Below are positions 1 through 53,872 of a DNA stretch of 53,872 bases, piece by piece. The DNA comes from Prevotella sp. GTDB lineage: Bacteria > Bacteroidota > Bacteroidia > Bacteroidales > Bacteroidaceae. The stretch covers positions 1 through 53,872 of the forward strand of contig JAGCNO010000145.1 in the NCBI GenBank assembly GCA_017645905.1, read 5' to 3'. The notes under the pieces were generated by a model. That model made no database searches, was not told the origin of the DNA, and saw nothing but the letters and a program-made list of their open reading frames with translations. The stretch's first letter is position 1, and every line of letters begins with the position of its first letter. The position numbers and the translations under genes are program-made.

Positions 1-165
1 ATCACTAAAAAGTGAATTGAACGGTTCGTTTCTAATACCCAACATATATACATATTAAATATATACATGCTGCTTCTTGTACTACTTCTTCTGTCTATGT
101 AAGCGTTTCAAAGAACTCTTTTCTGAGTGCTTTCCGAGGCGTCCCAGAGGTCGTTTCTCGTTTAG
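1..165 (-). other. Probable rRNA operon leader (16S expected beyond left edge)
   Basis: Minus-strand transcript region after the promoter at 172-203. It holds a boxA-like AGTTCTTTGAAA at about 106-117, followed by a purine-rich stretch containing TACATAGACAGAAG. No open reading frame with a credible start is present. A single TTGAACGG motif (17-24) resembles the core of the 22-bp repeats found elsewhere in the window. I infer an rRNA leader; the rRNA itself is not in the window, so this could instead be the leader of another highly expressed gene. Confidence 0.5.
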
Positions 166-171
166 CGGGTG

Positions 172-203
172 CAAAGGTACTGCTTTTTTCCAAACTATCA
201 AAA
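172..203 (-). promoter_or_regulatory. Strong Bacteroidota promoter, probably of an rRNA operon
   Basis: On the minus strand a -7 box TACCTTTG (172-179) follows a TTTTG -33 box (199-203) with exactly 19 bp between them, and A/T-rich sequence lies upstream like an UP element. It fires leftward. The following leader contains a boxA-like GTTCTTTGA and runs to the window edge with no gene start. Spacing and boxes are seen directly. That it drives rRNA is inference from this leader layout. Confidence 0.65.
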
Positions 204-304
204 TATTTTTCGAATATTTTTTCAAAAAATGCAATTATTTGGAAGTTCTTGATAATTGTCAATCCGGTTAGTCCTCTTTCCAGTGCTTCCACATTATTAT
301 ATAT

Positions 305-341
305 AAAGCGGATGCAGGTTTGTGATTCCTGCATCCGCTTT
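305..341. terminator. Strong hairpin, candidate terminator of the giant-protein operon
   Basis: A perfect 14-bp stem (AAAGCGGATGCAGG at 305-318, its complement at 328-341) with a 9-nt loop. It lies about 58 bp past the stop of the leftward companion gene at 399 and before the next leftward promoter. The minus-strand tail is A/U-rich (TTTATATA) rather than a clean U run, so termination is likely but not certain. Confidence 0.6.
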
Positions 342-398
342 GTGTGCTCATTTTCTTCTTCGTTGTTGACCTTTTAGTGCTGTTTTACTTACAACCTT

Positions 399-1427
399 CT
401 ATTTGATGATAGTTTTCTTGCCATTTATTACATAGATGCCCTTCCTTAAGTTTGTCGTTTCTATGCTGCGACCCAGTAGGTCAAACCATTTGCTAATTGA
501 CAATTTACTGTTTTCGATTTCCTTGATGCCAGAGGTCGTATTTTCGATGGGGAGCTTTGCACCTTGTGAGTCAGCTGGGAAGTCGGAGATATATGCACTA
601 TTGGCGGGAATGGTGGTGTCTGAGTAGAGCCAGAACCCTAACTCATTGGTCTCCTTTGAGTAGTCCAATGTAAGCACGCTGTTACTGGTAACTTCTGTAG
701 GCTCTGTTGTTCCCTGTAAGATGCTTCCCGATGTGTCTACATCGCCGTCAGCGACTCTTGATAGCCATTCGCATGTGATGGGTGAGGATTGAGAATTGTC
801 AGATTTGTATTCCAGCAGCACGGGGGTATTCTTGGGCAGTATATTCCCCGTGACCTCTTCTAACACCAGTTCACCGTCCTCAATGCCTATAACAATCCAT
901 ACGGTGACACCATCGGGTATCTCGGCATTGTAGGGCAGGCATGTGGTGGCCCATCCTTCTTCGAAGAAGGTGGTGACAACGGGTGACGGAAGATCAATGT
1001 AATAAGGTTGCCTGAGCGTTCCCAGTCGCTGGTCGACGACGTATGTGACGCCTTGGTCTACCTCGATGACCCTTCCGCCAGTGAACACCTTAAAGTGGAT
1101 GGGCTCGCCCCTCTTGTCGCCATAGATGAGCAGCGACATCATGTTGGCATAGGCTCCTTCGCTGGATTGGGGGCTGCTCTTGCCTCTTAGCTCACTGCCC
1201 ATATAGGCGGCCACGACGGCCTCCGGCCCGAGCACCTCGCCTCCGAGGCGCACATAGCCGGTGACGCTCATGGAATTCTGGAAGGGAGCGCTGTCCACCT
1301 CACCGAAGGGGTCGTCGCCCTGCGCCATAAGGCTGGTACTGCCAAGAATGAGGAAGATGCCTACCCCCAGCCCCTTCCGGATGGAGGGGCCGAGGGTCAG
1401 CTTTGATATTAGATTCTTGATGTTCAT
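399..1427 (-). CDS. Secreted T9SS cargo protein, companion of the giant surface protein
   Basis: 342 residues from ATG at 1427; a GTG two codons earlier overlaps the upstream stop, so the two genes are almost certainly co-transcribed. An N-terminal signal peptide ends near SLMAQ. The tail (LGRSIETTNLRKGIYVINGK) is a type A T9SS sorting domain, so export by the Gld/Por machinery encoded at 20635-26916 is expected. The part around residues 45-150 (AAYMGSELRGKSS, then MMSLLIYGDKRGE and FKVF) resembles a module at about residues 2770-2880 of the upstream giant protein (AAFINGQCRG, VTMTVYG, LEFKAYD). The function of that module is unknown to me. Two repeats are embedded in frame: a C/G-rich palindrome in the signal-peptide region (1361-1395) and a 35-bp segment (486-520) nearly identical to one inside the GH2 gene at 11986-12020. 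Confidence 0.85.
   Translation of the reverse strand: MNIKNLISKLTLGPSIRKGLGVGIFLILGSTSLMAQGDDPFGEVDSAPFQNSMSVTGYVRLGGEVLGPEAVVAAYMGSELRGKSSPQSSEGAYANMMSLLIYGDKRGEPIHFKVFTGGRVIEVDQGVTYVVDQRLGTLRQPYYIDLPSPVVTTFFEEGWATTCLPYNAEIPDGVTVWIVIGIEDGELVLEEVTGNILPKNTPVLLEYKSDNSQSSPITCEWLSRVADGDVDTSGSILQGTTEPTEVTSNSVLTLDYSKETNELGFWLYSDTTIPANSAYISDFPADSQGAKLPIENTTSGIKEIENSKLSISKWFDLLGRSIETTNLRKGIYVINGKKTIIK
486..520. repeat. 35-bp repeat copy inside the T9SS cargo gene
   Basis: Same element as at 11986-12020, with two mismatches in 35 positions. It encodes NSKLSISKW just before the C-terminal sorting domain. Related AAATCGTAAA-type tracts occur between genes at 23199-23236, 34404-34461 and 47921-47953. 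Confidence 0.85.
1361..1395. repeat. C-rich/G-rich palindrome in the T9SS cargo signal-peptide codons
   Basis: CCCCAGCCCCTTCC then GGATGGAGGGGC, with imperfect pairing. It encodes GPSIRKGLGVG at the entry to the hydrophobic core of the signal peptide. Confidence 0.6.
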
Positions 1428-1429
1428 AG

Positions 1430-4400
1430 TCACTTCACTTTCTTTTGTCCGTTAACAATATAGACACCCTTGCGCAGTTTCTTACCTTCTGCGTTGATGT
1501 AGTTGAGCTTGCGGCCCTGCAGGTCGTAGATCTGCTCTGCCGATTGTGAATCATTTGCTACATACCCGATGGCGGTGGCGGTGCCGAGGTCAATGACGAA
1601 CGGTGCGCGTGGCGTGCCGATGACGGCGTCTGTCTCATAGTTGATTGACTGACCGTTGACCATTAAGTATTGACCATCAATGGCAACGCGGAAGGTGAGT
1701 GAGCATGGGTCGTCGCCCGGGATGGTGATGTAGACCATTCCACGGTCGTCGGTGACGACGGCCTCACGGCACTCCTCTTCGGCGAAGACACCCAGGTCGG
1801 CATTGGCGACGGGCAAGCCTTCGGCCACGATTTGTGCGATAAGCACCATGTTGGCAGGATACTGGTGGTAGTCTACGGGCGTGAAGATTGAAGGATGTGC
1901 TTCCTCATCATCGTGACGTTCAACTCTATTGGCAGCCCTTGACGCTGTGGTGGCCGCTGAAGGATAGGTGAACGGGCGAGCCGTCTTGGCCTGAATCTTG
2001 TATCCCTGTCCTGGTGTCAGCTGCTTCAGCGAGCCGCTCCATTCGTAGTTGTCGTAGTAGGCTACGGCATGTTGGCTCTTGATAATCTCATCGGTCTGCG
2101 GCTGCATGTCGGACAGTCCATATTCGAGACTCATCACTGATAGTCCGTTGAAAGCTACCCAGCTCCATCCGTCCTCCAGACTGATGGGCTCATCTGAGGG
2201 TTTCACCCGGTGTCCGGTGACGCTCAGTGTTAGGGCCTCGTTGGTCTGCACAGCATACATCTCGCGGTTGTTCATTTTGTCAATGGTGCTGAACCAGCCA
2301 TTGCTGCCCATCTCGGCAGTAGCCTTTTTGCTCTTCACGTATTCCACCTTGCCGCCGGCCTTGGCGAAGACGTTGTCGACGGTGAAGCTTTCGGGCTTCA
2401 CACCGAGCGACATCCAGTTCCAGCCATTGCCCAGTTCAATGTTCTGCTCTATCTCGTCGGTAGCCGAGAGACGTGCAGGTGTGCCGTAGCGGCCTATCAG
2501 ATTGTTCTCCTCGTAGGTGATGAATGTCGGTTCCGTCTCGCCGTAGAGGAAGGCTTTCACCACTGGATAGATGATGCCTGTCGATGCGTCGTAAGCTTTG
2601 AACTCCAGCGTGTCGGTTTCACTGCTCATGCCATAGACGGTCATAGTTACCATATATCCGTCGTAACGCTGCTTGTATTCGGGCTGTGCCACGCCACGGC
2701 ATTGGCCATTGATGAAGGCAGCCACTATGTCGTCCTCGTCCTCGCTCATCGTGCCGAGGAAGTCAAGGCTTGCCATGATGCTCATCGAACCCTCGTAGTC
2801 GCCTGGATTCACGCTCCACAGCGGCTTGTCGCCGGTGACGCGTACGCTGATGGTGAGCGGTGTATAAATGCCGTCGTTGCCCTTCAGGTAGACAGTCTCC
2901 TCGTACTTGCCGATGGGCGTTGCGGGGCTGACGGTGAACGTCACCTGGGTCTCGTTCCTCGGGTTCGTCGTACCGTACTCGCTGCTGGCCTGCAGCCACG
3001 ATGGCATACCCTCAAGCGTCCACATCTGCTGCTTGCCACCCTTGTTCACGATGGTAGCGGTGACAGTGCCCGATGTTTCCACGGGCTGCTCGATGCTCAG
3101 GGCGTCGTCGGCCCATACCAACTCCTTCTGGTTGACGAAGGCCGACCAGATGGCGGGTTCTGAGTAGTTGCCGTTGACATCGCGTACGGAGCGGACGGTA
3201 AAGTTGATCGTTGTGCCGTCGATGGTGGCGGGATTCTCATCGAGCTCAATCACTATCTTGTTGTCAGAGGCTACGTAGGTGTAGCTGACATTGGTCTCCG
3301 TGGGCTTCGTGCGCATGGCAGGAGCCTCGTCCGAATAGTTGAGCGTTTGAGGAGTAAAGGAGTCGGGAGCGAGTCGCTCTGCCATGTGGGTGCTATCGCG
3401 TGTGACCAGGTCGATGTCGTAACCCTCGGTAACCACCTGGTTGCCACTGTCAAGCTTCTTGGTCTCGAACGGATAGTAGGCCACCAGACCGGCCTCCTTG
3501 CCTGTCAGTCGCACCTTGCGGTCGTTGCTGAGCTTGTCGGCGTTGAGAGTGGCATCCCAAACACGCACCTCGTCAAGTTGTCCCTTGAACGGACGCTCGT
3601 AGTGCAGGGTGCCTACAGCGTTGGTTGAATCTGCGTACTCTGCGCTGCGGCGCATGCCGAGATACATGTAGTTCGTGGCAATGTGACCCACGTTGGAAGC
3701 ATTGGTTGTCAGCACGCGATTTCCGTCTACGTATACGGCGGCGGCGCCCTGACGCAGCACGTTCAGTGCCACATGGTGCCAGGCGTTGTCGGTCAGCACG
3801 GGGCTGGTGGTCTGCATAGTACTCTCACCATCGTAGATGCCGGCTCCCTTGGTTGCTAACTGCAGCTGACCATTGGCGTCCAGATAGAGTCCCACCTGTC
3901 CGGCCTGCAGCAGCTGTGCCTCACCTTTCTGCTTGTCACCGCGCATCCACAGCTCTACGGCGTAGTCGTCTTCGAGGCTGTAGGGCGAGTCGGCTGTCAG
4001 TAGCCTGATGTAGTCGTTGCCGCTGAAGCTGACGCTCTTGTTGACGTTGTTCATGTACCATGTCTCGTCGCTCATTGTCATGTGGCGGCTGCGTGAGTAG
4101 TCGCGGATGGTCTTGCCCTCGCCCTCGTTCATCTTCCAGTAGCCGATGAGGTGGCGCGTTGACGGGTTCTTTGTCTTCGTGCGGTTCAGCAAGGCTGTGG
4201 TCATGTCGTGTGCCTCGTCCCAAAGTAGCAGCTCGTGGATGGCACCCTTTGCCTGCTGACCTACTGCGAGCGGTCCGTTGCCGTCGTAGGGAGCCACGGC
4301 CTTTCCGCTGAAGAGGCTGATTTCGTCATCGGCGGTGGCTGCGGCAGCACTCAGGTTGCCGCCATTGGTACCTGCCTGATAGTTAAGCGTCAGGAATACC

Positions 4401-7400
4401 CACTCGTTACGCGGAACTGTATTCTTCGAGATACAGGTGTCTCCGGCGATGGCAACCACCAGATGGCCGCTGGCGTCTGTGCCCACGGTCAGCTTGTTCG
4501 AGGCTGTACCGTGGCTCAGGATAGTTCCTGCGCTGCTCAGGTTCACCCAGGTGTCGATGCTGAAGTCCTTGCCAGCCAGTGTGATGTTGGCCTCGGTCTG
4601 TGCCGTCGTCTCAGTGTCCTGCATCGAGAGTGCCGTCTCGTGTTCAATCTTCGAGCCGTTGAGCACGCCCGTGATTACAAAGTTCTTCTCCTGTGTGAGC
4701 TCGCCGTTGAGGATGGTCTCGTTGAAGGTCACACTCAGCTCGTCGCCGATGTCGAGGATGCCGTCGGTAGGCTCGGGCTGTCCCATTGGCGTGGGCTTCT
4801 TCATATCCTTTATAAGAGCCAGCTCGTCGCTGTACTTATAGACCTCACCAAGGCCGTAAGTGGCGGCTGAGACTACTCGGAACAGGTAGTTGCCGTCGGG
4901 GAACGACTCCATAGGCTGTGTGTAGCTGATGTTAGCGCCAGTGGTTGGCAGGTACTCGTTGTTCTTGGTCTTGTCTTTCTCGTTGAGCACATACTCCTTC
5001 AGCAGTGTCCAGTCAGTGGTGCCGGGCTCCTTGTACTGCAGACGGAAGGCCTTCAGGTTGTGGTAGTTTCGGTCGAAGCCCGAGAAGGTCAGCGTCAGGT
5101 CGCTGCCCGTCTGCGTGTTCATCGTCGTGTTCGACAGGCGCAGGGCCACGTCGGATGACGAGGGTACGAAGTAGGCCTTGATGAACACGGTGTCGGCAAT
5201 GTCCTCGGGCTGCGACTCCGAAGCGAAGACGATGCCGATGCCGCGGTCGAAGAGGTCATGATTGGGCTCATTGTTGCCGGTGTAGTCGAGGATGCTTGTG
5301 TCACCCTGCCGCAGTTGCAGTGTCTTGGTCAGCGTTTGGTTGCCGGGCACCTTGATGAGACGCCCCTCGCCAGACAGTGCCTTGCCGTCGATAGTGAGTA
5401 TTGCACTGTAGGGGTTCGTGTCATCAAGCATGAATAGCTGATAGGCCACGTCCTCGCCAATCTCCGATGCGTTCGACAAGCGCAGCGTGTAGTTGGCGGC
5501 ATTTCCCGTAGGGATGTCGCTGACGATAGGCACATCAACGTCAATCTGCGGTACCTCAATCTGCATGGTGGCTTCCATGATGGTGGTTCCGGGCTCGTAG
5601 TACTTCGTCACCACCTTGCCCTCATACGGGTTACTGGTCTGTCCGCCACGTGTACGGAAAATGGGGCCGAAGGCTCCATAGCGGTACACATCGACTGAGA
5701 TGGCGTCGCTTCCTTCCTCGGCCAGCGTGTAGCTGAACGAGGTAGTATAGGCATTGACAGTGTCCTTTGCCTCATGGCGTCCGCCGTTGACAGTCACCTC
5801 AAGGTCCCAGTCGACGCCCGTCTTATTCCATTCAAAGCCAAGACGGTTACCGACGAGCAGTCCGGCATTTACGCTCCATTCCCACGACGAGGTGTTCGTA
5901 GAGTCCTTCTCCCAGGTGTAGGTGCGACTTGCACCGCCGTCGAACGAGTAGTTCACGTACTCCATGTCCTTGTCTTCCTTCTCGCGCTTTTCAAAGGCCT
6001 TCACCTTCTCCTCTTCGTTGAAGGCGAGGTACTTCTTCCAACCCCGGATCTGGTTGTTGATCCAGCGCACGCTGTCGGTGGTGGCTATGTCTTCCTTCAA
6101 GGCCCATGTCATAGCCAGAACCTCATCGTTCTTTTCCTTGATAGAGTCGGGCATCAGCTCCAGGCCGTCAGGCAGTATGATGGTGTAAGTGCCGTCCTCG
6201 CCAAAATGCTCGTCCTCGGGTGTCAGCGTTGTGTAGTAGAGGTTACCGGCGTCGCGGCCCAGATTATGTACACCGACACCTTTCACTGGATTATACTGGT
6301 CTATTTCGGCCTGCGTCTTGGTCTTCAGCAGGTTCTCACGCATCATCTCGAAGTTGGGCAGCAGTGTGTTCTCAATGTAGCTTTGTGAGTAGCTGAAGGT
6401 GGTACCGAAGTTCATGCCCGTGGAGATGACGTTACGCAACCCCACCTCGTAGCCGCCGTCGACAGGCATGAAACCTATGTGGCGGGCATTGCCGAAGATG
6501 ATGTTGGTGGCCTGACCGACGAACACGTCACCGTCGGCCCCCACAAAGTCAGGCTCGCCACTGGTGGCCACGGTCTCTTCGATGGAGATGGCGGTCTCAA
6601 TGGTCTCGCCCTTCTCGCCCTCGTTCTCCTCAGTGACATGAGTGGTGAGGTCGTCCTTGTCCTCTATTTTGCATGAAGAAGCTACAAGTGTGGTATTGGC
6701 AACAGTTACCGTACCTGTACCAGTAATGAATTCTTCAGTATGTCCCAAGTGGCTGGTGAAACCACTCTCGAAACTGTCCGACCATGTGTCGTTTTCAAGT
6801 TTTGTCATCGAGTAGGAGGTTCCTGTAGTCCATTCGGCTGATGAACCCGTTCCTGGCGGGTCGCGCAGAATCATGACCAGTTTGTCGGGGCCGCTGGTGA
6901 CAAAGTTATTACCCGAGGAAAGGTCGCCCAGGATGATACCCTCCATGCCGTTGCCGTCCCACAGGTACTGTTTGCCGTTGATGTCGTAGCTCATAGAGAT
7001 GGTGCGGGTGTAGGGCGATGCCACGTTGGGCAGACCTGCATGCCACTCGTAGACGGCCTGGCCGAGGCTGTCGAGCACCAGTTGATTGCTTTCCAAGTCT
7101 TTCACCTGTCCTTCCTGGGCATTGTATGTCTCTCCATCGACTTCCACCTCACCCGTTACTAACCAAACGGTCTGGTCGGCTGACAAGGCGTTGTCGATGG
7201 TCACCACCACGTCGGCCAAGGGCACACGGGAGACGACGGGATTGGTGGCGCTTGCGTCGTAGTTCTCATACAGTTCGTAGCCTTCTATGAAGAAGGAATA
7301 CGGGTTGTCCTGCATGAACAGCGGGGCCTTGTGGCCGGTGACACCGTAGTTGTAGGTGACGGTGCTGCCATCAGTGCTGTAGATGTCGTCGATGACGACG

Positions 7401-10400
7401 TCGCCCTCGGGAACCTTCATCTTATACGACTTGATGCCGAAGGAACCGTCTTTGCGACCGTCCTGAATGACGGTGAAGGTAGGTTTAGGATTGTGATAGA
7501 TATGGTTTAGAAGGGCATTGCAGGTGTAGGTTTCCTCTGTGTCGTCTTCGTGTTTCAGTGTATCGCTTATTTCGGTTAGAGGGTTGCTCAGGTCTACGGT
7601 GGGCAGCTCGCCGAAGTCGACGTCGACATTGCTCAGCACCGACATGCTGCTTATCTTGTACTGCAGCGGTGGCACCATGGCCGAGAACTCGCCCGTCACG
7701 GGGTCGGTGTCGATGTAGATATTCCGGCAGTCGTCATCGCCGGCACCACGCCACGACGTGCTGTTGATGACCGGTGTGCTGGATGCCACATGCACGGTAT
7801 CCGTGTTCGTGTCGTAGCGGAAGCTGGTCTCGGTTACCACTTTTATGGCGTTCAGGCGCGGTACGGTGTTCAGCGGAGTGAGTACTATCTGGGTGACACC
7901 GATGTTGTTCTCGCTCAGGCCGAACCCCACAGGCTTCTTACCCTCGATGTCTCCACCGACGACGCGGCCGGCAAAGTTGACCAGCGTGACGTCTTGGAAC
8001 TCCAGACCCTTCAACTCATCTTTGAAGAGGGCACAAGTGTCGGTCTTGAATGGGTCGGCGGGATAGCGCCCCTTGTTGGCAAACACATGGCCGCTCTTTG
8101 CTACCGAAATGTAGTGGTCGCCGATGGGCACGCTGATGGTGTAGGAGCCGTCTTCGGCTGAAGCGATTAGCTCGCCGCCACGGGTACAGGCAACGCCGTC
8201 GACGTAGAAGTTGACACCCTCGACGGGATAGTCCGTGCCGGCGTAGAACACCTTGCCACTGACAGGGAAGGAGCTGATATCGCTGAAATCGACGCCGTTG
8301 TGTACGAGCGACGATGAACTGACAAAGCGCGACTGCGAGGATGGCGAGAACACATGGGTGCCCTTCTTAGGTACGACACTGTAGGCCGTTCCCTCTCCCG
8401 AGTAGGGCACGCCGCGCACGGTGTAGTTACCGTTCTCGTCAGTATAGTTCATCAGGCTCAGCTGGTCCTCGCTCGGCAGGTTCTCTGTCGCGATGGCGGG
8501 TACGCTGCCTGCTGAGGCGTGGCGCCCGTTGGGAATGCCGTTGGTCTTCGAAAAGTCGTAAGCGACGGTCTGCGAAGCGATACCCTCGTCCATGGGGTAG
8601 TAGATGGCCAGCCCGTCTTCGGTGCCTGCCAGCGGATGGTTGTAGTTGCGCTCAATCTCCTTGTCGGTCAGAGCCTTGGTGAAGAAGCGTACCTCGTCGA
8701 GGAAGCCGCGGAAGTTGGCATTGGCGTTCATCCCTGCCGTATTGCCGATGGCCACACTCTTTCCCCTGTTGTCCCATTTGTATTGCGCGAACAACTTGTC
8801 CGTTTGCTTCGTGCCGTCGGCCTTTGTCACCACAATCATTATACTGTCGATATCATGCTTGTAGACAAGACTGATATGGCTCCATTGGTTGCCGGGTATG
8901 TAAATGTTTGACTCAATGTAGTTCTGTAGCCAGGGCACAATCCGGAATGACTTAGTCGCGGTGTTTGTCTTAAGATAGAGGCTTAAGTTGTACTCGGTGT
9001 CAAAGACGCAGTATCGTGTGTTGTTGGCAGCCATCTCCTCATAAACAGGATAGACATACATCTGCATGGAGAAGTCGCCGCTGTAGAGCTGCTTGATTTC
9101 AGTAGTGTCCGACTGATAGTTTAGTCCGGTGTAACGGCTGCCCTTGAAACGCAGCGAGTGCATGCCGCCCGACTGGCTGACCTCGCCGTCGCCGTTTTGC
9201 TTCTTCAGCACTACCTTGGCACCCTCGACGCCGGCGCCTGTGCCGTAGGTGATGCGTCCGCTCACCACGCCCGACGAGAAGGTGAAGCCGTCGGTTAACA
9301 TAGAACTGGAAATAGTCTGTTTGCCCGTGTTGGCGTTGGTGACTACGATGGCTATCTTGTACTGATTGTAGTTTCCAGCCTGTACAGATTCGTCGTTGTA
9401 GCTATAGTTAGTGGCTTTGCCCGAAAAGTTTTCGAGCCACTGCCAGGCATTCTCGTCCGTGGAGCCTAACGGACGGCGGTAGAGCGAGAACTCTGTATCG
9501 TCGATGCCTATCTGCCGAACCGTCCACGACAGCTTCACCACGTTACTGTAGGTGCCGCGTGTGGCCGTGAATGCCGTAATTTCCGACCCGCCGAGTGTCA
9601 CTGGGTTAAAGTCGCTGTCTTGGGTTGTAATGGTTGTCCCAAGCAGGCTGATGGACAGACGGTAGCTGTAGGAGTGGTTGGCGCGCAGGCCATCGTTGTC
9701 AGTATATGTTCCATCCTCAGTGTCAGGACTGGTGATGTCGATGGTGGTAACTTTTTCCCATGCCGGCACGTCGGCACTGTTGTCGCGGCGCTCCAGCGTC
9801 AGGGTGTATTTCTTCGAGCTGGAGGCATCGATGATGCTTGGGTGCGACCACGTCAGCTTGATGGCATTGTCGCCCTCGAGCACGCCCTTGAAGTTCGAGA
9901 TGCTCCAGTCGCGTACGACCGTTGTATCCTTCGACACGCTCAGCGAGCTGATGGCGGCTGTTCCCGTAGGCGTGCTCTTGGGCACGAAGGCCACCTTGTA
10001 GGTGTACTTTGTGTCGTAGGCCGGGGCGGGAACGGTGTAGGACAGCTTGTCGTAGCTCCAGCCTGACTCTATCAGGTCGTTCCCCCGATAGATGCTCCAG
10101 CTGCCTTCCTTGCAGCGGCCGGTGTCTTCCTTTTTCCATGTCAGTGTTACCGACTTCGTCCACTGGTCGGGTGCAGATTCTAGATCATGGGGATAGGCAA
10201 AGCCCTGAACGCTCACATCGTACCATTTATAGAAATAAGTGGTGAAGCCGTTGTCTGAGGCCGATATAGCATACTGGATAGAGGTGCTCGAACCGTCCTT
10301 CTCGTGGGCATCCGCGCGTGTGTGCTTTCCCGTCAGTCCGGAGAACGAAGTAGTGTTCTTGTCCTTCGACTGCATGCCCTCCAAGCTGTTCGGATTCTTG

Positions 10401-11137
10401 AACTCACGGGAATAGTAGGCCCCATTTTTAATTTGCTGTGTGCCCTCTGAGCTCTGCAGAAATCCAATCTTGGTGGGACCCACGTCACCGTTCAGGTTGC
10501 CACTGGCCGAAATGGCCTGGTAGCCCGTCATCACGGCCGTAGGCTGGTTGTTGCTGTTCCAAAGCGTCGGTGCCGAGAAGCTGTAAGTTTGGTCGATATC
10601 AATCTTACTGTCGCGGTTGTAAACCCATTTGCCTACAATCCTCACCGTGTGGGTCGATCCCGACTCCATACTGCTTATATACACGCGCATGAAACAAGAA
10701 AATTTCCTGTGGTTTGTCCAATCCTGCGACTCATACGGGTCACGGAAGCGCACTCGATAGGTGATGCCATCATTAGTCTTGTCGTAGGTTTTCCCCCACC
10801 AACTGTCATAAGCGTAGGCATCATCCTTGGCCTGAGTACCATCGCCTGAGCCACCGTCGTAGTATTGGCCTACCTCAGCAGCATTACACACCTTGACGCC
10901 GTCGACCCAGATTTCAGGGGCACTTACCCAGAAGCTATTGGCACCCGTCGTCCAGTCGTAATACAGCATCTTCATCTCAAGATAGGGCTCGTTCGATTTG
11001 GGGCTATGATGGATGAAGGTGTAATCAGTGTTCACTACACTGATAGCCCACGTCGGACTACTGCCTCCAGAAAGGCAGACAAAGAACAACAGCAGCATCC
11101 GCCACCATCGCTCTGTTTTGTACTGTTTACTTTCCAT
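1430..11137 (-). CDS. Giant multidomain LamG/Fn3 surface protein with T9SS sorting domain
   Basis: 3235 residues from ATG at 11137; the frame is open further upstream, but this start gives a proper signal peptide (WWRMLLLFFVCLSGGSSP, cut near TWA). Visible modules in rough order: three Fn3-like domains (about 305-610), a carboxypeptidase-regulatory-like strand set (620-650), a LamG/concanavalin domain (655-850), a second regulatory-like domain (955-1025), a long central region I do not recognise (about 1030-2150), two more LamG domains (2180-2350 and 2365-2560), an Ig-like stretch, a module shared with the downstream companion protein (2770-2880), and a type A T9SS sorting tail (IYDLQGRKL, KGVYIVNGQKK). 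LamG domains usually bind glycans or proteins, so a surface adhesin or glycan-binding role is likely. A degenerate 7-bp repeat tract (about 1646-1682) encodes part of the C-terminal region. Transcription probably starts near 11388, giving a leader of about 250 nt. Confidence 0.85.
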   Translation of the reverse strand: MESKQYKTERWWRMLLLFFVCLSGGSSPTWAISVVNTDYTFIHHSPKSNEPYLEMKMLYYDWTTGANSFWVSAPEIWVDGVKVCNAAEVGQYYDGGSGDGTQAKDDAYAYDSWWGKTYDKTNDGITYRVRFRDPYESQDWTNHRKFSCFMRVYISSMESGSTHTVRIVGKWVYNRDSKIDIDQTYSFSAPTLWNSNNQPTAVMTGYQAISASGNLNGDVGPTKIGFLQSSEGTQQIKNGAYYSREFKNPNSLEGMQSKDKNTTSFSGLTGKHTRADAHEKDGSSTSIQYAISASDNGFTTYFYKWYDVSVQGFAYPHDLESAPDQWTKSVTLTWKKEDTGRCKEGSWSIYRGNDLIESGWSYDKLSYTVPAPAYDTKYTYKVAFVPKSTPTGTAAISSLSVSKDTTVVRDWSISNFKGVLEGDNAIKLTWSHPSIIDASSSKKYTLTLERRDNSADVPAWEKVTTIDITSPDTEDGTYTDNDGLRANHSYSYRLSISLLGTTITTQDSDFNPVTLGGSEITAFTATRGTYSNVVKLSWTVRQIGIDDTEFSLYRRPLGSTDENAWQWLENFSGKATNYSYNDESVQAGNYNQYKIAIVVTNANTGKQTISSSMLTDGFTFSSGVVSGRITYGTGAGVEGAKVVLKKQNGDGEVSQSGGMHSLRFKGSRYTGLNYQSDTTEIKQLYSGDFSMQMYVYPVYEEMAANNTRYCVFDTEYNLSLYLKTNTATKSFRIVPWLQNYIESNIYIPGNQWSHISLVYKHDIDSIMIVVTKADGTKQTDKLFAQYKWDNRGKSVAIGNTAGMNANANFRGFLDEVRFFTKALTDKEIERNYNHPLAGTEDGLAIYYPMDEGIASQTVAYDFSKTNGIPNGRHASAGSVPAIATENLPSEDQLSLMNYTDENGNYTVRGVPYSGEGTAYSVVPKKGTHVFSPSSQSRFVSSSSLVHNGVDFSDISSFPVSGKVFYAGTDYPVEGVNFYVDGVACTRGGELIASAEDGSYTISVPIGDHYISVAKSGHVFANKGRYPADPFKTDTCALFKDELKGLEFQDVTLVNFAGRVVGGDIEGKKPVGFGLSENNIGVTQIVLTPLNTVPRLNAIKVVTETSFRYDTNTDTVHVASSTPVINSTSWRGAGDDDCRNIYIDTDPVTGEFSAMVPPLQYKISSMSVLSNVDVDFGELPTVDLSNPLTEISDTLKHEDDTEETYTCNALLNHIYHNPKPTFTVIQDGRKDGSFGIKSYKMKVPEGDVVIDDIYSTDGSTVTYNYGVTGHKAPLFMQDNPYSFFIEGYELYENYDASATNPVVSRVPLADVVVTIDNALSADQTVWLVTGEVEVDGETYNAQEGQVKDLESNQLVLDSLGQAVYEWHAGLPNVASPYTRTISMSYDINGKQYLWDGNGMEGIILGDLSSGNNFVTSGPDKLVMILRDPPGTGSSAEWTTGTSYSMTKLENDTWSDSFESGFTSHLGHTEEFITGTGTVTVANTTLVASSCKIEDKDDLTTHVTEENEGEKGETIETAISIEETVATSGEPDFVGADGDVFVGQATNIIFGNARHIGFMPVDGGYEVGLRNVISTGMNFGTTFSYSQSYIENTLLPNFEMMRENLLKTKTQAEIDQYNPVKGVGVHNLGRDAGNLYYTTLTPEDEHFGEDGTYTIILPDGLELMPDSIKEKNDEVLAMTWALKEDIATTDSVRWINNQIRGWKKYLAFNEEEKVKAFEKREKEDKDMEYVNYSFDGGASRTYTWEKDSTNTSSWEWSVNAGLLVGNRLGFEWNKTGVDWDLEVTVNGGRHEAKDTVNAYTTSFSYTLAEEGSDAISVDVYRYGAFGPIFRTRGGQTSNPYEGKVVTKYYEPGTTIMEATMQIEVPQIDVDVPIVSDIPTGNAANYTLRLSNASEIGEDVAYQLFMLDDTNPYSAILTIDGKALSGEGRLIKVPGNQTLTKTLQLRQGDTSILDYTGNNEPNHDLFDRGIGIVFASESQPEDIADTVFIKAYFVPSSSDVALRLSNTTMNTQTGSDLTLTFSGFDRNYHNLKAFRLQYKEPGTTDWTLLKEYVLNEKDKTKNNEYLPTTGANISYTQPMESFPDGNYLFRVVSAATYGLGEVYKYSDELALIKDMKKPTPMGQPEPTDGILDIGDELSVTFNETILNGELTQEKNFVITGVLNGSKIEHETALSMQDTETTAQTEANITLAGKDFSIDTWVNLSSAGTILSHGTASNKLTVGTDASGHLVVAIAGDTCISKNTVPRNEWVFLTLNYQAGTNGGNLSAAAATADDEISLFSGKAVAPYDGNGPLAVGQQAKGAIHELLLWDEAHDMTTALLNRTKTKNPSTRHLIGYWKMNEGEGKTIRDYSRSRHMTMSDETWYMNNVNKSVSFSGNDYIRLLTADSPYSLEDDYAVELWMRGDKQKGEAQLLQAGQVGLYLDANGQLQLATKGAGIYDGESTMQTTSPVLTDNAWHHVALNVLRQGAAAVYVDGNRVLTTNASNVGHIATNYMYLGMRRSAEYADSTNAVGTLHYERPFKGQLDEVRVWDATLNADKLSNDRKVRLTGKEAGLVAYYPFETKKLDSGNQVVTEGYDIDLVTRDSTHMAERLAPDSFTPQTLNYSDEAPAMRTKPTETNVSYTYVASDNKIVIELDENPATIDGTTINFTVRSVRDVNGNYSEPAIWSAFVNQKELVWADDALSIEQPVETSGTVTATIVNKGGKQQMWTLEGMPSWLQASSEYGTTNPRNETQVTFTVSPATPIGKYEETVYLKGNDGIYTPLTISVRVTGDKPLWSVNPGDYEGSMSIMASLDFLGTMSEDEDDIVAAFINGQCRGVAQPEYKQRYDGYMVTMTVYGMSSETDTLEFKAYDASTGIIYPVVKAFLYGETEPTFITYEENNLIGRYGTPARLSATDEIEQNIELGNGWNWMSLGVKPESFTVDNVFAKAGGKVEYVKSKKATAEMGSNGWFSTIDKMNNREMYAVQTNEALTLSVTGHRVKPSDEPISLEDGWSWVAFNGLSVMSLEYGLSDMQPQTDEIIKSQHAVAYYDNYEWSGSLKQLTPGQGYKIQAKTARPFTYPSAATTASRAANRVERHDDEEAHPSIFTPVDYHQYPANMVLIAQIVAEGLPVANADLGVFAEEECREAVVTDDRGMVYITIPGDDPCSLTFRVAIDGQYLMVNGQSINYETDAVIGTPRAPFVIDLGTATAIGYVANDSQSAEQIYDLQGRKLNYINAEGKKLRKGVYIVNGQKKVK

Positions 11138-11394
11138 AGTCTTTAACTTTTTGGTAATAATAATAAGTTTTAGCTTGCGGATAACAAAAAACGGATTCCC
11201 CCGGATTCTGCCATAGGAAAAACGTTGCTGCCTGGAGGGCATTATAATAATAATGTATAGGCTTTAGAAATGAAAGGAGTTGAGAGTAACAAAATCTTTG
11301 AATGACCGAGGGTGTCGGCCATTATTTGCTCTCGCATAACATTAATTATGGTCCCTCTGCAGGCCATAGGCATGTCCGTGTTGTTTTAACGGGG

Positions 11395-11402
11395 CAAAAA
11401 TA
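11395..11402 (-). promoter_or_regulatory. Promoter of the giant-protein operon
   Basis: The minus strand carries -7 box TATTTTTG, with a TTTG about 20 bp upstream inside an A/T-rich region. It lies 258 bp before the start codon at 11137, which implies an untranslated leader of roughly 250 nt. I could not assign this leader to a known riboswitch class. Confidence 0.6.
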
Positions 11403-11500
11403 CGAAAAATATTATTAACAAACAAATAAAATACATGTTTTTTTTCGAGGAGCATCTTAAAAAATGTGAATGTCAAAACGGCCTTTAGAACCTTGAAGGA

Positions 11501-11626
11501 CGGACTATTCTAAAAGGGAATACGGATTATTCTGAAAGTATGGACGGAGGAAGCGCACAGTTTCCAGTAAGGGAACTCACAGTTCCCCCTAAGGAAACTG
11601 GCAGTTCCCAGTAAGGAAACTGCCAG
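11501..11626. repeat. 22-bp tandem repeats, two sequence types
   Basis: Two consecutive 22-bp units starting CGGAYTATTCT (11501-11544) are followed after 13 bp by three consecutive 22-bp units of a different sequence (11558-11579, 11580-11601, 11602-11623) with core CAGTTYCC then GGAAACT or GGGAACT, plus a partial CAG. The second type has internal dyad symmetry. The array fills most of the gap between the GH2 stop (11659) and the promoter of the giant gene. The rest of the gap (11138-11500) holds the promoter and leader; I see no gene in it. Confidence 0.85.
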
Positions 11627-11658
11627 AGATAAATAAGCAAGCTGCAAGAAAGAAGTAA

Positions 11659-14145
11659 CTATTGTGTGGTCATAGTTAGTTTTGCGGGCTTCATTCCTTT
11701 AGCCGTTGCGGTGAGCGTGACGCTGCCTGGCTGGCGGGTGGAGCGGAGTATGACGGTGCAGGTGCCGTTGAAGAGGCGTCGGGTGTTGACCATTGACCAT
11801 TGTCCATTGACCATTGACCATCCTGCGGTCAGCTCTTCGCTGTTGATGTCGCCATTGATGATGCCTACTATCTGCGCGTTTCCCTCGACGGAGAAGGTCA
11901 CCTCGTCGGTGGCCGTCATAGCACGACGTCCCTTCTTGTCCAAGGCGACGATGCGCACGTGCTGTAGGTCGTAGCCGTCTGCATACCATTTGCTATTTGA
12001 CAATTTACTGTTTACGATTTGGCTGCGCTTTGTGGGTGTTGCGTCTAAATCGGGCTCGGCAATGAGGCGTACGGCGGGGCCGGTGGTCTCAATTTTGTGA
12101 CGGGCAACGATGATGCCGTTGCTGCGGGCTATGGCTTCCAGCTTGCCGGGTTGGTATGCTATGCCGTTCCAGCGAATCTGGTTGCGCTGCTTCGGGTCAT
12201 TGACGGGGTTTGCTTTCTTGCCGAGTGACTTGCCGTTGAGGAGCAGCTCTACCTCGTCGGCGTTGGTGTAGGTGATGAGGGATAGCTTTTGCCCCTCCAC
12301 CCGGTTCCAATGGTCGCTCATGCCGTCGTTACCCGTCTGCACACCGTTCCACATCATGTCGCCCTTCTTGTCGATGACGGCTATGTGCATCACCGGCTCG
12401 TCGGGACAGAACATCGACTTCATGAGATAAGCCTTCGGCTTCGGCTCCAGGTCGATGGCGAAGACGCCCTGGCTCCATCCCTTTGCGGGCCATCCCTGGC
12501 TCTCGCCGAGATAGTCGATGGCTCCCCAGTAAGCCAGTCCGATGACGCGGTCGCGGTCCATCTCGAAGAAGTTTGGTCCCATGGCGGCAATCGCAGCCTC
12601 GCTCTGGTAGAACGTCATCCAGGGGAAGCGGCGACCGTCGCCAGGGAAGTACATGTAGCGGTAGTTGTAGGCCTGCACGTCGGTAATCATGGCCAGGTCG
12701 CAGGGAAGGGAGTCGGTCTGCCAGTTGCGGTAGCGGGGGTGCATGGCCACGGTGACGAGGCGTGTGGAGTCGTAGCGCTGCATGAGGGTCTTCATCAGGC
12801 GGTACATGGTCACGCCGTAGTCGTTATAGGGCTGGTTGGGGTCTTGCTGCAGCTCGTTGCCGAGGCTCCACATCACGACGGATGGCGAGTTGCGGTCGCG
12901 CTTCACCCATTCGGGGACGTCCTTCTGCCAGAGAGCCTCAAAGGGGACGCGGCCGCCGGTGTGCTGGCGCGTCCACTTGTCGTAGAGCTCGTCGACGACG
13001 AGGATGCCGTACTGGTCGCACAGTTCGATGAACTCGCGGCTATAGGGGTTGTGGCTGGTACGTATGTGGTTGATGCCGAAGCTCTTCATCAGCTTGATGC
13101 GCTTCTCGATGGCGCGTGGATAGGCGGCAGCTCCGAGGGCACCCAGCGAGTGGTGGTTGGCATAGCCTTGCAGCAGGACTTTCTTGCCGTTGAGCTTCAG
13201 GCCGAACTTCGGACCTATCTCTATGGTGCGAATGCCAAAGCGCTCGCTGTAGTCATCGGCGGGGGTGCCGTTCTCGTGCATGAGCGTCACCTTGGCCGTG
13301 TAGAGGTTAGGATGCTCGGTGTCCCACAGCTGGGGGTTGGGAATCTCCGTTTCACGCAGCTGCTGCTCAATGGTTCGTGTAGGCGTGCTGCGTCGTACGG
13401 TATCGGTAAACTCACAGACAATCTGGCCCTGCGGGTCGAAAACCTCTACGTGGACGGGCATTTTCTTGTCTCTGCCGCGAGAGACGACCTCCACGGAGAG
13501 ACTCACATATTTATTATCGCGCGTAGTGATGTAGAGGGGATGGCGCTCGAAATAGACGTCACGGTCGGTGGCGATGAGCTTCACGCCCCGGAAGAGACCG
13601 CCGCCGGTATACCAGCGTGAGGACATTGGGTCGCGGGTGTCGGCAAGTACGGCAATGATGTTCTCGTCGCGCCCGTAGCGCAGCATGCCCGTCACGTCAA
13701 CCTGAAAGCCCACGTAGCCATAGTCCGTACCTCCGACGAGCTGTCCGTTGACATACACATCGCCGGTGTACATGATGCCTCCGAAGTCGAGGATAATCCT
13801 TTTCCCGCGCAGGGAGTCAGGCAGCATGAAGTGTTTTCGATACCATGCCTTACCCATCTCCTTGAAGCCACGTGACGAGAGCCGGCTCTTGATGTTGGCG
13901 GCGACATCGCTGTTGTCGGCCTTCTCGTCGGCCGCCGGCGCCACCCATGGCTGCTCTATCTGGAAGTCGTGGGGCAGGTCGAGCAGGCGCCACTGGTAGT
14001 CATCATACATCAGGCCGGAAGCACCCTCCACATCGCCGGCATGGAAGCGCCATTCGAAGTCAAGGCTCTCCACATAGCGGGGCTGAGCCGAAAGGGCTGC
14101 ACCAAGCGCAAAGGTACAGAAAATAACAGAAATAAGCCGTTTCAT
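11659..14145 (-). CDS. Secreted glycoside hydrolase family 2 enzyme (beta-galactosidase-like)
   Basis: 828 residues with a signal peptide (MKRLISVIFCTFALGAALSA). Order of parts: N-terminal GH2 sugar-binding jelly-roll (about 25-190), Ig-like domain (190-300), TIM barrel (300-580) with the acid/base glutamate in SLGNELQ (about 427) and a likely nucleophile in FYQSEAA (about 515), then C-terminal beta domains. It acts in the periplasm or at the cell surface on beta-linked galactose or a related sugar; exact substrate unknown. The start overlaps the upstream GH28 stop by 4 bp, indicating translational coupling. Two in-frame insertions interrupt otherwise typical C-terminal sequence: a 35-bp repeat (11986-12020, encoding NSKLSNSKW) and five TTGACCA-type heptamers (11786-11820, encoding WSMVNGQWSMVN) placed just before the RRLFNG motif. 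Confidence 0.9.
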   Translation of the reverse strand: MKRLISVIFCTFALGAALSAQPRYVESLDFEWRFHAGDVEGASGLMYDDYQWRLLDLPHDFQIEQPWVAPAADEKADNSDVAANIKSRLSSRGFKEMGKAWYRKHFMLPDSLRGKRIILDFGGIMYTGDVYVNGQLVGGTDYGYVGFQVDVTGMLRYGRDENIIAVLADTRDPMSSRWYTGGGLFRGVKLIATDRDVYFERHPLYITTRDNKYVSLSVEVVSRGRDKKMPVHVEVFDPQGQIVCEFTDTVRRSTPTRTIEQQLRETEIPNPQLWDTEHPNLYTAKVTLMHENGTPADDYSERFGIRTIEIGPKFGLKLNGKKVLLQGYANHHSLGALGAAAYPRAIEKRIKLMKSFGINHIRTSHNPYSREFIELCDQYGILVVDELYDKWTRQHTGGRVPFEALWQKDVPEWVKRDRNSPSVVMWSLGNELQQDPNQPYNDYGVTMYRLMKTLMQRYDSTRLVTVAMHPRYRNWQTDSLPCDLAMITDVQAYNYRYMYFPGDGRRFPWMTFYQSEAAIAAMGPNFFEMDRDRVIGLAYWGAIDYLGESQGWPAKGWSQGVFAIDLEPKPKAYLMKSMFCPDEPVMHIAVIDKKGDMMWNGVQTGNDGMSDHWNRVEGQKLSLITYTNADEVELLLNGKSLGKKANPVNDPKQRNQIRWNGIAYQPGKLEAIARSNGIIVARHKIETTGPAVRLIAEPDLDATPTKRSQIVNSKLSNSKWYADGYDLQHVRIVALDKKGRRAMTATDEVTFSVEGNAQIVGIINGDINSEELTAGWSMVNGQWSMVNTRRLFNGTCTVILRSTRQPGSVTLTATAKGMKPAKLTMTTQ
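11786..11820. repeat. Five heptamer repeats (TTGACCA) inside the GH2 gene
   Basis: Five contiguous 7-bp units (TTGACCA four times, TTGTCCA once) in the coding sequence. On the coding strand they encode an insertion between SEEL and RRLFNG of the GH2 C-terminal domain. Because 7 is not a multiple of 3, gain or loss of one unit would shift the frame about 43 codons before the stop. Confidence 0.85.
11986..12020. repeat. 35-bp repeat copy inside the GH2 gene
   Basis: Matches positions 486-520 in the unrelated T9SS cargo gene at 33 of 35 positions. It is itself built from five degenerate 7-bp units of the type AAATCGT on the minus strand. Both copies are read in the same frame and give NSKLS-x-SKW. 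Confidence 0.85.
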
Positions 14146-15611
14146 TCTAAGATAATATTGACGTTCTCTTTGGTGATGTTCTTGCTGTAGTTGAAGGTAG
14201 CGTCGTATTTCGACAGGATATAGATGTTCTTGAGGCTGATGCCGTCGATGGGCATCTCGGGCAGTCCGTTGAACTCCATGGCGTATCCTGCATGGTGGCA
14301 GATGACGTTTCGGATATCGATGTTGCGGAAAATAGGCGTCTCCTCGGTGACGGGCATTACCTCGGGAGCTTTCTGCTCTCCGCCCTCAGCCAGCACCTCG
14401 GCAACCGATTTTCCGCCATAATACATGTTAAAGGTGAGTGCATAGGTAGCGATGTCGGTCATGGAGATGCCGTCGATATAGATGTTCTCGACGATGCCAC
14501 CGCGACCGCGAGTGCTCTTGAAGCGTAGCCCCACGTCAGTTCCTACGAACTGGCAGTCTCGCACGCTGATATTCTTCACACCGCCGCTCATCTCCGAGCC
14601 TACGACGAAGCCTCCGTGACCGGCGAAGACCGTGCAGCCGTCGACGACAACGTTCTCGCAGGGACGTCCGCGCCGCCGTCCGTCCTTGTCCTTGCCGCTC
14701 TTCAGGCAGATGCCGTCGTCGCCCGCATCGAAGCGCGAGTTGATGATGAGGGCGTTGCGGCATGACTCCAGGTCGAGGGCATCGCCGTTCTGTGCATAGG
14801 CAGGGTTGCGGACGAGGACATTGTCGATGATGATATTCTCGCACATCAGTGGATGGAGGTTCCAGGCGGGAGAGTTCTGGAAGATAACGCCCTGGAGCAG
14901 TACGTTCTTGCAGTTCACGAGGCCCACCATGACGGGACGTAGGAAGCGTTTCACGGCCTGCCACTCCTCCTCGGTCTGTGCGGCGGGCACGTTCATGTTG
15001 GCTCCCTGTTCACCCTTGGCATAGCCCTCGGAGGGCACCCAGTAGCCCTTCTTCATCTCTACGCTGCCGGGCTGTTCCAACAGACGTTTCCAATGAGAGT
15101 CTGTGACTTTCGATTTCTTCACCGGGCGCCAGTACTGGCCGTTGCCGTCGATAACTCCCTCGCCCGTGATGGAGATGTTCTCAGCCCCGTTGGCACTGAT
15201 AGGCGACTGGCAGCGGCGGGTGTCAAGTCCCTCAAAGGAAGTCTTGATGAGCGGATAGAGTGACTCGTCGGCAGCGAACTGAACTACGGCGCCTTTCTCC
15301 AGATGCAGGTCAATGCCTGAACGGAGTACGATGGGGCCTGTGAGCCATACGCCACGCGGCACGATAAGGTGGCCACCGCCCTTTGCCGACAGGGCTTCGA
15401 TGGCTTTCACAAAAGCATCGGTGCAGAGTTTCTGACCCGTATTGTCGGCTCCAAACTGACTAAGTGTGACGCTGTTGTCGGTAATCGTCGGGGCAGTAAT
15501 CTCAGGCATGTTGAAAGGCAGGCCCTGTGTGTACTTTGCGTATGGATTATCGGCAAAGGCAAAGAGCGCCAAGGCCATAGCGCAGAATGTAGTAATGGTA
15601 CGTTTCTTCAT
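14142..15611 (-). CDS. Secreted GH28 polygalacturonase-type pectinase
   Basis: 489 residues with a signal peptide (MKKRTITTFCAMALALFAFA). A right-handed beta-helix enzyme that hydrolyses alpha-1,4 galacturonide links in pectin or rhamnogalacturonan. The family motifs are all visible: NGDALD (about 275), DAGDDGICLKSG with the paired catalytic aspartates (about 294), GHGGF (about 329) and RFKSTRGRGG (about 364). Its stop overlaps the GH2 start by 4 bp, so the two are an operon acting on the same glycan. The 28 bp directly before the ATG are four degenerate 7-bp repeats (15612-15639) with no Shine-Dalgarno site. The exact substrate (homogalacturonan, RG-I or RG-II side chain) cannot be read from sequence. 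Confidence 0.92.
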   Translation of the reverse strand: MKKRTITTFCAMALALFAFADNPYAKYTQGLPFNMPEITAPTITDNSVTLSQFGADNTGQKLCTDAFVKAIEALSAKGGGHLIVPRGVWLTGPIVLRSGIDLHLEKGAVVQFAADESLYPLIKTSFEGLDTRRCQSPISANGAENISITGEGVIDGNGQYWRPVKKSKVTDSHWKRLLEQPGSVEMKKGYWVPSEGYAKGEQGANMNVPAAQTEEEWQAVKRFLRPVMVGLVNCKNVLLQGVIFQNSPAWNLHPLMCENIIIDNVLVRNPAYAQNGDALDLESCRNALIINSRFDAGDDGICLKSGKDKDGRRRGRPCENVVVDGCTVFAGHGGFVVGSEMSGGVKNISVRDCQFVGTDVGLRFKSTRGRGGIVENIYIDGISMTDIATYALTFNMYYGGKSVAEVLAEGGEQKAPEVMPVTEETPIFRNIDIRNVICHHAGYAMEFNGLPEMPIDGISLKNIYILSKYDATFNYSKNITKENVNIILE

Positions 15612-15639
15612 AAGTTTTGGTTATTAGTTAGTAGTTATT
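15612..15639 (-). repeat. Heptamer tract abutting the GH28 start codon
   Basis: On the minus strand four 7-bp units (AATAACT, ACTAACT, AATAACC, AAAACTT) end exactly at the ATG. The A-rich leader probably serves as an unstructured ribosome landing region in place of a Shine-Dalgarno site. Confidence 0.75.
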
Positions 15640-15698
15640 AAAATGCTTTTGTGAAGGTGGGGGCTGCGCATTTAGCGCAGCATACGGGACAGGAGGTG

Positions 15699-16760
15699 TT
15701 AATTCTTCAGGATGTAGTCTGCAATCCAGGCGCCGACCTCGCGGGTGCCGTAATGCTGTCCGCCGTTCACTTGTATCTCCGGCGTGCGGACGTTGGCATC
15801 GAGCGAAGCCATGACGGCACGGCGCACGGCGGCACCCTCCTCCGTCAGGTCGAAATACTCCAGCAGCATGGCGGCCGAGAGAATCTGAGCCACGGGGTTG
15901 GCGATGTTCTGTCCGGTGGCCTGCGGCCATGAGCCGTGCACAGGCTCAAAGAGCGGTGTGTGCTCGCCCAGCGATGCCGACGGCTGCAAGCCCATGGAGC
16001 CGGTGATGCAGGACGTCTCGTCGGTGAGGATGTCGCCGAAGGTGTTCTCCGTCACGATGACATCGAAGAACCGTGGCTCCGTCAGCACGCGCATTGAGGC
16101 ATTGTCGATGAACATATAGTCGGTGGTTACCTCGGGGTATTGCTTCTCCATCTCTTTGGCTATCTGTCGCCACAACCGACTGCTGGCCAAGATGTTGGCC
16201 TTGTCGACGACGGTAAGGTGCCGACGGCGTGTCATGGCCATCTCGAAGGCCACTTTCAGGATGCGCTCTATCTCCGGTCGGGTGTAGGCATTGGTGTCGA
16301 AGGCACGATCGTTGTCCTGGTATCTCTCGCCGAAGTACATGCCGCCGGTCAGTTCGCGGATGACCACGAAGTCGGCTCCGCGCAGCAGTTCCTCCTTCAG
16401 CGGCGACTTATGAATCAAACAGTCGAAGGTGGTCACGGGCCGTATGTTGGCAAAGAGCCCCAGCCGTTTGCGAATGGCCAGCAGACCCTGCTCGGGCCGT
16501 ACAGGCGATGTGGGGTCGTTGTCGTATTTCGGGTCGCCGACGGCAGCGAAGAGTACGGCATCGGAGCGCATGCACACCTCGTGGGTCTCATCGGGGTAGG
16601 GATTGCCGACGGCATCGATGGCACACGCACCGCAAAGAGCCTCCTCATACTCAAACTCATGGCCGAAGCGCTTGGCCACGGCCTCCATCACGGCCACGCC
16701 TTGCTTCATAATCTCCGGACCGATACCGTCGCCCGGCAGCACAGCTATCTTCAGTTTCAT
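15699..16760 (-). CDS. leuB: 3-isopropylmalate dehydrogenase
   Basis: 353 residues, the usual length for the family. It oxidises and decarboxylates 3-isopropylmalate with NAD in leucine synthesis, in the cytosol. Visible signatures are the N-terminal [39 protein letters not shown] and [13 protein letters not shown] followed by [11 protein letters not shown]. It has its own promoter (16781-16788) and is separated from serA by a strong hairpin, so it is probably transcribed apart from serCA. No other leu genes are in the window; they must lie elsewhere. A 7-bp-stem hairpin (15663-15681) follows the stop but has no U tract. Confidence 0.96.
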
Positions 16761-16780
16761 ATTATTACCGTTTAACCGTG

Positions 16781-16788
16781 CAAATATA
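16781..16788 (-). promoter_or_regulatory. leuB promoter -7 box
   Basis: Minus-strand TATATTTG fits the Bacteroidota -7 consensus and lies 21 bp before the leuB ATG, giving a very short leader. It is placed just after the hairpin that ends serA. Confidence 0.65.
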
Positions 16789-16800
16789 TGGAATAATTGC

Positions 16801-16840
16801 TAAACGGCCAAACTTTCCGTCGGGAAAGTCTGGCCGTTTA
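16801..16840. terminator. Long hairpin between serA and leuB
   Basis: An 18-bp stem with one mismatch (TAAACGGCCAAACTTTCC, then GTCG, then the complement). It sits 26 bp after the serA stop. The T run (ATTTTT) follows on the plus-strand side, while the minus-strand tail is only A/T-rich, so it may end serCA transcription or block read-through in both directions. Confidence 0.6.
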
Positions 16841-16866
16841 ACATTTTTACAGATACAGGGGGACGA

Positions 16867-17784
16867 TTACTTGTTCACCTGGAAGCGGGTGTCGCCGTCC
16901 TTGAAGAAGGCGTTGATCTGCTTGGCGGCGGCGATGCCGGCGTTGGCATTGGCCTCGGCGGTCTGGGCGCCCATCTTCTTCGGGGTGCTGAAGTAGCGGC
17001 CCTCAAACTTCTGGAAGTCGGCATTGGCATCGGGCATGATGTCGGTGACGTACTTCAGGTCCTGGCGCTCCTCCATGAGCTTCAGCAGCTCAGGCTCGTT
17101 GATGACCTCCTTACGGGCGGTGTTCACGAGTATGCCGCCCTTCTTCATCTTGCCGACGAGGGCAGCGTTGATGCTCTGCTTTGTCTCAGGAGTAGCGGGG
17201 ATGTGGAGGCTGACGACGTCGCACTGCTCGAAGAGCTCGTCCTGCGACTTGGCAGCTTTCACGCCCGACTTCTCGATGACCTCAGCGGGGCAGTAGGCAT
17301 CGTAGGCCATGACGTCCATGCCGAAGCCCTTGGCGATGCGTGCCACGTTGCGGCCCACGTTGCCGAAGGCCAGCAGACCCAGCTTCTTGCCCATCAGCTC
17401 CGTACCGGCCTTGCCGTTGTAGAACTGGCGGACGGCGAAGACGAGCAGTCCGAAGACAAGCTCGGCCACGGCGTTGGCGTTCTGTCCAGGAGTGTTCTCG
17501 GCCACCACGTTGTGAGCGGTAGCGGCGGCGAGGTCGATGTTGTCGTAGCCGGCACCGGCACGGACCACAATCTTCAACTGCTTGGCGGCGTCGAGCACCT
17601 CGGTGTCTACCTTGTCCGAGCGGATAATCATGGCGTCGACATCCTTCACGGCCTCTAACAGCTGTGCCTTCTCTGTGTATTTCTCGAGCAGTACCAGCTC
17701 ATGGCCGGCTGCCTCTATCTCTTTGCGAATGCCCTCGACAGCAGCGGCTGCGAAAGGCTTCTCGGTTGCAATTAATACTTTCAT
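16867..17784 (-). CDS. serA: D-3-phosphoglycerate dehydrogenase, short form
   Basis: 305 residues, without the C-terminal ACT regulatory domain of longer SerA proteins. It oxidises 3-phosphoglycerate to 3-phosphohydroxypyruvate, the first step of serine synthesis; serC just upstream does the next step. The Rossmann signature is present as LAFGNVGRNVARIAKG, and the substrate/NAD arginine is in ILVNTARKEV. The catalytic histidine normally found in TPH near the C-terminus is replaced: the sequence reads STPKKMGAQTAEA. From memory this is typical of Bacteroidota SerA, but it leaves the usual Glu-His relay incomplete. It follows serC by 6 bp, so the two form an operon. Confidence 0.92.
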   Translation of the reverse strand: MKVLIATEKPFAAAAVEGIRKEIEAAGHELVLLEKYTEKAQLLEAVKDVDAMIIRSDKVDTEVLDAAKQLKIVVRAGAGYDNIDLAAATAHNVVAENTPGQNANAVAELVFGLLVFAVRQFYNGKAGTELMGKKLGLLAFGNVGRNVARIAKGFGMDVMAYDAYCPAEVIEKSGVKAAKSQDELFEQCDVVSLHIPATPETKQSINAALVGKMKKGGILVNTARKEVINEPELLKLMEERQDLKYVTDIMPDANADFQKFEGRYFSTPKKMGAQTAEANANAGIAAAKQINAFFKDGDTRFQVNK

Positions 17785-17790
17785 GCTTTC

Positions 17791-18858
17791 TTAATGATTT
17801 GCTTCAAATTCCTTCATGCAGGCTACGAGGGCGTTGCATCCTTCGATGGTCTGTGCGTTGTAGCAGCTGGCGCGGAAGCCTCCGACGGAGCGGTGACCCT
17901 TCACGCCGACCATGCCCTTGCTGACGGCAAAGTCGAGGAAGTCCTTCTCCAGCTCCTTGTACTCGTCGGCCATGACGAAGCAGAGGTTCATTAGCGAGCG
18001 GTCCTCCTCCTTGGCGGTGCCCACGAACATGCGGTTGCGGTCAATCTCGCCGTAGACGATTTCGGCGCGCTGCTTGGCCAGGCGGTCCATAGCTTCTACG
18101 CCGCCCTGAGCCTTGATCCAGCGCAGGTTCTCAAGGGCGCAGTAGATGGGCACCACGGGAGGTGTGTTGAACATCGAGCCCTTGTCAACGTGGGTACGGT
18201 AGTCGAGCATGGTGGGAATCTCGCGGGGAGCGCGGCCCAGCTTCTCGTCCTTTAATATAATTATTGTGACACCGGCCATCGAGAGGTTCTTCTGTGCGCC
18301 GGCATAGATGGCATCGTACTTCGAGACATCGACGGGGCGGCTCATGAAGTCTGACGACATGTCGGCAATCAGGGGCACGGGCACGTCGGGCTCCTTGCGA
18401 ATCTCCGTTCCGTAGATAGTGTTGTTGGTGGTGATGTGCAGGTAGTCGCAGTCAGCGGGCACGCTCCAGTCCTTGGGGATGAAGGTGTAGTTGGCATCGG
18501 CCGAGCTGGCCACCTCGACGACCTCTCCGAAGAGCTTGGCTTCCTTCATGGCCTTCTTGGCCCACACGCCGGTGTTCAGGTAGGCAGCCTTCTTGATGAG
18601 GAAATTGAAGGGAATCATGCAGAACTCCAGCGAGGCACCGCCTCCGAGGAAGATGACTGAGTAGCCCTCAGGCACCTGGAGCAGCTCCTTTGTCAGCGCC
18701 ACGGCCTCGTCGACCACGGGCTGGAAGTCCTTTGCACGGTGGCTGATCTCCATGAGCGAGAGACCCGAGCCGTTGAAGTCTAAACACTGCTGTGCGGTCT
18801 TCTCGATGACCTCGCGGGGAAGCATCGAAGGACCGGCATTGAAGTTGTACTTCTTCAT
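17791..18858 (-). CDS. serC: Phosphoserine aminotransferase
   Basis: 355 residues, full length. A PLP enzyme that converts 3-phosphohydroxypyruvate and glutamate to phosphoserine in serine (and pyridoxal) synthesis. The N-terminus [16 protein letters not shown] and the PLP-lysine region [12 protein letters not shown] are clear, as is [14 protein letters not shown] near the C-terminus. First gene of the serC-serA operon, expressed from the promoter at 18916-18923. Confidence 0.96.
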
Positions 18859-18915
18859 AATGGTAATTTAAAGGTTACTATGTGTTTGTTTTACAAATTG
18901 TCACTTTTGAGGCCG

Positions 18916-18923
18916 CAAAATTA
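18916..18923 (-). promoter_or_regulatory. serCA promoter -7 box
   Basis: Minus-strand TAATTTTG, 57 bp before the serC start, in a TAnnTTTG context with A/T-rich sequence upstream. Confidence 0.6.
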
Positions 18924-19315
18924 CTCTTATATTTTGAATTGGCCAAATATTCCGGCATAATTTTTCTAAATGCCCTGTCTTTCTGAACAAACAATATGAA
19001 ATGGGCGGGAGTGTCAGGCGGTGAGAGGCAGTCATTGACATGTAAAGATTTTTGACAGTAAAACGCGTCATGGAAAAGGGCGCTTCTAGTGTGTCGGACG
19101 GCACATAACGGACTTTTTGTGCAGGTTTTTCCTATGCACAAAAGCGCTGATTTGTGCATAAAAGCTGGTTTTGAGGCCTTTTTTCGCCTCCAGAATGACA
19201 AAAAAGCGCGACGTTGTTATCCCCCAGGGTGGCGAAGCTTTTTGGCTGAAGCTTGCCTAACAGTCTGTCATCCAGTATGCTCCGATTTTCTTACAAGCAT
19301 AGTCTAAGCAGGGCT
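18924..19315. other. Non-coding part of the serC-to-four-helix gap
   Basis: No credible gene. It contains an inverted pair TATGCACAAA (19133-19142) and TTTGTGCATA (19151-19160), and two sites that resemble decayed 22-bp repeat cores exactly 66 bp apart (TAACGGACTTTTT at 19106 and TGAGGCCTTTTTTC at 19172). The short open frames here overlap the serC promoter and look fortuitous. Confidence 0.5.
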
Positions 19316-19416
19316 GTGACGGCTCTTCCTATGGGTTTGAACGGCTTTTTCTATGAGATTGAACGGCTTTTTCTATGAGATTGAACGGCTTTTTCTCCCA
19401 GAAAGAGCCGTTCAAT
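19316..19416. repeat. 22-bp tandem array with terminal hairpin
   Basis: Four contiguous 22-bp units (19316, 19338, 19360 and 19382, each 22 long) with core TGAACGGCTTTTTCTATGAG; the first is diverged and the middle two are identical. The last unit continues into an inverted copy, giving a 17-bp stem with a CCC loop (19380-19416). It lies between divergent serC and the four-helix gene, upstream of the promoter at 19576. Between 19417 and 19560 I see nothing identifiable. Confidence 0.88.
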
Positions 19417-19575
19417 CTCTGCAAGCCCTTTGTCCCCTTCAGGACAGCCCCAGGTCTGACGCCGCACCTCTCTGCTCAGAATTTGCGAGTTATAGCGGGG
19501 AGGATGTAAAGAAAAGCGCAGAACCCGAGCAACAAGAAAAAGGCGAAAGATATTTGCGGATTCAAAAAAATGTCG

Positions 19576-19583
19576 TAACTTTG
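19576..19583 (+). promoter_or_regulatory. Promoter upstream of the four-helix/T9SS gene cluster
   Basis: TAACTTTG with a TTTG exactly 19 bp upstream. It is the only good promoter I see before the four-helix gene, and with no strong terminator signal afterwards it may also feed porP-gldKLMN. Confidence 0.65.
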
Positions 19584-19594
19584 CGGCGAAAAAG

Positions 19595-19689
19595 TCGAAA
19601 TATCCTCGTGTCGTTATATCGTTATGACGAAATGTCGTTATATCGAAATATCGTTATGTCGAAAATCGACATATCGAGATATCGAGACG
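19595..19689. repeat. Octamer repeat tract (TCGNNATA) in the leader of the four-helix gene
   Basis: Twelve near-contiguous 8-bp units such as TCGTTATA, TCGAAATA, TCGACATA and TCGAGATA, with a single 7-bp unit in the middle. It contains an 8-bp inverted pair (TATGTCGA, AAA, TCGACATA). The same octamer family follows the gene at 20512-20559, and a relative precedes gldK. Confidence 0.85.
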
Positions 19690-19735
19690 GGGAAAATAAA
19701 ATAACTCAAAATTATTAACTCTAATACAATGCCTT

Positions 19736-20476
19736 ATGGAAATCAGTCGCTTTGGTTATTACTGGCTTGACACCTGGGTTCTGGCCAATGTGATACAGCT
19801 GGCGACGCAGGATTTCTGCATCCGCTTCCTGAACCACACTAACGACCCCTGCGGCCGACAGTTCGACCAGATGACTCAGGCGGCACGCTCTGTTCCGGCC
19901 AACATTGCCGAGGGCAGCTCGCGCCACTCCACCTCGCGTGAGACGGAGATGAGGCTCACCGATGTGGCTCGTGCCAGTCTTGCTGAGTTAGCCAACGATT
20001 ACCTGAACTGGCTCCTTGTTCACGAGAATATTCCCTGGTCTGTAAACGCTCCTGACTATCTTGCCGTCCAGAATGTCAGGCTCGACAGCCCTACTTATAA
20101 AGACGATGTGATTCACCAGAGCAGCATACATATCCTCAGCCAGAAGCATAAGTTCGACCCGTGGCTCAGCGGCGGCGATCCTCTGCTGGCAGCCAACTGT
20201 CTGCTGGTGCTTTGCAACCGCCTCATCTTGATGCTTGGCCGGCAGATGGAGAGCCAGCTGGAATCGTTCAAGGCTGAGGGAGGCTTCACCGAGGGCCTCA
20301 CCGCCGAGCGCTTGGCCTTCCGGGCACAGCAGAGTGTGCAGAACGACGCGCCGTTATGTCCGCTCTGCGGAAAGCCCATGATCAGGAGGATGGCGAAGAA
20401 GGGCGTCAACGCCGGAAAGGAGTTCTGGAGCTGCAGCGGGTATCCGCAATGCAACGGGATAAGGAATATCTATTGA
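19736..20476 (+). CDS. Four-helix-bundle suffix-domain protein with C-terminal zinc ribbon
   Basis: 246 residues. The N-terminal part (about 10-100; LANVIQLATQDFCIRFLN, FDQMTQAARSVPANIAEG) is the four-helix bundle related to 23S intervening-sequence and diversity-generating-element accessory (Avd-like) proteins. The C-terminus is a four-cysteine topoisomerase-type zinc ribbon: CPLCGKPM, then FWSCSGYPQCNG. This matches the four-helix-bundle suffix-domain family known in Bacteroidota; its function is unknown, and nucleic-acid binding is a reasonable inference. No reverse transcriptase or rRNA is beside it. An ATG 7 bp upstream is out of frame and closes after 13 codons. Flanked on both sides by TCG octamer tracts, which may mark a mobile or expanded unit. 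Confidence 0.85.
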   Translation: MEISRFGYYWLDTWVLANVIQLATQDFCIRFLNHTNDPCGRQFDQMTQAARSVPANIAEGSSRHSTSRETEMRLTDVARASLAELANDYLNWLLVHENIPWSVNAPDYLAVQNVRLDSPTYKDDVIHQSSIHILSQKHKFDPWLSGGDPLLAANCLLVLCNRLILMLGRQMESQLESFKAEGGFTEGLTAERLAFRAQQSVQNDAPLCPLCGKPMIRRMAKKGVNAGKEFWSCSGYPQCNGIRNIY

Positions 20477-20511
20477 GGAGCCTTCACCTTCCCGTGTCGT
20501 CTTTCCCTGTG

Positions 20512-20559
20512 TCGTTATGTCGAGATATCGATATATCGAAATATCGACATAACGACACG
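20512..20559. repeat. Octamer tract forming a 44-nt near-perfect palindrome
   Basis: Six 8-bp units (TCGTTATG, TCGAGATA, TCGATATA, TCGAAATA, TCGACATA, ACGACACG). Positions 20512-20555 fold on themselves with 20 of 22 pairs matching, so the RNA would be a long hairpin 35 bp after the four-helix stop. It could attenuate read-through into porP. Confidence 0.8.
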
Positions 20560-20634
20560 AGGCTCATCGATATCACGACCCGGGTTCCAGCGCCTCGGTG
20601 ACATCTCGCCACTACAATATAATAAATCGCTAAA

Positions 20635-21591
20635 TTGTGCGTTATAATTAGCGTGTTACGGCGAAATCTGACGATATTGGCCCTCTTTTTTGTCTGTGCC
20701 CTCGGCATCAGGGCGCAGTACGACCCGTCGTTCTCCCACTACTGGGCGATGGGGACGGCCTATAACCCCGCGGCTGCCGGAAAGCAGGACAAGATCAACG
20801 TCGTAGTGGGCTATAACATGTCGATGGTAGGCTTCGAGCACAACCCCCGCACGATGTACCTCTCCGGCGACATGCCGTTCTATGCTCTCGGGGCCTACCA
20901 CGGCGTGGGCCTTCAGATGATTAACGACGACATCGGCGTGTTCTCCCACAAACAGTTCTCGGGTCTCTACGCCTTGAAGCAGAAGCTGGCCGGCGGTGTG
21001 CTCAGCATCGGCGTGCAGCCAACAATGCTCAGCGAGAGCCTCAACGGCTCTAAGGTGGAGACGGAAGAGCAAAACGACCCTGCCTTCAGCTCCAGCGACG
21101 TCACCGGCACGGCCTTCGACCTCAGCTTCGGCATCTGGTACAAACGTAAGAACTGGTATGCCGGAGCCTCGGTTCAGCACCTCATGGGTCCCACCGTCGA
21201 GATAGGCGAGACGAACGAGCTGGCGGTGGCTCAGACGTATTATTTGACGGGTGGGTGCAATATTCGGCTCAGAAATCCGTTTCTTACAATACAGCCGTCG
21301 CTCATGGCACGCTTTGACGGAGTGGGATACCGAGGCGACATAACCACCCGACTTACCTATACCTACGAGAAAAGGGTGATGTACGCCGGACTGGGATATA
21401 GCCCCACAAACTCCTTCACGGTCTACCTGGGCGGCTCGTTTCACGGCATCATGCTGGGCTACAGCTACGAGATGTACACCAAGGTCATACCCCTCAAGAA
21501 CGGAAGTCACGAGCTCTATGTGGGATACCAGACCGACGTGAACCTCTTCAAGAAAGGAAGAAACCGTCACCAGAGCGTAAGGTTGCTGTAG
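20635..21591 (+). CDS. porP: PorP/SprF-family T9SS outer-membrane protein
   Basis: About 312-318 residues. Signal peptide (NLTILALFFVCALGIRA) followed by QYDPSFSHYW and YNPAAAGK, the typical PorP/SprF start, and then alternating beta strands expected of an outer-membrane barrel. These proteins sit with GldK and GldN in the T9SS and link the inner-membrane motor to the surface. It directly precedes gldK. No ATG is available: the frame opens after a stop at 20623 and offers TTG at 20635 or GTG at 20653; GTG gives a compact signal peptide. The start is therefore uncertain. Confidence 0.9.
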   Translation: MCVIISVLRRNLTILALFFVCALGIRAQYDPSFSHYWAMGTAYNPAAAGKQDKINVVVGYNMSMVGFEHNPRTMYLSGDMPFYALGAYHGVGLQMINDDIGVFSHKQFSGLYALKQKLAGGVLSIGVQPTMLSESLNGSKVETEEQNDPAFSSSDVTGTAFDLSFGIWYKRKNWYAGASVQHLMGPTVEIGETNELAVAQTYYLTGGCNIRLRNPFLTIQPSLMARFDGVGYRGDITTRLTYTYEKRVMYAGLGYSPTNSFTVYLGGSFHGIMLGYSYEMYTKVIPLKNGSHELYVGYQTDVNLFKKGRNRHQSVRLL

Positions 21592-21599
21592 AGACCTTG

Positions 21600-21623
21600 A
21601 TAACGAAATAACGTAATAACGAC
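21600..21623 (+). repeat. Octamer tract abutting the gldK start codon
   Basis: Three 8-bp units (ATAACGAA, ATAACGTA, ATAACGAC) end exactly at the gldK ATG. They are the complement-type relative of the TCG octamers flanking the four-helix gene. Confidence 0.75.
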
Positions 21624-23195
21624 ATGAACATAAGTAAGATGGCAAAGACAATGTTCAAATCTATATCATCTTCCCTCCCTTGGGGAGGGATTGTGGGTGG
21701 GTTGCTCATCCTCATTTTGCTCACTTCCTGCTTCGGCGGCAAAGAGACCACATCGGCGGGAGGCGAACTGACAGGCTCACGTGGACGTTCGTTCTCTGAG
21801 CCGGCACCCTACGGTATGGTGATGATTAAGCGCGGACACCTGAAGATGGGACTCGAATCGCCCGACTCGCTGTGGGGAAGGGAGACTCCCATCAGGGATA
21901 TCTCCGTAGACGGGTTCTGGATGGACGACACCGAGATAACCAACTCGGAGTATCGCCAGTTTGTGAACTACGTCCGCGACAGCATCATCCGTGAGCGTCT
22001 GGCCGACCCCAACTATGGTGGCGACGAGAGCTACAAGATTGAGGAGGACAAGAACGGCGACCCCATTCCGCCGCGACTCAACTGGAAAAAGGCCATCCCT
22101 CGCAAGCCTAATGAGGACGAACTTCGGGCTTTGGAGAGCGTCTACGTGACCAACCCCGTCACGGGAGAGAAGATGCTCGACGCTAAGCAGATGAACTTCC
22201 GCTACGAAATCTACGACTACGTGACGGCAGCCCAGCGTAAGTACCGTGAGAATCCCGAAGAGCGCCATCTGGACACCGACCAATGGAACAAAGAGAAGCA
22301 GGGCGGCATCTACGAAGAGAAGATTTATATCTCGAAAGACACGGCATACGTGGACGACGAGGGACGCATACACAATGAGACCCTGAACCGTGAATACACT
22401 GGTCCGTGGGATTTCCTCAACACGTACATTGTTAATATATTCCCCGACACGACATGCTGGGTGAACGACTTCCCCAATGCCGAGAACGAGGTCTATATGC
22501 GAAACTATTTCTCCAATTCTGCTTACAACGACTATCCCGTGGTGGGCGTGACGTGGGAACAGGCCAACGCCTTCTGTGCCTGGCGCACTGAATTCCTGCT
22601 CAAGGGTCTTGGCCCGGCAGCACGTTTCGTTCAGCGTTACCGTCTGCCGACGGAGGCTGAGTGGGAATATGCAGCCCGAGGCAAGGACGGCACGGAGTTC
22701 CCTTGGGAGAATGAGGACGTGATGACGGGCAAGGGATGCTTCTTTGCCAACTTTAAGCCCGACGACGGTAACTACACCAAGGACGGAAACCTGATTACTT
22801 CGAAGGTGGGTATCTATCAGCCCAACACTAACGGACTCTTCGATATGGCCGGCAACGTCGCCGAGTGGACATCGACCATCTACACCGAGGCTGGCGTTGA
22901 CGCCATGAACGACCTTAACCCGCAGCTGAAATACCAGGCCGCGCTTGAAGACCCCTACCGCCTAAAGAAAAAGTCGGTACGCGGAGGCTCGTGGAAAGAT
23001 CCCGAGAGCTATATCCGCTCGGCCTGGCGAACCAGCGAGTTCCAGAACCAGCCTCGCTCCTTTATCGGTTTCCGTTGTGTCCGCTCATTGGCCAACACTA
23101 CCAGCGAAAAGGCAAAACCCGTGAAGGCTTCGGCAAAAAAAATAAAGGCCAAGGGTGAAGCCCGCCATAACTTTGGAGGCACCACCATACACTAA
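21624..23195 (+). CDS. gldK: T9SS outer-membrane lipoprotein GldK/PorK
   Basis: 523 residues. A lipoprotein signal ends at LLTSC (Cys36), so the protein is anchored in the outer membrane. The remainder is a formylglycine-generating-enzyme/sulfatase-modifying-type fold (PYGMVMIKRGHLKMG, YRLPTEAEWEYAARG, GLFDMAGNVAEWTS, VRGGSWKDP, FIGFRCVR), the hallmark of GldK. With GldN it builds the periplasmic ring of the T9SS. The signal-peptide region encodes SLPWGGIVGG from an embedded palindrome CCCTCCC/GGGAGGG (21673-21689), a repeat-derived sequence captured in frame. Confidence 0.95.
   Translation: MNISKMAKTMFKSISSSLPWGGIVGGLLILILLTSCFGGKETTSAGGELTGSRGRSFSEPAPYGMVMIKRGHLKMGLESPDSLWGRETPIRDISVDGFWMDDTEITNSEYRQFVNYVRDSIIRERLADPNYGGDESYKIEEDKNGDPIPPRLNWKKAIPRKPNEDELRALESVYVTNPVTGEKMLDAKQMNFRYEIYDYVTAAQRKYRENPEERHLDTDQWNKEKQGGIYEEKIYISKDTAYVDDEGRIHNETLNREYTGPWDFLNTYIVNIFPDTTCWVNDFPNAENEVYMRNYFSNSAYNDYPVVGVTWEQANAFCAWRTEFLLKGLGPAARFVQRYRLPTEAEWEYAARGKDGTEFPWENEDVMTGKGCFFANFKPDDGNYTKDGNLITSKVGIYQPNTNGLFDMAGNVAEWTSTIYTEAGVDAMNDLNPQLKYQAALEDPYRLKKKSVRGGSWKDPESYIRSAWRTSEFQNQPRSFIGFRCVRSLANTTSEKAKPVKASAKKIKAKGEARHNFGGTTIH
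21673..21701. repeat. C-rich/G-rich palindrome in the gldK signal-peptide codons
   Basis: CCCTCCC-TTG-GGGAGGG followed by ATTGTGGGTGGG, coding for SLPWGGIVGG. Relatives at 1361-1395 (signal peptide of the T9SS cargo gene) and 49191-49223 (GH78). Confidence 0.65.
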
Positions 23196-23198
23196 TAA

Positions 23199-23236
23199 TC
23201 CGTAAATCGAAAATCTGTAAATCGAAAATCCGCAAG
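23199..23236 (+). repeat. 15-bp tandem tract directly before gldL
   Basis: Two 15-bp units (TCCGTAAATCGAAAA and TCTGTAAATCGAAAA) plus a partial third end at the gldL ATG. Related tracts precede susD and greA. Confidence 0.75.
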
Positions 23237-24160
23237 ATGACAAAGTACAGTAAATTCAATGTGATATACCGCTTGCAGAAGTGGCTCGACAGCGTCCCGG
23301 GACAGACGTTCATGAATTACGCCTATAGCTGGGGTGCCTCGATTGTGATTCTCGGTGCGCTTTTCAAGCTTACCCACCTGCCGGGAGCCAACTTCTGGCT
23401 GTTCCTCGGTATGGGCACCGAGGTGTTCGTGTTCTTCATCGCCGGCTTCGATCGACCGTTTGATAAGACCGAGGATGGAAAGGAACTGCCTACGCATGTG
23501 AACCTCGATGAGGAAGGCACAGAGGGCACGGAGGTTGCCGAGGGTGCAGAAGTATCTGGCGTGGCCGGCGTTCCCGGAGGTGGCGGCACCACCATCATTG
23601 GCGGTGGTGGCGGCAGCACCGAGGGTGTCGTCGGAAGTGGTGAAGGTGTCGTCAGCGGTGGTGGAGGCATCATCGGTGGAGGTGGCTTCATCGGCGGCGG
23701 CGGATATGTCGGTGGCGAGCCTGTTGCCGGTGGTGAAGGCGTCGTCAGTGGCGAGGGTGTTCCCGCAGGCGTTGTCGGTGGTGGTGGCATCATCGGTGGC
23801 GTTGTTGCTCCCCAGCAGCCTGAACTGCCTGAAATTGACCCCGAGGAGATGGAGGAGGCTACGCAGAGCTATGTCGAGCAGCTCAAGGCGCTCACAGAGA
23901 CACTCAAAAAGGTCTCCGAACAGAGCGAGCGACTTACACGCGACAGTGAGGAGATGGAAAACCTCAACCGTACGCTCACCGGCATCTGCAAGGTATACGA
24001 GATGCAGCTTAAGGGTGCCAGCCAGCAGATTGGCACTATCGACGAGATTAACGACCAGACCCGTAAGATGGCCGAGCAAATAGCCGAGCTGAACCGTATC
24101 TATGCCCGAATGATTGAGGCGATGACTACCAATATGCCCAAAGCCCCATTAGTCCCATAA
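23237..24160 (+). CDS. gldL: T9SS motor subunit GldL with a glycine-rich insert
   Basis: 307 residues. Two transmembrane helices near the N-terminus (about 27-48 and 53-75, including WGASIVILGALFKL and FLGMGTEVFVFFIAG) match GldL, which with GldM forms the proton-driven inner-membrane motor of the T9SS. The membrane glutamate in GTEVFVFF fits the proton-channel role described for the family. Residues about 113-193 are almost entirely Gly with Val, Ile, Ser and Glu, in short repeats such as GGGGIIGGGG, followed by a coiled-coil tail (200-290). The glycine-rich stretch is longer than in GldL proteins I know and probably is a flexible linker. The last codons (KAPLVP) come from a CCATTAG-type repeat tract running into the gldM leader. 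Confidence 0.93.
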   Translation: MTKYSKFNVIYRLQKWLDSVPGQTFMNYAYSWGASIVILGALFKLTHLPGANFWLFLGMGTEVFVFFIAGFDRPFDKTEDGKELPTHVNLDEEGTEGTEVAEGAEVSGVAGVPGGGGTTIIGGGGGSTEGVVGSGEGVVSGGGGIIGGGGFIGGGGYVGGEPVAGGEGVVSGEGVPAGVVGGGGIIGGVVAPQQPELPEIDPEEMEEATQSYVEQLKALTETLKKVSEQSERLTRDSEEMENLNRTLTGICKVYEMQLKGASQQIGTIDEINDQTRKMAEQIAELNRIYARMIEAMTTNMPKAPLVP

Positions 24161-24192
24161 GAAAACCACAAGACCATTAGCCCCATAAAAAT
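24146..24192 (+). repeat. CCATTAG heptamer tract from the gldL end to the gldM start
   Basis: 7-bp phased units CCATTAG, TCCCATA, AGAAAAC, CACAAGA, CCATTAG, CCCCATA, then AAAAT and ATG. The first two units are coding (end of gldL), the rest are leader. Confidence 0.65.
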
Positions 24193-25758
24193 ATGGCTAT
24201 AAAGAAAAGACCCGTATCGCCGCGCCAGAAGATGATCAACCTCATGTATGTGGTGTTGATGGCTATGCTGGCTTTGAACGTCTCGAACGAGGTGCTCAAC
24301 GGCTTCCTCATCGTGGGCGAAAGCATCGGCAGGACTACGGAGAACTCCATGAAGGATAACATGGCCATTTACGAAGCCTTCGAAGAGCAGATGAAAGCTA
24401 ATCCGCAGAAGGTGAAGGAGTGGTACGACAAAGCTCAGTTGGTGCGCAAGATGAGCGATTCGCTTTATAACTTCGCTGCTGAACTGAAGTTGGCCATTGC
24501 CCGGGAGGCCGACGGAGAGAATGGCAATCCCGACCAACTGCAGGGCCAGGAAGACTTGGAAGCTTCTAACCAGGTGATGCTCGCTCCCGGTCGTGGAAAG
24601 GGTGAGGCGCTGAAGAACGCCATCGACTCTTACCGTGAGCGTATCCTGAAAATGATTCCCGACACGGCCAAGCAGCGCAGCATTGCCAGCGACCTCACTA
24701 CCGAGGTGCCCAAGAAGGCACGGGCAGAAGGCAAGAACTGGCAGGAGGCACAATTCGAGGCCATGCCCGCCATCGCCGCCGTGACCATTCTCTCGAAGCT
24801 GCAGGGCGATGTGCGTAATGCCGAGAAGGAGGTACTCCACACACTTGTACAGAACATCGACGTGAAGGATATCCGTGTGAACCTGCTTGAGGCCTTTGTC
24901 ATTCCCAACTCCCAGACCATCGTTCAGGGCGACAAGTTCTCGGCAAAGATTGTCATGGCCGCCGTCGATACCACACAGGTGCCTGACATCTACATCGGCG
25001 GAAAGAAGATGGAGCTCAAGGACAATACCTATGAACTGATTTGCGGCCGTACCGGTGACTTCACCCTTTCGGGCTGGATAGAGACCGTCAACGGCAATGG
25101 CGATAAGCTTCGCCGTGACTTTGAGCAGAAATATACCGTAGTAGAACCCTCGGCAACAGTCTCCGCTGACCTCACCCGTATGCTCTACGCTGGTTACTCC
25201 AATCCCATCAGCGTCTCTGTGCCCGGTGTTCCCCTGAACAAGATTTCGGCCTCGATGACCAACGGCACGCTGACGCCCAGCGGACCGGGTAAGTATATCG
25301 CTAAGCCGTCAAAGATTGGCCAAGATGCTGTTATCACCGTCACCTCGACGAACACTGGCCGTCCGCAGACCATGGGAAGTTTCTCCTTCCGCGTTCGTAA
25401 GTTGCCCGACCCCACGCCCTTCATCAACGTTACCGATGAGGGCGGCAACCCTTCACGCTTCAAGGGTGGAAACATGGGCAAGGCCGGACTGTTAGGAGCT
25501 GAAGTACTCGGTGCCGCCATCGACGACGGCATCCTCGATATTACCTTCCAGGTGCGCTCCTTCCAGACCGTGTTCTTCGACAACATGGGTAACGCGAAGC
25601 CCATCAACAGTGACGGCCCGCGCTTCTCCGCCGCACAGAAAGACCAGTTCCGCAAACTCTCACGCGGCCGCCGTTTCTATATTTCCAGCGTTGTGGCGGT
25701 AGGCCCCGATGGCATAGAGCGCACCCTGACCAGCGTCATGGAGATTAAAGTGCAGTAA
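24193..25758 (+). CDS. gldM: T9SS motor subunit GldM
   Basis: 521 residues, the usual size. A single N-terminal transmembrane helix (MINLMYVVLMAMLALNVS) follows the short cytosolic KKRPVSPRQK, and a long periplasmic part of beta domains follows (D1-D4 in solved homologues). GldM spans the periplasm and passes motion from the GldL membrane ring to the GldK/GldN ring. The order gldL-gldM-gldN is the standard one. Confidence 0.96.
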   Translation: MAIKKRPVSPRQKMINLMYVVLMAMLALNVSNEVLNGFLIVGESIGRTTENSMKDNMAIYEAFEEQMKANPQKVKEWYDKAQLVRKMSDSLYNFAAELKLAIAREADGENGNPDQLQGQEDLEASNQVMLAPGRGKGEALKNAIDSYRERILKMIPDTAKQRSIASDLTTEVPKKARAEGKNWQEAQFEAMPAIAAVTILSKLQGDVRNAEKEVLHTLVQNIDVKDIRVNLLEAFVIPNSQTIVQGDKFSAKIVMAAVDTTQVPDIYIGGKKMELKDNTYELICGRTGDFTLSGWIETVNGNGDKLRRDFEQKYTVVEPSATVSADLTRMLYAGYSNPISVSVPGVPLNKISASMTNGTLTPSGPGKYIAKPSKIGQDAVITVTSTNTGRPQTMGSFSFRVRKLPDPTPFINVTDEGGNPSRFKGGNMGKAGLLGAEVLGAAIDDGILDITFQVRSFQTVFFDNMGNAKPINSDGPRFSAAQKDQFRKLSRGRRFYISSVVAVGPDGIERTLTSVMEIKVQ

Positions 25759-25772
25759 GCGACCTACGGCCT

Positions 25773-25815
25773 CAATGAGAAATGAAAAATGATAAATGAA
25801 ATAAAGAAAAGAACT
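25773..25815 (+). repeat. AAATGAT heptamer tract before gldN
   Basis: Units CAATGAG, AAATGAA, AAATGAT, AAATGAA, ATAAAGA, AAAGAAC and one base, then the gldN ATG at 25816. The same unit, inverted, occurs inside the gldN signal-peptide region (25868-25895) and inside the P-type ATPase gene (29961-29988). Confidence 0.75.
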
Positions 25816-26916
25816 ATGATGAAAAATATGTTTCGAATGAATAATAGATTGATGATGGTGATAGGCTTATCATTTATCATTTGTCTTTTTTCATTTAGCG
25901 AAGCGCAAGCCCAGCCAAAGAGGAGTCGTGTGCAGCAGGCACAACAGACACAGCAGGCACAGAAGGGAACTACTACCCAGGGCGGCATGACGCAGCGCAT
26001 GCAGCTGCTGTATCCTACTGCCGTCGATATGCCTGAGGATGTGGTGTGGCGCCGTGACATCTACCGCGAGCTTGACCTTAACGAGGAGGAGAACGCCGGA
26101 CTCTACGACCCCGTGGAGCCGCAGGGAAAGCGTCTGAATCTCTTCACCTACGTCTTTAAGCTGGCGCTCAACGGCTACATACCCGTCTATGAGTACAACC
26201 TTGACGGCAACGAGGTGCTTGAGGCTTCGGCAAAGGTCGAGATGAAATCCATCCTCGACAACTACCACATCTTCTACGAAGAGCAGGACGGCAAGGTGAA
26301 GGTGGACAACAGCGACATCCCCTCTGCCGAGGTGAAGATGTACTACCTGAAAGAGAGTGCCTACTTCGACCAGGCCAACTCGTCGTTCCACATCAAGCCC
26401 ATCGCCTTCTGTCCCGTGATGTTGCGCGAGGACGACTTCGGTGGCGAGGCTGCCAAGTATCCCCTTTTCTGGGTGAAATACTCCGAGGTGGAACCGTTCC
26501 TCAGTCGTCAGACGGTAAAGACCAGCGACTACAACGATGCCGCTCAGATGACTATGGATGACTATTTCACCCGCAACAAGTACAAGGGAAAGATTTACAA
26601 GACTGCGAACCGCTTAGGCAAGACGCTGGCACAGATTGCCGGCAACGACTCTACGAAATATTCCGAGGAGCAGAAGCGCATCGAGGCCGAGCTCGAGGCT
26701 TTCCGCAAAAACATCTTCGGCGACAAGGAGAAGCAAGACTCTATCGACAGCCTCACCAATCTTGACCCCAAGCAGCTGAAAGCCATCAAGAAGCAGCGCG
26801 GCGTTCGTGAGACGAAGGAAAAGACCAGCCGTGTCAAGAGTCGCAAGCCGTCGTCGGGAGGTTCCTCCGGCGGTTCCGGTGCTGCCCGAGTCTCTGTACG
26901 GCGTGAGCGTCATTAA
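25816..26916 (+). CDS. gldN: T9SS ring protein GldN/PorN
   Basis: 366 residues from ATG at 25816; an earlier in-frame ATG at 25789 lies within the repeat leader and is less likely. Signal peptide ends near SEAQAQ. The body contains the family sequence DVVWRRDIYRELDLNEEEN and LFTYVFKLALNGYIPVYEY. GldN binds GldK in the periplasmic ring of the T9SS. The C-terminus is basic and Ser/Gly-rich (SRVKSRKPSSGGSSGG). The hydrophobic core of the signal peptide (SFIICLFSFS) is encoded by inverted AAATGAT-type heptamers (25868-25895). Confidence 0.94.
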   Translation: MMKNMFRMNNRLMMVIGLSFIICLFSFSEAQAQPKRSRVQQAQQTQQAQKGTTTQGGMTQRMQLLYPTAVDMPEDVVWRRDIYRELDLNEEENAGLYDPVEPQGKRLNLFTYVFKLALNGYIPVYEYNLDGNEVLEASAKVEMKSILDNYHIFYEEQDGKVKVDNSDIPSAEVKMYYLKESAYFDQANSSFHIKPIAFCPVMLREDDFGGEAAKYPLFWVKYSEVEPFLSRQTVKTSDYNDAAQMTMDDYFTRNKYKGKIYKTANRLGKTLAQIAGNDSTKYSEEQKRIEAELEAFRKNIFGDKEKQDSIDSLTNLDPKQLKAIKKQRGVRETKEKTSRVKSRKPSSGGSSGGSGAARVSVRRERH

Positions 26917-26948
26917 CCTTTCTCTGACAAACTACTAATCTTATAACG

Positions 26949-28643
26949 ATGAAACACATGCTAACACTTAAAGGCTGTCTGTGTATGGCAGCCTTTTTGC
27001 CGTTAATAACCACGGCACAGTACCGTTCTGAGGTATGGTGTCCTGACAATGGCGACGGCACCTTCACCAATCCTGTTATCAATGCCGACTACAGTGACCC
27101 CGACGTTTGCGTTGGCCCCAGCGGTGAAGACTACTACATGACAGCCTCGTCGTTCCAGTGTGCCCCCGGCCTGCCTATTCTCCATTCCTGTGACTTGGTG
27201 AACTGGGAGATTGTGGGCTATGCCCTGAAGGAGCTCTATACCGGCTTCCCGGAACTCATTGAGCACTTCAACACCCCGCAGCATGGCAATGGTGTATGGG
27301 CACCCTCTATCCGCTATCATGATGGCGAATACTACATCTATTGGGGCGACCCCGACTACGGTGTCTTCATGGTCAAGACCCGTGGCGGCGATCCTGCCGG
27401 AGAGTGGGAGGCCCCCGTCCGTGTCATCGAGGGCAAAGGCTATATCGACACCTGCCCCTTGTGGGACGACGACGGACGCTGCTACTTAGTGAATGGCTGG
27501 GCCAACAGCCGGGCGAAGTACGCTTCTGTGCTTACCGTCAGAGAGATGTCGAAGGACGGCACCCGAGCTATTGGCCAGCCTGTCATCGTCTTCGACGGCA
27601 ATGGCACGGAGAACCGTACCTGTGAGGGACCGAAGTTCTACAAGCGCGACGGCTGGTATTGGATTATGTGTCCTGCCGGTGGAGTGCCAGAGGGTTTCCA
27701 GTTAGCTATGCGAAGCAAGAGCCCTTACGGTCCCTACGAGCATAAGATAGTGCTGCAGCAGGGCAAGAGCCCCGTCAACGGCCCGCACCAGGGCGGATGG
27801 GTACACACCAAGTATGGCGAGGACTGGTTCCTCCACTTCCAGGACAAGGAAGCCTACGGCCGTGTGGTGCACCTCAACCCCGTAGACTGGAGTTCCGGCT
27901 GGCCCATTATGGGCAAGAAGGGCGAGCCTGTCACCACCTATCAGAAGCCAAAAGCCTCTCCAGCAGAGGTGAATAACCCTGCGGAGAGCGATGAGTTCAA
28001 TGCGCCAACAATAGGCAAGCAATGGCAGTGGCAGGCCAACTACGACGAGAAGTTCGGCGTGCCAACAGCCTTCGGCACCTTCCGCATCTACACCCACAAG
28101 CTCGAGAAAGACTGGAAGAACCTGTGGCTCGTTCCCAACATGCTGGTACAGAAGACCCCCGCCGACCAGTTCACGGCGACTACGAAGATACGTTTCACCT
28201 CAAAGGCCGATGGACAGTTTGGCGGACTCATCATGATGGGCCTCGACTACTCCGCCCTCGTTGTGAAGCGTGTGGGCCGGGAGTTCCAGCTGGTGCAGAT
28301 GACCTGCAAGGCCGCCGACAAGGGCAAGCCGCAGACCGAGACTGTCTTGGCCACGCTGAAGCCCACCGCCGAGGACAAGACCGACTATAAGCCCGGCATC
28401 CACGAAGATATCTACCTGCGCTTGAAGGTCAGCAATGCTGAGTCCGGCAAGGCTCATGGCGGCAAGCCCATCGTGCATTTCTCCTATAGCATGAACGGCA
28501 AGAAATGGACCGACTGCGGCAGCGATTTCGAGATGCGTCAAGGCAAATGGGTGGGCGCCAAGTTCGGCTTTGTCAGTGCTGAGACCGACTCCAATGCCGA
28601 CCGTGGATGGGTTGAGGCCGACTGGATAAGAATTTCAAAGTAG
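26949..28643 (+). CDS. Secreted GH43 glycosidase (arabinofuranosidase/xylosidase-type)
   Basis: 564 residues, signal peptide MKHMLTLKGCLCMAAFLPLI. Five-bladed propeller GH43 domain (about 38-330) with the catalytic base in ADYSDPDVC (about 50), the pKa-setting aspartate in YIDTCPLWDDDGR (about 168) and the acid in CEGPKFYKRDG (about 227), followed by a C-terminal beta-sandwich (about 345-560). Such enzymes remove arabinose or xylose, some galactose, from plant polysaccharides. The region coding for the signal peptide contains a complete terminator-like hairpin (26970-26998). Followed by a terminator at 28666-28700. Confidence 0.93.
   Translation: MKHMLTLKGCLCMAAFLPLITTAQYRSEVWCPDNGDGTFTNPVINADYSDPDVCVGPSGEDYYMTASSFQCAPGLPILHSCDLVNWEIVGYALKELYTGFPELIEHFNTPQHGNGVWAPSIRYHDGEYYIYWGDPDYGVFMVKTRGGDPAGEWEAPVRVIEGKGYIDTCPLWDDDGRCYLVNGWANSRAKYASVLTVREMSKDGTRAIGQPVIVFDGNGTENRTCEGPKFYKRDGWYWIMCPAGGVPEGFQLAMRSKSPYGPYEHKIVLQQGKSPVNGPHQGGWVHTKYGEDWFLHFQDKEAYGRVVHLNPVDWSSGWPIMGKKGEPVTTYQKPKASPAEVNNPAESDEFNAPTIGKQWQWQANYDEKFGVPTAFGTFRIYTHKLEKDWKNLWLVPNMLVQKTPADQFTATTKIRFTSKADGQFGGLIMMGLDYSALVVKRVGREFQLVQMTCKAADKGKPQTETVLATLKPTAEDKTDYKPGIHEDIYLRLKVSNAESGKAHGGKPIVHFSYSMNGKKWTDCGSDFEMRQGKWVGAKFGFVSAETDSNADRGWVEADWIRISK
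26970..26998 (+). terminator. Terminator-like hairpin inside the GH43 signal-peptide codons
   Basis: AAAGGCTG (26970-26977) pairs with CAGCCTTT (26989-26996) around an 11-nt loop and runs straight into TTTTT. It has the form of an intrinsic terminator, but lies 21 bases after the GH43 ATG. It may stop read-through from gldN or act as an attenuator relieved by translating ribosomes. Confidence 0.5.
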
Positions 28644-28665
28644 CCCCATCGTACTACACTCAAAG

Positions 28666-28700
28666 AGAAAGGAAACCTTCGCAGGCTTCCTTTTCTTTTT
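28666..28700 (+). terminator. Terminator after GH43
   Basis: GAAAGGAA-CCT stem with TCGC loop and matching AGG-TTCCTTTTC, followed by CTTTTT. It lies 23 bp after the stop, in the usual place for an intrinsic terminator, and may serve both strands. Confidence 0.7.
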
Positions 28701-28809
28701 CAAATGCCTTATATCAGCAAGTGAATGTTTCATAGGAAAATGTCTGTCTCACGACATTCAAATTCCACTAATTTAACCTTAATAATCTAATACCATGAAA
28801 AACACGTTG

Positions 28810-28817
28810 CAAAGATA
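28810..28817 (-). promoter_or_regulatory. Orphan promoter-like box after the ATPase gene
   Basis: Minus-strand TATCTTTG fits the -7 consensus, with a TTTTG about 22 bp upstream. It lies 46 bp beyond the ATPase stop and points toward the bidirectional hairpin at 28666-28700, so a small RNA of roughly 135-140 nt could be made. No protein gene follows. Confidence 0.4.
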
Positions 28818-28862
28818 CAATAATTAATGCAATATTGTACAAAATTTATTAATTATTTAATT

Positions 28863-30884
28863 TTATTTAACTATACGGAGCGCTCTCATGGCATTCATTA
28901 CAGCCAGGACGGTCACGCCGACATCGGCAAAGACAGCCATCCACATGGTGGCGAGTCCTACGGTGGCCAAGAGTAGCACTGCTACCTTCACGCCAATGGC
29001 CATGACGACGTTTTCGCGGGCAATGCGCAGGGTTCGTCGTGCTATGGCGATGGCCGTGGCCACCTTTGATGGTTTGTCGTCCATAATCACGACGTCGGCG
29101 GCCTCGATGGCGGCGTCGCTGCCCAGTCCGCCCATAGCAATTCCTACATCGGCACGGGCCAGCACTGGAGCATCGTTGATGCCGTCGCCGACAAAGGCCA
29201 CCGTTGTTTTCCCTTTCACTCCAGTTTCGCCAGAGGTCTGTAGGCTGTCAATGTAGTCGGCCTTATCGGCTGGCAGCAGTCCGGCGTGCCACTCGTCGAT
29301 GCCCAGATTGTCAGCTACTACAGTAGCCACATCGGCATGGTCGCCAGTGAGCATCACCGTGCGTCTCACACCCAGCTGTCGCAACTGCCGTATGGTCTCT
29401 GCACTATCGGTTTTCAGCGTGTCGCCCGTGATGATATGTCCGGCGTAGCTGCCGTCGATGGCTACGTGGACGATGGTTCCCGTGTCGTGCTCGCAACTGG
29501 TCCACTTGGCTCCTATGGCCTCCATCATCTTCTCGTTGCCTACGCAGACCTCGACCGTTCCCACCTTAGCACGCACACCATGACCCGCCACTTCCGTGAC
29601 ATCGCTTACCACGCAACCATCCGTGCTCTCGTCGGGATAGGCTTCGCGCAGGGCAGCACCGATAGGATGTGTAGAGTGGTGCTCCACATGAGCTGCAAGG
29701 TGGAGAATGTCTGGCTCGTCGGAATGTACGGCTTCGACGGCAAACTGGCCTTGCGTCAGCGTGCCGGTCTTGTCGAACACCACGGTGTCAACCTTTGCCA
29801 GCACGTCCATGTAGTTGGCGCCCTTCACCAGTATGCCTCTTCGCGATGCGCCGCCGATGCCTGCAAAGAAAGTGAGCGGCACGGAGATGACGAGTGCGCA
29901 GGGGCACGACACTACGAGGAAGATGAGTGCGCGGTGTAGCCAGGTGGTCAGTGCTTCGCTAAATGATAAATGATAAATGAAAAATGAGAATAACGGTGGA
30001 ATGATGGCCAAAGCGAGGGCTGCTAACACCACGACAGGTGTATAGACGCGGGCAAAACGTGTGATGAACGCCTCGCTGCGCGACTTGTGCTCACCGGCGT
30101 TCTCCACCAGACGTATAATCTTGGCCACGGTGCTCTCGCCGTATTCCTTCGTGGTGCGCACGCGGATAACTCCCGAGAGGTTGATGCATCCCGACAGCAC
30201 GGTGTCGCCCACGCCGGCATCGCGGGGCATGCTCTCGCCCGTCAGTGCGGCGGTGTCGAGGCTTGTAGCGCCCTCTATGACGGTTCCATCAAGCGGCACC
30301 TTCTCGCCGGGCCGTATCTCGATGATGCTTCCCACGGCAACCTGCTCGGGGCTCACGTCCTCACCCTTCACGTCCTTACCCTTCTCACCGTTGTCGGAGA
30401 TTTGTAATCCCCGACTGACAAGATGTGCCACGTCGGGTCTGACGTCCATCAGTTGGGCGATGCTCTGCCGACTCTGTCCTTCGGCATATTCCTCGAACAG
30501 TTCGCCCACGAGGAAGAAGAGCATCACGAACACGGCCTCGGGGAACTCCGTCTCAGCGCCGGGCATGAAGCCGATGAGCAGTGCGCCTATCGTGGCGACC
30601 GACATGAGGAAATGCTCGTTGAACATGTCGCCATGAGCTATGCCCTCTGCAGCTTCACGCAGGGTGCCGTGTCCCGCCACTAAGTAGGGCACGAGATAGA
30701 CCAGTAGCAGCTGCCACGTCGTCAGTCCCGGAAAGCATTTCTCTACCATCACGGCTGCCACAAGCAGCACGGCCGCAATGCCTATCTGCCACAGCTGTCC
30801 GTGCAGTTCGCCATGCTCATGGTGATGTTCATGGTGATGTTCATGGGCATGTTGTTTCTCACATTTACATTGTTCCTTTTCCAT
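28863..30884 (-). CDS. Heavy-metal P1B-type ATPase (zinc/cadmium exporter type)
   Basis: 673 residues. The N-terminus is a histidine-rich metal-binding tail (HAHEHHHEHHHEHGELHG) instead of a CxxC domain. Then come transmembrane helices, the actuator TGES (about 215), the ion-site CPC in VSCPCALVIS (about 324), the phosphorylated aspartate in DKTGTLTQG (about 365) and the hinge GDGINDAPV (about 566). It pumps zinc-like divalent metals out of the cytosol. Two in-frame repeat insertions: a GGGGATT-type palindrome in the actuator region (30398-30415, encoding RGLQIS) and AAATGAT heptamers before the CPC helix (29961-29988, encoding SFFIYHLSF). The leader carries a six-unit 22-bp array and a dyad near the promoter, so metal-responsive control is plausible. 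Confidence 0.94.
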   Translation of the reverse strand: MEKEQCKCEKQHAHEHHHEHHHEHGELHGQLWQIGIAAVLLVAAVMVEKCFPGLTTWQLLLVYLVPYLVAGHGTLREAAEGIAHGDMFNEHFLMSVATIGALLIGFMPGAETEFPEAVFVMLFFLVGELFEEYAEGQSRQSIAQLMDVRPDVAHLVSRGLQISDNGEKGKDVKGEDVSPEQVAVGSIIEIRPGEKVPLDGTVIEGATSLDTAALTGESMPRDAGVGDTVLSGCINLSGVIRVRTTKEYGESTVAKIIRLVENAGEHKSRSEAFITRFARVYTPVVVLAALALAIIPPLFSFFIYHLSFSEALTTWLHRALIFLVVSCPCALVISVPLTFFAGIGGASRRGILVKGANYMDVLAKVDTVVFDKTGTLTQGQFAVEAVHSDEPDILHLAAHVEHHSTHPIGAALREAYPDESTDGCVVSDVTEVAGHGVRAKVGTVEVCVGNEKMMEAIGAKWTSCEHDTGTIVHVAIDGSYAGHIITGDTLKTDSAETIRQLRQLGVRRTVMLTGDHADVATVVADNLGIDEWHAGLLPADKADYIDSLQTSGETGVKGKTTVAFVGDGINDAPVLARADVGIAMGGLGSDAAIEAADVVIMDDKPSKVATAIAIARRTLRIARENVVMAIGVKVAVLLLATVGLATMWMAVFADVGVTVLAVMNAMRALRIVK
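29961..29988. repeat. AAATGAT heptamers inside the ATPase gene
   Basis: Four contiguous 7-bp units (AAATGAT, AAATGAT, AAATGAA, AAATGAG) in the coding region just before the CPC-bearing helix. They add hydrophobic residues to a loop or helix end. Confidence 0.8.
30398..30415. repeat. GGGGATT palindrome copy in the ATPase gene
   Basis: GAGATTTGTAATCCCCGAC, a slightly degraded copy of the palindrome also present in aroB (38997-39015) and in the isomerase-like gene (51118-51134). Confidence 0.65.
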
Positions 30885-30902
30885 ACATTTTTCCTGTCAA
30901 AA

Positions 30903-31034
30903 AGATTGAACGGCTTTTTCCCATCGAAAGAACGGCTTTTTCCCATCGAAAGAACGGCTTTTTCCCAACGAAAGAACGGCTTTTTCTTATCGAAAGAACG
31001 GCTTTTTCCCATCGAAAGAACGGCTTTTTCTCTG
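30903..31034. repeat. Six-unit 22-bp tandem array
   Basis: Six contiguous 22-bp units (30903, 30925, 30947, 30969, 30991, 31013) with core GAAAGAACGGCTTTTTCCCA; the inner units differ by only a few bases. The array lies between the ATPase start and its promoter, so it would be transcribed as the ATPase leader. All frames stay open because 22 bp cycles through three frames; no translation start or domain supports a protein. The remainder of this 375-bp gap holds two promoters and heptamers. Confidence 0.9.
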
Positions 31035-31053
31035 AGCCCTCATTTTTTGCCTG

Positions 31054-31061
31054 CAAAGGTA
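31054..31061 (-). promoter_or_regulatory. ATPase promoter -7 box
   Basis: Minus-strand TACCTTTG, about 170 bp before the ATPase ATG, with the 22-bp array in between. Confidence 0.6.
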
Positions 31062-31073
31062 CGGAGAAGGAAA

Positions 31074-31088
31074 TGCAACCCAGTTGCA
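31074..31088. promoter_or_regulatory. Candidate operator dyad upstream of the ATPase promoter
   Basis: TGCAAC-CCA-GTTGCA, a perfect 6-bp inverted repeat around the -33 position of the minus-strand ATPase promoter. Its placement suits a metal-sensing regulator (Fur/Zur- or MerR-like); this is inference only. Confidence 0.4.
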
Positions 31089-31113
31089 AACTATGTCAAG
31101 TTTTTTTGCAAAA

Positions 31114-31155
31114 GGTCATTATTCAAGGGTCAATGGTCAATAATCAAGGGTCAAA
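31114..31155. repeat. GGTCAAT heptamer tract upstream of susC
   Basis: Six 7-bp units (GGTCATT, ATTCAAG, GGTCAAT, GGTCAAT, AATCAAG, GGTCAAA). The same heptamer, inverted, is inside the GH2 gene at 11786-11820 and, decayed, in the giant gene near 1646-1682. Confidence 0.75.
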
Positions 31156-31170
31156 TGTTAATGTTTGGCG

Positions 31171-31178
31171 TATCTTTG
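31171..31178 (+). promoter_or_regulatory. susCD promoter -7 box
   Basis: TATCTTTG 82 bp before the susC start. No good TTTG is seen 19-20 bp upstream, so the promoter may need an activator, as is common for sus operons. Confidence 0.55.
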
Positions 31179-31259
31179 CATCGTATTTCGCAAAAAACCT
31201 TATAATCTAAGAATATACTCATTTTCCTTAATCAATAACTGTTATTAAATCATTATTCT

Positions 31260-34200
31260 ATGATGAACTTTAGTGATCATTCCAATTCCCGCAGCCGGAA
31301 CATTCTCCAGCGCGGGTTAATGTCGCTGTTGTTTGTTGGCGCCTGCTCCATCGGGGCATACGCTCAGGGCAAGGTGACAGGCACGATTGTTGACGCCTCG
31401 GGCGAACCAGTCATTGGCGCCAGCGTCATGGTGAAAGGCACTTCGACGGGTGCAGTGACAGACATCAATGGTAATTTCACCATTGACAGGGCTCCCGCCA
31501 ATTCTCAGCTGGTGGTCTCCTACGTGGGCTATCGCACGCAGACCATTCCTACTGACGGCCGCAGCAGCTTCAACGTTACCCTTGAGGAAGACAAGCAGCT
31601 GCTCGACGAAGTGGTGGTCGTGGGTTACGGTGTACAGCGCAAGAGCGACGTCACCGGTGCACTTACCCGTGTTGGAGAGAAAGAACTCAACGCTAAGCCC
31701 GTCAGCAACGCCTTCGAGGCCCTGCAGGGCAAGGCTGCCGGTGTGGACATCACATCGAGTGAGCGTCCCGGCACCGTGGGAAGCATCATGATTCGTGGTA
31801 CGCGTTCGCTGAACGCCTCGTCGGCACCGCTCTACGTCGTCGACGGCGTGCCCCTCCAGGCAGGCGGCATCGAGACCCTGAACCCCCGCGACATTGAGGC
31901 CATCGACATCTTGAAAGATGCCTCCTCGACGGCTATCTATGGTAGCCGCGGCGCCAACGGCGTGGTGCTCATCACCACCAAGCGCGGACAGGAGGGCAAG
32001 ATGCAGCTGAATTATCACGGCACCGTGACCTTCGAGAAGATTAAGGATAAGAGCCCCGCCATGTCGGCCAGCGACTACATCACCTGGCGTCGCTGGGCCT
32101 ACTACAACTCAGCTCCCGACAAGTACACTCCTGGCAACCAGCCCACGCTGGAGCAGGATAAGAGCTTCTTCTCGGGCGACGAGGTGGCCTGGGCCAACAT
32201 TGAGAAAGGCTGGGCCGGCGGCTCATGGGACGGCTCACGCGTGACCGATACCGACTGGACAGACTTCGTCACCCGCACGGGTGTCACGCAGGAGCACACG
32301 CTCAGCGCACGTGGCGGCACGAAGAATCTGAGTGGAAGCGTCTCCTTCGGCTACCTTAATAATAAAGGTACGCAAAAGGGACAGGAGTACAACCGCTATA
32401 CCTTGAGCGCCACTGCCGACGCACAGGCCAAGCCCTGGTTCAAAGCCGGCGGCAGCCTCAACGTCAGCTACAGCGAGCAGGACTACGGTTATTCACGTAC
32501 CGGCCAGTCGAGCAACTCTGGCCCCACCGACATCTACAGCGCTGCCAAGAGCATCCTGCGCTATGCCCTGCCTTACGACGATGCAGGCAACATCATCCTC
32601 ATGCCCGGCGGCTCGGTGACCAACACCTACACCGTCATGGACGAGTGGAACAAGTCGAACGATAACCGTCAGACTTTCCGCGCATTGGGCAGCTTCTACG
32701 GCCTCGTGGACTTCGGCAAGATTTGGGAACCATTAGAGGGTCTGCAGTATAAGCTGCAGTTCGGCCCCGACTTCCGCTTCTTCCGTTCTGGCATCTTCAT
32801 CGACGCTTCGTCGGCCGTTCGCGGCGGCGGCAACAACTATGCCACCCGCAACGACACCCGTAACTTCGCCTGGACGCTCGACAATATGATTATCTACAAC
32901 AAGAGCATCGGCGACCACAGCTTCGGCCTCACCCTGCTGCAGTCGGCCTCGAAGAGCAATACCGAGAACAGCAACATGCACGGCGAGCGTGTGCCTCTGG
33001 CCTCGTTCCTGTGGAACAACATGGGCTCTATCGACATCACTGACGCTGCCAGCAAGGCCTCGATGGGCACCGGACTGAGCGAGTATGCCCTGTCGTCGTA
33101 CATGGCCCGCATCAACTACTCCTGGAAAGACCGCTACCTGCTCACCGCCAGCGCCCGCTGGGACGGTTCGTCGGTGCTCGCCGAGGGCAACAAGTGGGAC
33201 TTCTTCCCCTCCGTGGCACTCGGATGGCGCATGGAGCAGGAGGACTTCCTGAAGGACGTCACTTGGCTCGACCAGTTGAAGCTGCGCGTGGGTGTCGGTG
33301 TGACGGGTAACTCAGCTGTCGACCCCTACGGAACCCTCGGCGTCATCAGCAGCTACTGGATGCCCTTCTCGGCCGGTAACAGCCAGATTCTCGTCACCAA
33401 CGAGCCTTACTACAGCAACAGCCAGAACAAGATGCCTAACAAGAACCTGTCGTGGGAGAAGACCACACAGTGGAACGTGGGTATCGACTTCAGCTTCCTC
33501 AAGGGCCGCATCGGCGGTACCCTCGACCTCTACACGTCGAAGACCAAGGACCTGCTCATGCTCATGACCGTGCCCTCGCTCTCGGGCTATCCCTCAATGA
33601 TGGCCAACGTGGGCAAGACTTCGAACAAGGGTCTGGAGCTGACGCTGAACACCATCCCCGTGCTGACGAAGGACTTCATGTGGCAGTCGAACCTCAACTT
33701 CGCCTGGCAGAAGGACAAGATTGAAGAACTTTCCAACGGTAAGGAAGACGACATCAACAACGCCTGGTTCATCGGAGAGAGTATCGCTGTGTTCTATGGC
33801 TACGATAATGCCGGCATCTGGCAGGAGAGCGACGCCGCCGAGATGGAGAAATTCAATGCCAACGGACATAAGTTCACACCTGGTAGCGTGCGTCCCGTCG
33901 ACCAGAACGGCGACTACAAGATTGAGTCGGACGACCGTGTCATCCTGGGCAACCGCAACCCGCGCCTCACGGCCGGATGGAGCAACACCCTCACGTGGAA
34001 GGGCATCGAGCTCTCACTCGAACTGCAGGGCCGCTTCAAGTATATGGTCAGCACCGGCGGCGAAGGTCAGCTCGGTATGTATCAGCAGCGCGAGATTGAC
34101 TACTGGCGTCCCGACAACACCGGCGCAGACTGGCAGAAGCCTGTCTACAGCACCGCCGGAGGCGACTCCTACTCTGGCCTCCTCGGATTCAAGGACGCAT

Positions 34201-34403
34201 CGTTCATCAAGATTCGTAACCTCTCGCTGGGCTACAACCTCGACAAGAGCATCTGCAACTGTCTCGGCATCAACGGCGCCAAGATCTATGTGCAGGGCAA
34301 GAACCTCGGCATGCTCTACTCCTCGGTCGACTTCATGGACCTCGACACCGGCTGGACTTACTACAACCGTGGCTTCACCGTGGGCCTCAACGTGGAGTTC
34401 TAA
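31260..34403 (+). CDS. SusC-like TonB-dependent outer-membrane glycan transporter
   Basis: 1047 residues. Signal peptide (MSLLFVGACSIGAYA), then a carboxypeptidase-regulatory-like domain (about 38-115; GKVTGTIVDASGEPVIGASV), the SusC segment LLDEVVVVGYG, the plug (AGVDITSSERPGTVGSIMIR, LYVVDGVPL, DIEAIDILKDASSTAIYGSR) and a 22-strand barrel ending in NVEF. It imports oligosaccharides with its lid SusD, encoded 58 bp downstream. The substrate is not evident; no sensor or glycosidase is directly in this operon, though GH43 lies 2.6 kb upstream. Confidence 0.96.
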   Translation: MMNFSDHSNSRSRNILQRGLMSLLFVGACSIGAYAQGKVTGTIVDASGEPVIGASVMVKGTSTGAVTDINGNFTIDRAPANSQLVVSYVGYRTQTIPTDGRSSFNVTLEEDKQLLDEVVVVGYGVQRKSDVTGALTRVGEKELNAKPVSNAFEALQGKAAGVDITSSERPGTVGSIMIRGTRSLNASSAPLYVVDGVPLQAGGIETLNPRDIEAIDILKDASSTAIYGSRGANGVVLITTKRGQEGKMQLNYHGTVTFEKIKDKSPAMSASDYITWRRWAYYNSAPDKYTPGNQPTLEQDKSFFSGDEVAWANIEKGWAGGSWDGSRVTDTDWTDFVTRTGVTQEHTLSARGGTKNLSGSVSFGYLNNKGTQKGQEYNRYTLSATADAQAKPWFKAGGSLNVSYSEQDYGYSRTGQSSNSGPTDIYSAAKSILRYALPYDDAGNIILMPGGSVTNTYTVMDEWNKSNDNRQTFRALGSFYGLVDFGKIWEPLEGLQYKLQFGPDFRFFRSGIFIDASSAVRGGGNNYATRNDTRNFAWTLDNMIIYNKSIGDHSFGLTLLQSASKSNTENSNMHGERVPLASFLWNNMGSIDITDAASKASMGTGLSEYALSSYMARINYSWKDRYLLTASARWDGSSVLAEGNKWDFFPSVALGWRMEQEDFLKDVTWLDQLKLRVGVGVTGNSAVDPYGTLGVISSYWMPFSAGNSQILVTNEPYYSNSQNKMPNKNLSWEKTTQWNVGIDFSFLKGRIGGTLDLYTSKTKDLLMLMTVPSLSGYPSMMANVGKTSNKGLELTLNTIPVLTKDFMWQSNLNFAWQKDKIEELSNGKEDDINNAWFIGESIAVFYGYDNAGIWQESDAAEMEKFNANGHKFTPGSVRPVDQNGDYKIESDDRVILGNRNPRLTAGWSNTLTWKGIELSLELQGRFKYMVSTGGEGQLGMYQQREIDYWRPDNTGADWQKPVYSTAGGDSYSGLLGFKDASFIKIRNLSLGYNLDKSICNCLGINGAKIYVQGKNLGMLYSSVDFMDLDTGWTYYNRGFTVGLNVEF

Positions 34404-34461
34404 CCTAATGAACTAATGAACTAACAAATCGTAAATAGAAAATCAGTAAATCGTAAATATT
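34404..34461 (+). repeat. Octamer/15-bp tract between susC and susD
   Basis: CTAATGAA twice, then CTAACAAA, followed by AAATCGTAAAT-type units up to ATT before the susD ATG. It belongs to the same family as the tracts before gldL and greA. Confidence 0.65.
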
Positions 34462-36627
34462 ATGATTACCACAATAAATAAATTATTCTGCGCCGGTCTC
34501 GTATGCTGCGCTATGTCCGCAGCCCTCACCTCCTGCGGCGATGACTTCCTGAAGGAGGATGCCGGTCATCTCTACACCGACGCACTGCTTGAGACCGAGG
34601 AAGGCGCACTGAAGATGGCTGCCGGACTCTACGGAAACATTCGCTGGCACTTCGGTTATGAGTGGGCCTACGGCACCACACTCTACGGATGCGATGAGTT
34701 CACCAATGGCGCAGACCTCACGGCCGAGCCTTGGAACACCTACGACAACCGTCTGCAGCCCCTCGACTGCACCACCGCACTCGGCGCAGCCAACAACAAC
34801 TGCCCGCCCGTCAGCGGACTGTGGAACCAGATGTACTACGGCATCTCCACCGCTAACCTGGTCATTGCCAAGGCCGAGAAGGTGAGCGACGAGGACAGCC
34901 GCAACAAAGCCCTGGGCGAGGCCTACTTCCTCCGTGGCTATAACTACTACCGCCTGTTCGCACAGTATGGTGGCGTGGTCATACAGACCGAGCCGGCCAA
35001 CGGCGACGTGAAGAAGGACTACACCCGCTCCACGGCTGAGGAAACCCTCAACCAGGTCATTGCCGACCTGGAGCAGGCCTACAAACTGCTGCCCACCACC
35101 AAATGGCGCGGCAATGGCACCTGGACTAAGTACACTGCTGCTCACTTCCTGGCCAAGGCCCTGCTCTTCCGCCAGTCGGAGCGTAACAGCTCGTGGAACA
35201 GCAGCTACGACAAGAATGCTGACCTGAATAAGGCCATCGCCCTTTGCGACGAGGTCATCGCCGCCTGCCCCCTGGCAGCCAACTACGGCGACCTCTATGC
35301 CAACTGGACGGGCATCAACTGCCCCAACGAGGGACTGCCTGAAATCCTGATGGCTGCTGAGCACAACGGCGACGCTACCACGCAGGGACGCTTCGGCAAC
35401 CGTACCTACAACTACTTCTCGCCGCAGTTCTCGAACTTCTCCGGCGGTTGGGTGCGCCGTGGTGCTTACATCGGCGAAATGGACTTCCAGCGTTGCCGAC
35501 CTACGGAGTACACTTACTCCACGTATGACAACGTGAACGACGCCCGTCTGTGGAAGACCTTCAAGACTGTCTACGGACTGAACAACATCGGTGTCACCAA
35601 AAAAGAAGGCAACGAAACCGTCTATGACCGCGAAAAGGTGGCTGCCGACAACGGCATCCAGCTGTCTCAGGTGCCTGAGTTGGGCGACCAGGGTATCATC
35701 TTCATCCTCAATAAGAAGAGCGACAACCGCTTCGACGGCGAGCCTTACGGCACCTTCGGACGTGGAGGCCAGGCACACTCCTTCGTCAATCCTGAGACGG
35801 GCAAGTGGGTACCCAATGCATTCCCCCTCTTCATGGATGGAAAGTATGTGCTCTACAACTACGGCGTGAGCGGCAACACCGCCACCTCGAACGTCTTCTG
35901 CGGCATCAACAAGACCGCCGACGGCAGCCGCACGGCTGAGAAGGGCGACGCTCACCGCGACGTCATCATGGCCCGCACAGGTGAGACCTATCTCGTAAAG
36001 GCTGAGTGCCAGGTGCGCCTGGGCAAGTACCAGGATGCCATCAACACTGTCAACGTGCTCCGTGCCCGTGCCCAGTGGAAGGACGGCGAAGATCGCAGCT
36101 ACTATACCGACGGCTCCATGGCATTCCTGAAGGCCGACGGGGGTATGGCTGACAACAGTATCGCCGGTAACAACTCCAACTGCTCCAACGGCACCAAGAC
36201 GCTGACCATGACCGAGGCTTACTACGCTTCTCACCTGCACAAGAACACCTACTACCTCTCAACAGGTATTGAGGAGACCACGGCAGCCAGCGACCTGCAG
36301 ATTAAGAGCTACAGTCAGTTGCCTGAGGAAGATGAGGCAATCCTCGCCGCCATCGGTGCTACGAGCGACTATGACCGCATGCTGAACTTCATCTTCAACG
36401 AGCGTACCCGTGAGTGCCTGGGTGAGTGGAACCGTTGGGAAGAGTTGAGCCGCGCCGGACTGCTCATCAAGCGTGCCAAGGCCTTCAATCCCGAGGCCAA
36501 GAACATCACGGCAAACAAGCATGAGCTGCGTCCTATTCCGCAGGCATTCATCGATGCCCTGCAGAACGCTGACGGCACCAACCTCTCTGACGACCAGAAG
36601 AAGGCATGGCAGAATCCCGGATATTAA
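34462..36627 (+). CDS. SusD-like surface glycan-binding lipoprotein
   Basis: 721 residues, longer than most SusD proteins (about 500-650). Lipobox ends at ALTSC (Cys25), so it is a lipoprotein displayed at the surface as lid of the SusC barrel. Family sequences include YGISTANLVIAKAEKV, GEAYFLRGYNYYRLFAQYGGV, ETYLVKAECQVRLGKYQDAINTVN split by variation, and FNERTRECLGEWNRWEELSR near the C-terminus. It forms an operon with susC. The extra length lies in the middle to C-terminal part. Confidence 0.95.
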   Translation: MITTINKLFCAGLVCCAMSAALTSCGDDFLKEDAGHLYTDALLETEEGALKMAAGLYGNIRWHFGYEWAYGTTLYGCDEFTNGADLTAEPWNTYDNRLQPLDCTTALGAANNNCPPVSGLWNQMYYGISTANLVIAKAEKVSDEDSRNKALGEAYFLRGYNYYRLFAQYGGVVIQTEPANGDVKKDYTRSTAEETLNQVIADLEQAYKLLPTTKWRGNGTWTKYTAAHFLAKALLFRQSERNSSWNSSYDKNADLNKAIALCDEVIAACPLAANYGDLYANWTGINCPNEGLPEILMAAEHNGDATTQGRFGNRTYNYFSPQFSNFSGGWVRRGAYIGEMDFQRCRPTEYTYSTYDNVNDARLWKTFKTVYGLNNIGVTKKEGNETVYDREKVAADNGIQLSQVPELGDQGIIFILNKKSDNRFDGEPYGTFGRGGQAHSFVNPETGKWVPNAFPLFMDGKYVLYNYGVSGNTATSNVFCGINKTADGSRTAEKGDAHRDVIMARTGETYLVKAECQVRLGKYQDAINTVNVLRARAQWKDGEDRSYYTDGSMAFLKADGGMADNSIAGNNSNCSNGTKTLTMTEAYYASHLHKNTYYLSTGIEETTAASDLQIKSYSQLPEEDEAILAAIGATSDYDRMLNFIFNERTRECLGEWNRWEELSRAGLLIKRAKAFNPEAKNITANKHELRPIPQAFIDALQNADGTNLSDDQKKAWQNPGY

Positions 36628-36644
36628 ATCCATCTAACGGCGGC

Positions 36645-38102
36645 ATGAAGTCGCTTGCTAAGGAAACGGCCATTTATGGTCTGTCGAGCATAATCGGCCG
36701 TTTCCTTAATTACCTTCTTGTACCTCTCTATACGGCGAAGATGACTGCCGAGAGCGGCGGATATGGCGTCATTACCAATATGTACGCCATTACCGCTTTG
36801 CTGCTGGTGCTGCTCACCTTCGGTATGGAGACAACCTTCTTTCGCTTTGCCACGAAAGGAGACGATTTGCCCAGCCGTGTTTTTTCCACGGCCCTTATCG
36901 GCGTGTCATCGGCAGCTACGCTTTTCTTCTTCGCTGTACTGCTGTTCCTCACGCCAGTTTCATCGTTCCTGGGCTATGAGCAGACACCACAGTACGTCTG
37001 GGTGATGGCCTTGACGGTGAGTGTCGATGCCATCCGTGCCATACCATTTGCCTACCTGCGTCAGCAGAAGAAGGCTTTGAAGTTTGCCACCCTGCAGCTG
37101 CTCAACATCGGCATCAACATCGTACTCAACGTGATTTACTATCTTGGGATGGACGGTCACGACCCGGGTTACGCCTTCTACATCAACCTCCTGTGCTCTG
37201 TCGTTATTACCCTTTGCTTGGCGAAGGAGATAGCAAATATACGTTGTGGCTTTGACCCTGCGCTTATGCGCCGCATGCTGGTCTATGCTTGGCCTATCGT
37301 GCTGCTTGGCATTGTCGGCATCCTCAATCAGGTGGCCGACAAAATCCTCTTCCCCTTTGTCTATCCTGGCGATGACATGAGAGAGCAGCTCGGCATTTAC
37401 GGTGCCTGCGTGAAGATAGCCATGATTATGGCCATGATTACCCAGGCTTTCCGCTATGCCTACGAGCCGTTTGTGTTCAACAGCAGCAAGAGTAATGGGA
37501 GTGATGGGAATAATGAGAATAATGGGGAGCTTCAGGCAAAGGCCATGAAGTACTTCATCATCTTCACCCTTCTGGCCTTCCTCTGTGTGGTGGGCTGGCT
37601 CGATGTGCTGAAGTATATCATTCCCGAGAACTACCGTGTGGGTCTCCGAGTTGTGCCAATCGTCATGGCGGCAGAGATCATGATGGGTATTTACTTCAAC
37701 CTCTCATTCTGGTATAAACTTTCTGACAAGACCTACTGGGGAGCCGTTTTTGCCAGCATTGGTTGTGCCGTGCTCATCGCCGTCAATGTGTTTTTCGTGC
37801 CCCGTTTCGGCTATATGGCCTGTGCGTGGGCAGGCTTTGTGGGCTATGCTGTCTCTATGACGCTCTCCTACATCGTCGGCCAGCGTCTGCATCCTATCCC
37901 TTATCCCATGCAGCAAATAGCCTACTACATCATCCTTGCCCTTGTCTCATGGCTCAGTATGAAGTACTTTGCCGACATACTGCCGCAATGGGGATCGCTC
38001 ATCTATAACACTCTTGTCATTATCTTCTTCGTCACCATCATCGTGCGCCAGGACTTCCCCCTGAGCAATCTCCCCGTCGTAGGAAAGTATTTCAGACGTT
38101 GA
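36645..38102 (+). CDS. Polysaccharide flippase (Wzx/MATE-like)
   Basis: 485 residues from ATG at 36645, 17 bp after the susD stop; an in-frame ATG at 36606 lies inside susD and is unlikely. The protein opens with SLAKETAIYGLSSIIGRFLNYLLVPLYT, typical of oligosaccharide flippases, and has 12-14 predicted membrane helices. It would move lipid-linked glycan across the inner membrane. A 9-bp repeat (37490-37525) encodes SNGSDGNNENNG in a hydrophilic loop. It is convergent with aroB, 6 bp apart, and might be co-transcribed with susCD by chance of position. Confidence 0.88.
   Translation: MKSLAKETAIYGLSSIIGRFLNYLLVPLYTAKMTAESGGYGVITNMYAITALLLVLLTFGMETTFFRFATKGDDLPSRVFSTALIGVSSAATLFFFAVLLFLTPVSSFLGYEQTPQYVWVMALTVSVDAIRAIPFAYLRQQKKALKFATLQLLNIGINIVLNVIYYLGMDGHDPGYAFYINLLCSVVITLCLAKEIANIRCGFDPALMRRMLVYAWPIVLLGIVGILNQVADKILFPFVYPGDDMREQLGIYGACVKIAMIMAMITQAFRYAYEPFVFNSSKSNGSDGNNENNGELQAKAMKYFIIFTLLAFLCVVGWLDVLKYIIPENYRVGLRVVPIVMAAEIMMGIYFNLSFWYKLSDKTYWGAVFASIGCAVLIAVNVFFVPRFGYMACAWAGFVGYAVSMTLSYIVGQRLHPIPYPMQQIAYYIILALVSWLSMKYFADILPQWGSLIYNTLVIIFFVTIIVRQDFPLSNLPVVGKYFRR
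37490..37525. repeat. 9-bp repeats in the flippase gene
   Basis: GAGTAATGG, GAGTGATGG, GAATAATGA, GAATAATGG in tandem, encoding an Asn/Gly/Ser-rich loop. Being a multiple of 3, it can vary without frame loss. Confidence 0.75.
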
Positions 38103-38108
38103 GAATAA

Positions 38109-39170
38109 TCACAACCCGTCGCGGTAGAAGTCTAATGCCTCGGTGATTTCCTCTTTCGTGGCTGTCTGGTCTATTCGGATGTCGCCGATGTCGCCCAAGA
38201 GGGTGAAGTTGATGATGTCGGCGGTGTTTTTCTTGTCGTGTGTCATCAGCTCCAGTAGGGTGGGGTAGTCGTCGCAGGTGATGGGCATGCGGCCATAATT
38301 CTCGAGGATGAACTTCACCGTCTGTCGCATCTTGTCCACAGGGAAGCCCGTCTTCATAACGCAAAGATAGAGCTCGCACACCAGCCCGTAGGCTACAGCG
38401 TAACCGTGAAGGATAGGTTTCCGCTGCATCGCCAGCGACTCGAAGGCGTGACCGATGGTGTGTCCCAGATTCAGGGCTTTTCGGATTCCCTTCTCGGTTG
38501 GGTCTTCCTCAACGATACGTTGTTTGACACGGACGCTGCTGTCAAGGAGTTGCTGGAGGTTCCGGGTGTCAAAGTTCAGCAGCTCTGCCCAGGTGTCATC
38601 ATCGCTAATGAGTCCGTGCTTAAGCATCTCGGCATATCCGGAGAGGATGTTCTCATGGTCGAGTGTGCGCAGGAAGACGGTGTCGAGCAGCACGCAACGG
38701 GGGATGCTGAACACTCCAATCTCGTTTTTCAGTCCTCCGAAGTTGAAGCCCGTCTTGCCTCCGACAGAGGCATCGACCATAGAGAGTAGGGTAGTGGGGA
38801 CGTTAATATAAGTAATCCCCCGTTTGAATGTCGACGCAGCAAAGCCTCCGAGGTCAGTCACCATTCCGCCGCCCAGGTTCACCATCAGCGAGTGGCGCGT
38901 GGCGCCGAGCCGTTGCAGTTCGCTCCAAACGTGGCAGACGGAGTCAAGGCTCTTATTGGTGTCGCCGGCGGGGATGGTGATGACGTGAGCGCGTGGCGGG
39001 GATTGCAAATCCCCGTTAACAAACGGGACACCTGCCAACACGGGCAGGCACAGCTTGCGTGTGGTCTCATCGGTGAGCACGAACAGACGGTCGGCCTTGC
39101 AAGCATTGATGGCCTCTGTGAGCTCGCGCTCCAGGTCTGTGACCATTATCACATCACCACTTACTTTCAT
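38109..39170 (-). CDS. aroB: 3-dehydroquinate synthase
   Basis: 353 residues. Second step of the shikimate pathway, cytosolic, NAD and divalent metal dependent. Seen: NLGGGMVTDLGGFAASTFKR, INVPTTLLSMVDASVGGKTG, GYAEMLKHG and the metal-site histidines in LNLGHTIGHAFES. A GGGGATT palindrome (38997-39015) is embedded in frame, encoding NGDLQSPPR in the N-terminal NAD domain. The start overlaps the upstream S41 protease stop by 4 bp. Confidence 0.95.
   Translation of the reverse strand: MKVSGDVIMVTDLERELTEAINACKADRLFVLTDETTRKLCLPVLAGVPFVNGDLQSPPRAHVITIPAGDTNKSLDSVCHVWSELQRLGATRHSLMVNLGGGMVTDLGGFAASTFKRGITYINVPTTLLSMVDASVGGKTGFNFGGLKNEIGVFSIPRCVLLDTVFLRTLDHENILSGYAEMLKHGLISDDDTWAELLNFDTRNLQQLLDSSVRVKQRIVEEDPTEKGIRKALNLGHTIGHAFESLAMQRKPILHGYAVAYGLVCELYLCVMKTGFPVDKMRQTVKFILENYGRMPITCDDYPTLLELMTHDKKNTADIINFTLLGDIGDIRIDQTATKEEITEALDFYRDGL
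38997..39015. repeat. GGGGATT palindrome copy in aroB
   Basis: CGGGGATTGCAAATCCCCG, near-perfect dyad, followed by GTTAACAAACGGG. Same element as at 51118-51134 and, degraded, at 30398-30415. Confidence 0.8.
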
Positions 39171-40882
39171 AGTTCCCGCTCGTGCTTTAGGATTTCATGA
39201 TACCGCTTCGTGTCCTTCAGCAACTTGGCGGCCTCCTGGTAGACCTTGTCGTAGGCCAGACCGGCAGCAATAGACCCCGCCTGGTAATAGTTGGCGGCGA
39301 TGATATCGAGCTCGAGCACCTCCTGAATGGCGTCGCGGTGCTTGTCCAGTTCGGTGGCCAGGTCGTGTTTAAGACGCTGTCCGAGGGCGTCGAAGGCCTC
39401 GCGGGCATCGTCGTAGTAGCCCTCAAACTTCGCCGTCTTCACCAGCTCATCAAACTGTTTTCGCGACTGGTCATCGTAGGTGAAGCCACTATCAATAACC
39501 CTCTGTCGGAACTCCTGCCAGTCCTCGTCGGTAAGGTGGAACTCCTTTGCCGGAGCTATCTGCGGGTGGCGTTCGAGATAATATACCACATAGTCGAAGA
39601 GCACCTCGGTGGAGTCCAGACCGCCTGTAGAGAGGTAGTAGGCTATGTTGGGCATGGTGTCGTTCTTCACCTCCAGATCAGGCTTGATGCCTCCTCCGTC
39701 GCGCACCTCGCGACCATTACGGGTGTAGAACACATGTGTGAGCGAATCAGGCGTACGGTCGGCATAGAGGCTGGAACTCCTCCCATTTCTGTTAGTCGTG
39801 GTAGACTCCCTCTGCTTGGCGTAGTTGATGGCCTGTATGCAGCGGCCAGAGGGAATGTAATATTTCGAGGTCGTAATCTTCACGTTCGTGTTGTAGGGCA
39901 GGTCCATTGGCACCTGTACGAGACCTTTTCCATAGGTACGCGTGCCCATGACGACGGCACGGTCGAGGTCCTGTAGCGCCCCGCTGGTGATTTCGCTGGC
40001 CGATGCCGTCTCTCCATTGACAAGGACGACGAGGGGCATAACGGTGTCGACAGGCTCCAAGCGCGTGGTATAGGAACGGCTGGCCTGCCTAATCTTTCCA
40101 CGATTCTCCACCACCATCTGTTCCTGCGGCACCCAGATGTTCACAAGGTCTACGGCCTCCATTTCGGCACCGCCGCCGTTACTGCGCAGGTCGAGCACCA
40201 TGCCTCGTGCACCCTGCTTCTTCAGCTCGACAAAGGCACGTCGCACCTCCTTGGCGCTGCCCTCGGTAAACTGGTTGAAGTTGATGTAGCCTATGGAGTC
40301 GGCCGAAAGCCCGTAGTAGGGCATCTCGGGCAACTTGATGTTGCGGCGGGTGATTTTGAACTTCATCTCCTTCTCCTTACCGTCGGTCTGGGGGCGCAGC
40401 ACCTTCAGCACGAACGTCGTTCCGGCATCGCCGCGCAGGTGGCTGCTCACGTAACTGACGTTCTTGTCGGTCATCAGCGAGTCGTCGATGGAGACGATGA
40501 TGTCGCCCTTCTTCAGTCCTATTTCCTGAGCGGGCATGCCTTCGTAGGGTTCATCGATGACCACGCGCTTCAGCCTCGAGTGGTATTTCACCAGCGCCCC
40601 GATGCCGGCATATTTTCCGGTGAGCATCATCTTCAGGTTCTTTGTCTCCGAGGCAGGGTAGTACTCCGTGTAGGGGTCGAGCGATCGGAGCATACCGTCT
40701 ATGGCGGCCGTCATGGTGGTGGCGGGGTTGAGCGTGTCGACATAGAGCAGGTCGAGGTTGCTATAGAGCGAGTTGAAGATGTCGAGGTTCTTGCCTACCT
40801 CCAGGTTGTGGTTGGAATCCTGCGCCTTCACCGTCATTGTGCTAATAGCGGTCAGCAGGAACAGCCAGAGTTTCATTCTCAT
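39167..40882 (-). CDS. Secreted S41-family carboxyl-terminal processing protease
   Basis: 571 residues with a signal peptide (MKLWLFLLTAISTMTVKA). A PDZ domain (about 95-185; KKGDIIVSIDDS) precedes the S41 catalytic domain with the nucleophile in NGETASASEITSG (about 292) and the lysine in RTYGKGLVQ (about 317). Such CtpA/Prc-like proteases trim or degrade periplasmic proteins. Co-transcribed with aroB (4-bp overlap) from a promoter at 41063-41070. The leader contains a 22-bp repeat array. Confidence 0.93.
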   Translation of the reverse strand: MRMKLWLFLLTAISTMTVKAQDSNHNLEVGKNLDIFNSLYSNLDLLYVDTLNPATTMTAAIDGMLRSLDPYTEYYPASETKNLKMMLTGKYAGIGALVKYHSRLKRVVIDEPYEGMPAQEIGLKKGDIIVSIDDSLMTDKNVSYVSSHLRGDAGTTFVLKVLRPQTDGKEKEMKFKITRRNIKLPEMPYYGLSADSIGYINFNQFTEGSAKEVRRAFVELKKQGARGMVLDLRSNGGGAEMEAVDLVNIWVPQEQMVVENRGKIRQASRSYTTRLEPVDTVMPLVVLVNGETASASEITSGALQDLDRAVVMGTRTYGKGLVQVPMDLPYNTNVKITTSKYYIPSGRCIQAINYAKQRESTTTNRNGRSSSLYADRTPDSLTHVFYTRNGREVRDGGGIKPDLEVKNDTMPNIAYYLSTGGLDSTEVLFDYVVYYLERHPQIAPAKEFHLTDEDWQEFRQRVIDSGFTYDDQSRKQFDELVKTAKFEGYYDDAREAFDALGQRLKHDLATELDKHRDAIQEVLELDIIAANYYQAGSIAAGLAYDKVYQEAAKLLKDTKRYHEILKHEREL

Positions 40883-40934
40883 TGTGAACAGCTAAAATTT
40901 TTCCCGAATCGGCCGTTAGAAAACACGTCCTGAC

Positions 40935-41022
40935 TTTGAGCCGTCCAAACTATGGGTTTGAGCCGTTCAAACTCTGAGTTTAAGCCGTCCAAACTATGGG
41001 TTTGAACCGTTCAAACTCTGAG
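40935..41022. repeat. 22-bp tandem array with alternating units
   Basis: Four contiguous 22-bp units (40935, 40957, 40979, 41001) in ABAB order: A contains GCCGTCCAAACTATGGG, B contains CCGTTCAAACTCTGAG. B has the palindrome TTTGAACCGTTCAAA or a near form. It lies in the leader of the S41 protease. The rest of the roughly 300-bp gap holds the two divergent promoters. Confidence 0.88.
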
Positions 41023-41062
41023 ACCTCCCTAATAACCGGTTTGGGGGTGTTAATAATGCGTG

Positions 41063-41070
41063 CAAAGTTA
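41063..41070 (-). promoter_or_regulatory. Promoter of the S41 protease-aroB operon
   Basis: Minus-strand TAACTTTG with TTTG 20 bp upstream. Transcription would start near 41056 and read through the 22-bp array before the ATG at 40882. Confidence 0.68.
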
Positions 41071-41154
41071 GGCTATTTTTCCTACCCCGCCAAATTTTTT
41101 AACTGCTTTTTGTCTTTCTTGGATATATTCTTTGGCCAATTCAAAATAAAAATG

Positions 41155-41162
41155 TAACTTTG
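41155..41162 (+). promoter_or_regulatory. Promoter of the BNR-propeller gene
   Basis: TAACTTTG with TTTG 20 bp upstream, about 25 bp before the ATG at 41188. It diverges from the S41 promoter, about 85 bp apart. Confidence 0.7.
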
Positions 41163-41187
41163 CACTCACAAATGTAAAAACCTTTTG

Positions 41188-44100
41188 ATGATGAAACAAA
41201 ATCTAAGAAGAACACGCATTGTTCAAACTACTATCCTGATTGTTTTGCTGATGTCAGCATGGTGTGGTGTTCAGGCGCAAAACGCTTATAGTGGCACCGT
41301 CGTTGCCGATGAGGGCGCGTGGTGCTGGTTTGCCGACCCGAGAGCCCTTCACTACGAAAATGCCGCTGGCACCATCAATGCCTCCTATATCGGCTACATC
41401 GACGTGCACGGCAATGTCAAGGCCACGCAGTACGACTGGCTCACGGGCCGCAAGACCGATGTGCTGGTGCGCAGCTACTTTCAGCCCGACGACCACAACA
41501 ACCCCACCTTTCTGGTGCTCCCCGACGAGCGCGTGATGATTTTCTACACTCGCCACACTGACGAGCCGCGCATCTGGTACCGCATAAGCCGCAAGCCAGG
41601 CGACATCACCGCCCTGGGCGAAGAGAAATACCTGGCCACGGCCGACAATACCACCTATCCCTCGCCGTTCATACTTAGCGACGACCCGCAGCACATCTAT
41701 CTCTGCTGGCGAGGCATCAAGTGGCACCCCACCATCGCACGCCTGACCATGCCCGACTCCGAGGACAACTGCAAGTTCGACTTCGGACCGAAGCAGATGG
41801 TGCAGAGCACGGGCGCACGGCCCTACGCCAAATATCAGAGCAACGGCAAAGACAAGATTTACGTGAGCTACACCACCGGACACCCTGACAATGAGATGCC
41901 CGACTGGCTCTATTTCAACGTCGTGGACATCAACCACGGCAACGGGCCCATTCTGCGCGATCTGAACGGCAAGCAGCTGAGCGTCATACAAAACGGCGTG
42001 TTCAACGTCAGCAAGACCGACAGCTATGCCAACAACTATCCCGCCACCATCGTAGACCGCACGGCCAATATCCGCAACTGGGTGTGGCAGATAGCGCTGG
42101 ACAAGAACGAGAACCCTGTCATCGCCTACCCGCACATTGACAACGCCAAGACGACGCATGTCTATTGGTATGGCCGCTGGACAGGCTCGACATGGCGCAA
42201 TACGTGGGTGCAGTATGGCGGACATGCGTTCCACCAGAACTGGAACTCCACCGAACTGTGCTACAGCGGAGGCATGGCCCTCGACCCCGACAATATCAAT
42301 GACCTGTACCTCAGCATACCTACCAAGAACGGACAGTACAATAAGGACGGCGTCTACGAGATTTGGCGATATACCATCGACGACGAGGGCAAGGTGGCCG
42401 CCTCAGAGCAGCTGACACAAGGCTCGGCGAAAAACAACGTGCGCCCCTACATTATGCCCGGCTCAGCAGGCTCGCCTATGCGACTGGTGTGGATGCAGGG
42501 CGACTACTACTACTGGATAGTGAAGCAGGGCTATCCTAAAGGCTACCCCACTGGCATTCGCTGCGATTATGACTGGCAAGAACTGCCCACCGTGGAGCCT
42601 GCCGACCTCACTGTTCCTGCATGCCTCTGCTTCGGCACGAACCAGACGGTGACCATGGCCTTTGCCATGAACACATCGAAATACGAAGGGACGCTCTTCA
42701 CCATCGACGGTAACGTACCCCTGACCTACCGCCTGCGCGCTAGTGACCAATACCCGGAGATTGTGCTGGGCGACAAGGTCTACCGCAGCCAGAACCGCCT
42801 GCTCACCAGCGACGATTGGGCAACGCTCTCGACAGGCACAAGTGGCGATAACCACCCCACAAAGGTCACTACGTGGGTGCTCACGCTGACCTACGACGGA
42901 CACACACTGACCACCTACCGTAACGGACTCGTAGACCAGGTGATTGAGACGGAAGGACTGGACGGCCTGATCGATGCAAGCGGCACCACGGGCGAAGACG
43001 GAGAGGTGACACCCTATAACCACACCTGCCTATACATCGACTTGGACTATGTGTGCCACTCTCCCATGGTGGTGCAGGAGAAGGTACGCAATGCGCAGAA
43101 AGAAGCACAGTCACAGCTGGGCAGTGCGGCCCTCGACGTCCTGCAGCTACCTGCCGAGACACGTACCGACCTGGTGCTGCCGTCTACCTCGCTGGGTATG
43201 GACGTCAGCTGGACCTCTTCCGACGAGACAGTCATCACCTCCGGCGGCGTGCTCCTGCCCCTGAAAGCTGATGCCATGGTCACCCTCACCGCAACAATAG
43301 GAAGTAATAGCCGCTCTTTTGAGGTGAAAGCCCTGCAACGCGACATCCCCAAGAATCTGCGTTATGCCAAGGACAGCCTCGACCTGACTGCAAACACCGC
43401 CACGGGCTTCAGCACGAACAAGTATGAGGTGGCTCCGGCAGGACTGCTTGCCGGGTTGCGCTCGTTCACGTTTCTCGTCACCGTCAACGCTAAGAGCCTC
43501 GCCTCCATGCCGCGTGTCTACGACTTCGGCTCGGGCAGCGGCAACAGTATCTTCCTGAGGGCAAACCCGCTGGCAGCTGGCGTGAAATATAATGGCGGAA
43601 CCACAACCATGGTCAGTGGGACGACGACACTCGCCACCAACAAGGACTATCGTCTGGCCGTGACTTACGATGCCGCCTTGCGTACAACTAAAATATATAT
43701 AGACGGCGTGGAGAACACCAGCGGAACAGCCAACCAGGTGGAGGCCTATCAGCTGGAGCAGCTGGCAAGAGACACGCGCAACTACATCGGCCGTACACAG
43801 TGGTGGGATAGTAACGTGGCTTCCAGCAACGTGGACTTCAAAGGCACCATCGACGGCTTCCGCCTCTACGATGTTTGCCTCACTCGCAAGGAGATTTGCG
43901 AGCTGCAAGGTCTCCCTTATGAGCAAAAGGAGTTGCCCACGGCACTGGTGAACGGCGACTTCGAGAGCTCTTATTCAGTGCAGGCCGGCAGCGGAGTGAG
44001 CAGCGACCGCGCCATCTATGTGCCACAGGGATGGACGGTGCAGCGCAGCAATCCCAACGAGAACGACATCACGGCGTTGCGAAGTGGCGACCTCTACTAT

Positions 44101-44646
44101 AATTTCTTCGAGGCCAACCCAGCACCTTCGTCTGACAGCAAACAAACCTACTGGATTCGACAGAACTGGGGCACACCCACGCTGACCCTTACCCAGGAGC
44201 TACGCCTGCCCGAGGGCAAGTATGTGCTCAGTGCCGATTTGTGGAAAAGCGGACTGGGCGGTGACGCCATCATCAGCGTCATCACCGAGGGCGGAACCAC
44301 CGTCAGCTGCCCCTCGTTGGACAACAAGGAGGAATGGCAGCAGGTGAACATCGCCTTCAAGAGCGACGGCGACGCCTCGACCACCATCCAGCTGGCTGCT
44401 ATTCACACGTCTAGCGGTTCTACCAAGATTATTGGTTTCGACAACATCGTCATTCAGATGGAGGGCGATATGAAGGGCGACGTGAACGTCGACGGTGCCG
44501 TCGACGTGGCCGACATTGCCGCCATCATCGACGTCATGGCAGGTAGCAGCCTGCAGTACAAGGGGAGAGCCGACGTGAACGCCGACCATACGGTCGACGT
44601 GGCCGACATCGCCTCCGTCATCGACATCATGGCGGCTGTACATTAA
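41188..44646 (+). CDS. Secreted BNR-propeller protein with LamG and dockerin-like modules (possible polysaccharide lyase)
   Basis: 1152 residues from ATG at 41188 (another ATG follows directly). Signal peptide ends near GVQAQ. Residues about 30-440 are a BNR_4-type beta propeller opening with GAWCWFADPRA, the start seen in ulvan-lyase-like families PL24/PL25 and uncharacterised relatives. Then an atypical Ig-like domain (about 620-715), LamG (about 735-905), a CBM-like beta-sandwich (about 915-1095) and a C-terminal pair of dockerin-type calcium loops (GDVNVDGAVDVADI and ADVNADHTVDVADI). No T9SS sorting tail is present; the dockerin-like end may serve attachment. With GH2 and GH78 downstream, action on a rhamnose- or uronate-containing glycan is likely; lyase activity is not proven by sequence. 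Confidence 0.85.
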   Translation: MMKQNLRRTRIVQTTILIVLLMSAWCGVQAQNAYSGTVVADEGAWCWFADPRALHYENAAGTINASYIGYIDVHGNVKATQYDWLTGRKTDVLVRSYFQPDDHNNPTFLVLPDERVMIFYTRHTDEPRIWYRISRKPGDITALGEEKYLATADNTTYPSPFILSDDPQHIYLCWRGIKWHPTIARLTMPDSEDNCKFDFGPKQMVQSTGARPYAKYQSNGKDKIYVSYTTGHPDNEMPDWLYFNVVDINHGNGPILRDLNGKQLSVIQNGVFNVSKTDSYANNYPATIVDRTANIRNWVWQIALDKNENPVIAYPHIDNAKTTHVYWYGRWTGSTWRNTWVQYGGHAFHQNWNSTELCYSGGMALDPDNINDLYLSIPTKNGQYNKDGVYEIWRYTIDDEGKVAASEQLTQGSAKNNVRPYIMPGSAGSPMRLVWMQGDYYYWIVKQGYPKGYPTGIRCDYDWQELPTVEPADLTVPACLCFGTNQTVTMAFAMNTSKYEGTLFTIDGNVPLTYRLRASDQYPEIVLGDKVYRSQNRLLTSDDWATLSTGTSGDNHPTKVTTWVLTLTYDGHTLTTYRNGLVDQVIETEGLDGLIDASGTTGEDGEVTPYNHTCLYIDLDYVCHSPMVVQEKVRNAQKEAQSQLGSAALDVLQLPAETRTDLVLPSTSLGMDVSWTSSDETVITSGGVLLPLKADAMVTLTATIGSNSRSFEVKALQRDIPKNLRYAKDSLDLTANTATGFSTNKYEVAPAGLLAGLRSFTFLVTVNAKSLASMPRVYDFGSGSGNSIFLRANPLAAGVKYNGGTTTMVSGTTTLATNKDYRLAVTYDAALRTTKIYIDGVENTSGTANQVEAYQLEQLARDTRNYIGRTQWWDSNVASSNVDFKGTIDGFRLYDVCLTRKEICELQGLPYEQKELPTALVNGDFESSYSVQAGSGVSSDRAIYVPQGWTVQRSNPNENDITALRSGDLYYNFFEANPAPSSDSKQTYWIRQNWGTPTLTLTQELRLPEGKYVLSADLWKSGLGGDAIISVITEGGTTVSCPSLDNKEEWQQVNIAFKSDGDASTTIQLAAIHTSSGSTKIIGFDNIVIQMEGDMKGDVNVDGAVDVADIAAIIDVMAGSSLQYKGRADVNADHTVDVADIASVIDIMAAVH

Positions 44647-44680
44647 TAACAACCGGAAAATTGTGATTCGTTAAAACTAA

Positions 44681-47920
<3,240 letters not shown>

Positions 47921-47953
47921 TAAATTGATAATCGAAAATTAGTAAATCGTAAA
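47921..47953 (+). repeat. AAATCGTAAAT-type tract before greA
   Basis: Degenerate units ATTGATAATCGAAAATT and AGTAAATCGTAAAT fill the whole 33-bp gap between the GH2 stop and greA. Confidence 0.65.
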
Positions 47954-48418
47954 TTGGAATACATGTCACAAGAGGGCTACGACAAGCTCGTAGCCGAACT
48001 TCACCAGCTGGAAAGCGTAGACCTTCCCCAGGTGCGTGAGGCCATTGCCGAGGCCCGCGACAAGGGTGACCTCAGCGAGAACTTCGAGTATCACGCCGCC
48101 AAGCGCGAACAGGCACGGCTGCTTAGCCGTATCCGCTTCAAGCAGCGCGTCCTCGAGTTTGCCAGAGTCATTGATACGTCAAGGCTTGACGGCAACAATG
48201 TAGGACTGCTCAGCAAGGTGGAACTCACCAATATGACCACCAACAGCCACATGGCCTATACCATCGTCAGTCCTCATGAAGCCAACCTGCGCGAAGGGAA
48301 GATTTCCATCAAGTCGCCCATCGCTCAGGCACTTCTGAAGAAGAAAGCAGGCGACATCGTCGAGGTTCGCGTCCCAGCCGGTCTGATGAAGTTACGCATC
48401 GAAAGCGTCAGCCTCTGA
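47954..48418 (+). CDS. greA: Transcription elongation factor GreA
   Basis: 154 residues from TTG at 47954, or 151 from ATG at 47963. GreA proteins of the phylum commonly begin M-x-Y-M-S/T-x-E-G, and MEYMSQEGYDKL from the TTG start lines up, so TTG is my choice. The coiled-coil tip residues (EARDKGDLSENFEYHAAK) and the C-terminal FKBP-like fold are intact. It rescues backtracked RNA polymerase. The leader is an AAATCGTAAAT-type repeat tract running straight into the start. Its place between two glycosidase genes is unusual. Confidence 0.95.
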   Translation: MEYMSQEGYDKLVAELHQLESVDLPQVREAIAEARDKGDLSENFEYHAAKREQARLLSRIRFKQRVLEFARVIDTSRLDGNNVGLLSKVELTNMTTNSHMAYTIVSPHEANLREGKISIKSPIAQALLKKKAGDIVEVRVPAGLMKLRIESVSL

Positions 48419-48422
48419 AACT

Positions 48423-50849
<2,427 letters not shown>

Positions 50850-50851
50850 CT

Positions 50852-50893
50852 CCTAACTCTCAACTCTTAACTCTCAACTCTCAACTCTCAACT
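50852..50893 (+). repeat. Six heptamers abutting the isomerase-like start codon
   Basis: CCTAACT, CTCAACT, CTTAACT, then CTCAACT three times, ending exactly at the ATG (50894). There is no room for a Shine-Dalgarno site. Confidence 0.88.
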
Positions 50894-52042
50894 ATGATCG
50901 CCATCTACACACTCACCTCCGAGTTGCACGACGAAGCCGCCGTGTCTGCCGTAACCAAGGAGTTTCTTGGTAGTCTCGGCTTTGACTTCGACTATAAAGG
51001 CAGCAATTATGAAGACTACGGCACCCATCCCCTCGACCTCATTTACGTTCGTACTGGAGGCACCGAGGGCATCTTCAAGCGACTGCTGCCCGACTTGCAG
51101 AAGAAGTCGCAGTTGGAGGGGATTTGTAATCCCCGACCCATCTACCTCCTTACCTCTGGCAAGAGCAACTCCTTGGCCGCCTCGATGGAAATCCTCTCCT
51201 ACCTGAACCAGCAGGGCATGAAGGGCGAAATCATTCACGGCCCAGCCGAATACATCCGCAGCCGCATCGGCATCCTCGCCAAGGTGAGCAAGGCACGCAA
51301 AAGCCTAATCGGCTGCCGTCTGGGTGTCATCGGCCGACCCTCCGACTGGCTCATCTCCAGCAACGCCGACTACAACATCCTGAAAGAAAAGATCGGCCTC
51401 GTAATGGTCGACATCCCTATGGACGAGCTGCTTAATGCCTGCAAGGAATCCAGCATCTACGACGCCCTGAAGACCATCATCCGTAAGCACGACCTCCAAG
51501 GCTTCACCCTTCGCTGCTTCGACCTGCTCACCGCCCTCAAGGATACGGGTTGCTTAGCCCTTGCCAAGCTCAACGCTGAGGGCATCGTCTCGGGTTGTGA
51601 AGGTGATGTTCCCGCCCTTGTCACCATGATGATTGCCCAGTCTTTGACGGGCCTCTCGGGCTTCCAGGCCAACCCTTCGTCCATCAATGTCGAGACGGGC
51701 GAGATGCTCTTTGCCCATTGCACCATCCCGCTCAACATGGTGGAGCGCTACGAGCTGGACACCCACTTTGAGTCGGGCATCGGCACCGCCGTCCGAGGCT
51801 TCATGGCCAAGGGCGACGTCACCGTCGTCAAGGTCTCCGGCGACCTCTCCCGCTCCTTCATCGCCGAGGGAACGCTCCTCAGGAACGAGTCGAAGCCCGA
51901 CCTCTGCCGCACCCAGCAGGTCATACGTCTCTCCGACCCCACGCAGGCCGCCTATTTCCTCACCAACCCCATCGGCAATCACCACATCGTCCTGCCCGGC
52001 CATCTGGGAGCAGCTTTCAAAGAGTTGACAGATAATCTATAA
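50894..52042 (+). CDS. L-fucose/L-arabinose isomerase-like protein
   Basis: 382 residues from ATG at 50894; the frame extends upstream through repeats and the GH78 end, but that start is not credible. The fold signature is weak but the C-terminal half has CEGDVPALVTMMIAQSLTG (about 234), GFQANPSSIN and HCTIPLNMVERY, and ends with NHHIVLPGHLG, as in fucose-isomerase-type proteins that act on sugars. The activity is not certain, since it is shorter than classical FucI or AraA. A GGGGATT palindrome (51118-51134) encodes EGICNPRP. It may use sugars freed by the rhamnosidase operon. Confidence 0.7.
   Translation: MIAIYTLTSELHDEAAVSAVTKEFLGSLGFDFDYKGSNYEDYGTHPLDLIYVRTGGTEGIFKRLLPDLQKKSQLEGICNPRPIYLLTSGKSNSLAASMEILSYLNQQGMKGEIIHGPAEYIRSRIGILAKVSKARKSLIGCRLGVIGRPSDWLISSNADYNILKEKIGLVMVDIPMDELLNACKESSIYDALKTIIRKHDLQGFTLRCFDLLTALKDTGCLALAKLNAEGIVSGCEGDVPALVTMMIAQSLTGLSGFQANPSSINVETGEMLFAHCTIPLNMVERYELDTHFESGIGTAVRGFMAKGDVTVVKVSGDLSRSFIAEGTLLRNESKPDLCRTQQVIRLSDPTQAAYFLTNPIGNHHIVLPGHLGAAFKELTDNL
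51118..51134. repeat. GGGGATT palindrome copy in the isomerase-like gene
   Basis: GGGGATTTGTAATCCCC, with 7-bp arms around TTG or TGT, in frame within the N-terminal domain. Two other copies lie in aroB and the ATPase gene. Confidence 0.8.
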
Positions 52043-52054
52043 TCAAACACCTAT

Positions 52055-53620
52055 ATGCCCATTCTCAACGAGCGTGCAGAACTGCACAAGACCATCTGGA
52101 AGATAGCCAACGACCTGCGGGGCAGCGTCGACGGCTGGGAGTTCAAGGCCTACGTCCTCGGCTCCATCTTCTACCGTTTCATCTCGGAGAACATCTGCGA
52201 CCACTTCAACCAGCGCATGCACGAACTTGGTCATACCGACTTCAGCTACGCCGATATGCCCGACGACCAGGCGCAGGCTGGAATGTCCGATGCCGTATCG
52301 ACGAAGGGATTCTTCATGCTCCCCTCGCAGCTCTTCCAGAACGTCGTGAAGGACTGCGACCGCGACGAGAACCTCAACGAGCACCTCAGCGCCATCTTCC
52401 GCAGCATAGAGGCCTCGGCGACAGGCACCGATTCGGAGGACGACCTGCGCGGCCTCTTCTCCGACTTCTCCGTAGACAGCGCAGCCCTCGGCTCGACCGT
52501 CATCAAGCGCAACCAGCTCTTGGCCAAGGTGCTCAAGACAGTCGCCACAATGGACCTCGGCTCGAAGTACAACGATACCGACAACGACACCTTCGGCGAC
52601 ACCTACGAGTTCCTCATGCAGATGTACGCCTCCGAGGCCGGAAAGAGCGGAGGCGAGTTCTTCACACCCCAGCAGGTCAGCGAGCTGCTCGCACGCCTTG
52701 CCTCATGGAACAACCCCAGCATCAACAAGGTCTACGACCCCGCCTGCGGTTCCGGCTCGCTGCTCCTGAAGTTTGCCAAGACCGTAGGCCGCAAGAACCC
52801 CCATCTGCGTTACTACGGCCAGGAGGTGAACCCCACGACCTACAACCTCTGCCGCATCAACATGTTCCTGCACAACGTGAACTACGACCTCTTCGACATC
52901 CGGCTGGAGGACACGTTGCTGAAGCCACAGCACAAGGACTTCGCACCCTTCGACGCCATCGTCTCCAATCCGCCCTACTCGCTGAAGTGGCAGGGCAAGG
53001 ACAACCCCATCCTCATCAACGACGAGCGCTATGCCCCGGCTGGCGTGCTCGCCCCGAAGAGTGCCGCCGACCTCGCCTTCACCATGCACATCCTCTGGCA
53101 CCTCTCAGAGCAGGGCACGGCCGCCATCGTAGAGTTTCCCGGCGTGCTCTACCGGGGCGGCGACGAGAAGAAAATACGTCAGTACCTGGTGAAGCACAAC
53201 TTCATCGATACCGTCATACAGCTGCCCGCCAACCTCTTCTTCGGCGTAGGCATCGCCACCTGCATCATCGTCATGAAGCGAAGCGCCAAGACCGACTCCT
53301 CCGTGCTCTTCATCGACGCCAGCCGCCTCTTTGCCAAGAACGGCAACAAGAACATCCTCCTGCCCGAGCACCAGGAACGCATCGTGCAGCTCTTTGCCAA
53401 CCGCCGCGACGAGCAGTATCTGGCCCGCCTGGTGAAGAACGACGACATACTCGCCAACGACTGCAACCTCAGCGTCTCCTCGTATGTAGAGCAGGAAGAC
53501 ACCCGCGAGGTCATTAACATCAGCGAGGTCAACGCACGCCTCCAGACCCTCATTGCCGAGGGAGCGGCGCTGAACGGGCGGATAGAGGAAATCATCAGAA
53601 ATGAACTGAAAACCGAGTGA
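52055..53620 (+). CDS. hsdM: Type I restriction-modification DNA methyltransferase subunit
   Basis: 521 residues. N-terminal HsdM helical domain (LHKTIWKIANDLRGSVDGWEF split over residues 8-28, and GSIFYRFISENI), then the SAM motif DPACGSGSLL (about 227) and the adenine-methylation motif NPPY (about 305) in VSNPPYSLKW. It methylates adenine at the site chosen by HsdS. Neither hsdS nor hsdR is inside the window; they are expected to the right, beyond the 22-bp array. It begins 12 bp after the isomerase-like gene. Confidence 0.95.
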   Translation: MPILNERAELHKTIWKIANDLRGSVDGWEFKAYVLGSIFYRFISENICDHFNQRMHELGHTDFSYADMPDDQAQAGMSDAVSTKGFFMLPSQLFQNVVKDCDRDENLNEHLSAIFRSIEASATGTDSEDDLRGLFSDFSVDSAALGSTVIKRNQLLAKVLKTVATMDLGSKYNDTDNDTFGDTYEFLMQMYASEAGKSGGEFFTPQQVSELLARLASWNNPSINKVYDPACGSGSLLLKFAKTVGRKNPHLRYYGQEVNPTTYNLCRINMFLHNVNYDLFDIRLEDTLLKPQHKDFAPFDAIVSNPPYSLKWQGKDNPILINDERYAPAGVLAPKSAADLAFTMHILWHLSEQGTAAIVEFPGVLYRGGDEKKIRQYLVKHNFIDTVIQLPANLFFGVGIATCIIVMKRSAKTDSSVLFIDASRLFAKNGNKNILLPEHQERIVQLFANRRDEQYLARLVKNDDILANDCNLSVSSYVEQEDTREVINISEVNARLQTLIAEGAALNGRIEEIIRNELKTE

Positions 53621-53648
53621 CCGTCACGTAGGCGTAATAGGCGGGCGG

Positions 53649-53872
53649 AGAAAGAACGGCTTTTTCTCATAGAAAGCGCTCGGCGACGAAGGAGACGCTT
53701 GCGTAATGAAATGGAGCAAGAACGGCTTTTTCTCATAGAAAGAACGGCTTTTTCTTATAGAAAGAACGGCTTTTTCCCATAGAAAGCGCTCAGCGACGAA
53801 GGAGACGCTTGCGTAGTGGAATGGAGCAAGAACGGCTTTTTCTCATAGAAAGCGCTCAGCGACGAAGGAGAC
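53649..53872. repeat. 22-bp array with 66-bp higher-order pattern, open at right edge
   Basis: Ten complete 22-bp units from 53649 plus the start of an eleventh. Three unit types: A (AAGAACGGCTTTTTCTCAT), B (AAAGCGCTCRGCGACGAAGG) and C (AGACGCTTGCGTARTGRAATGG without its last two bases being variable). Order is A B C A A A B C A B C-start, so A-B-C form a 66-bp repeat that stays in the same 22-bp phase. It starts 28 bp after hsdM and runs off the window. No gene or spacer-like unique sequence lies in it. Confidence 0.9.

Follow-up and report, generated by a model that had tools for sequence, protein, structure and literature searches.

Intergenic arrays of short palindromes at a 22-bp pitch in a Prevotella genome and its relatives

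Protein-binding repeats of about 22 bp that follow one another in a row are known from iterons and from the end sites of MuA or Tn7 TnsB; these are single origins or transposon ends, unlike the hundreds of palindromic arrays of changing sequence described here. The nearest published kinds of element are the REP/BIME repeats, BrickBuilt and PINSR. In the available sections of two papers, REPs are described as short extragenic palindromes of high copy number and species-specific sequence, often clustered, with GTAG families that go with transposase genes (PMC3733652, PMC12306157). The repeats studied here are likewise short, extragenic, palindromic and of high copy (451 cores). However, those sections describe no fixed pitch for REP clusters, whereas here the pitch is strictly 22 bp; moreover, there is no fixed tag, and arrays occur even where a genome has no Y1_Tnp match. 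BrickBuilt of P. gingivalis, according to the sections used, is made of spacer-free tandem units of 23 nt, is intergenic and lineage-specific, and has 19 copies, many with a leader and a tail and some with IS5-like terminal repeats; 41-, 23- and 22-nt tandem repeats are reported for strain W83 in the same source (PMC4596501). Here, in contrast, the core is present in hundreds of copies, the arrays were not found to share a leader or a tail, and palindromic units of many unrelated sequences keep one pitch. PINSR of Prevotella intermedia is presented as intergenic and non-coding, without terminal inverted repeats and of unknown function, in 177 and 184 copies in two strains and in one Prevotella clade only; it is, however, a 188-bp repeat with one consensus, and section 3.4 of that paper reports no internal 22-bp palindromic pitch (PMC4755523). 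The earlier note on this DNA knew of no described element with such properties. This was too broad, since the three systems are alike in kind, although the sections consulted describe none with a sequence-independent 22-bp pitch.

Arrays of the window and of its genome

The window is the whole stretch of 53,872 nucleotides that was analysed. All five intergenic arrays with a 22-bp unit that had been pointed out in it were found by a repeat scan, which placed them at 11548-11621, 19319-19396, 30908-31030, 40935-41017 and 53718-53786, and they resolve into the following features.

11501..11541, no strand given: two degenerate 22-bp units (CGGAYTATTCTRAAAG type), read directly, spacing of 22 by inspection
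11549..11621, no strand given: GGAAACT-NNC-AGTTCC palindrome array, starts at 11549, 11571 and 11593, plus a partial fourth unit
19313..19395, plus strand: AACGG-family array, units at 19335, 19357 and 19379, plus a degenerate first unit
19401..19417, minus strand: inverted unit GAAAGAGCCGTTCAATC, 22 bp beyond the last direct unit of the 19313 array, read directly
30904..31030, plus strand: AACGG-family array of six units, from repeat scan and reading
40930..41022, minus strand: ACGG-core array of four units with swapped arms (TTTG..CAAA), from repeat scan and reading
53650..53842, plus strand: AACGG-family units at 53650, 53716, 53738, 53760 and 53826, from repeat scan and reading

The units of the window are palindromic, perfectly or imperfectly, a symmetry absent from the earlier note. 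The cores had been thought to differ between loci, and this is true only of the array at 11549-11609 (GGAAACT-NNC-AGTTCC), a kind of unit that recurs in another sampled stretch, L132. The arrays at 19316, 30903 and 53649 belong to one family (AACGGCTTTTTC), and the one at 40935, when read on the complementary strand, has the ACGG core in common with them but with its arms swapped (TTTG..CAAA for AAAG..CTTT). The degenerate pair at 11501..11541 is out of register with the adjoining 11549 array. At the last locus, two foreign modules of 44 bp (2 x 22) interrupt the units and keep the register, hence a 110-bp period (5 x 22) there. The window ends only 30 bp past this array.

The pitch was then considered in 586,740 bp of the genome of the window (G000), some stretches of which had been selected because their site or contig held matches, which biases the densities taken from them upward. 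Arrays of the 7-bp type were left out, as were eight arrays of any period that an open frame crosses within +/-150 bp. Of the remaining non-coding arrays, 51 had a period of 22, five a period of 21 and none a period of 20, 23 or 24. The even spread over 20, 21, 23 and 24 bp that the earlier note named as its refutation is not seen. The scanner found no array in twice 586,740 bp of block-shuffled DNA of this genome, and none in 100 kb of E. coli. A single family accounts for 49 of the 56 lag-22 arrays. Its unit, GAAAG-AACGG-CTTWTTC plus a variable 5-bp linker, is a 17-bp imperfect dyad inside 22 bp; the step from unit to unit is exactly 22 in 152 of 162 cases, and most arrays have three to five units, with a mode of four (27 of 59 arrays). 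The 219 units collected for this family were chosen by a match at 12 or more of 16 consensus positions, which inflates their conservation. The 5-bp linkers recur among arrays, in keeping with the remark that CRISPR-like spacer variety is absent. The core AACGGCTTTTTC occurs 451 times in G000 (224 on the plus strand and 227 on the minus strand) and its reversed control pattern not once; viral contigs searched with a G000 pattern gave no match.

Pitch and symmetry in related genomes

In about 1.41 Mb from 15 genomes of the same genus, 22 was again the commonest non-coding period, with 28 of 58 arrays in 12 of the 15 genomes and only four arrays at 21 (7-bp-type arrays and those with an open frame left out); the samples of G005, G153 and G194 held no period-22 array. 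Density ranged from 0 to about 6 arrays per 100 kb across species samples. Densities from the G460 stretches L075-L078, which were chosen for matches, are biased upward. The sequences of these arrays differ between relatives and within genomes, and the pitch stays constant while the lengths of arm, loop and linker vary and GC content goes from 0.38 to 0.56. The proposal that the period is kept more than the sequence is thus borne out, most clearly between species and for unrelated palindromes beside arrays. Its equation with two helical turns is a rough fit only, since 22 is used and seldom 21 (51 against 5 in G000, 28 against 4 in relatives). Distantly related MAGs also contain the AACGG core, there set between unrelated flanks. 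Two of the genomes, G543 and G544, are metagenome bins whose array contigs are possibly mis-binned. One cross-species locus comparison excluded own-genome, near-MAG and duplicate loci, along with 7-bp-type arrays and arrays with an open frame.

Symmetry was assessed by a column-permutation stem test with loops, which left out periods under 12. Among the period-22 arrays of relatives, 18 of 28 passed at p<=0.05 and 12 of 28 at p<=0.01; arrays of other periods passed as well (12 of 26 and 8 of 26, respectively), and dyads are therefore not peculiar to period 22. An earlier loop-free dyad test gave 9 of 28 for period 22 and 5 of 30 for other periods at p<0.05. Beside the G000 arrays, palindromes outside the family are most frequent at a distance of 21.5 bp, in 12 of 91 slots, and at 22 bp, in 6 of 91, against a mean of 0.022 over 116 distances, flanking slots with a family core being left out of the count. 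The G000 unit itself is only a partial palindrome with weak covariation of its arms. Among 27 units with both outer arms changed, all three outer pairs are kept in eight, of which three belong to the 40935 array, and not in the other 19, which makes compensatory change in this family weak. Predicted folding is weak for the G000 arrays, with a mean z of -1.4 and 31 of 96 strands under -2, and strong for those of relatives, with a mean z of -4.4 and 34 of 56 strands under -2.

Gene context and matching sites

Gene context was taken from our own gene caller, and putative promoters were recognised by TAnnTTTG, the -7 box of Bacteroidetes. Among the 49 lag-22 arrays of the family, 45 are intergenic with respect to the called genes, three overlap a called gene and one is at a stretch edge. 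The 51 period-22 arrays counted above have no open frame across +/-150 bp, and the absence of coding support given in the earlier note holds. The contexts were 26 tandem, 14 divergent and 5 convergent, against 101, 48 and 22 for the background, and orientation was 13:13. The arrays therefore show no link to gene orientation and match background intergenic DNA, and the role in leaders or divergent promoters suggested before is not supported; the number of arrays per kb differs little between divergent, tandem and convergent DNA. Between tandem genes, arrays tend towards the stop codon of the gene upstream, more than expected by chance (p 0.0006; mean fraction 0.308, n=26), and an array separates promoter box and start in one of 30 cases, against 3.8 expected from random placement. 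In divergent DNA, 24 gene sides were scored, and on seven of them the array lies in a putative leader, against 4.4 expected from random placement in the same regions. We take the bias towards the upstream stop as promoter avoidance, although it could instead mean a trailer function.

In the window, the array at 30904..31030 is flanked by an E1-E2 ATPase gene (28863-30884, minus strand) and a divergent plus-strand gene. The array at 40930..41022 has an S41 peptidase gene (39167-40882, minus strand) on one side and a promoter-like box on the other; because of this position, it is probably in the S41 leader. Within about 420 bp upstream of the start of this gene, G461 alone among 29 relatives carries a period-22 array, the upstream sequence being shorter than that in three of them, and the leader array is not common to G460, the closest relative found. 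Two other G000 array sites are empty in G460, the conserved blocks being 30 and 70 bp apart against 209 and 247, and one of the two is also without array in G221. Such sites could reflect loss in the relatives instead of gain in G000. In the alignment, no clear target duplication is visible by eye, the flanks being too diverged to show one reliably. The third alignable site is shared, with four units in G000 against two in G460; some arrays thus persist.

Setting of the pitch

We favour, with some reserve, the view that these are dispersed non-coding repeats of the REP kind, namely short mosaic arrays of palindromes with centres 22 bp apart, the pitch being set by an agent that acts on neighbouring dyads. 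The arrays would spread and be replaced as mobile or copied repeats, and would persist where they do little harm, in leaders, in trailers or between terminator and promoter. The agent would contact neighbouring dyads, and sequence would matter less to it than their symmetry and spacing. One candidate is a dimeric protein that assembles into a lattice on the DNA, and another is a structure-specific enzyme by which the array is copied or lengthened one unit at a time. The analysis identified neither a transposase nor a target duplication nor a binding protein for the arrays.

Other explanations account for parts of these data. The arrays might be functional binding lattices for a nucleoid protein, with one dimer per palindrome, cooperative and on about the same helix face at a 22-bp spacing. 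A pitch near two turns that is constant despite varying arm, loop and linker lengths and holds between unrelated palindromes would suit such a lattice, as would the indifference to gene orientation. However, the spacing used is 22 bp and not 21, the occurrence of several unrelated palindromes in one genome argues against a single sequence-specific protein, density varies down to zero between species samples, and two of three alignable sites as well as the S41 leader array are not shared with the closest relative found; we regard this explanation as rather unlikely. Phased A-tracts that bend the DNA for a nucleoid protein, a role that the earlier note thought possible from T5 or A3/T3 tracts, would explain the one T5 tract per unit of the AACGG family in the window, but an A4/T4 tract is present in only 8 of the 28 period-22 consensus units of relatives. 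We rejected this idea, to which we give next to no credence, since GC-rich families contradict it and units such as TGGCAGCGGCCGCTGCCA have no tract. If the arrays acted instead as RNA hairpins in leaders or trailers, in termination, stability or processing, the strong folding in relatives, the leader placement in divergent DNA, the bias towards the upstream stop and the rarity between promoter box and start, as for trailers, would be expected. Yet the G000 arrays fold weakly, divergent DNA, which has no trailers, holds similar numbers per kb, promoter avoidance predicts the same stop-codon bias, and nothing in RNA calls for units of one overall length where the stem, the loop and the linker all vary. 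This explanation appears improbable, if slightly less so in view of the stop-codon bias.

The remaining explanations concern the origin of the arrays. A MITE with a minisatellite moved by an IS transposase would resemble BrickBuilt, whose tandem units, in the sections cited, are of similar size, intergenic, species-specific and from Bacteroidales (PMC4596501), and the AACGG core between unrelated flanks in distantly related MAGs speaks for such movement. Nevertheless, apart from a preference of 2-3 bases (GGA|..|TCC), no leader, tail or terminal repeat was found in common around the 59 arrays, and the sole non-family 12-mer in at least five flanks is TTCTCTCGAGAA (five arrays). A locus-specific outer stem is not significant either (flank complementarity p 0.098, in the 33 of 59 arrays with clean flanks), the two array-free sites have no clear target duplication, and we consider such a MITE unlikely. 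Neutral minisatellites, in which palindromes favour polymerase pausing and tandem duplication and the pitch is a by-product, agree with the non-coding positions and with the difference of whole units at the shared site. But slippage alone gives no account of one pitch in unrelated sequences over such a range of GC content, and it leaves unexplained the mode of four units, the pitch between unrelated neighbouring palindromes and the 451 dispersed copies of one core, so that we give it a low probability. Finally, the repeats could be REPs served by a REP-associated tyrosine transposase (RAYT), being palindromic, extragenic, species-specific and present in hundreds of copies, and G000 has five matches to its own RAYT-like protein, one with a DHLHG motif. 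However, G175 has five period-22 arrays in 80 kb and no PF01797 (Y1_Tnp) match at E<=10, and G150 has two arrays and one sub-threshold match only (a 66-aa frame). Period-22 arrays are near 4 of 29 RAYT loci, about chance by our estimate, and no tag is fixed, GTAG being in 8 and CGTC in 7 of the 219 G000 units on either strand. The case for RAYT as the required mover is weakened, and this origin seems very unlikely.

As for the REP-like arrays that we favour, we speculate, more tentatively, that they may form an unrecognised class of element in the Prevotella group, in which palindromes of arbitrary sequence stand at a 22-bp pitch, mostly in fours, sequence families arise and give way to others within the genus at an unchanged pitch, and a molecular ruler, whether lattice or copying enzyme, recognises symmetry and spacing but is blind to sequence. 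Dispersed repeats are normally known by their sequence; here the geometry is fixed and the sequence free, as seen in 12 of the 15 species sampled from one large genus. A fixed geometry points to an agent open to direct search, and pitch together with symmetry offers a sequence-blind way of finding such elements. Since arrays occupy leaders, positions behind stop codons and gaps that separate terminators from promoters, and since one lies next to the window end, they may affect gene expression and genome assembly.

Repeat units of the window

Tandem Repeats Finder recovered period-22 arrays at all five sites where the earlier note had placed them. They are as follows.

11549-11621: a separate palindrome, GGAAACT-NNC-AGTTCC
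19316: main family, core AACGGCTTTTTC; at 19401, as read from the sequence, one further unit lies inverted behind the direct ones, with the 22-bp register kept
30903: main family, core AACGGCTTTTTC
40935 (other strand): ACGG core as in the family, arms swapped
53649: main family, core AACGGCTTTTTC; over 53650-53842 the family units are interrupted by two 44-bp modules of another repeat, the register being unbroken

In the window's own genome (G000), the family unit is an imperfect dyad in which GAAAG and CTTWTTC flank AACGG. A single base reaches at least 0.90 at 15 of the 17 core positions in 219 units chosen by consensus match. The 5-bp linkers are variable, yet they recur in both orientations (TCATA 27 and TATGA 12, CCATC 13 and GATGG 6, AAATC 10 and GATTT 9). 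Further palindromes, namely AATTCTCTCGAGAATT, AAAGGTAGTCTTT and inverted units, lie inside or beside the arrays. The distance from the terminal family unit to non-family palindromes, taken between centres, peaks at 21.5 bp (12 of the 91 slots) and at 22 bp (6 slots), against a mean of 0.022 over the 116 distances tested. The pitch, or centre-to-centre spacing, therefore holds between unrelated palindromes.

Other modules were noticed beside arrays in further sampled stretches of this genome. The AATTCTCTCGAGAATT palindrome flanks arrays at L036:15740, L037:2989, L046:2182, L049 and L129:18050 at approximately the same centre spacing, and a short palindrome-like module resembling GGAATTAGACAAGCGAGATTCCCTA occupies the left flank of arrays in L033, L034, L039 and L129. 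The dispersed 44-bp module is GCGCTCRGCGACGAAGGAGACGCTTGCGTARTGRAATGGAGC; its window copies (53672-53715 and 53782-53825) are in register, and it also adjoins 22-bp arrays in L033, L040, L042, L045 and L046.

Abundance and period in the genome and the genus

The family core occurs 451 times in the 3.40 Mb of G000 (224 on the plus and 227 on the minus strand), where the reversed control pattern has no occurrence, and the junction pattern, which spans two adjacent units, has 516 occurrences. A uniform scanner was applied to 586,740 bp, comprising the window and 40 stretches picked in part from places or contigs with matches. With 8 arrays that carry an open frame left out, the non-coding arrays had a period of 22 in 51 cases, 21 in 5, and 17 and 12 in one each, besides 5 arrays of the 7-bp type. 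The scanner returned no array from block-shuffled DNA of twice that length, and none from 100 kb of E. coli. At a laxer threshold, the ACGG core was present in 49 of 56 lag-22 arrays and absent from 7. Chaining the units gave 59 arrays of at least two units (two units, 9; three, 11; four, 27; five, 7; longer, 5). Neighbour steps of up to 70 bp equalled 22 in 152 of 162 cases, the others being 44 (3), 66 (5) and two off register (43 and 69). A 21-bp family, approximately AAACRACGACGTAGTTTGTAC with a TTTGTACAAAC palindrome, was also seen in this genome (L050:578-663, L036:2992-3070 and L034:9411-9482).

The exact junction pattern was found in none of 150 other genomes drawn from the taxonomic family and in 2 of 398 genomes of the genus, G000 (516) and its relative G460 (6). 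A scan of named genomes gave a similar pattern in at least three metagenome bins with ruminant-foregut titles; among the matches listed are Rumen_Coassembly_mag_1758, RGIG5135 Sheep_Abomasum, titled Prevotella sp. and of the window's genus, and RGIG9956 Yak_Reticulum. Matches longer than about 200 bases between the window and mag_1758 or RGIG9956 have roughly 64-76% identity, and, in an 8-kb stretch of mag_1758 that carries an array, similarity to G000 is confined to the array itself and to segments no longer than 241 bp. Given this divergence outside the array, either the core is present in distant lineages or these two bins contain mis-binned contigs.

A sequence-blind scan of 15 same-genus genomes (approximately 1.41 Mb) found period 22 in 28 of 58 non-coding arrays not of the 7-bp type, followed by 18 (8), 21 (4) and 23 (4). 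Period-22 arrays were present in 12 of the 15, over a GC range of 0.38-0.56, and none was found in the sampled DNA of G005, G153 and G194. The units differ from genome to genome.

G208: TGGCAGCGGCCGCTGCCA-TCAT
G524: GTAACCACCGTGGTTAC-TGACA
G343: AAACGGGCCGTTT
G221: AGTTCGCGCCGKSCGAACT
G175: both TTGGACAAACGTGTCCAA and TTTCATCGTGATGA

In a looped-stem permutation test, p was at most 0.05 in 18 and at most 0.01 in 12 of the 28 period-22 arrays. Arrays of other periods also passed (12 and 8 of 26, respectively), indicating that dyads are widespread among such arrays whatever the period, and not unique to 22 bp. An A4/T4 tract occurs in 8 of the 28 period-22 consensus units. The arrays are dispersed, non-coding rows of dyads that differ between close species and keep a pitch of 22 bp largely independently of sequence.

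Sites, gene context and possible origin

According to its S41 peptidase (90% identical protein), G460 is the closest of 396 genomes to G000. The arrays at L129:1215 and L129:11866 are absent from it, the intervals between conserved blocks being 30 and 70 bp versus 209 and 247 bp in G000; this comparison covered two L129 arrays, a third being unalignable. The L129:1215 array is absent from G221 too, and by eye all three species retain the terminator-like hairpin that precedes the site and the promoter box that follows it. In the S41 leader, behind a near-identical promoter, G460 has a 7-bp repeat versus the 22-bp array of G000. One array site is common to both genomes, with 4 units in G000 and 2 in G460.

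Gene positions came from a simple caller, whose map of the window was sensible. Of the family arrays, 26 fall between tandem, 14 between divergent and 5 between convergent genes (intergenic regions of 100 bp or more in the background: 101, 48 and 22); a further 3 overlap a called gene, and the last is at the edge of a sampled stretch. With respect to tandem genes, the two orientations are equally frequent (13:13). In divergent DNA, random placement would put an array in a putative leader on 4.4 of 24 gene sides, and 7 were observed; among 30 tandem cases, 3.8 are expected and 1 was observed. Between tandem genes the arrays are shifted towards the upstream stop codon (on average at 0.308 of the distance; n = 26, p 0.0006); such a bias could stem from avoidance of promoters or from a role as trailers. 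Predicted RNA folding is strong in relatives (mean z -4.4) and weak in G000 (mean z -1.4).

The nearest published kinds are REPs (PMC3733652, PMC12306157), BrickBuilt (PMC4596501, PMC5771137) and PINSR (PMC4755523); a search of an open-access library gave no description of this pitch, most subscription papers lying outside its scope. The arrays may spread in the manner of REP-type repeats. RAYT-like Y1 proteins (REP-associated tyrosine transposases, PF01797) are encoded in G000. No PF01797 match at E<=10 was obtained in G175, which nevertheless contains arrays, and array-bearing G150 has one sub-threshold match in a 66-aa frame. Of 29 RAYT loci, 4 have a period-22 array nearby, which is close to our estimate from array density. 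The pitch itself would be set by a factor sensing neighbouring dyads. Because 22 bp is used instead of 21, the data argue for a ruler rather than for simple helical phasing; such a ruler could be the packing of a protein or copying unit by unit.

Other repeats and genes

A second class of tandem repeat in the genus, distinct from the 22-bp arrays, consists of heptamer arrays (TCTCAAC and similar), present in several relatives and in the window at 50537-50616 and 50847-50893. An 18-bp non-coding class, second to 22 bp in frequency, occurs in G343 (with a CTATAGRAR half-unit), G221 and others. Eight-base ATATCGAA/ATATCGTT repeats (window 19594-19687 and 20512-20557) lie up- and downstream of the gene at 19736-20476. 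The window also contains a very long open reading frame (3270 aa; 1430-11242, minus strand), type IX secretion genes at 20677-26916 (PorP/SprF at 20677; GldL, GldM and GldN at 23237-26916) and, immediately preceding the last array, an HsdM-type N6 DNA methylase gene (52055-53620).
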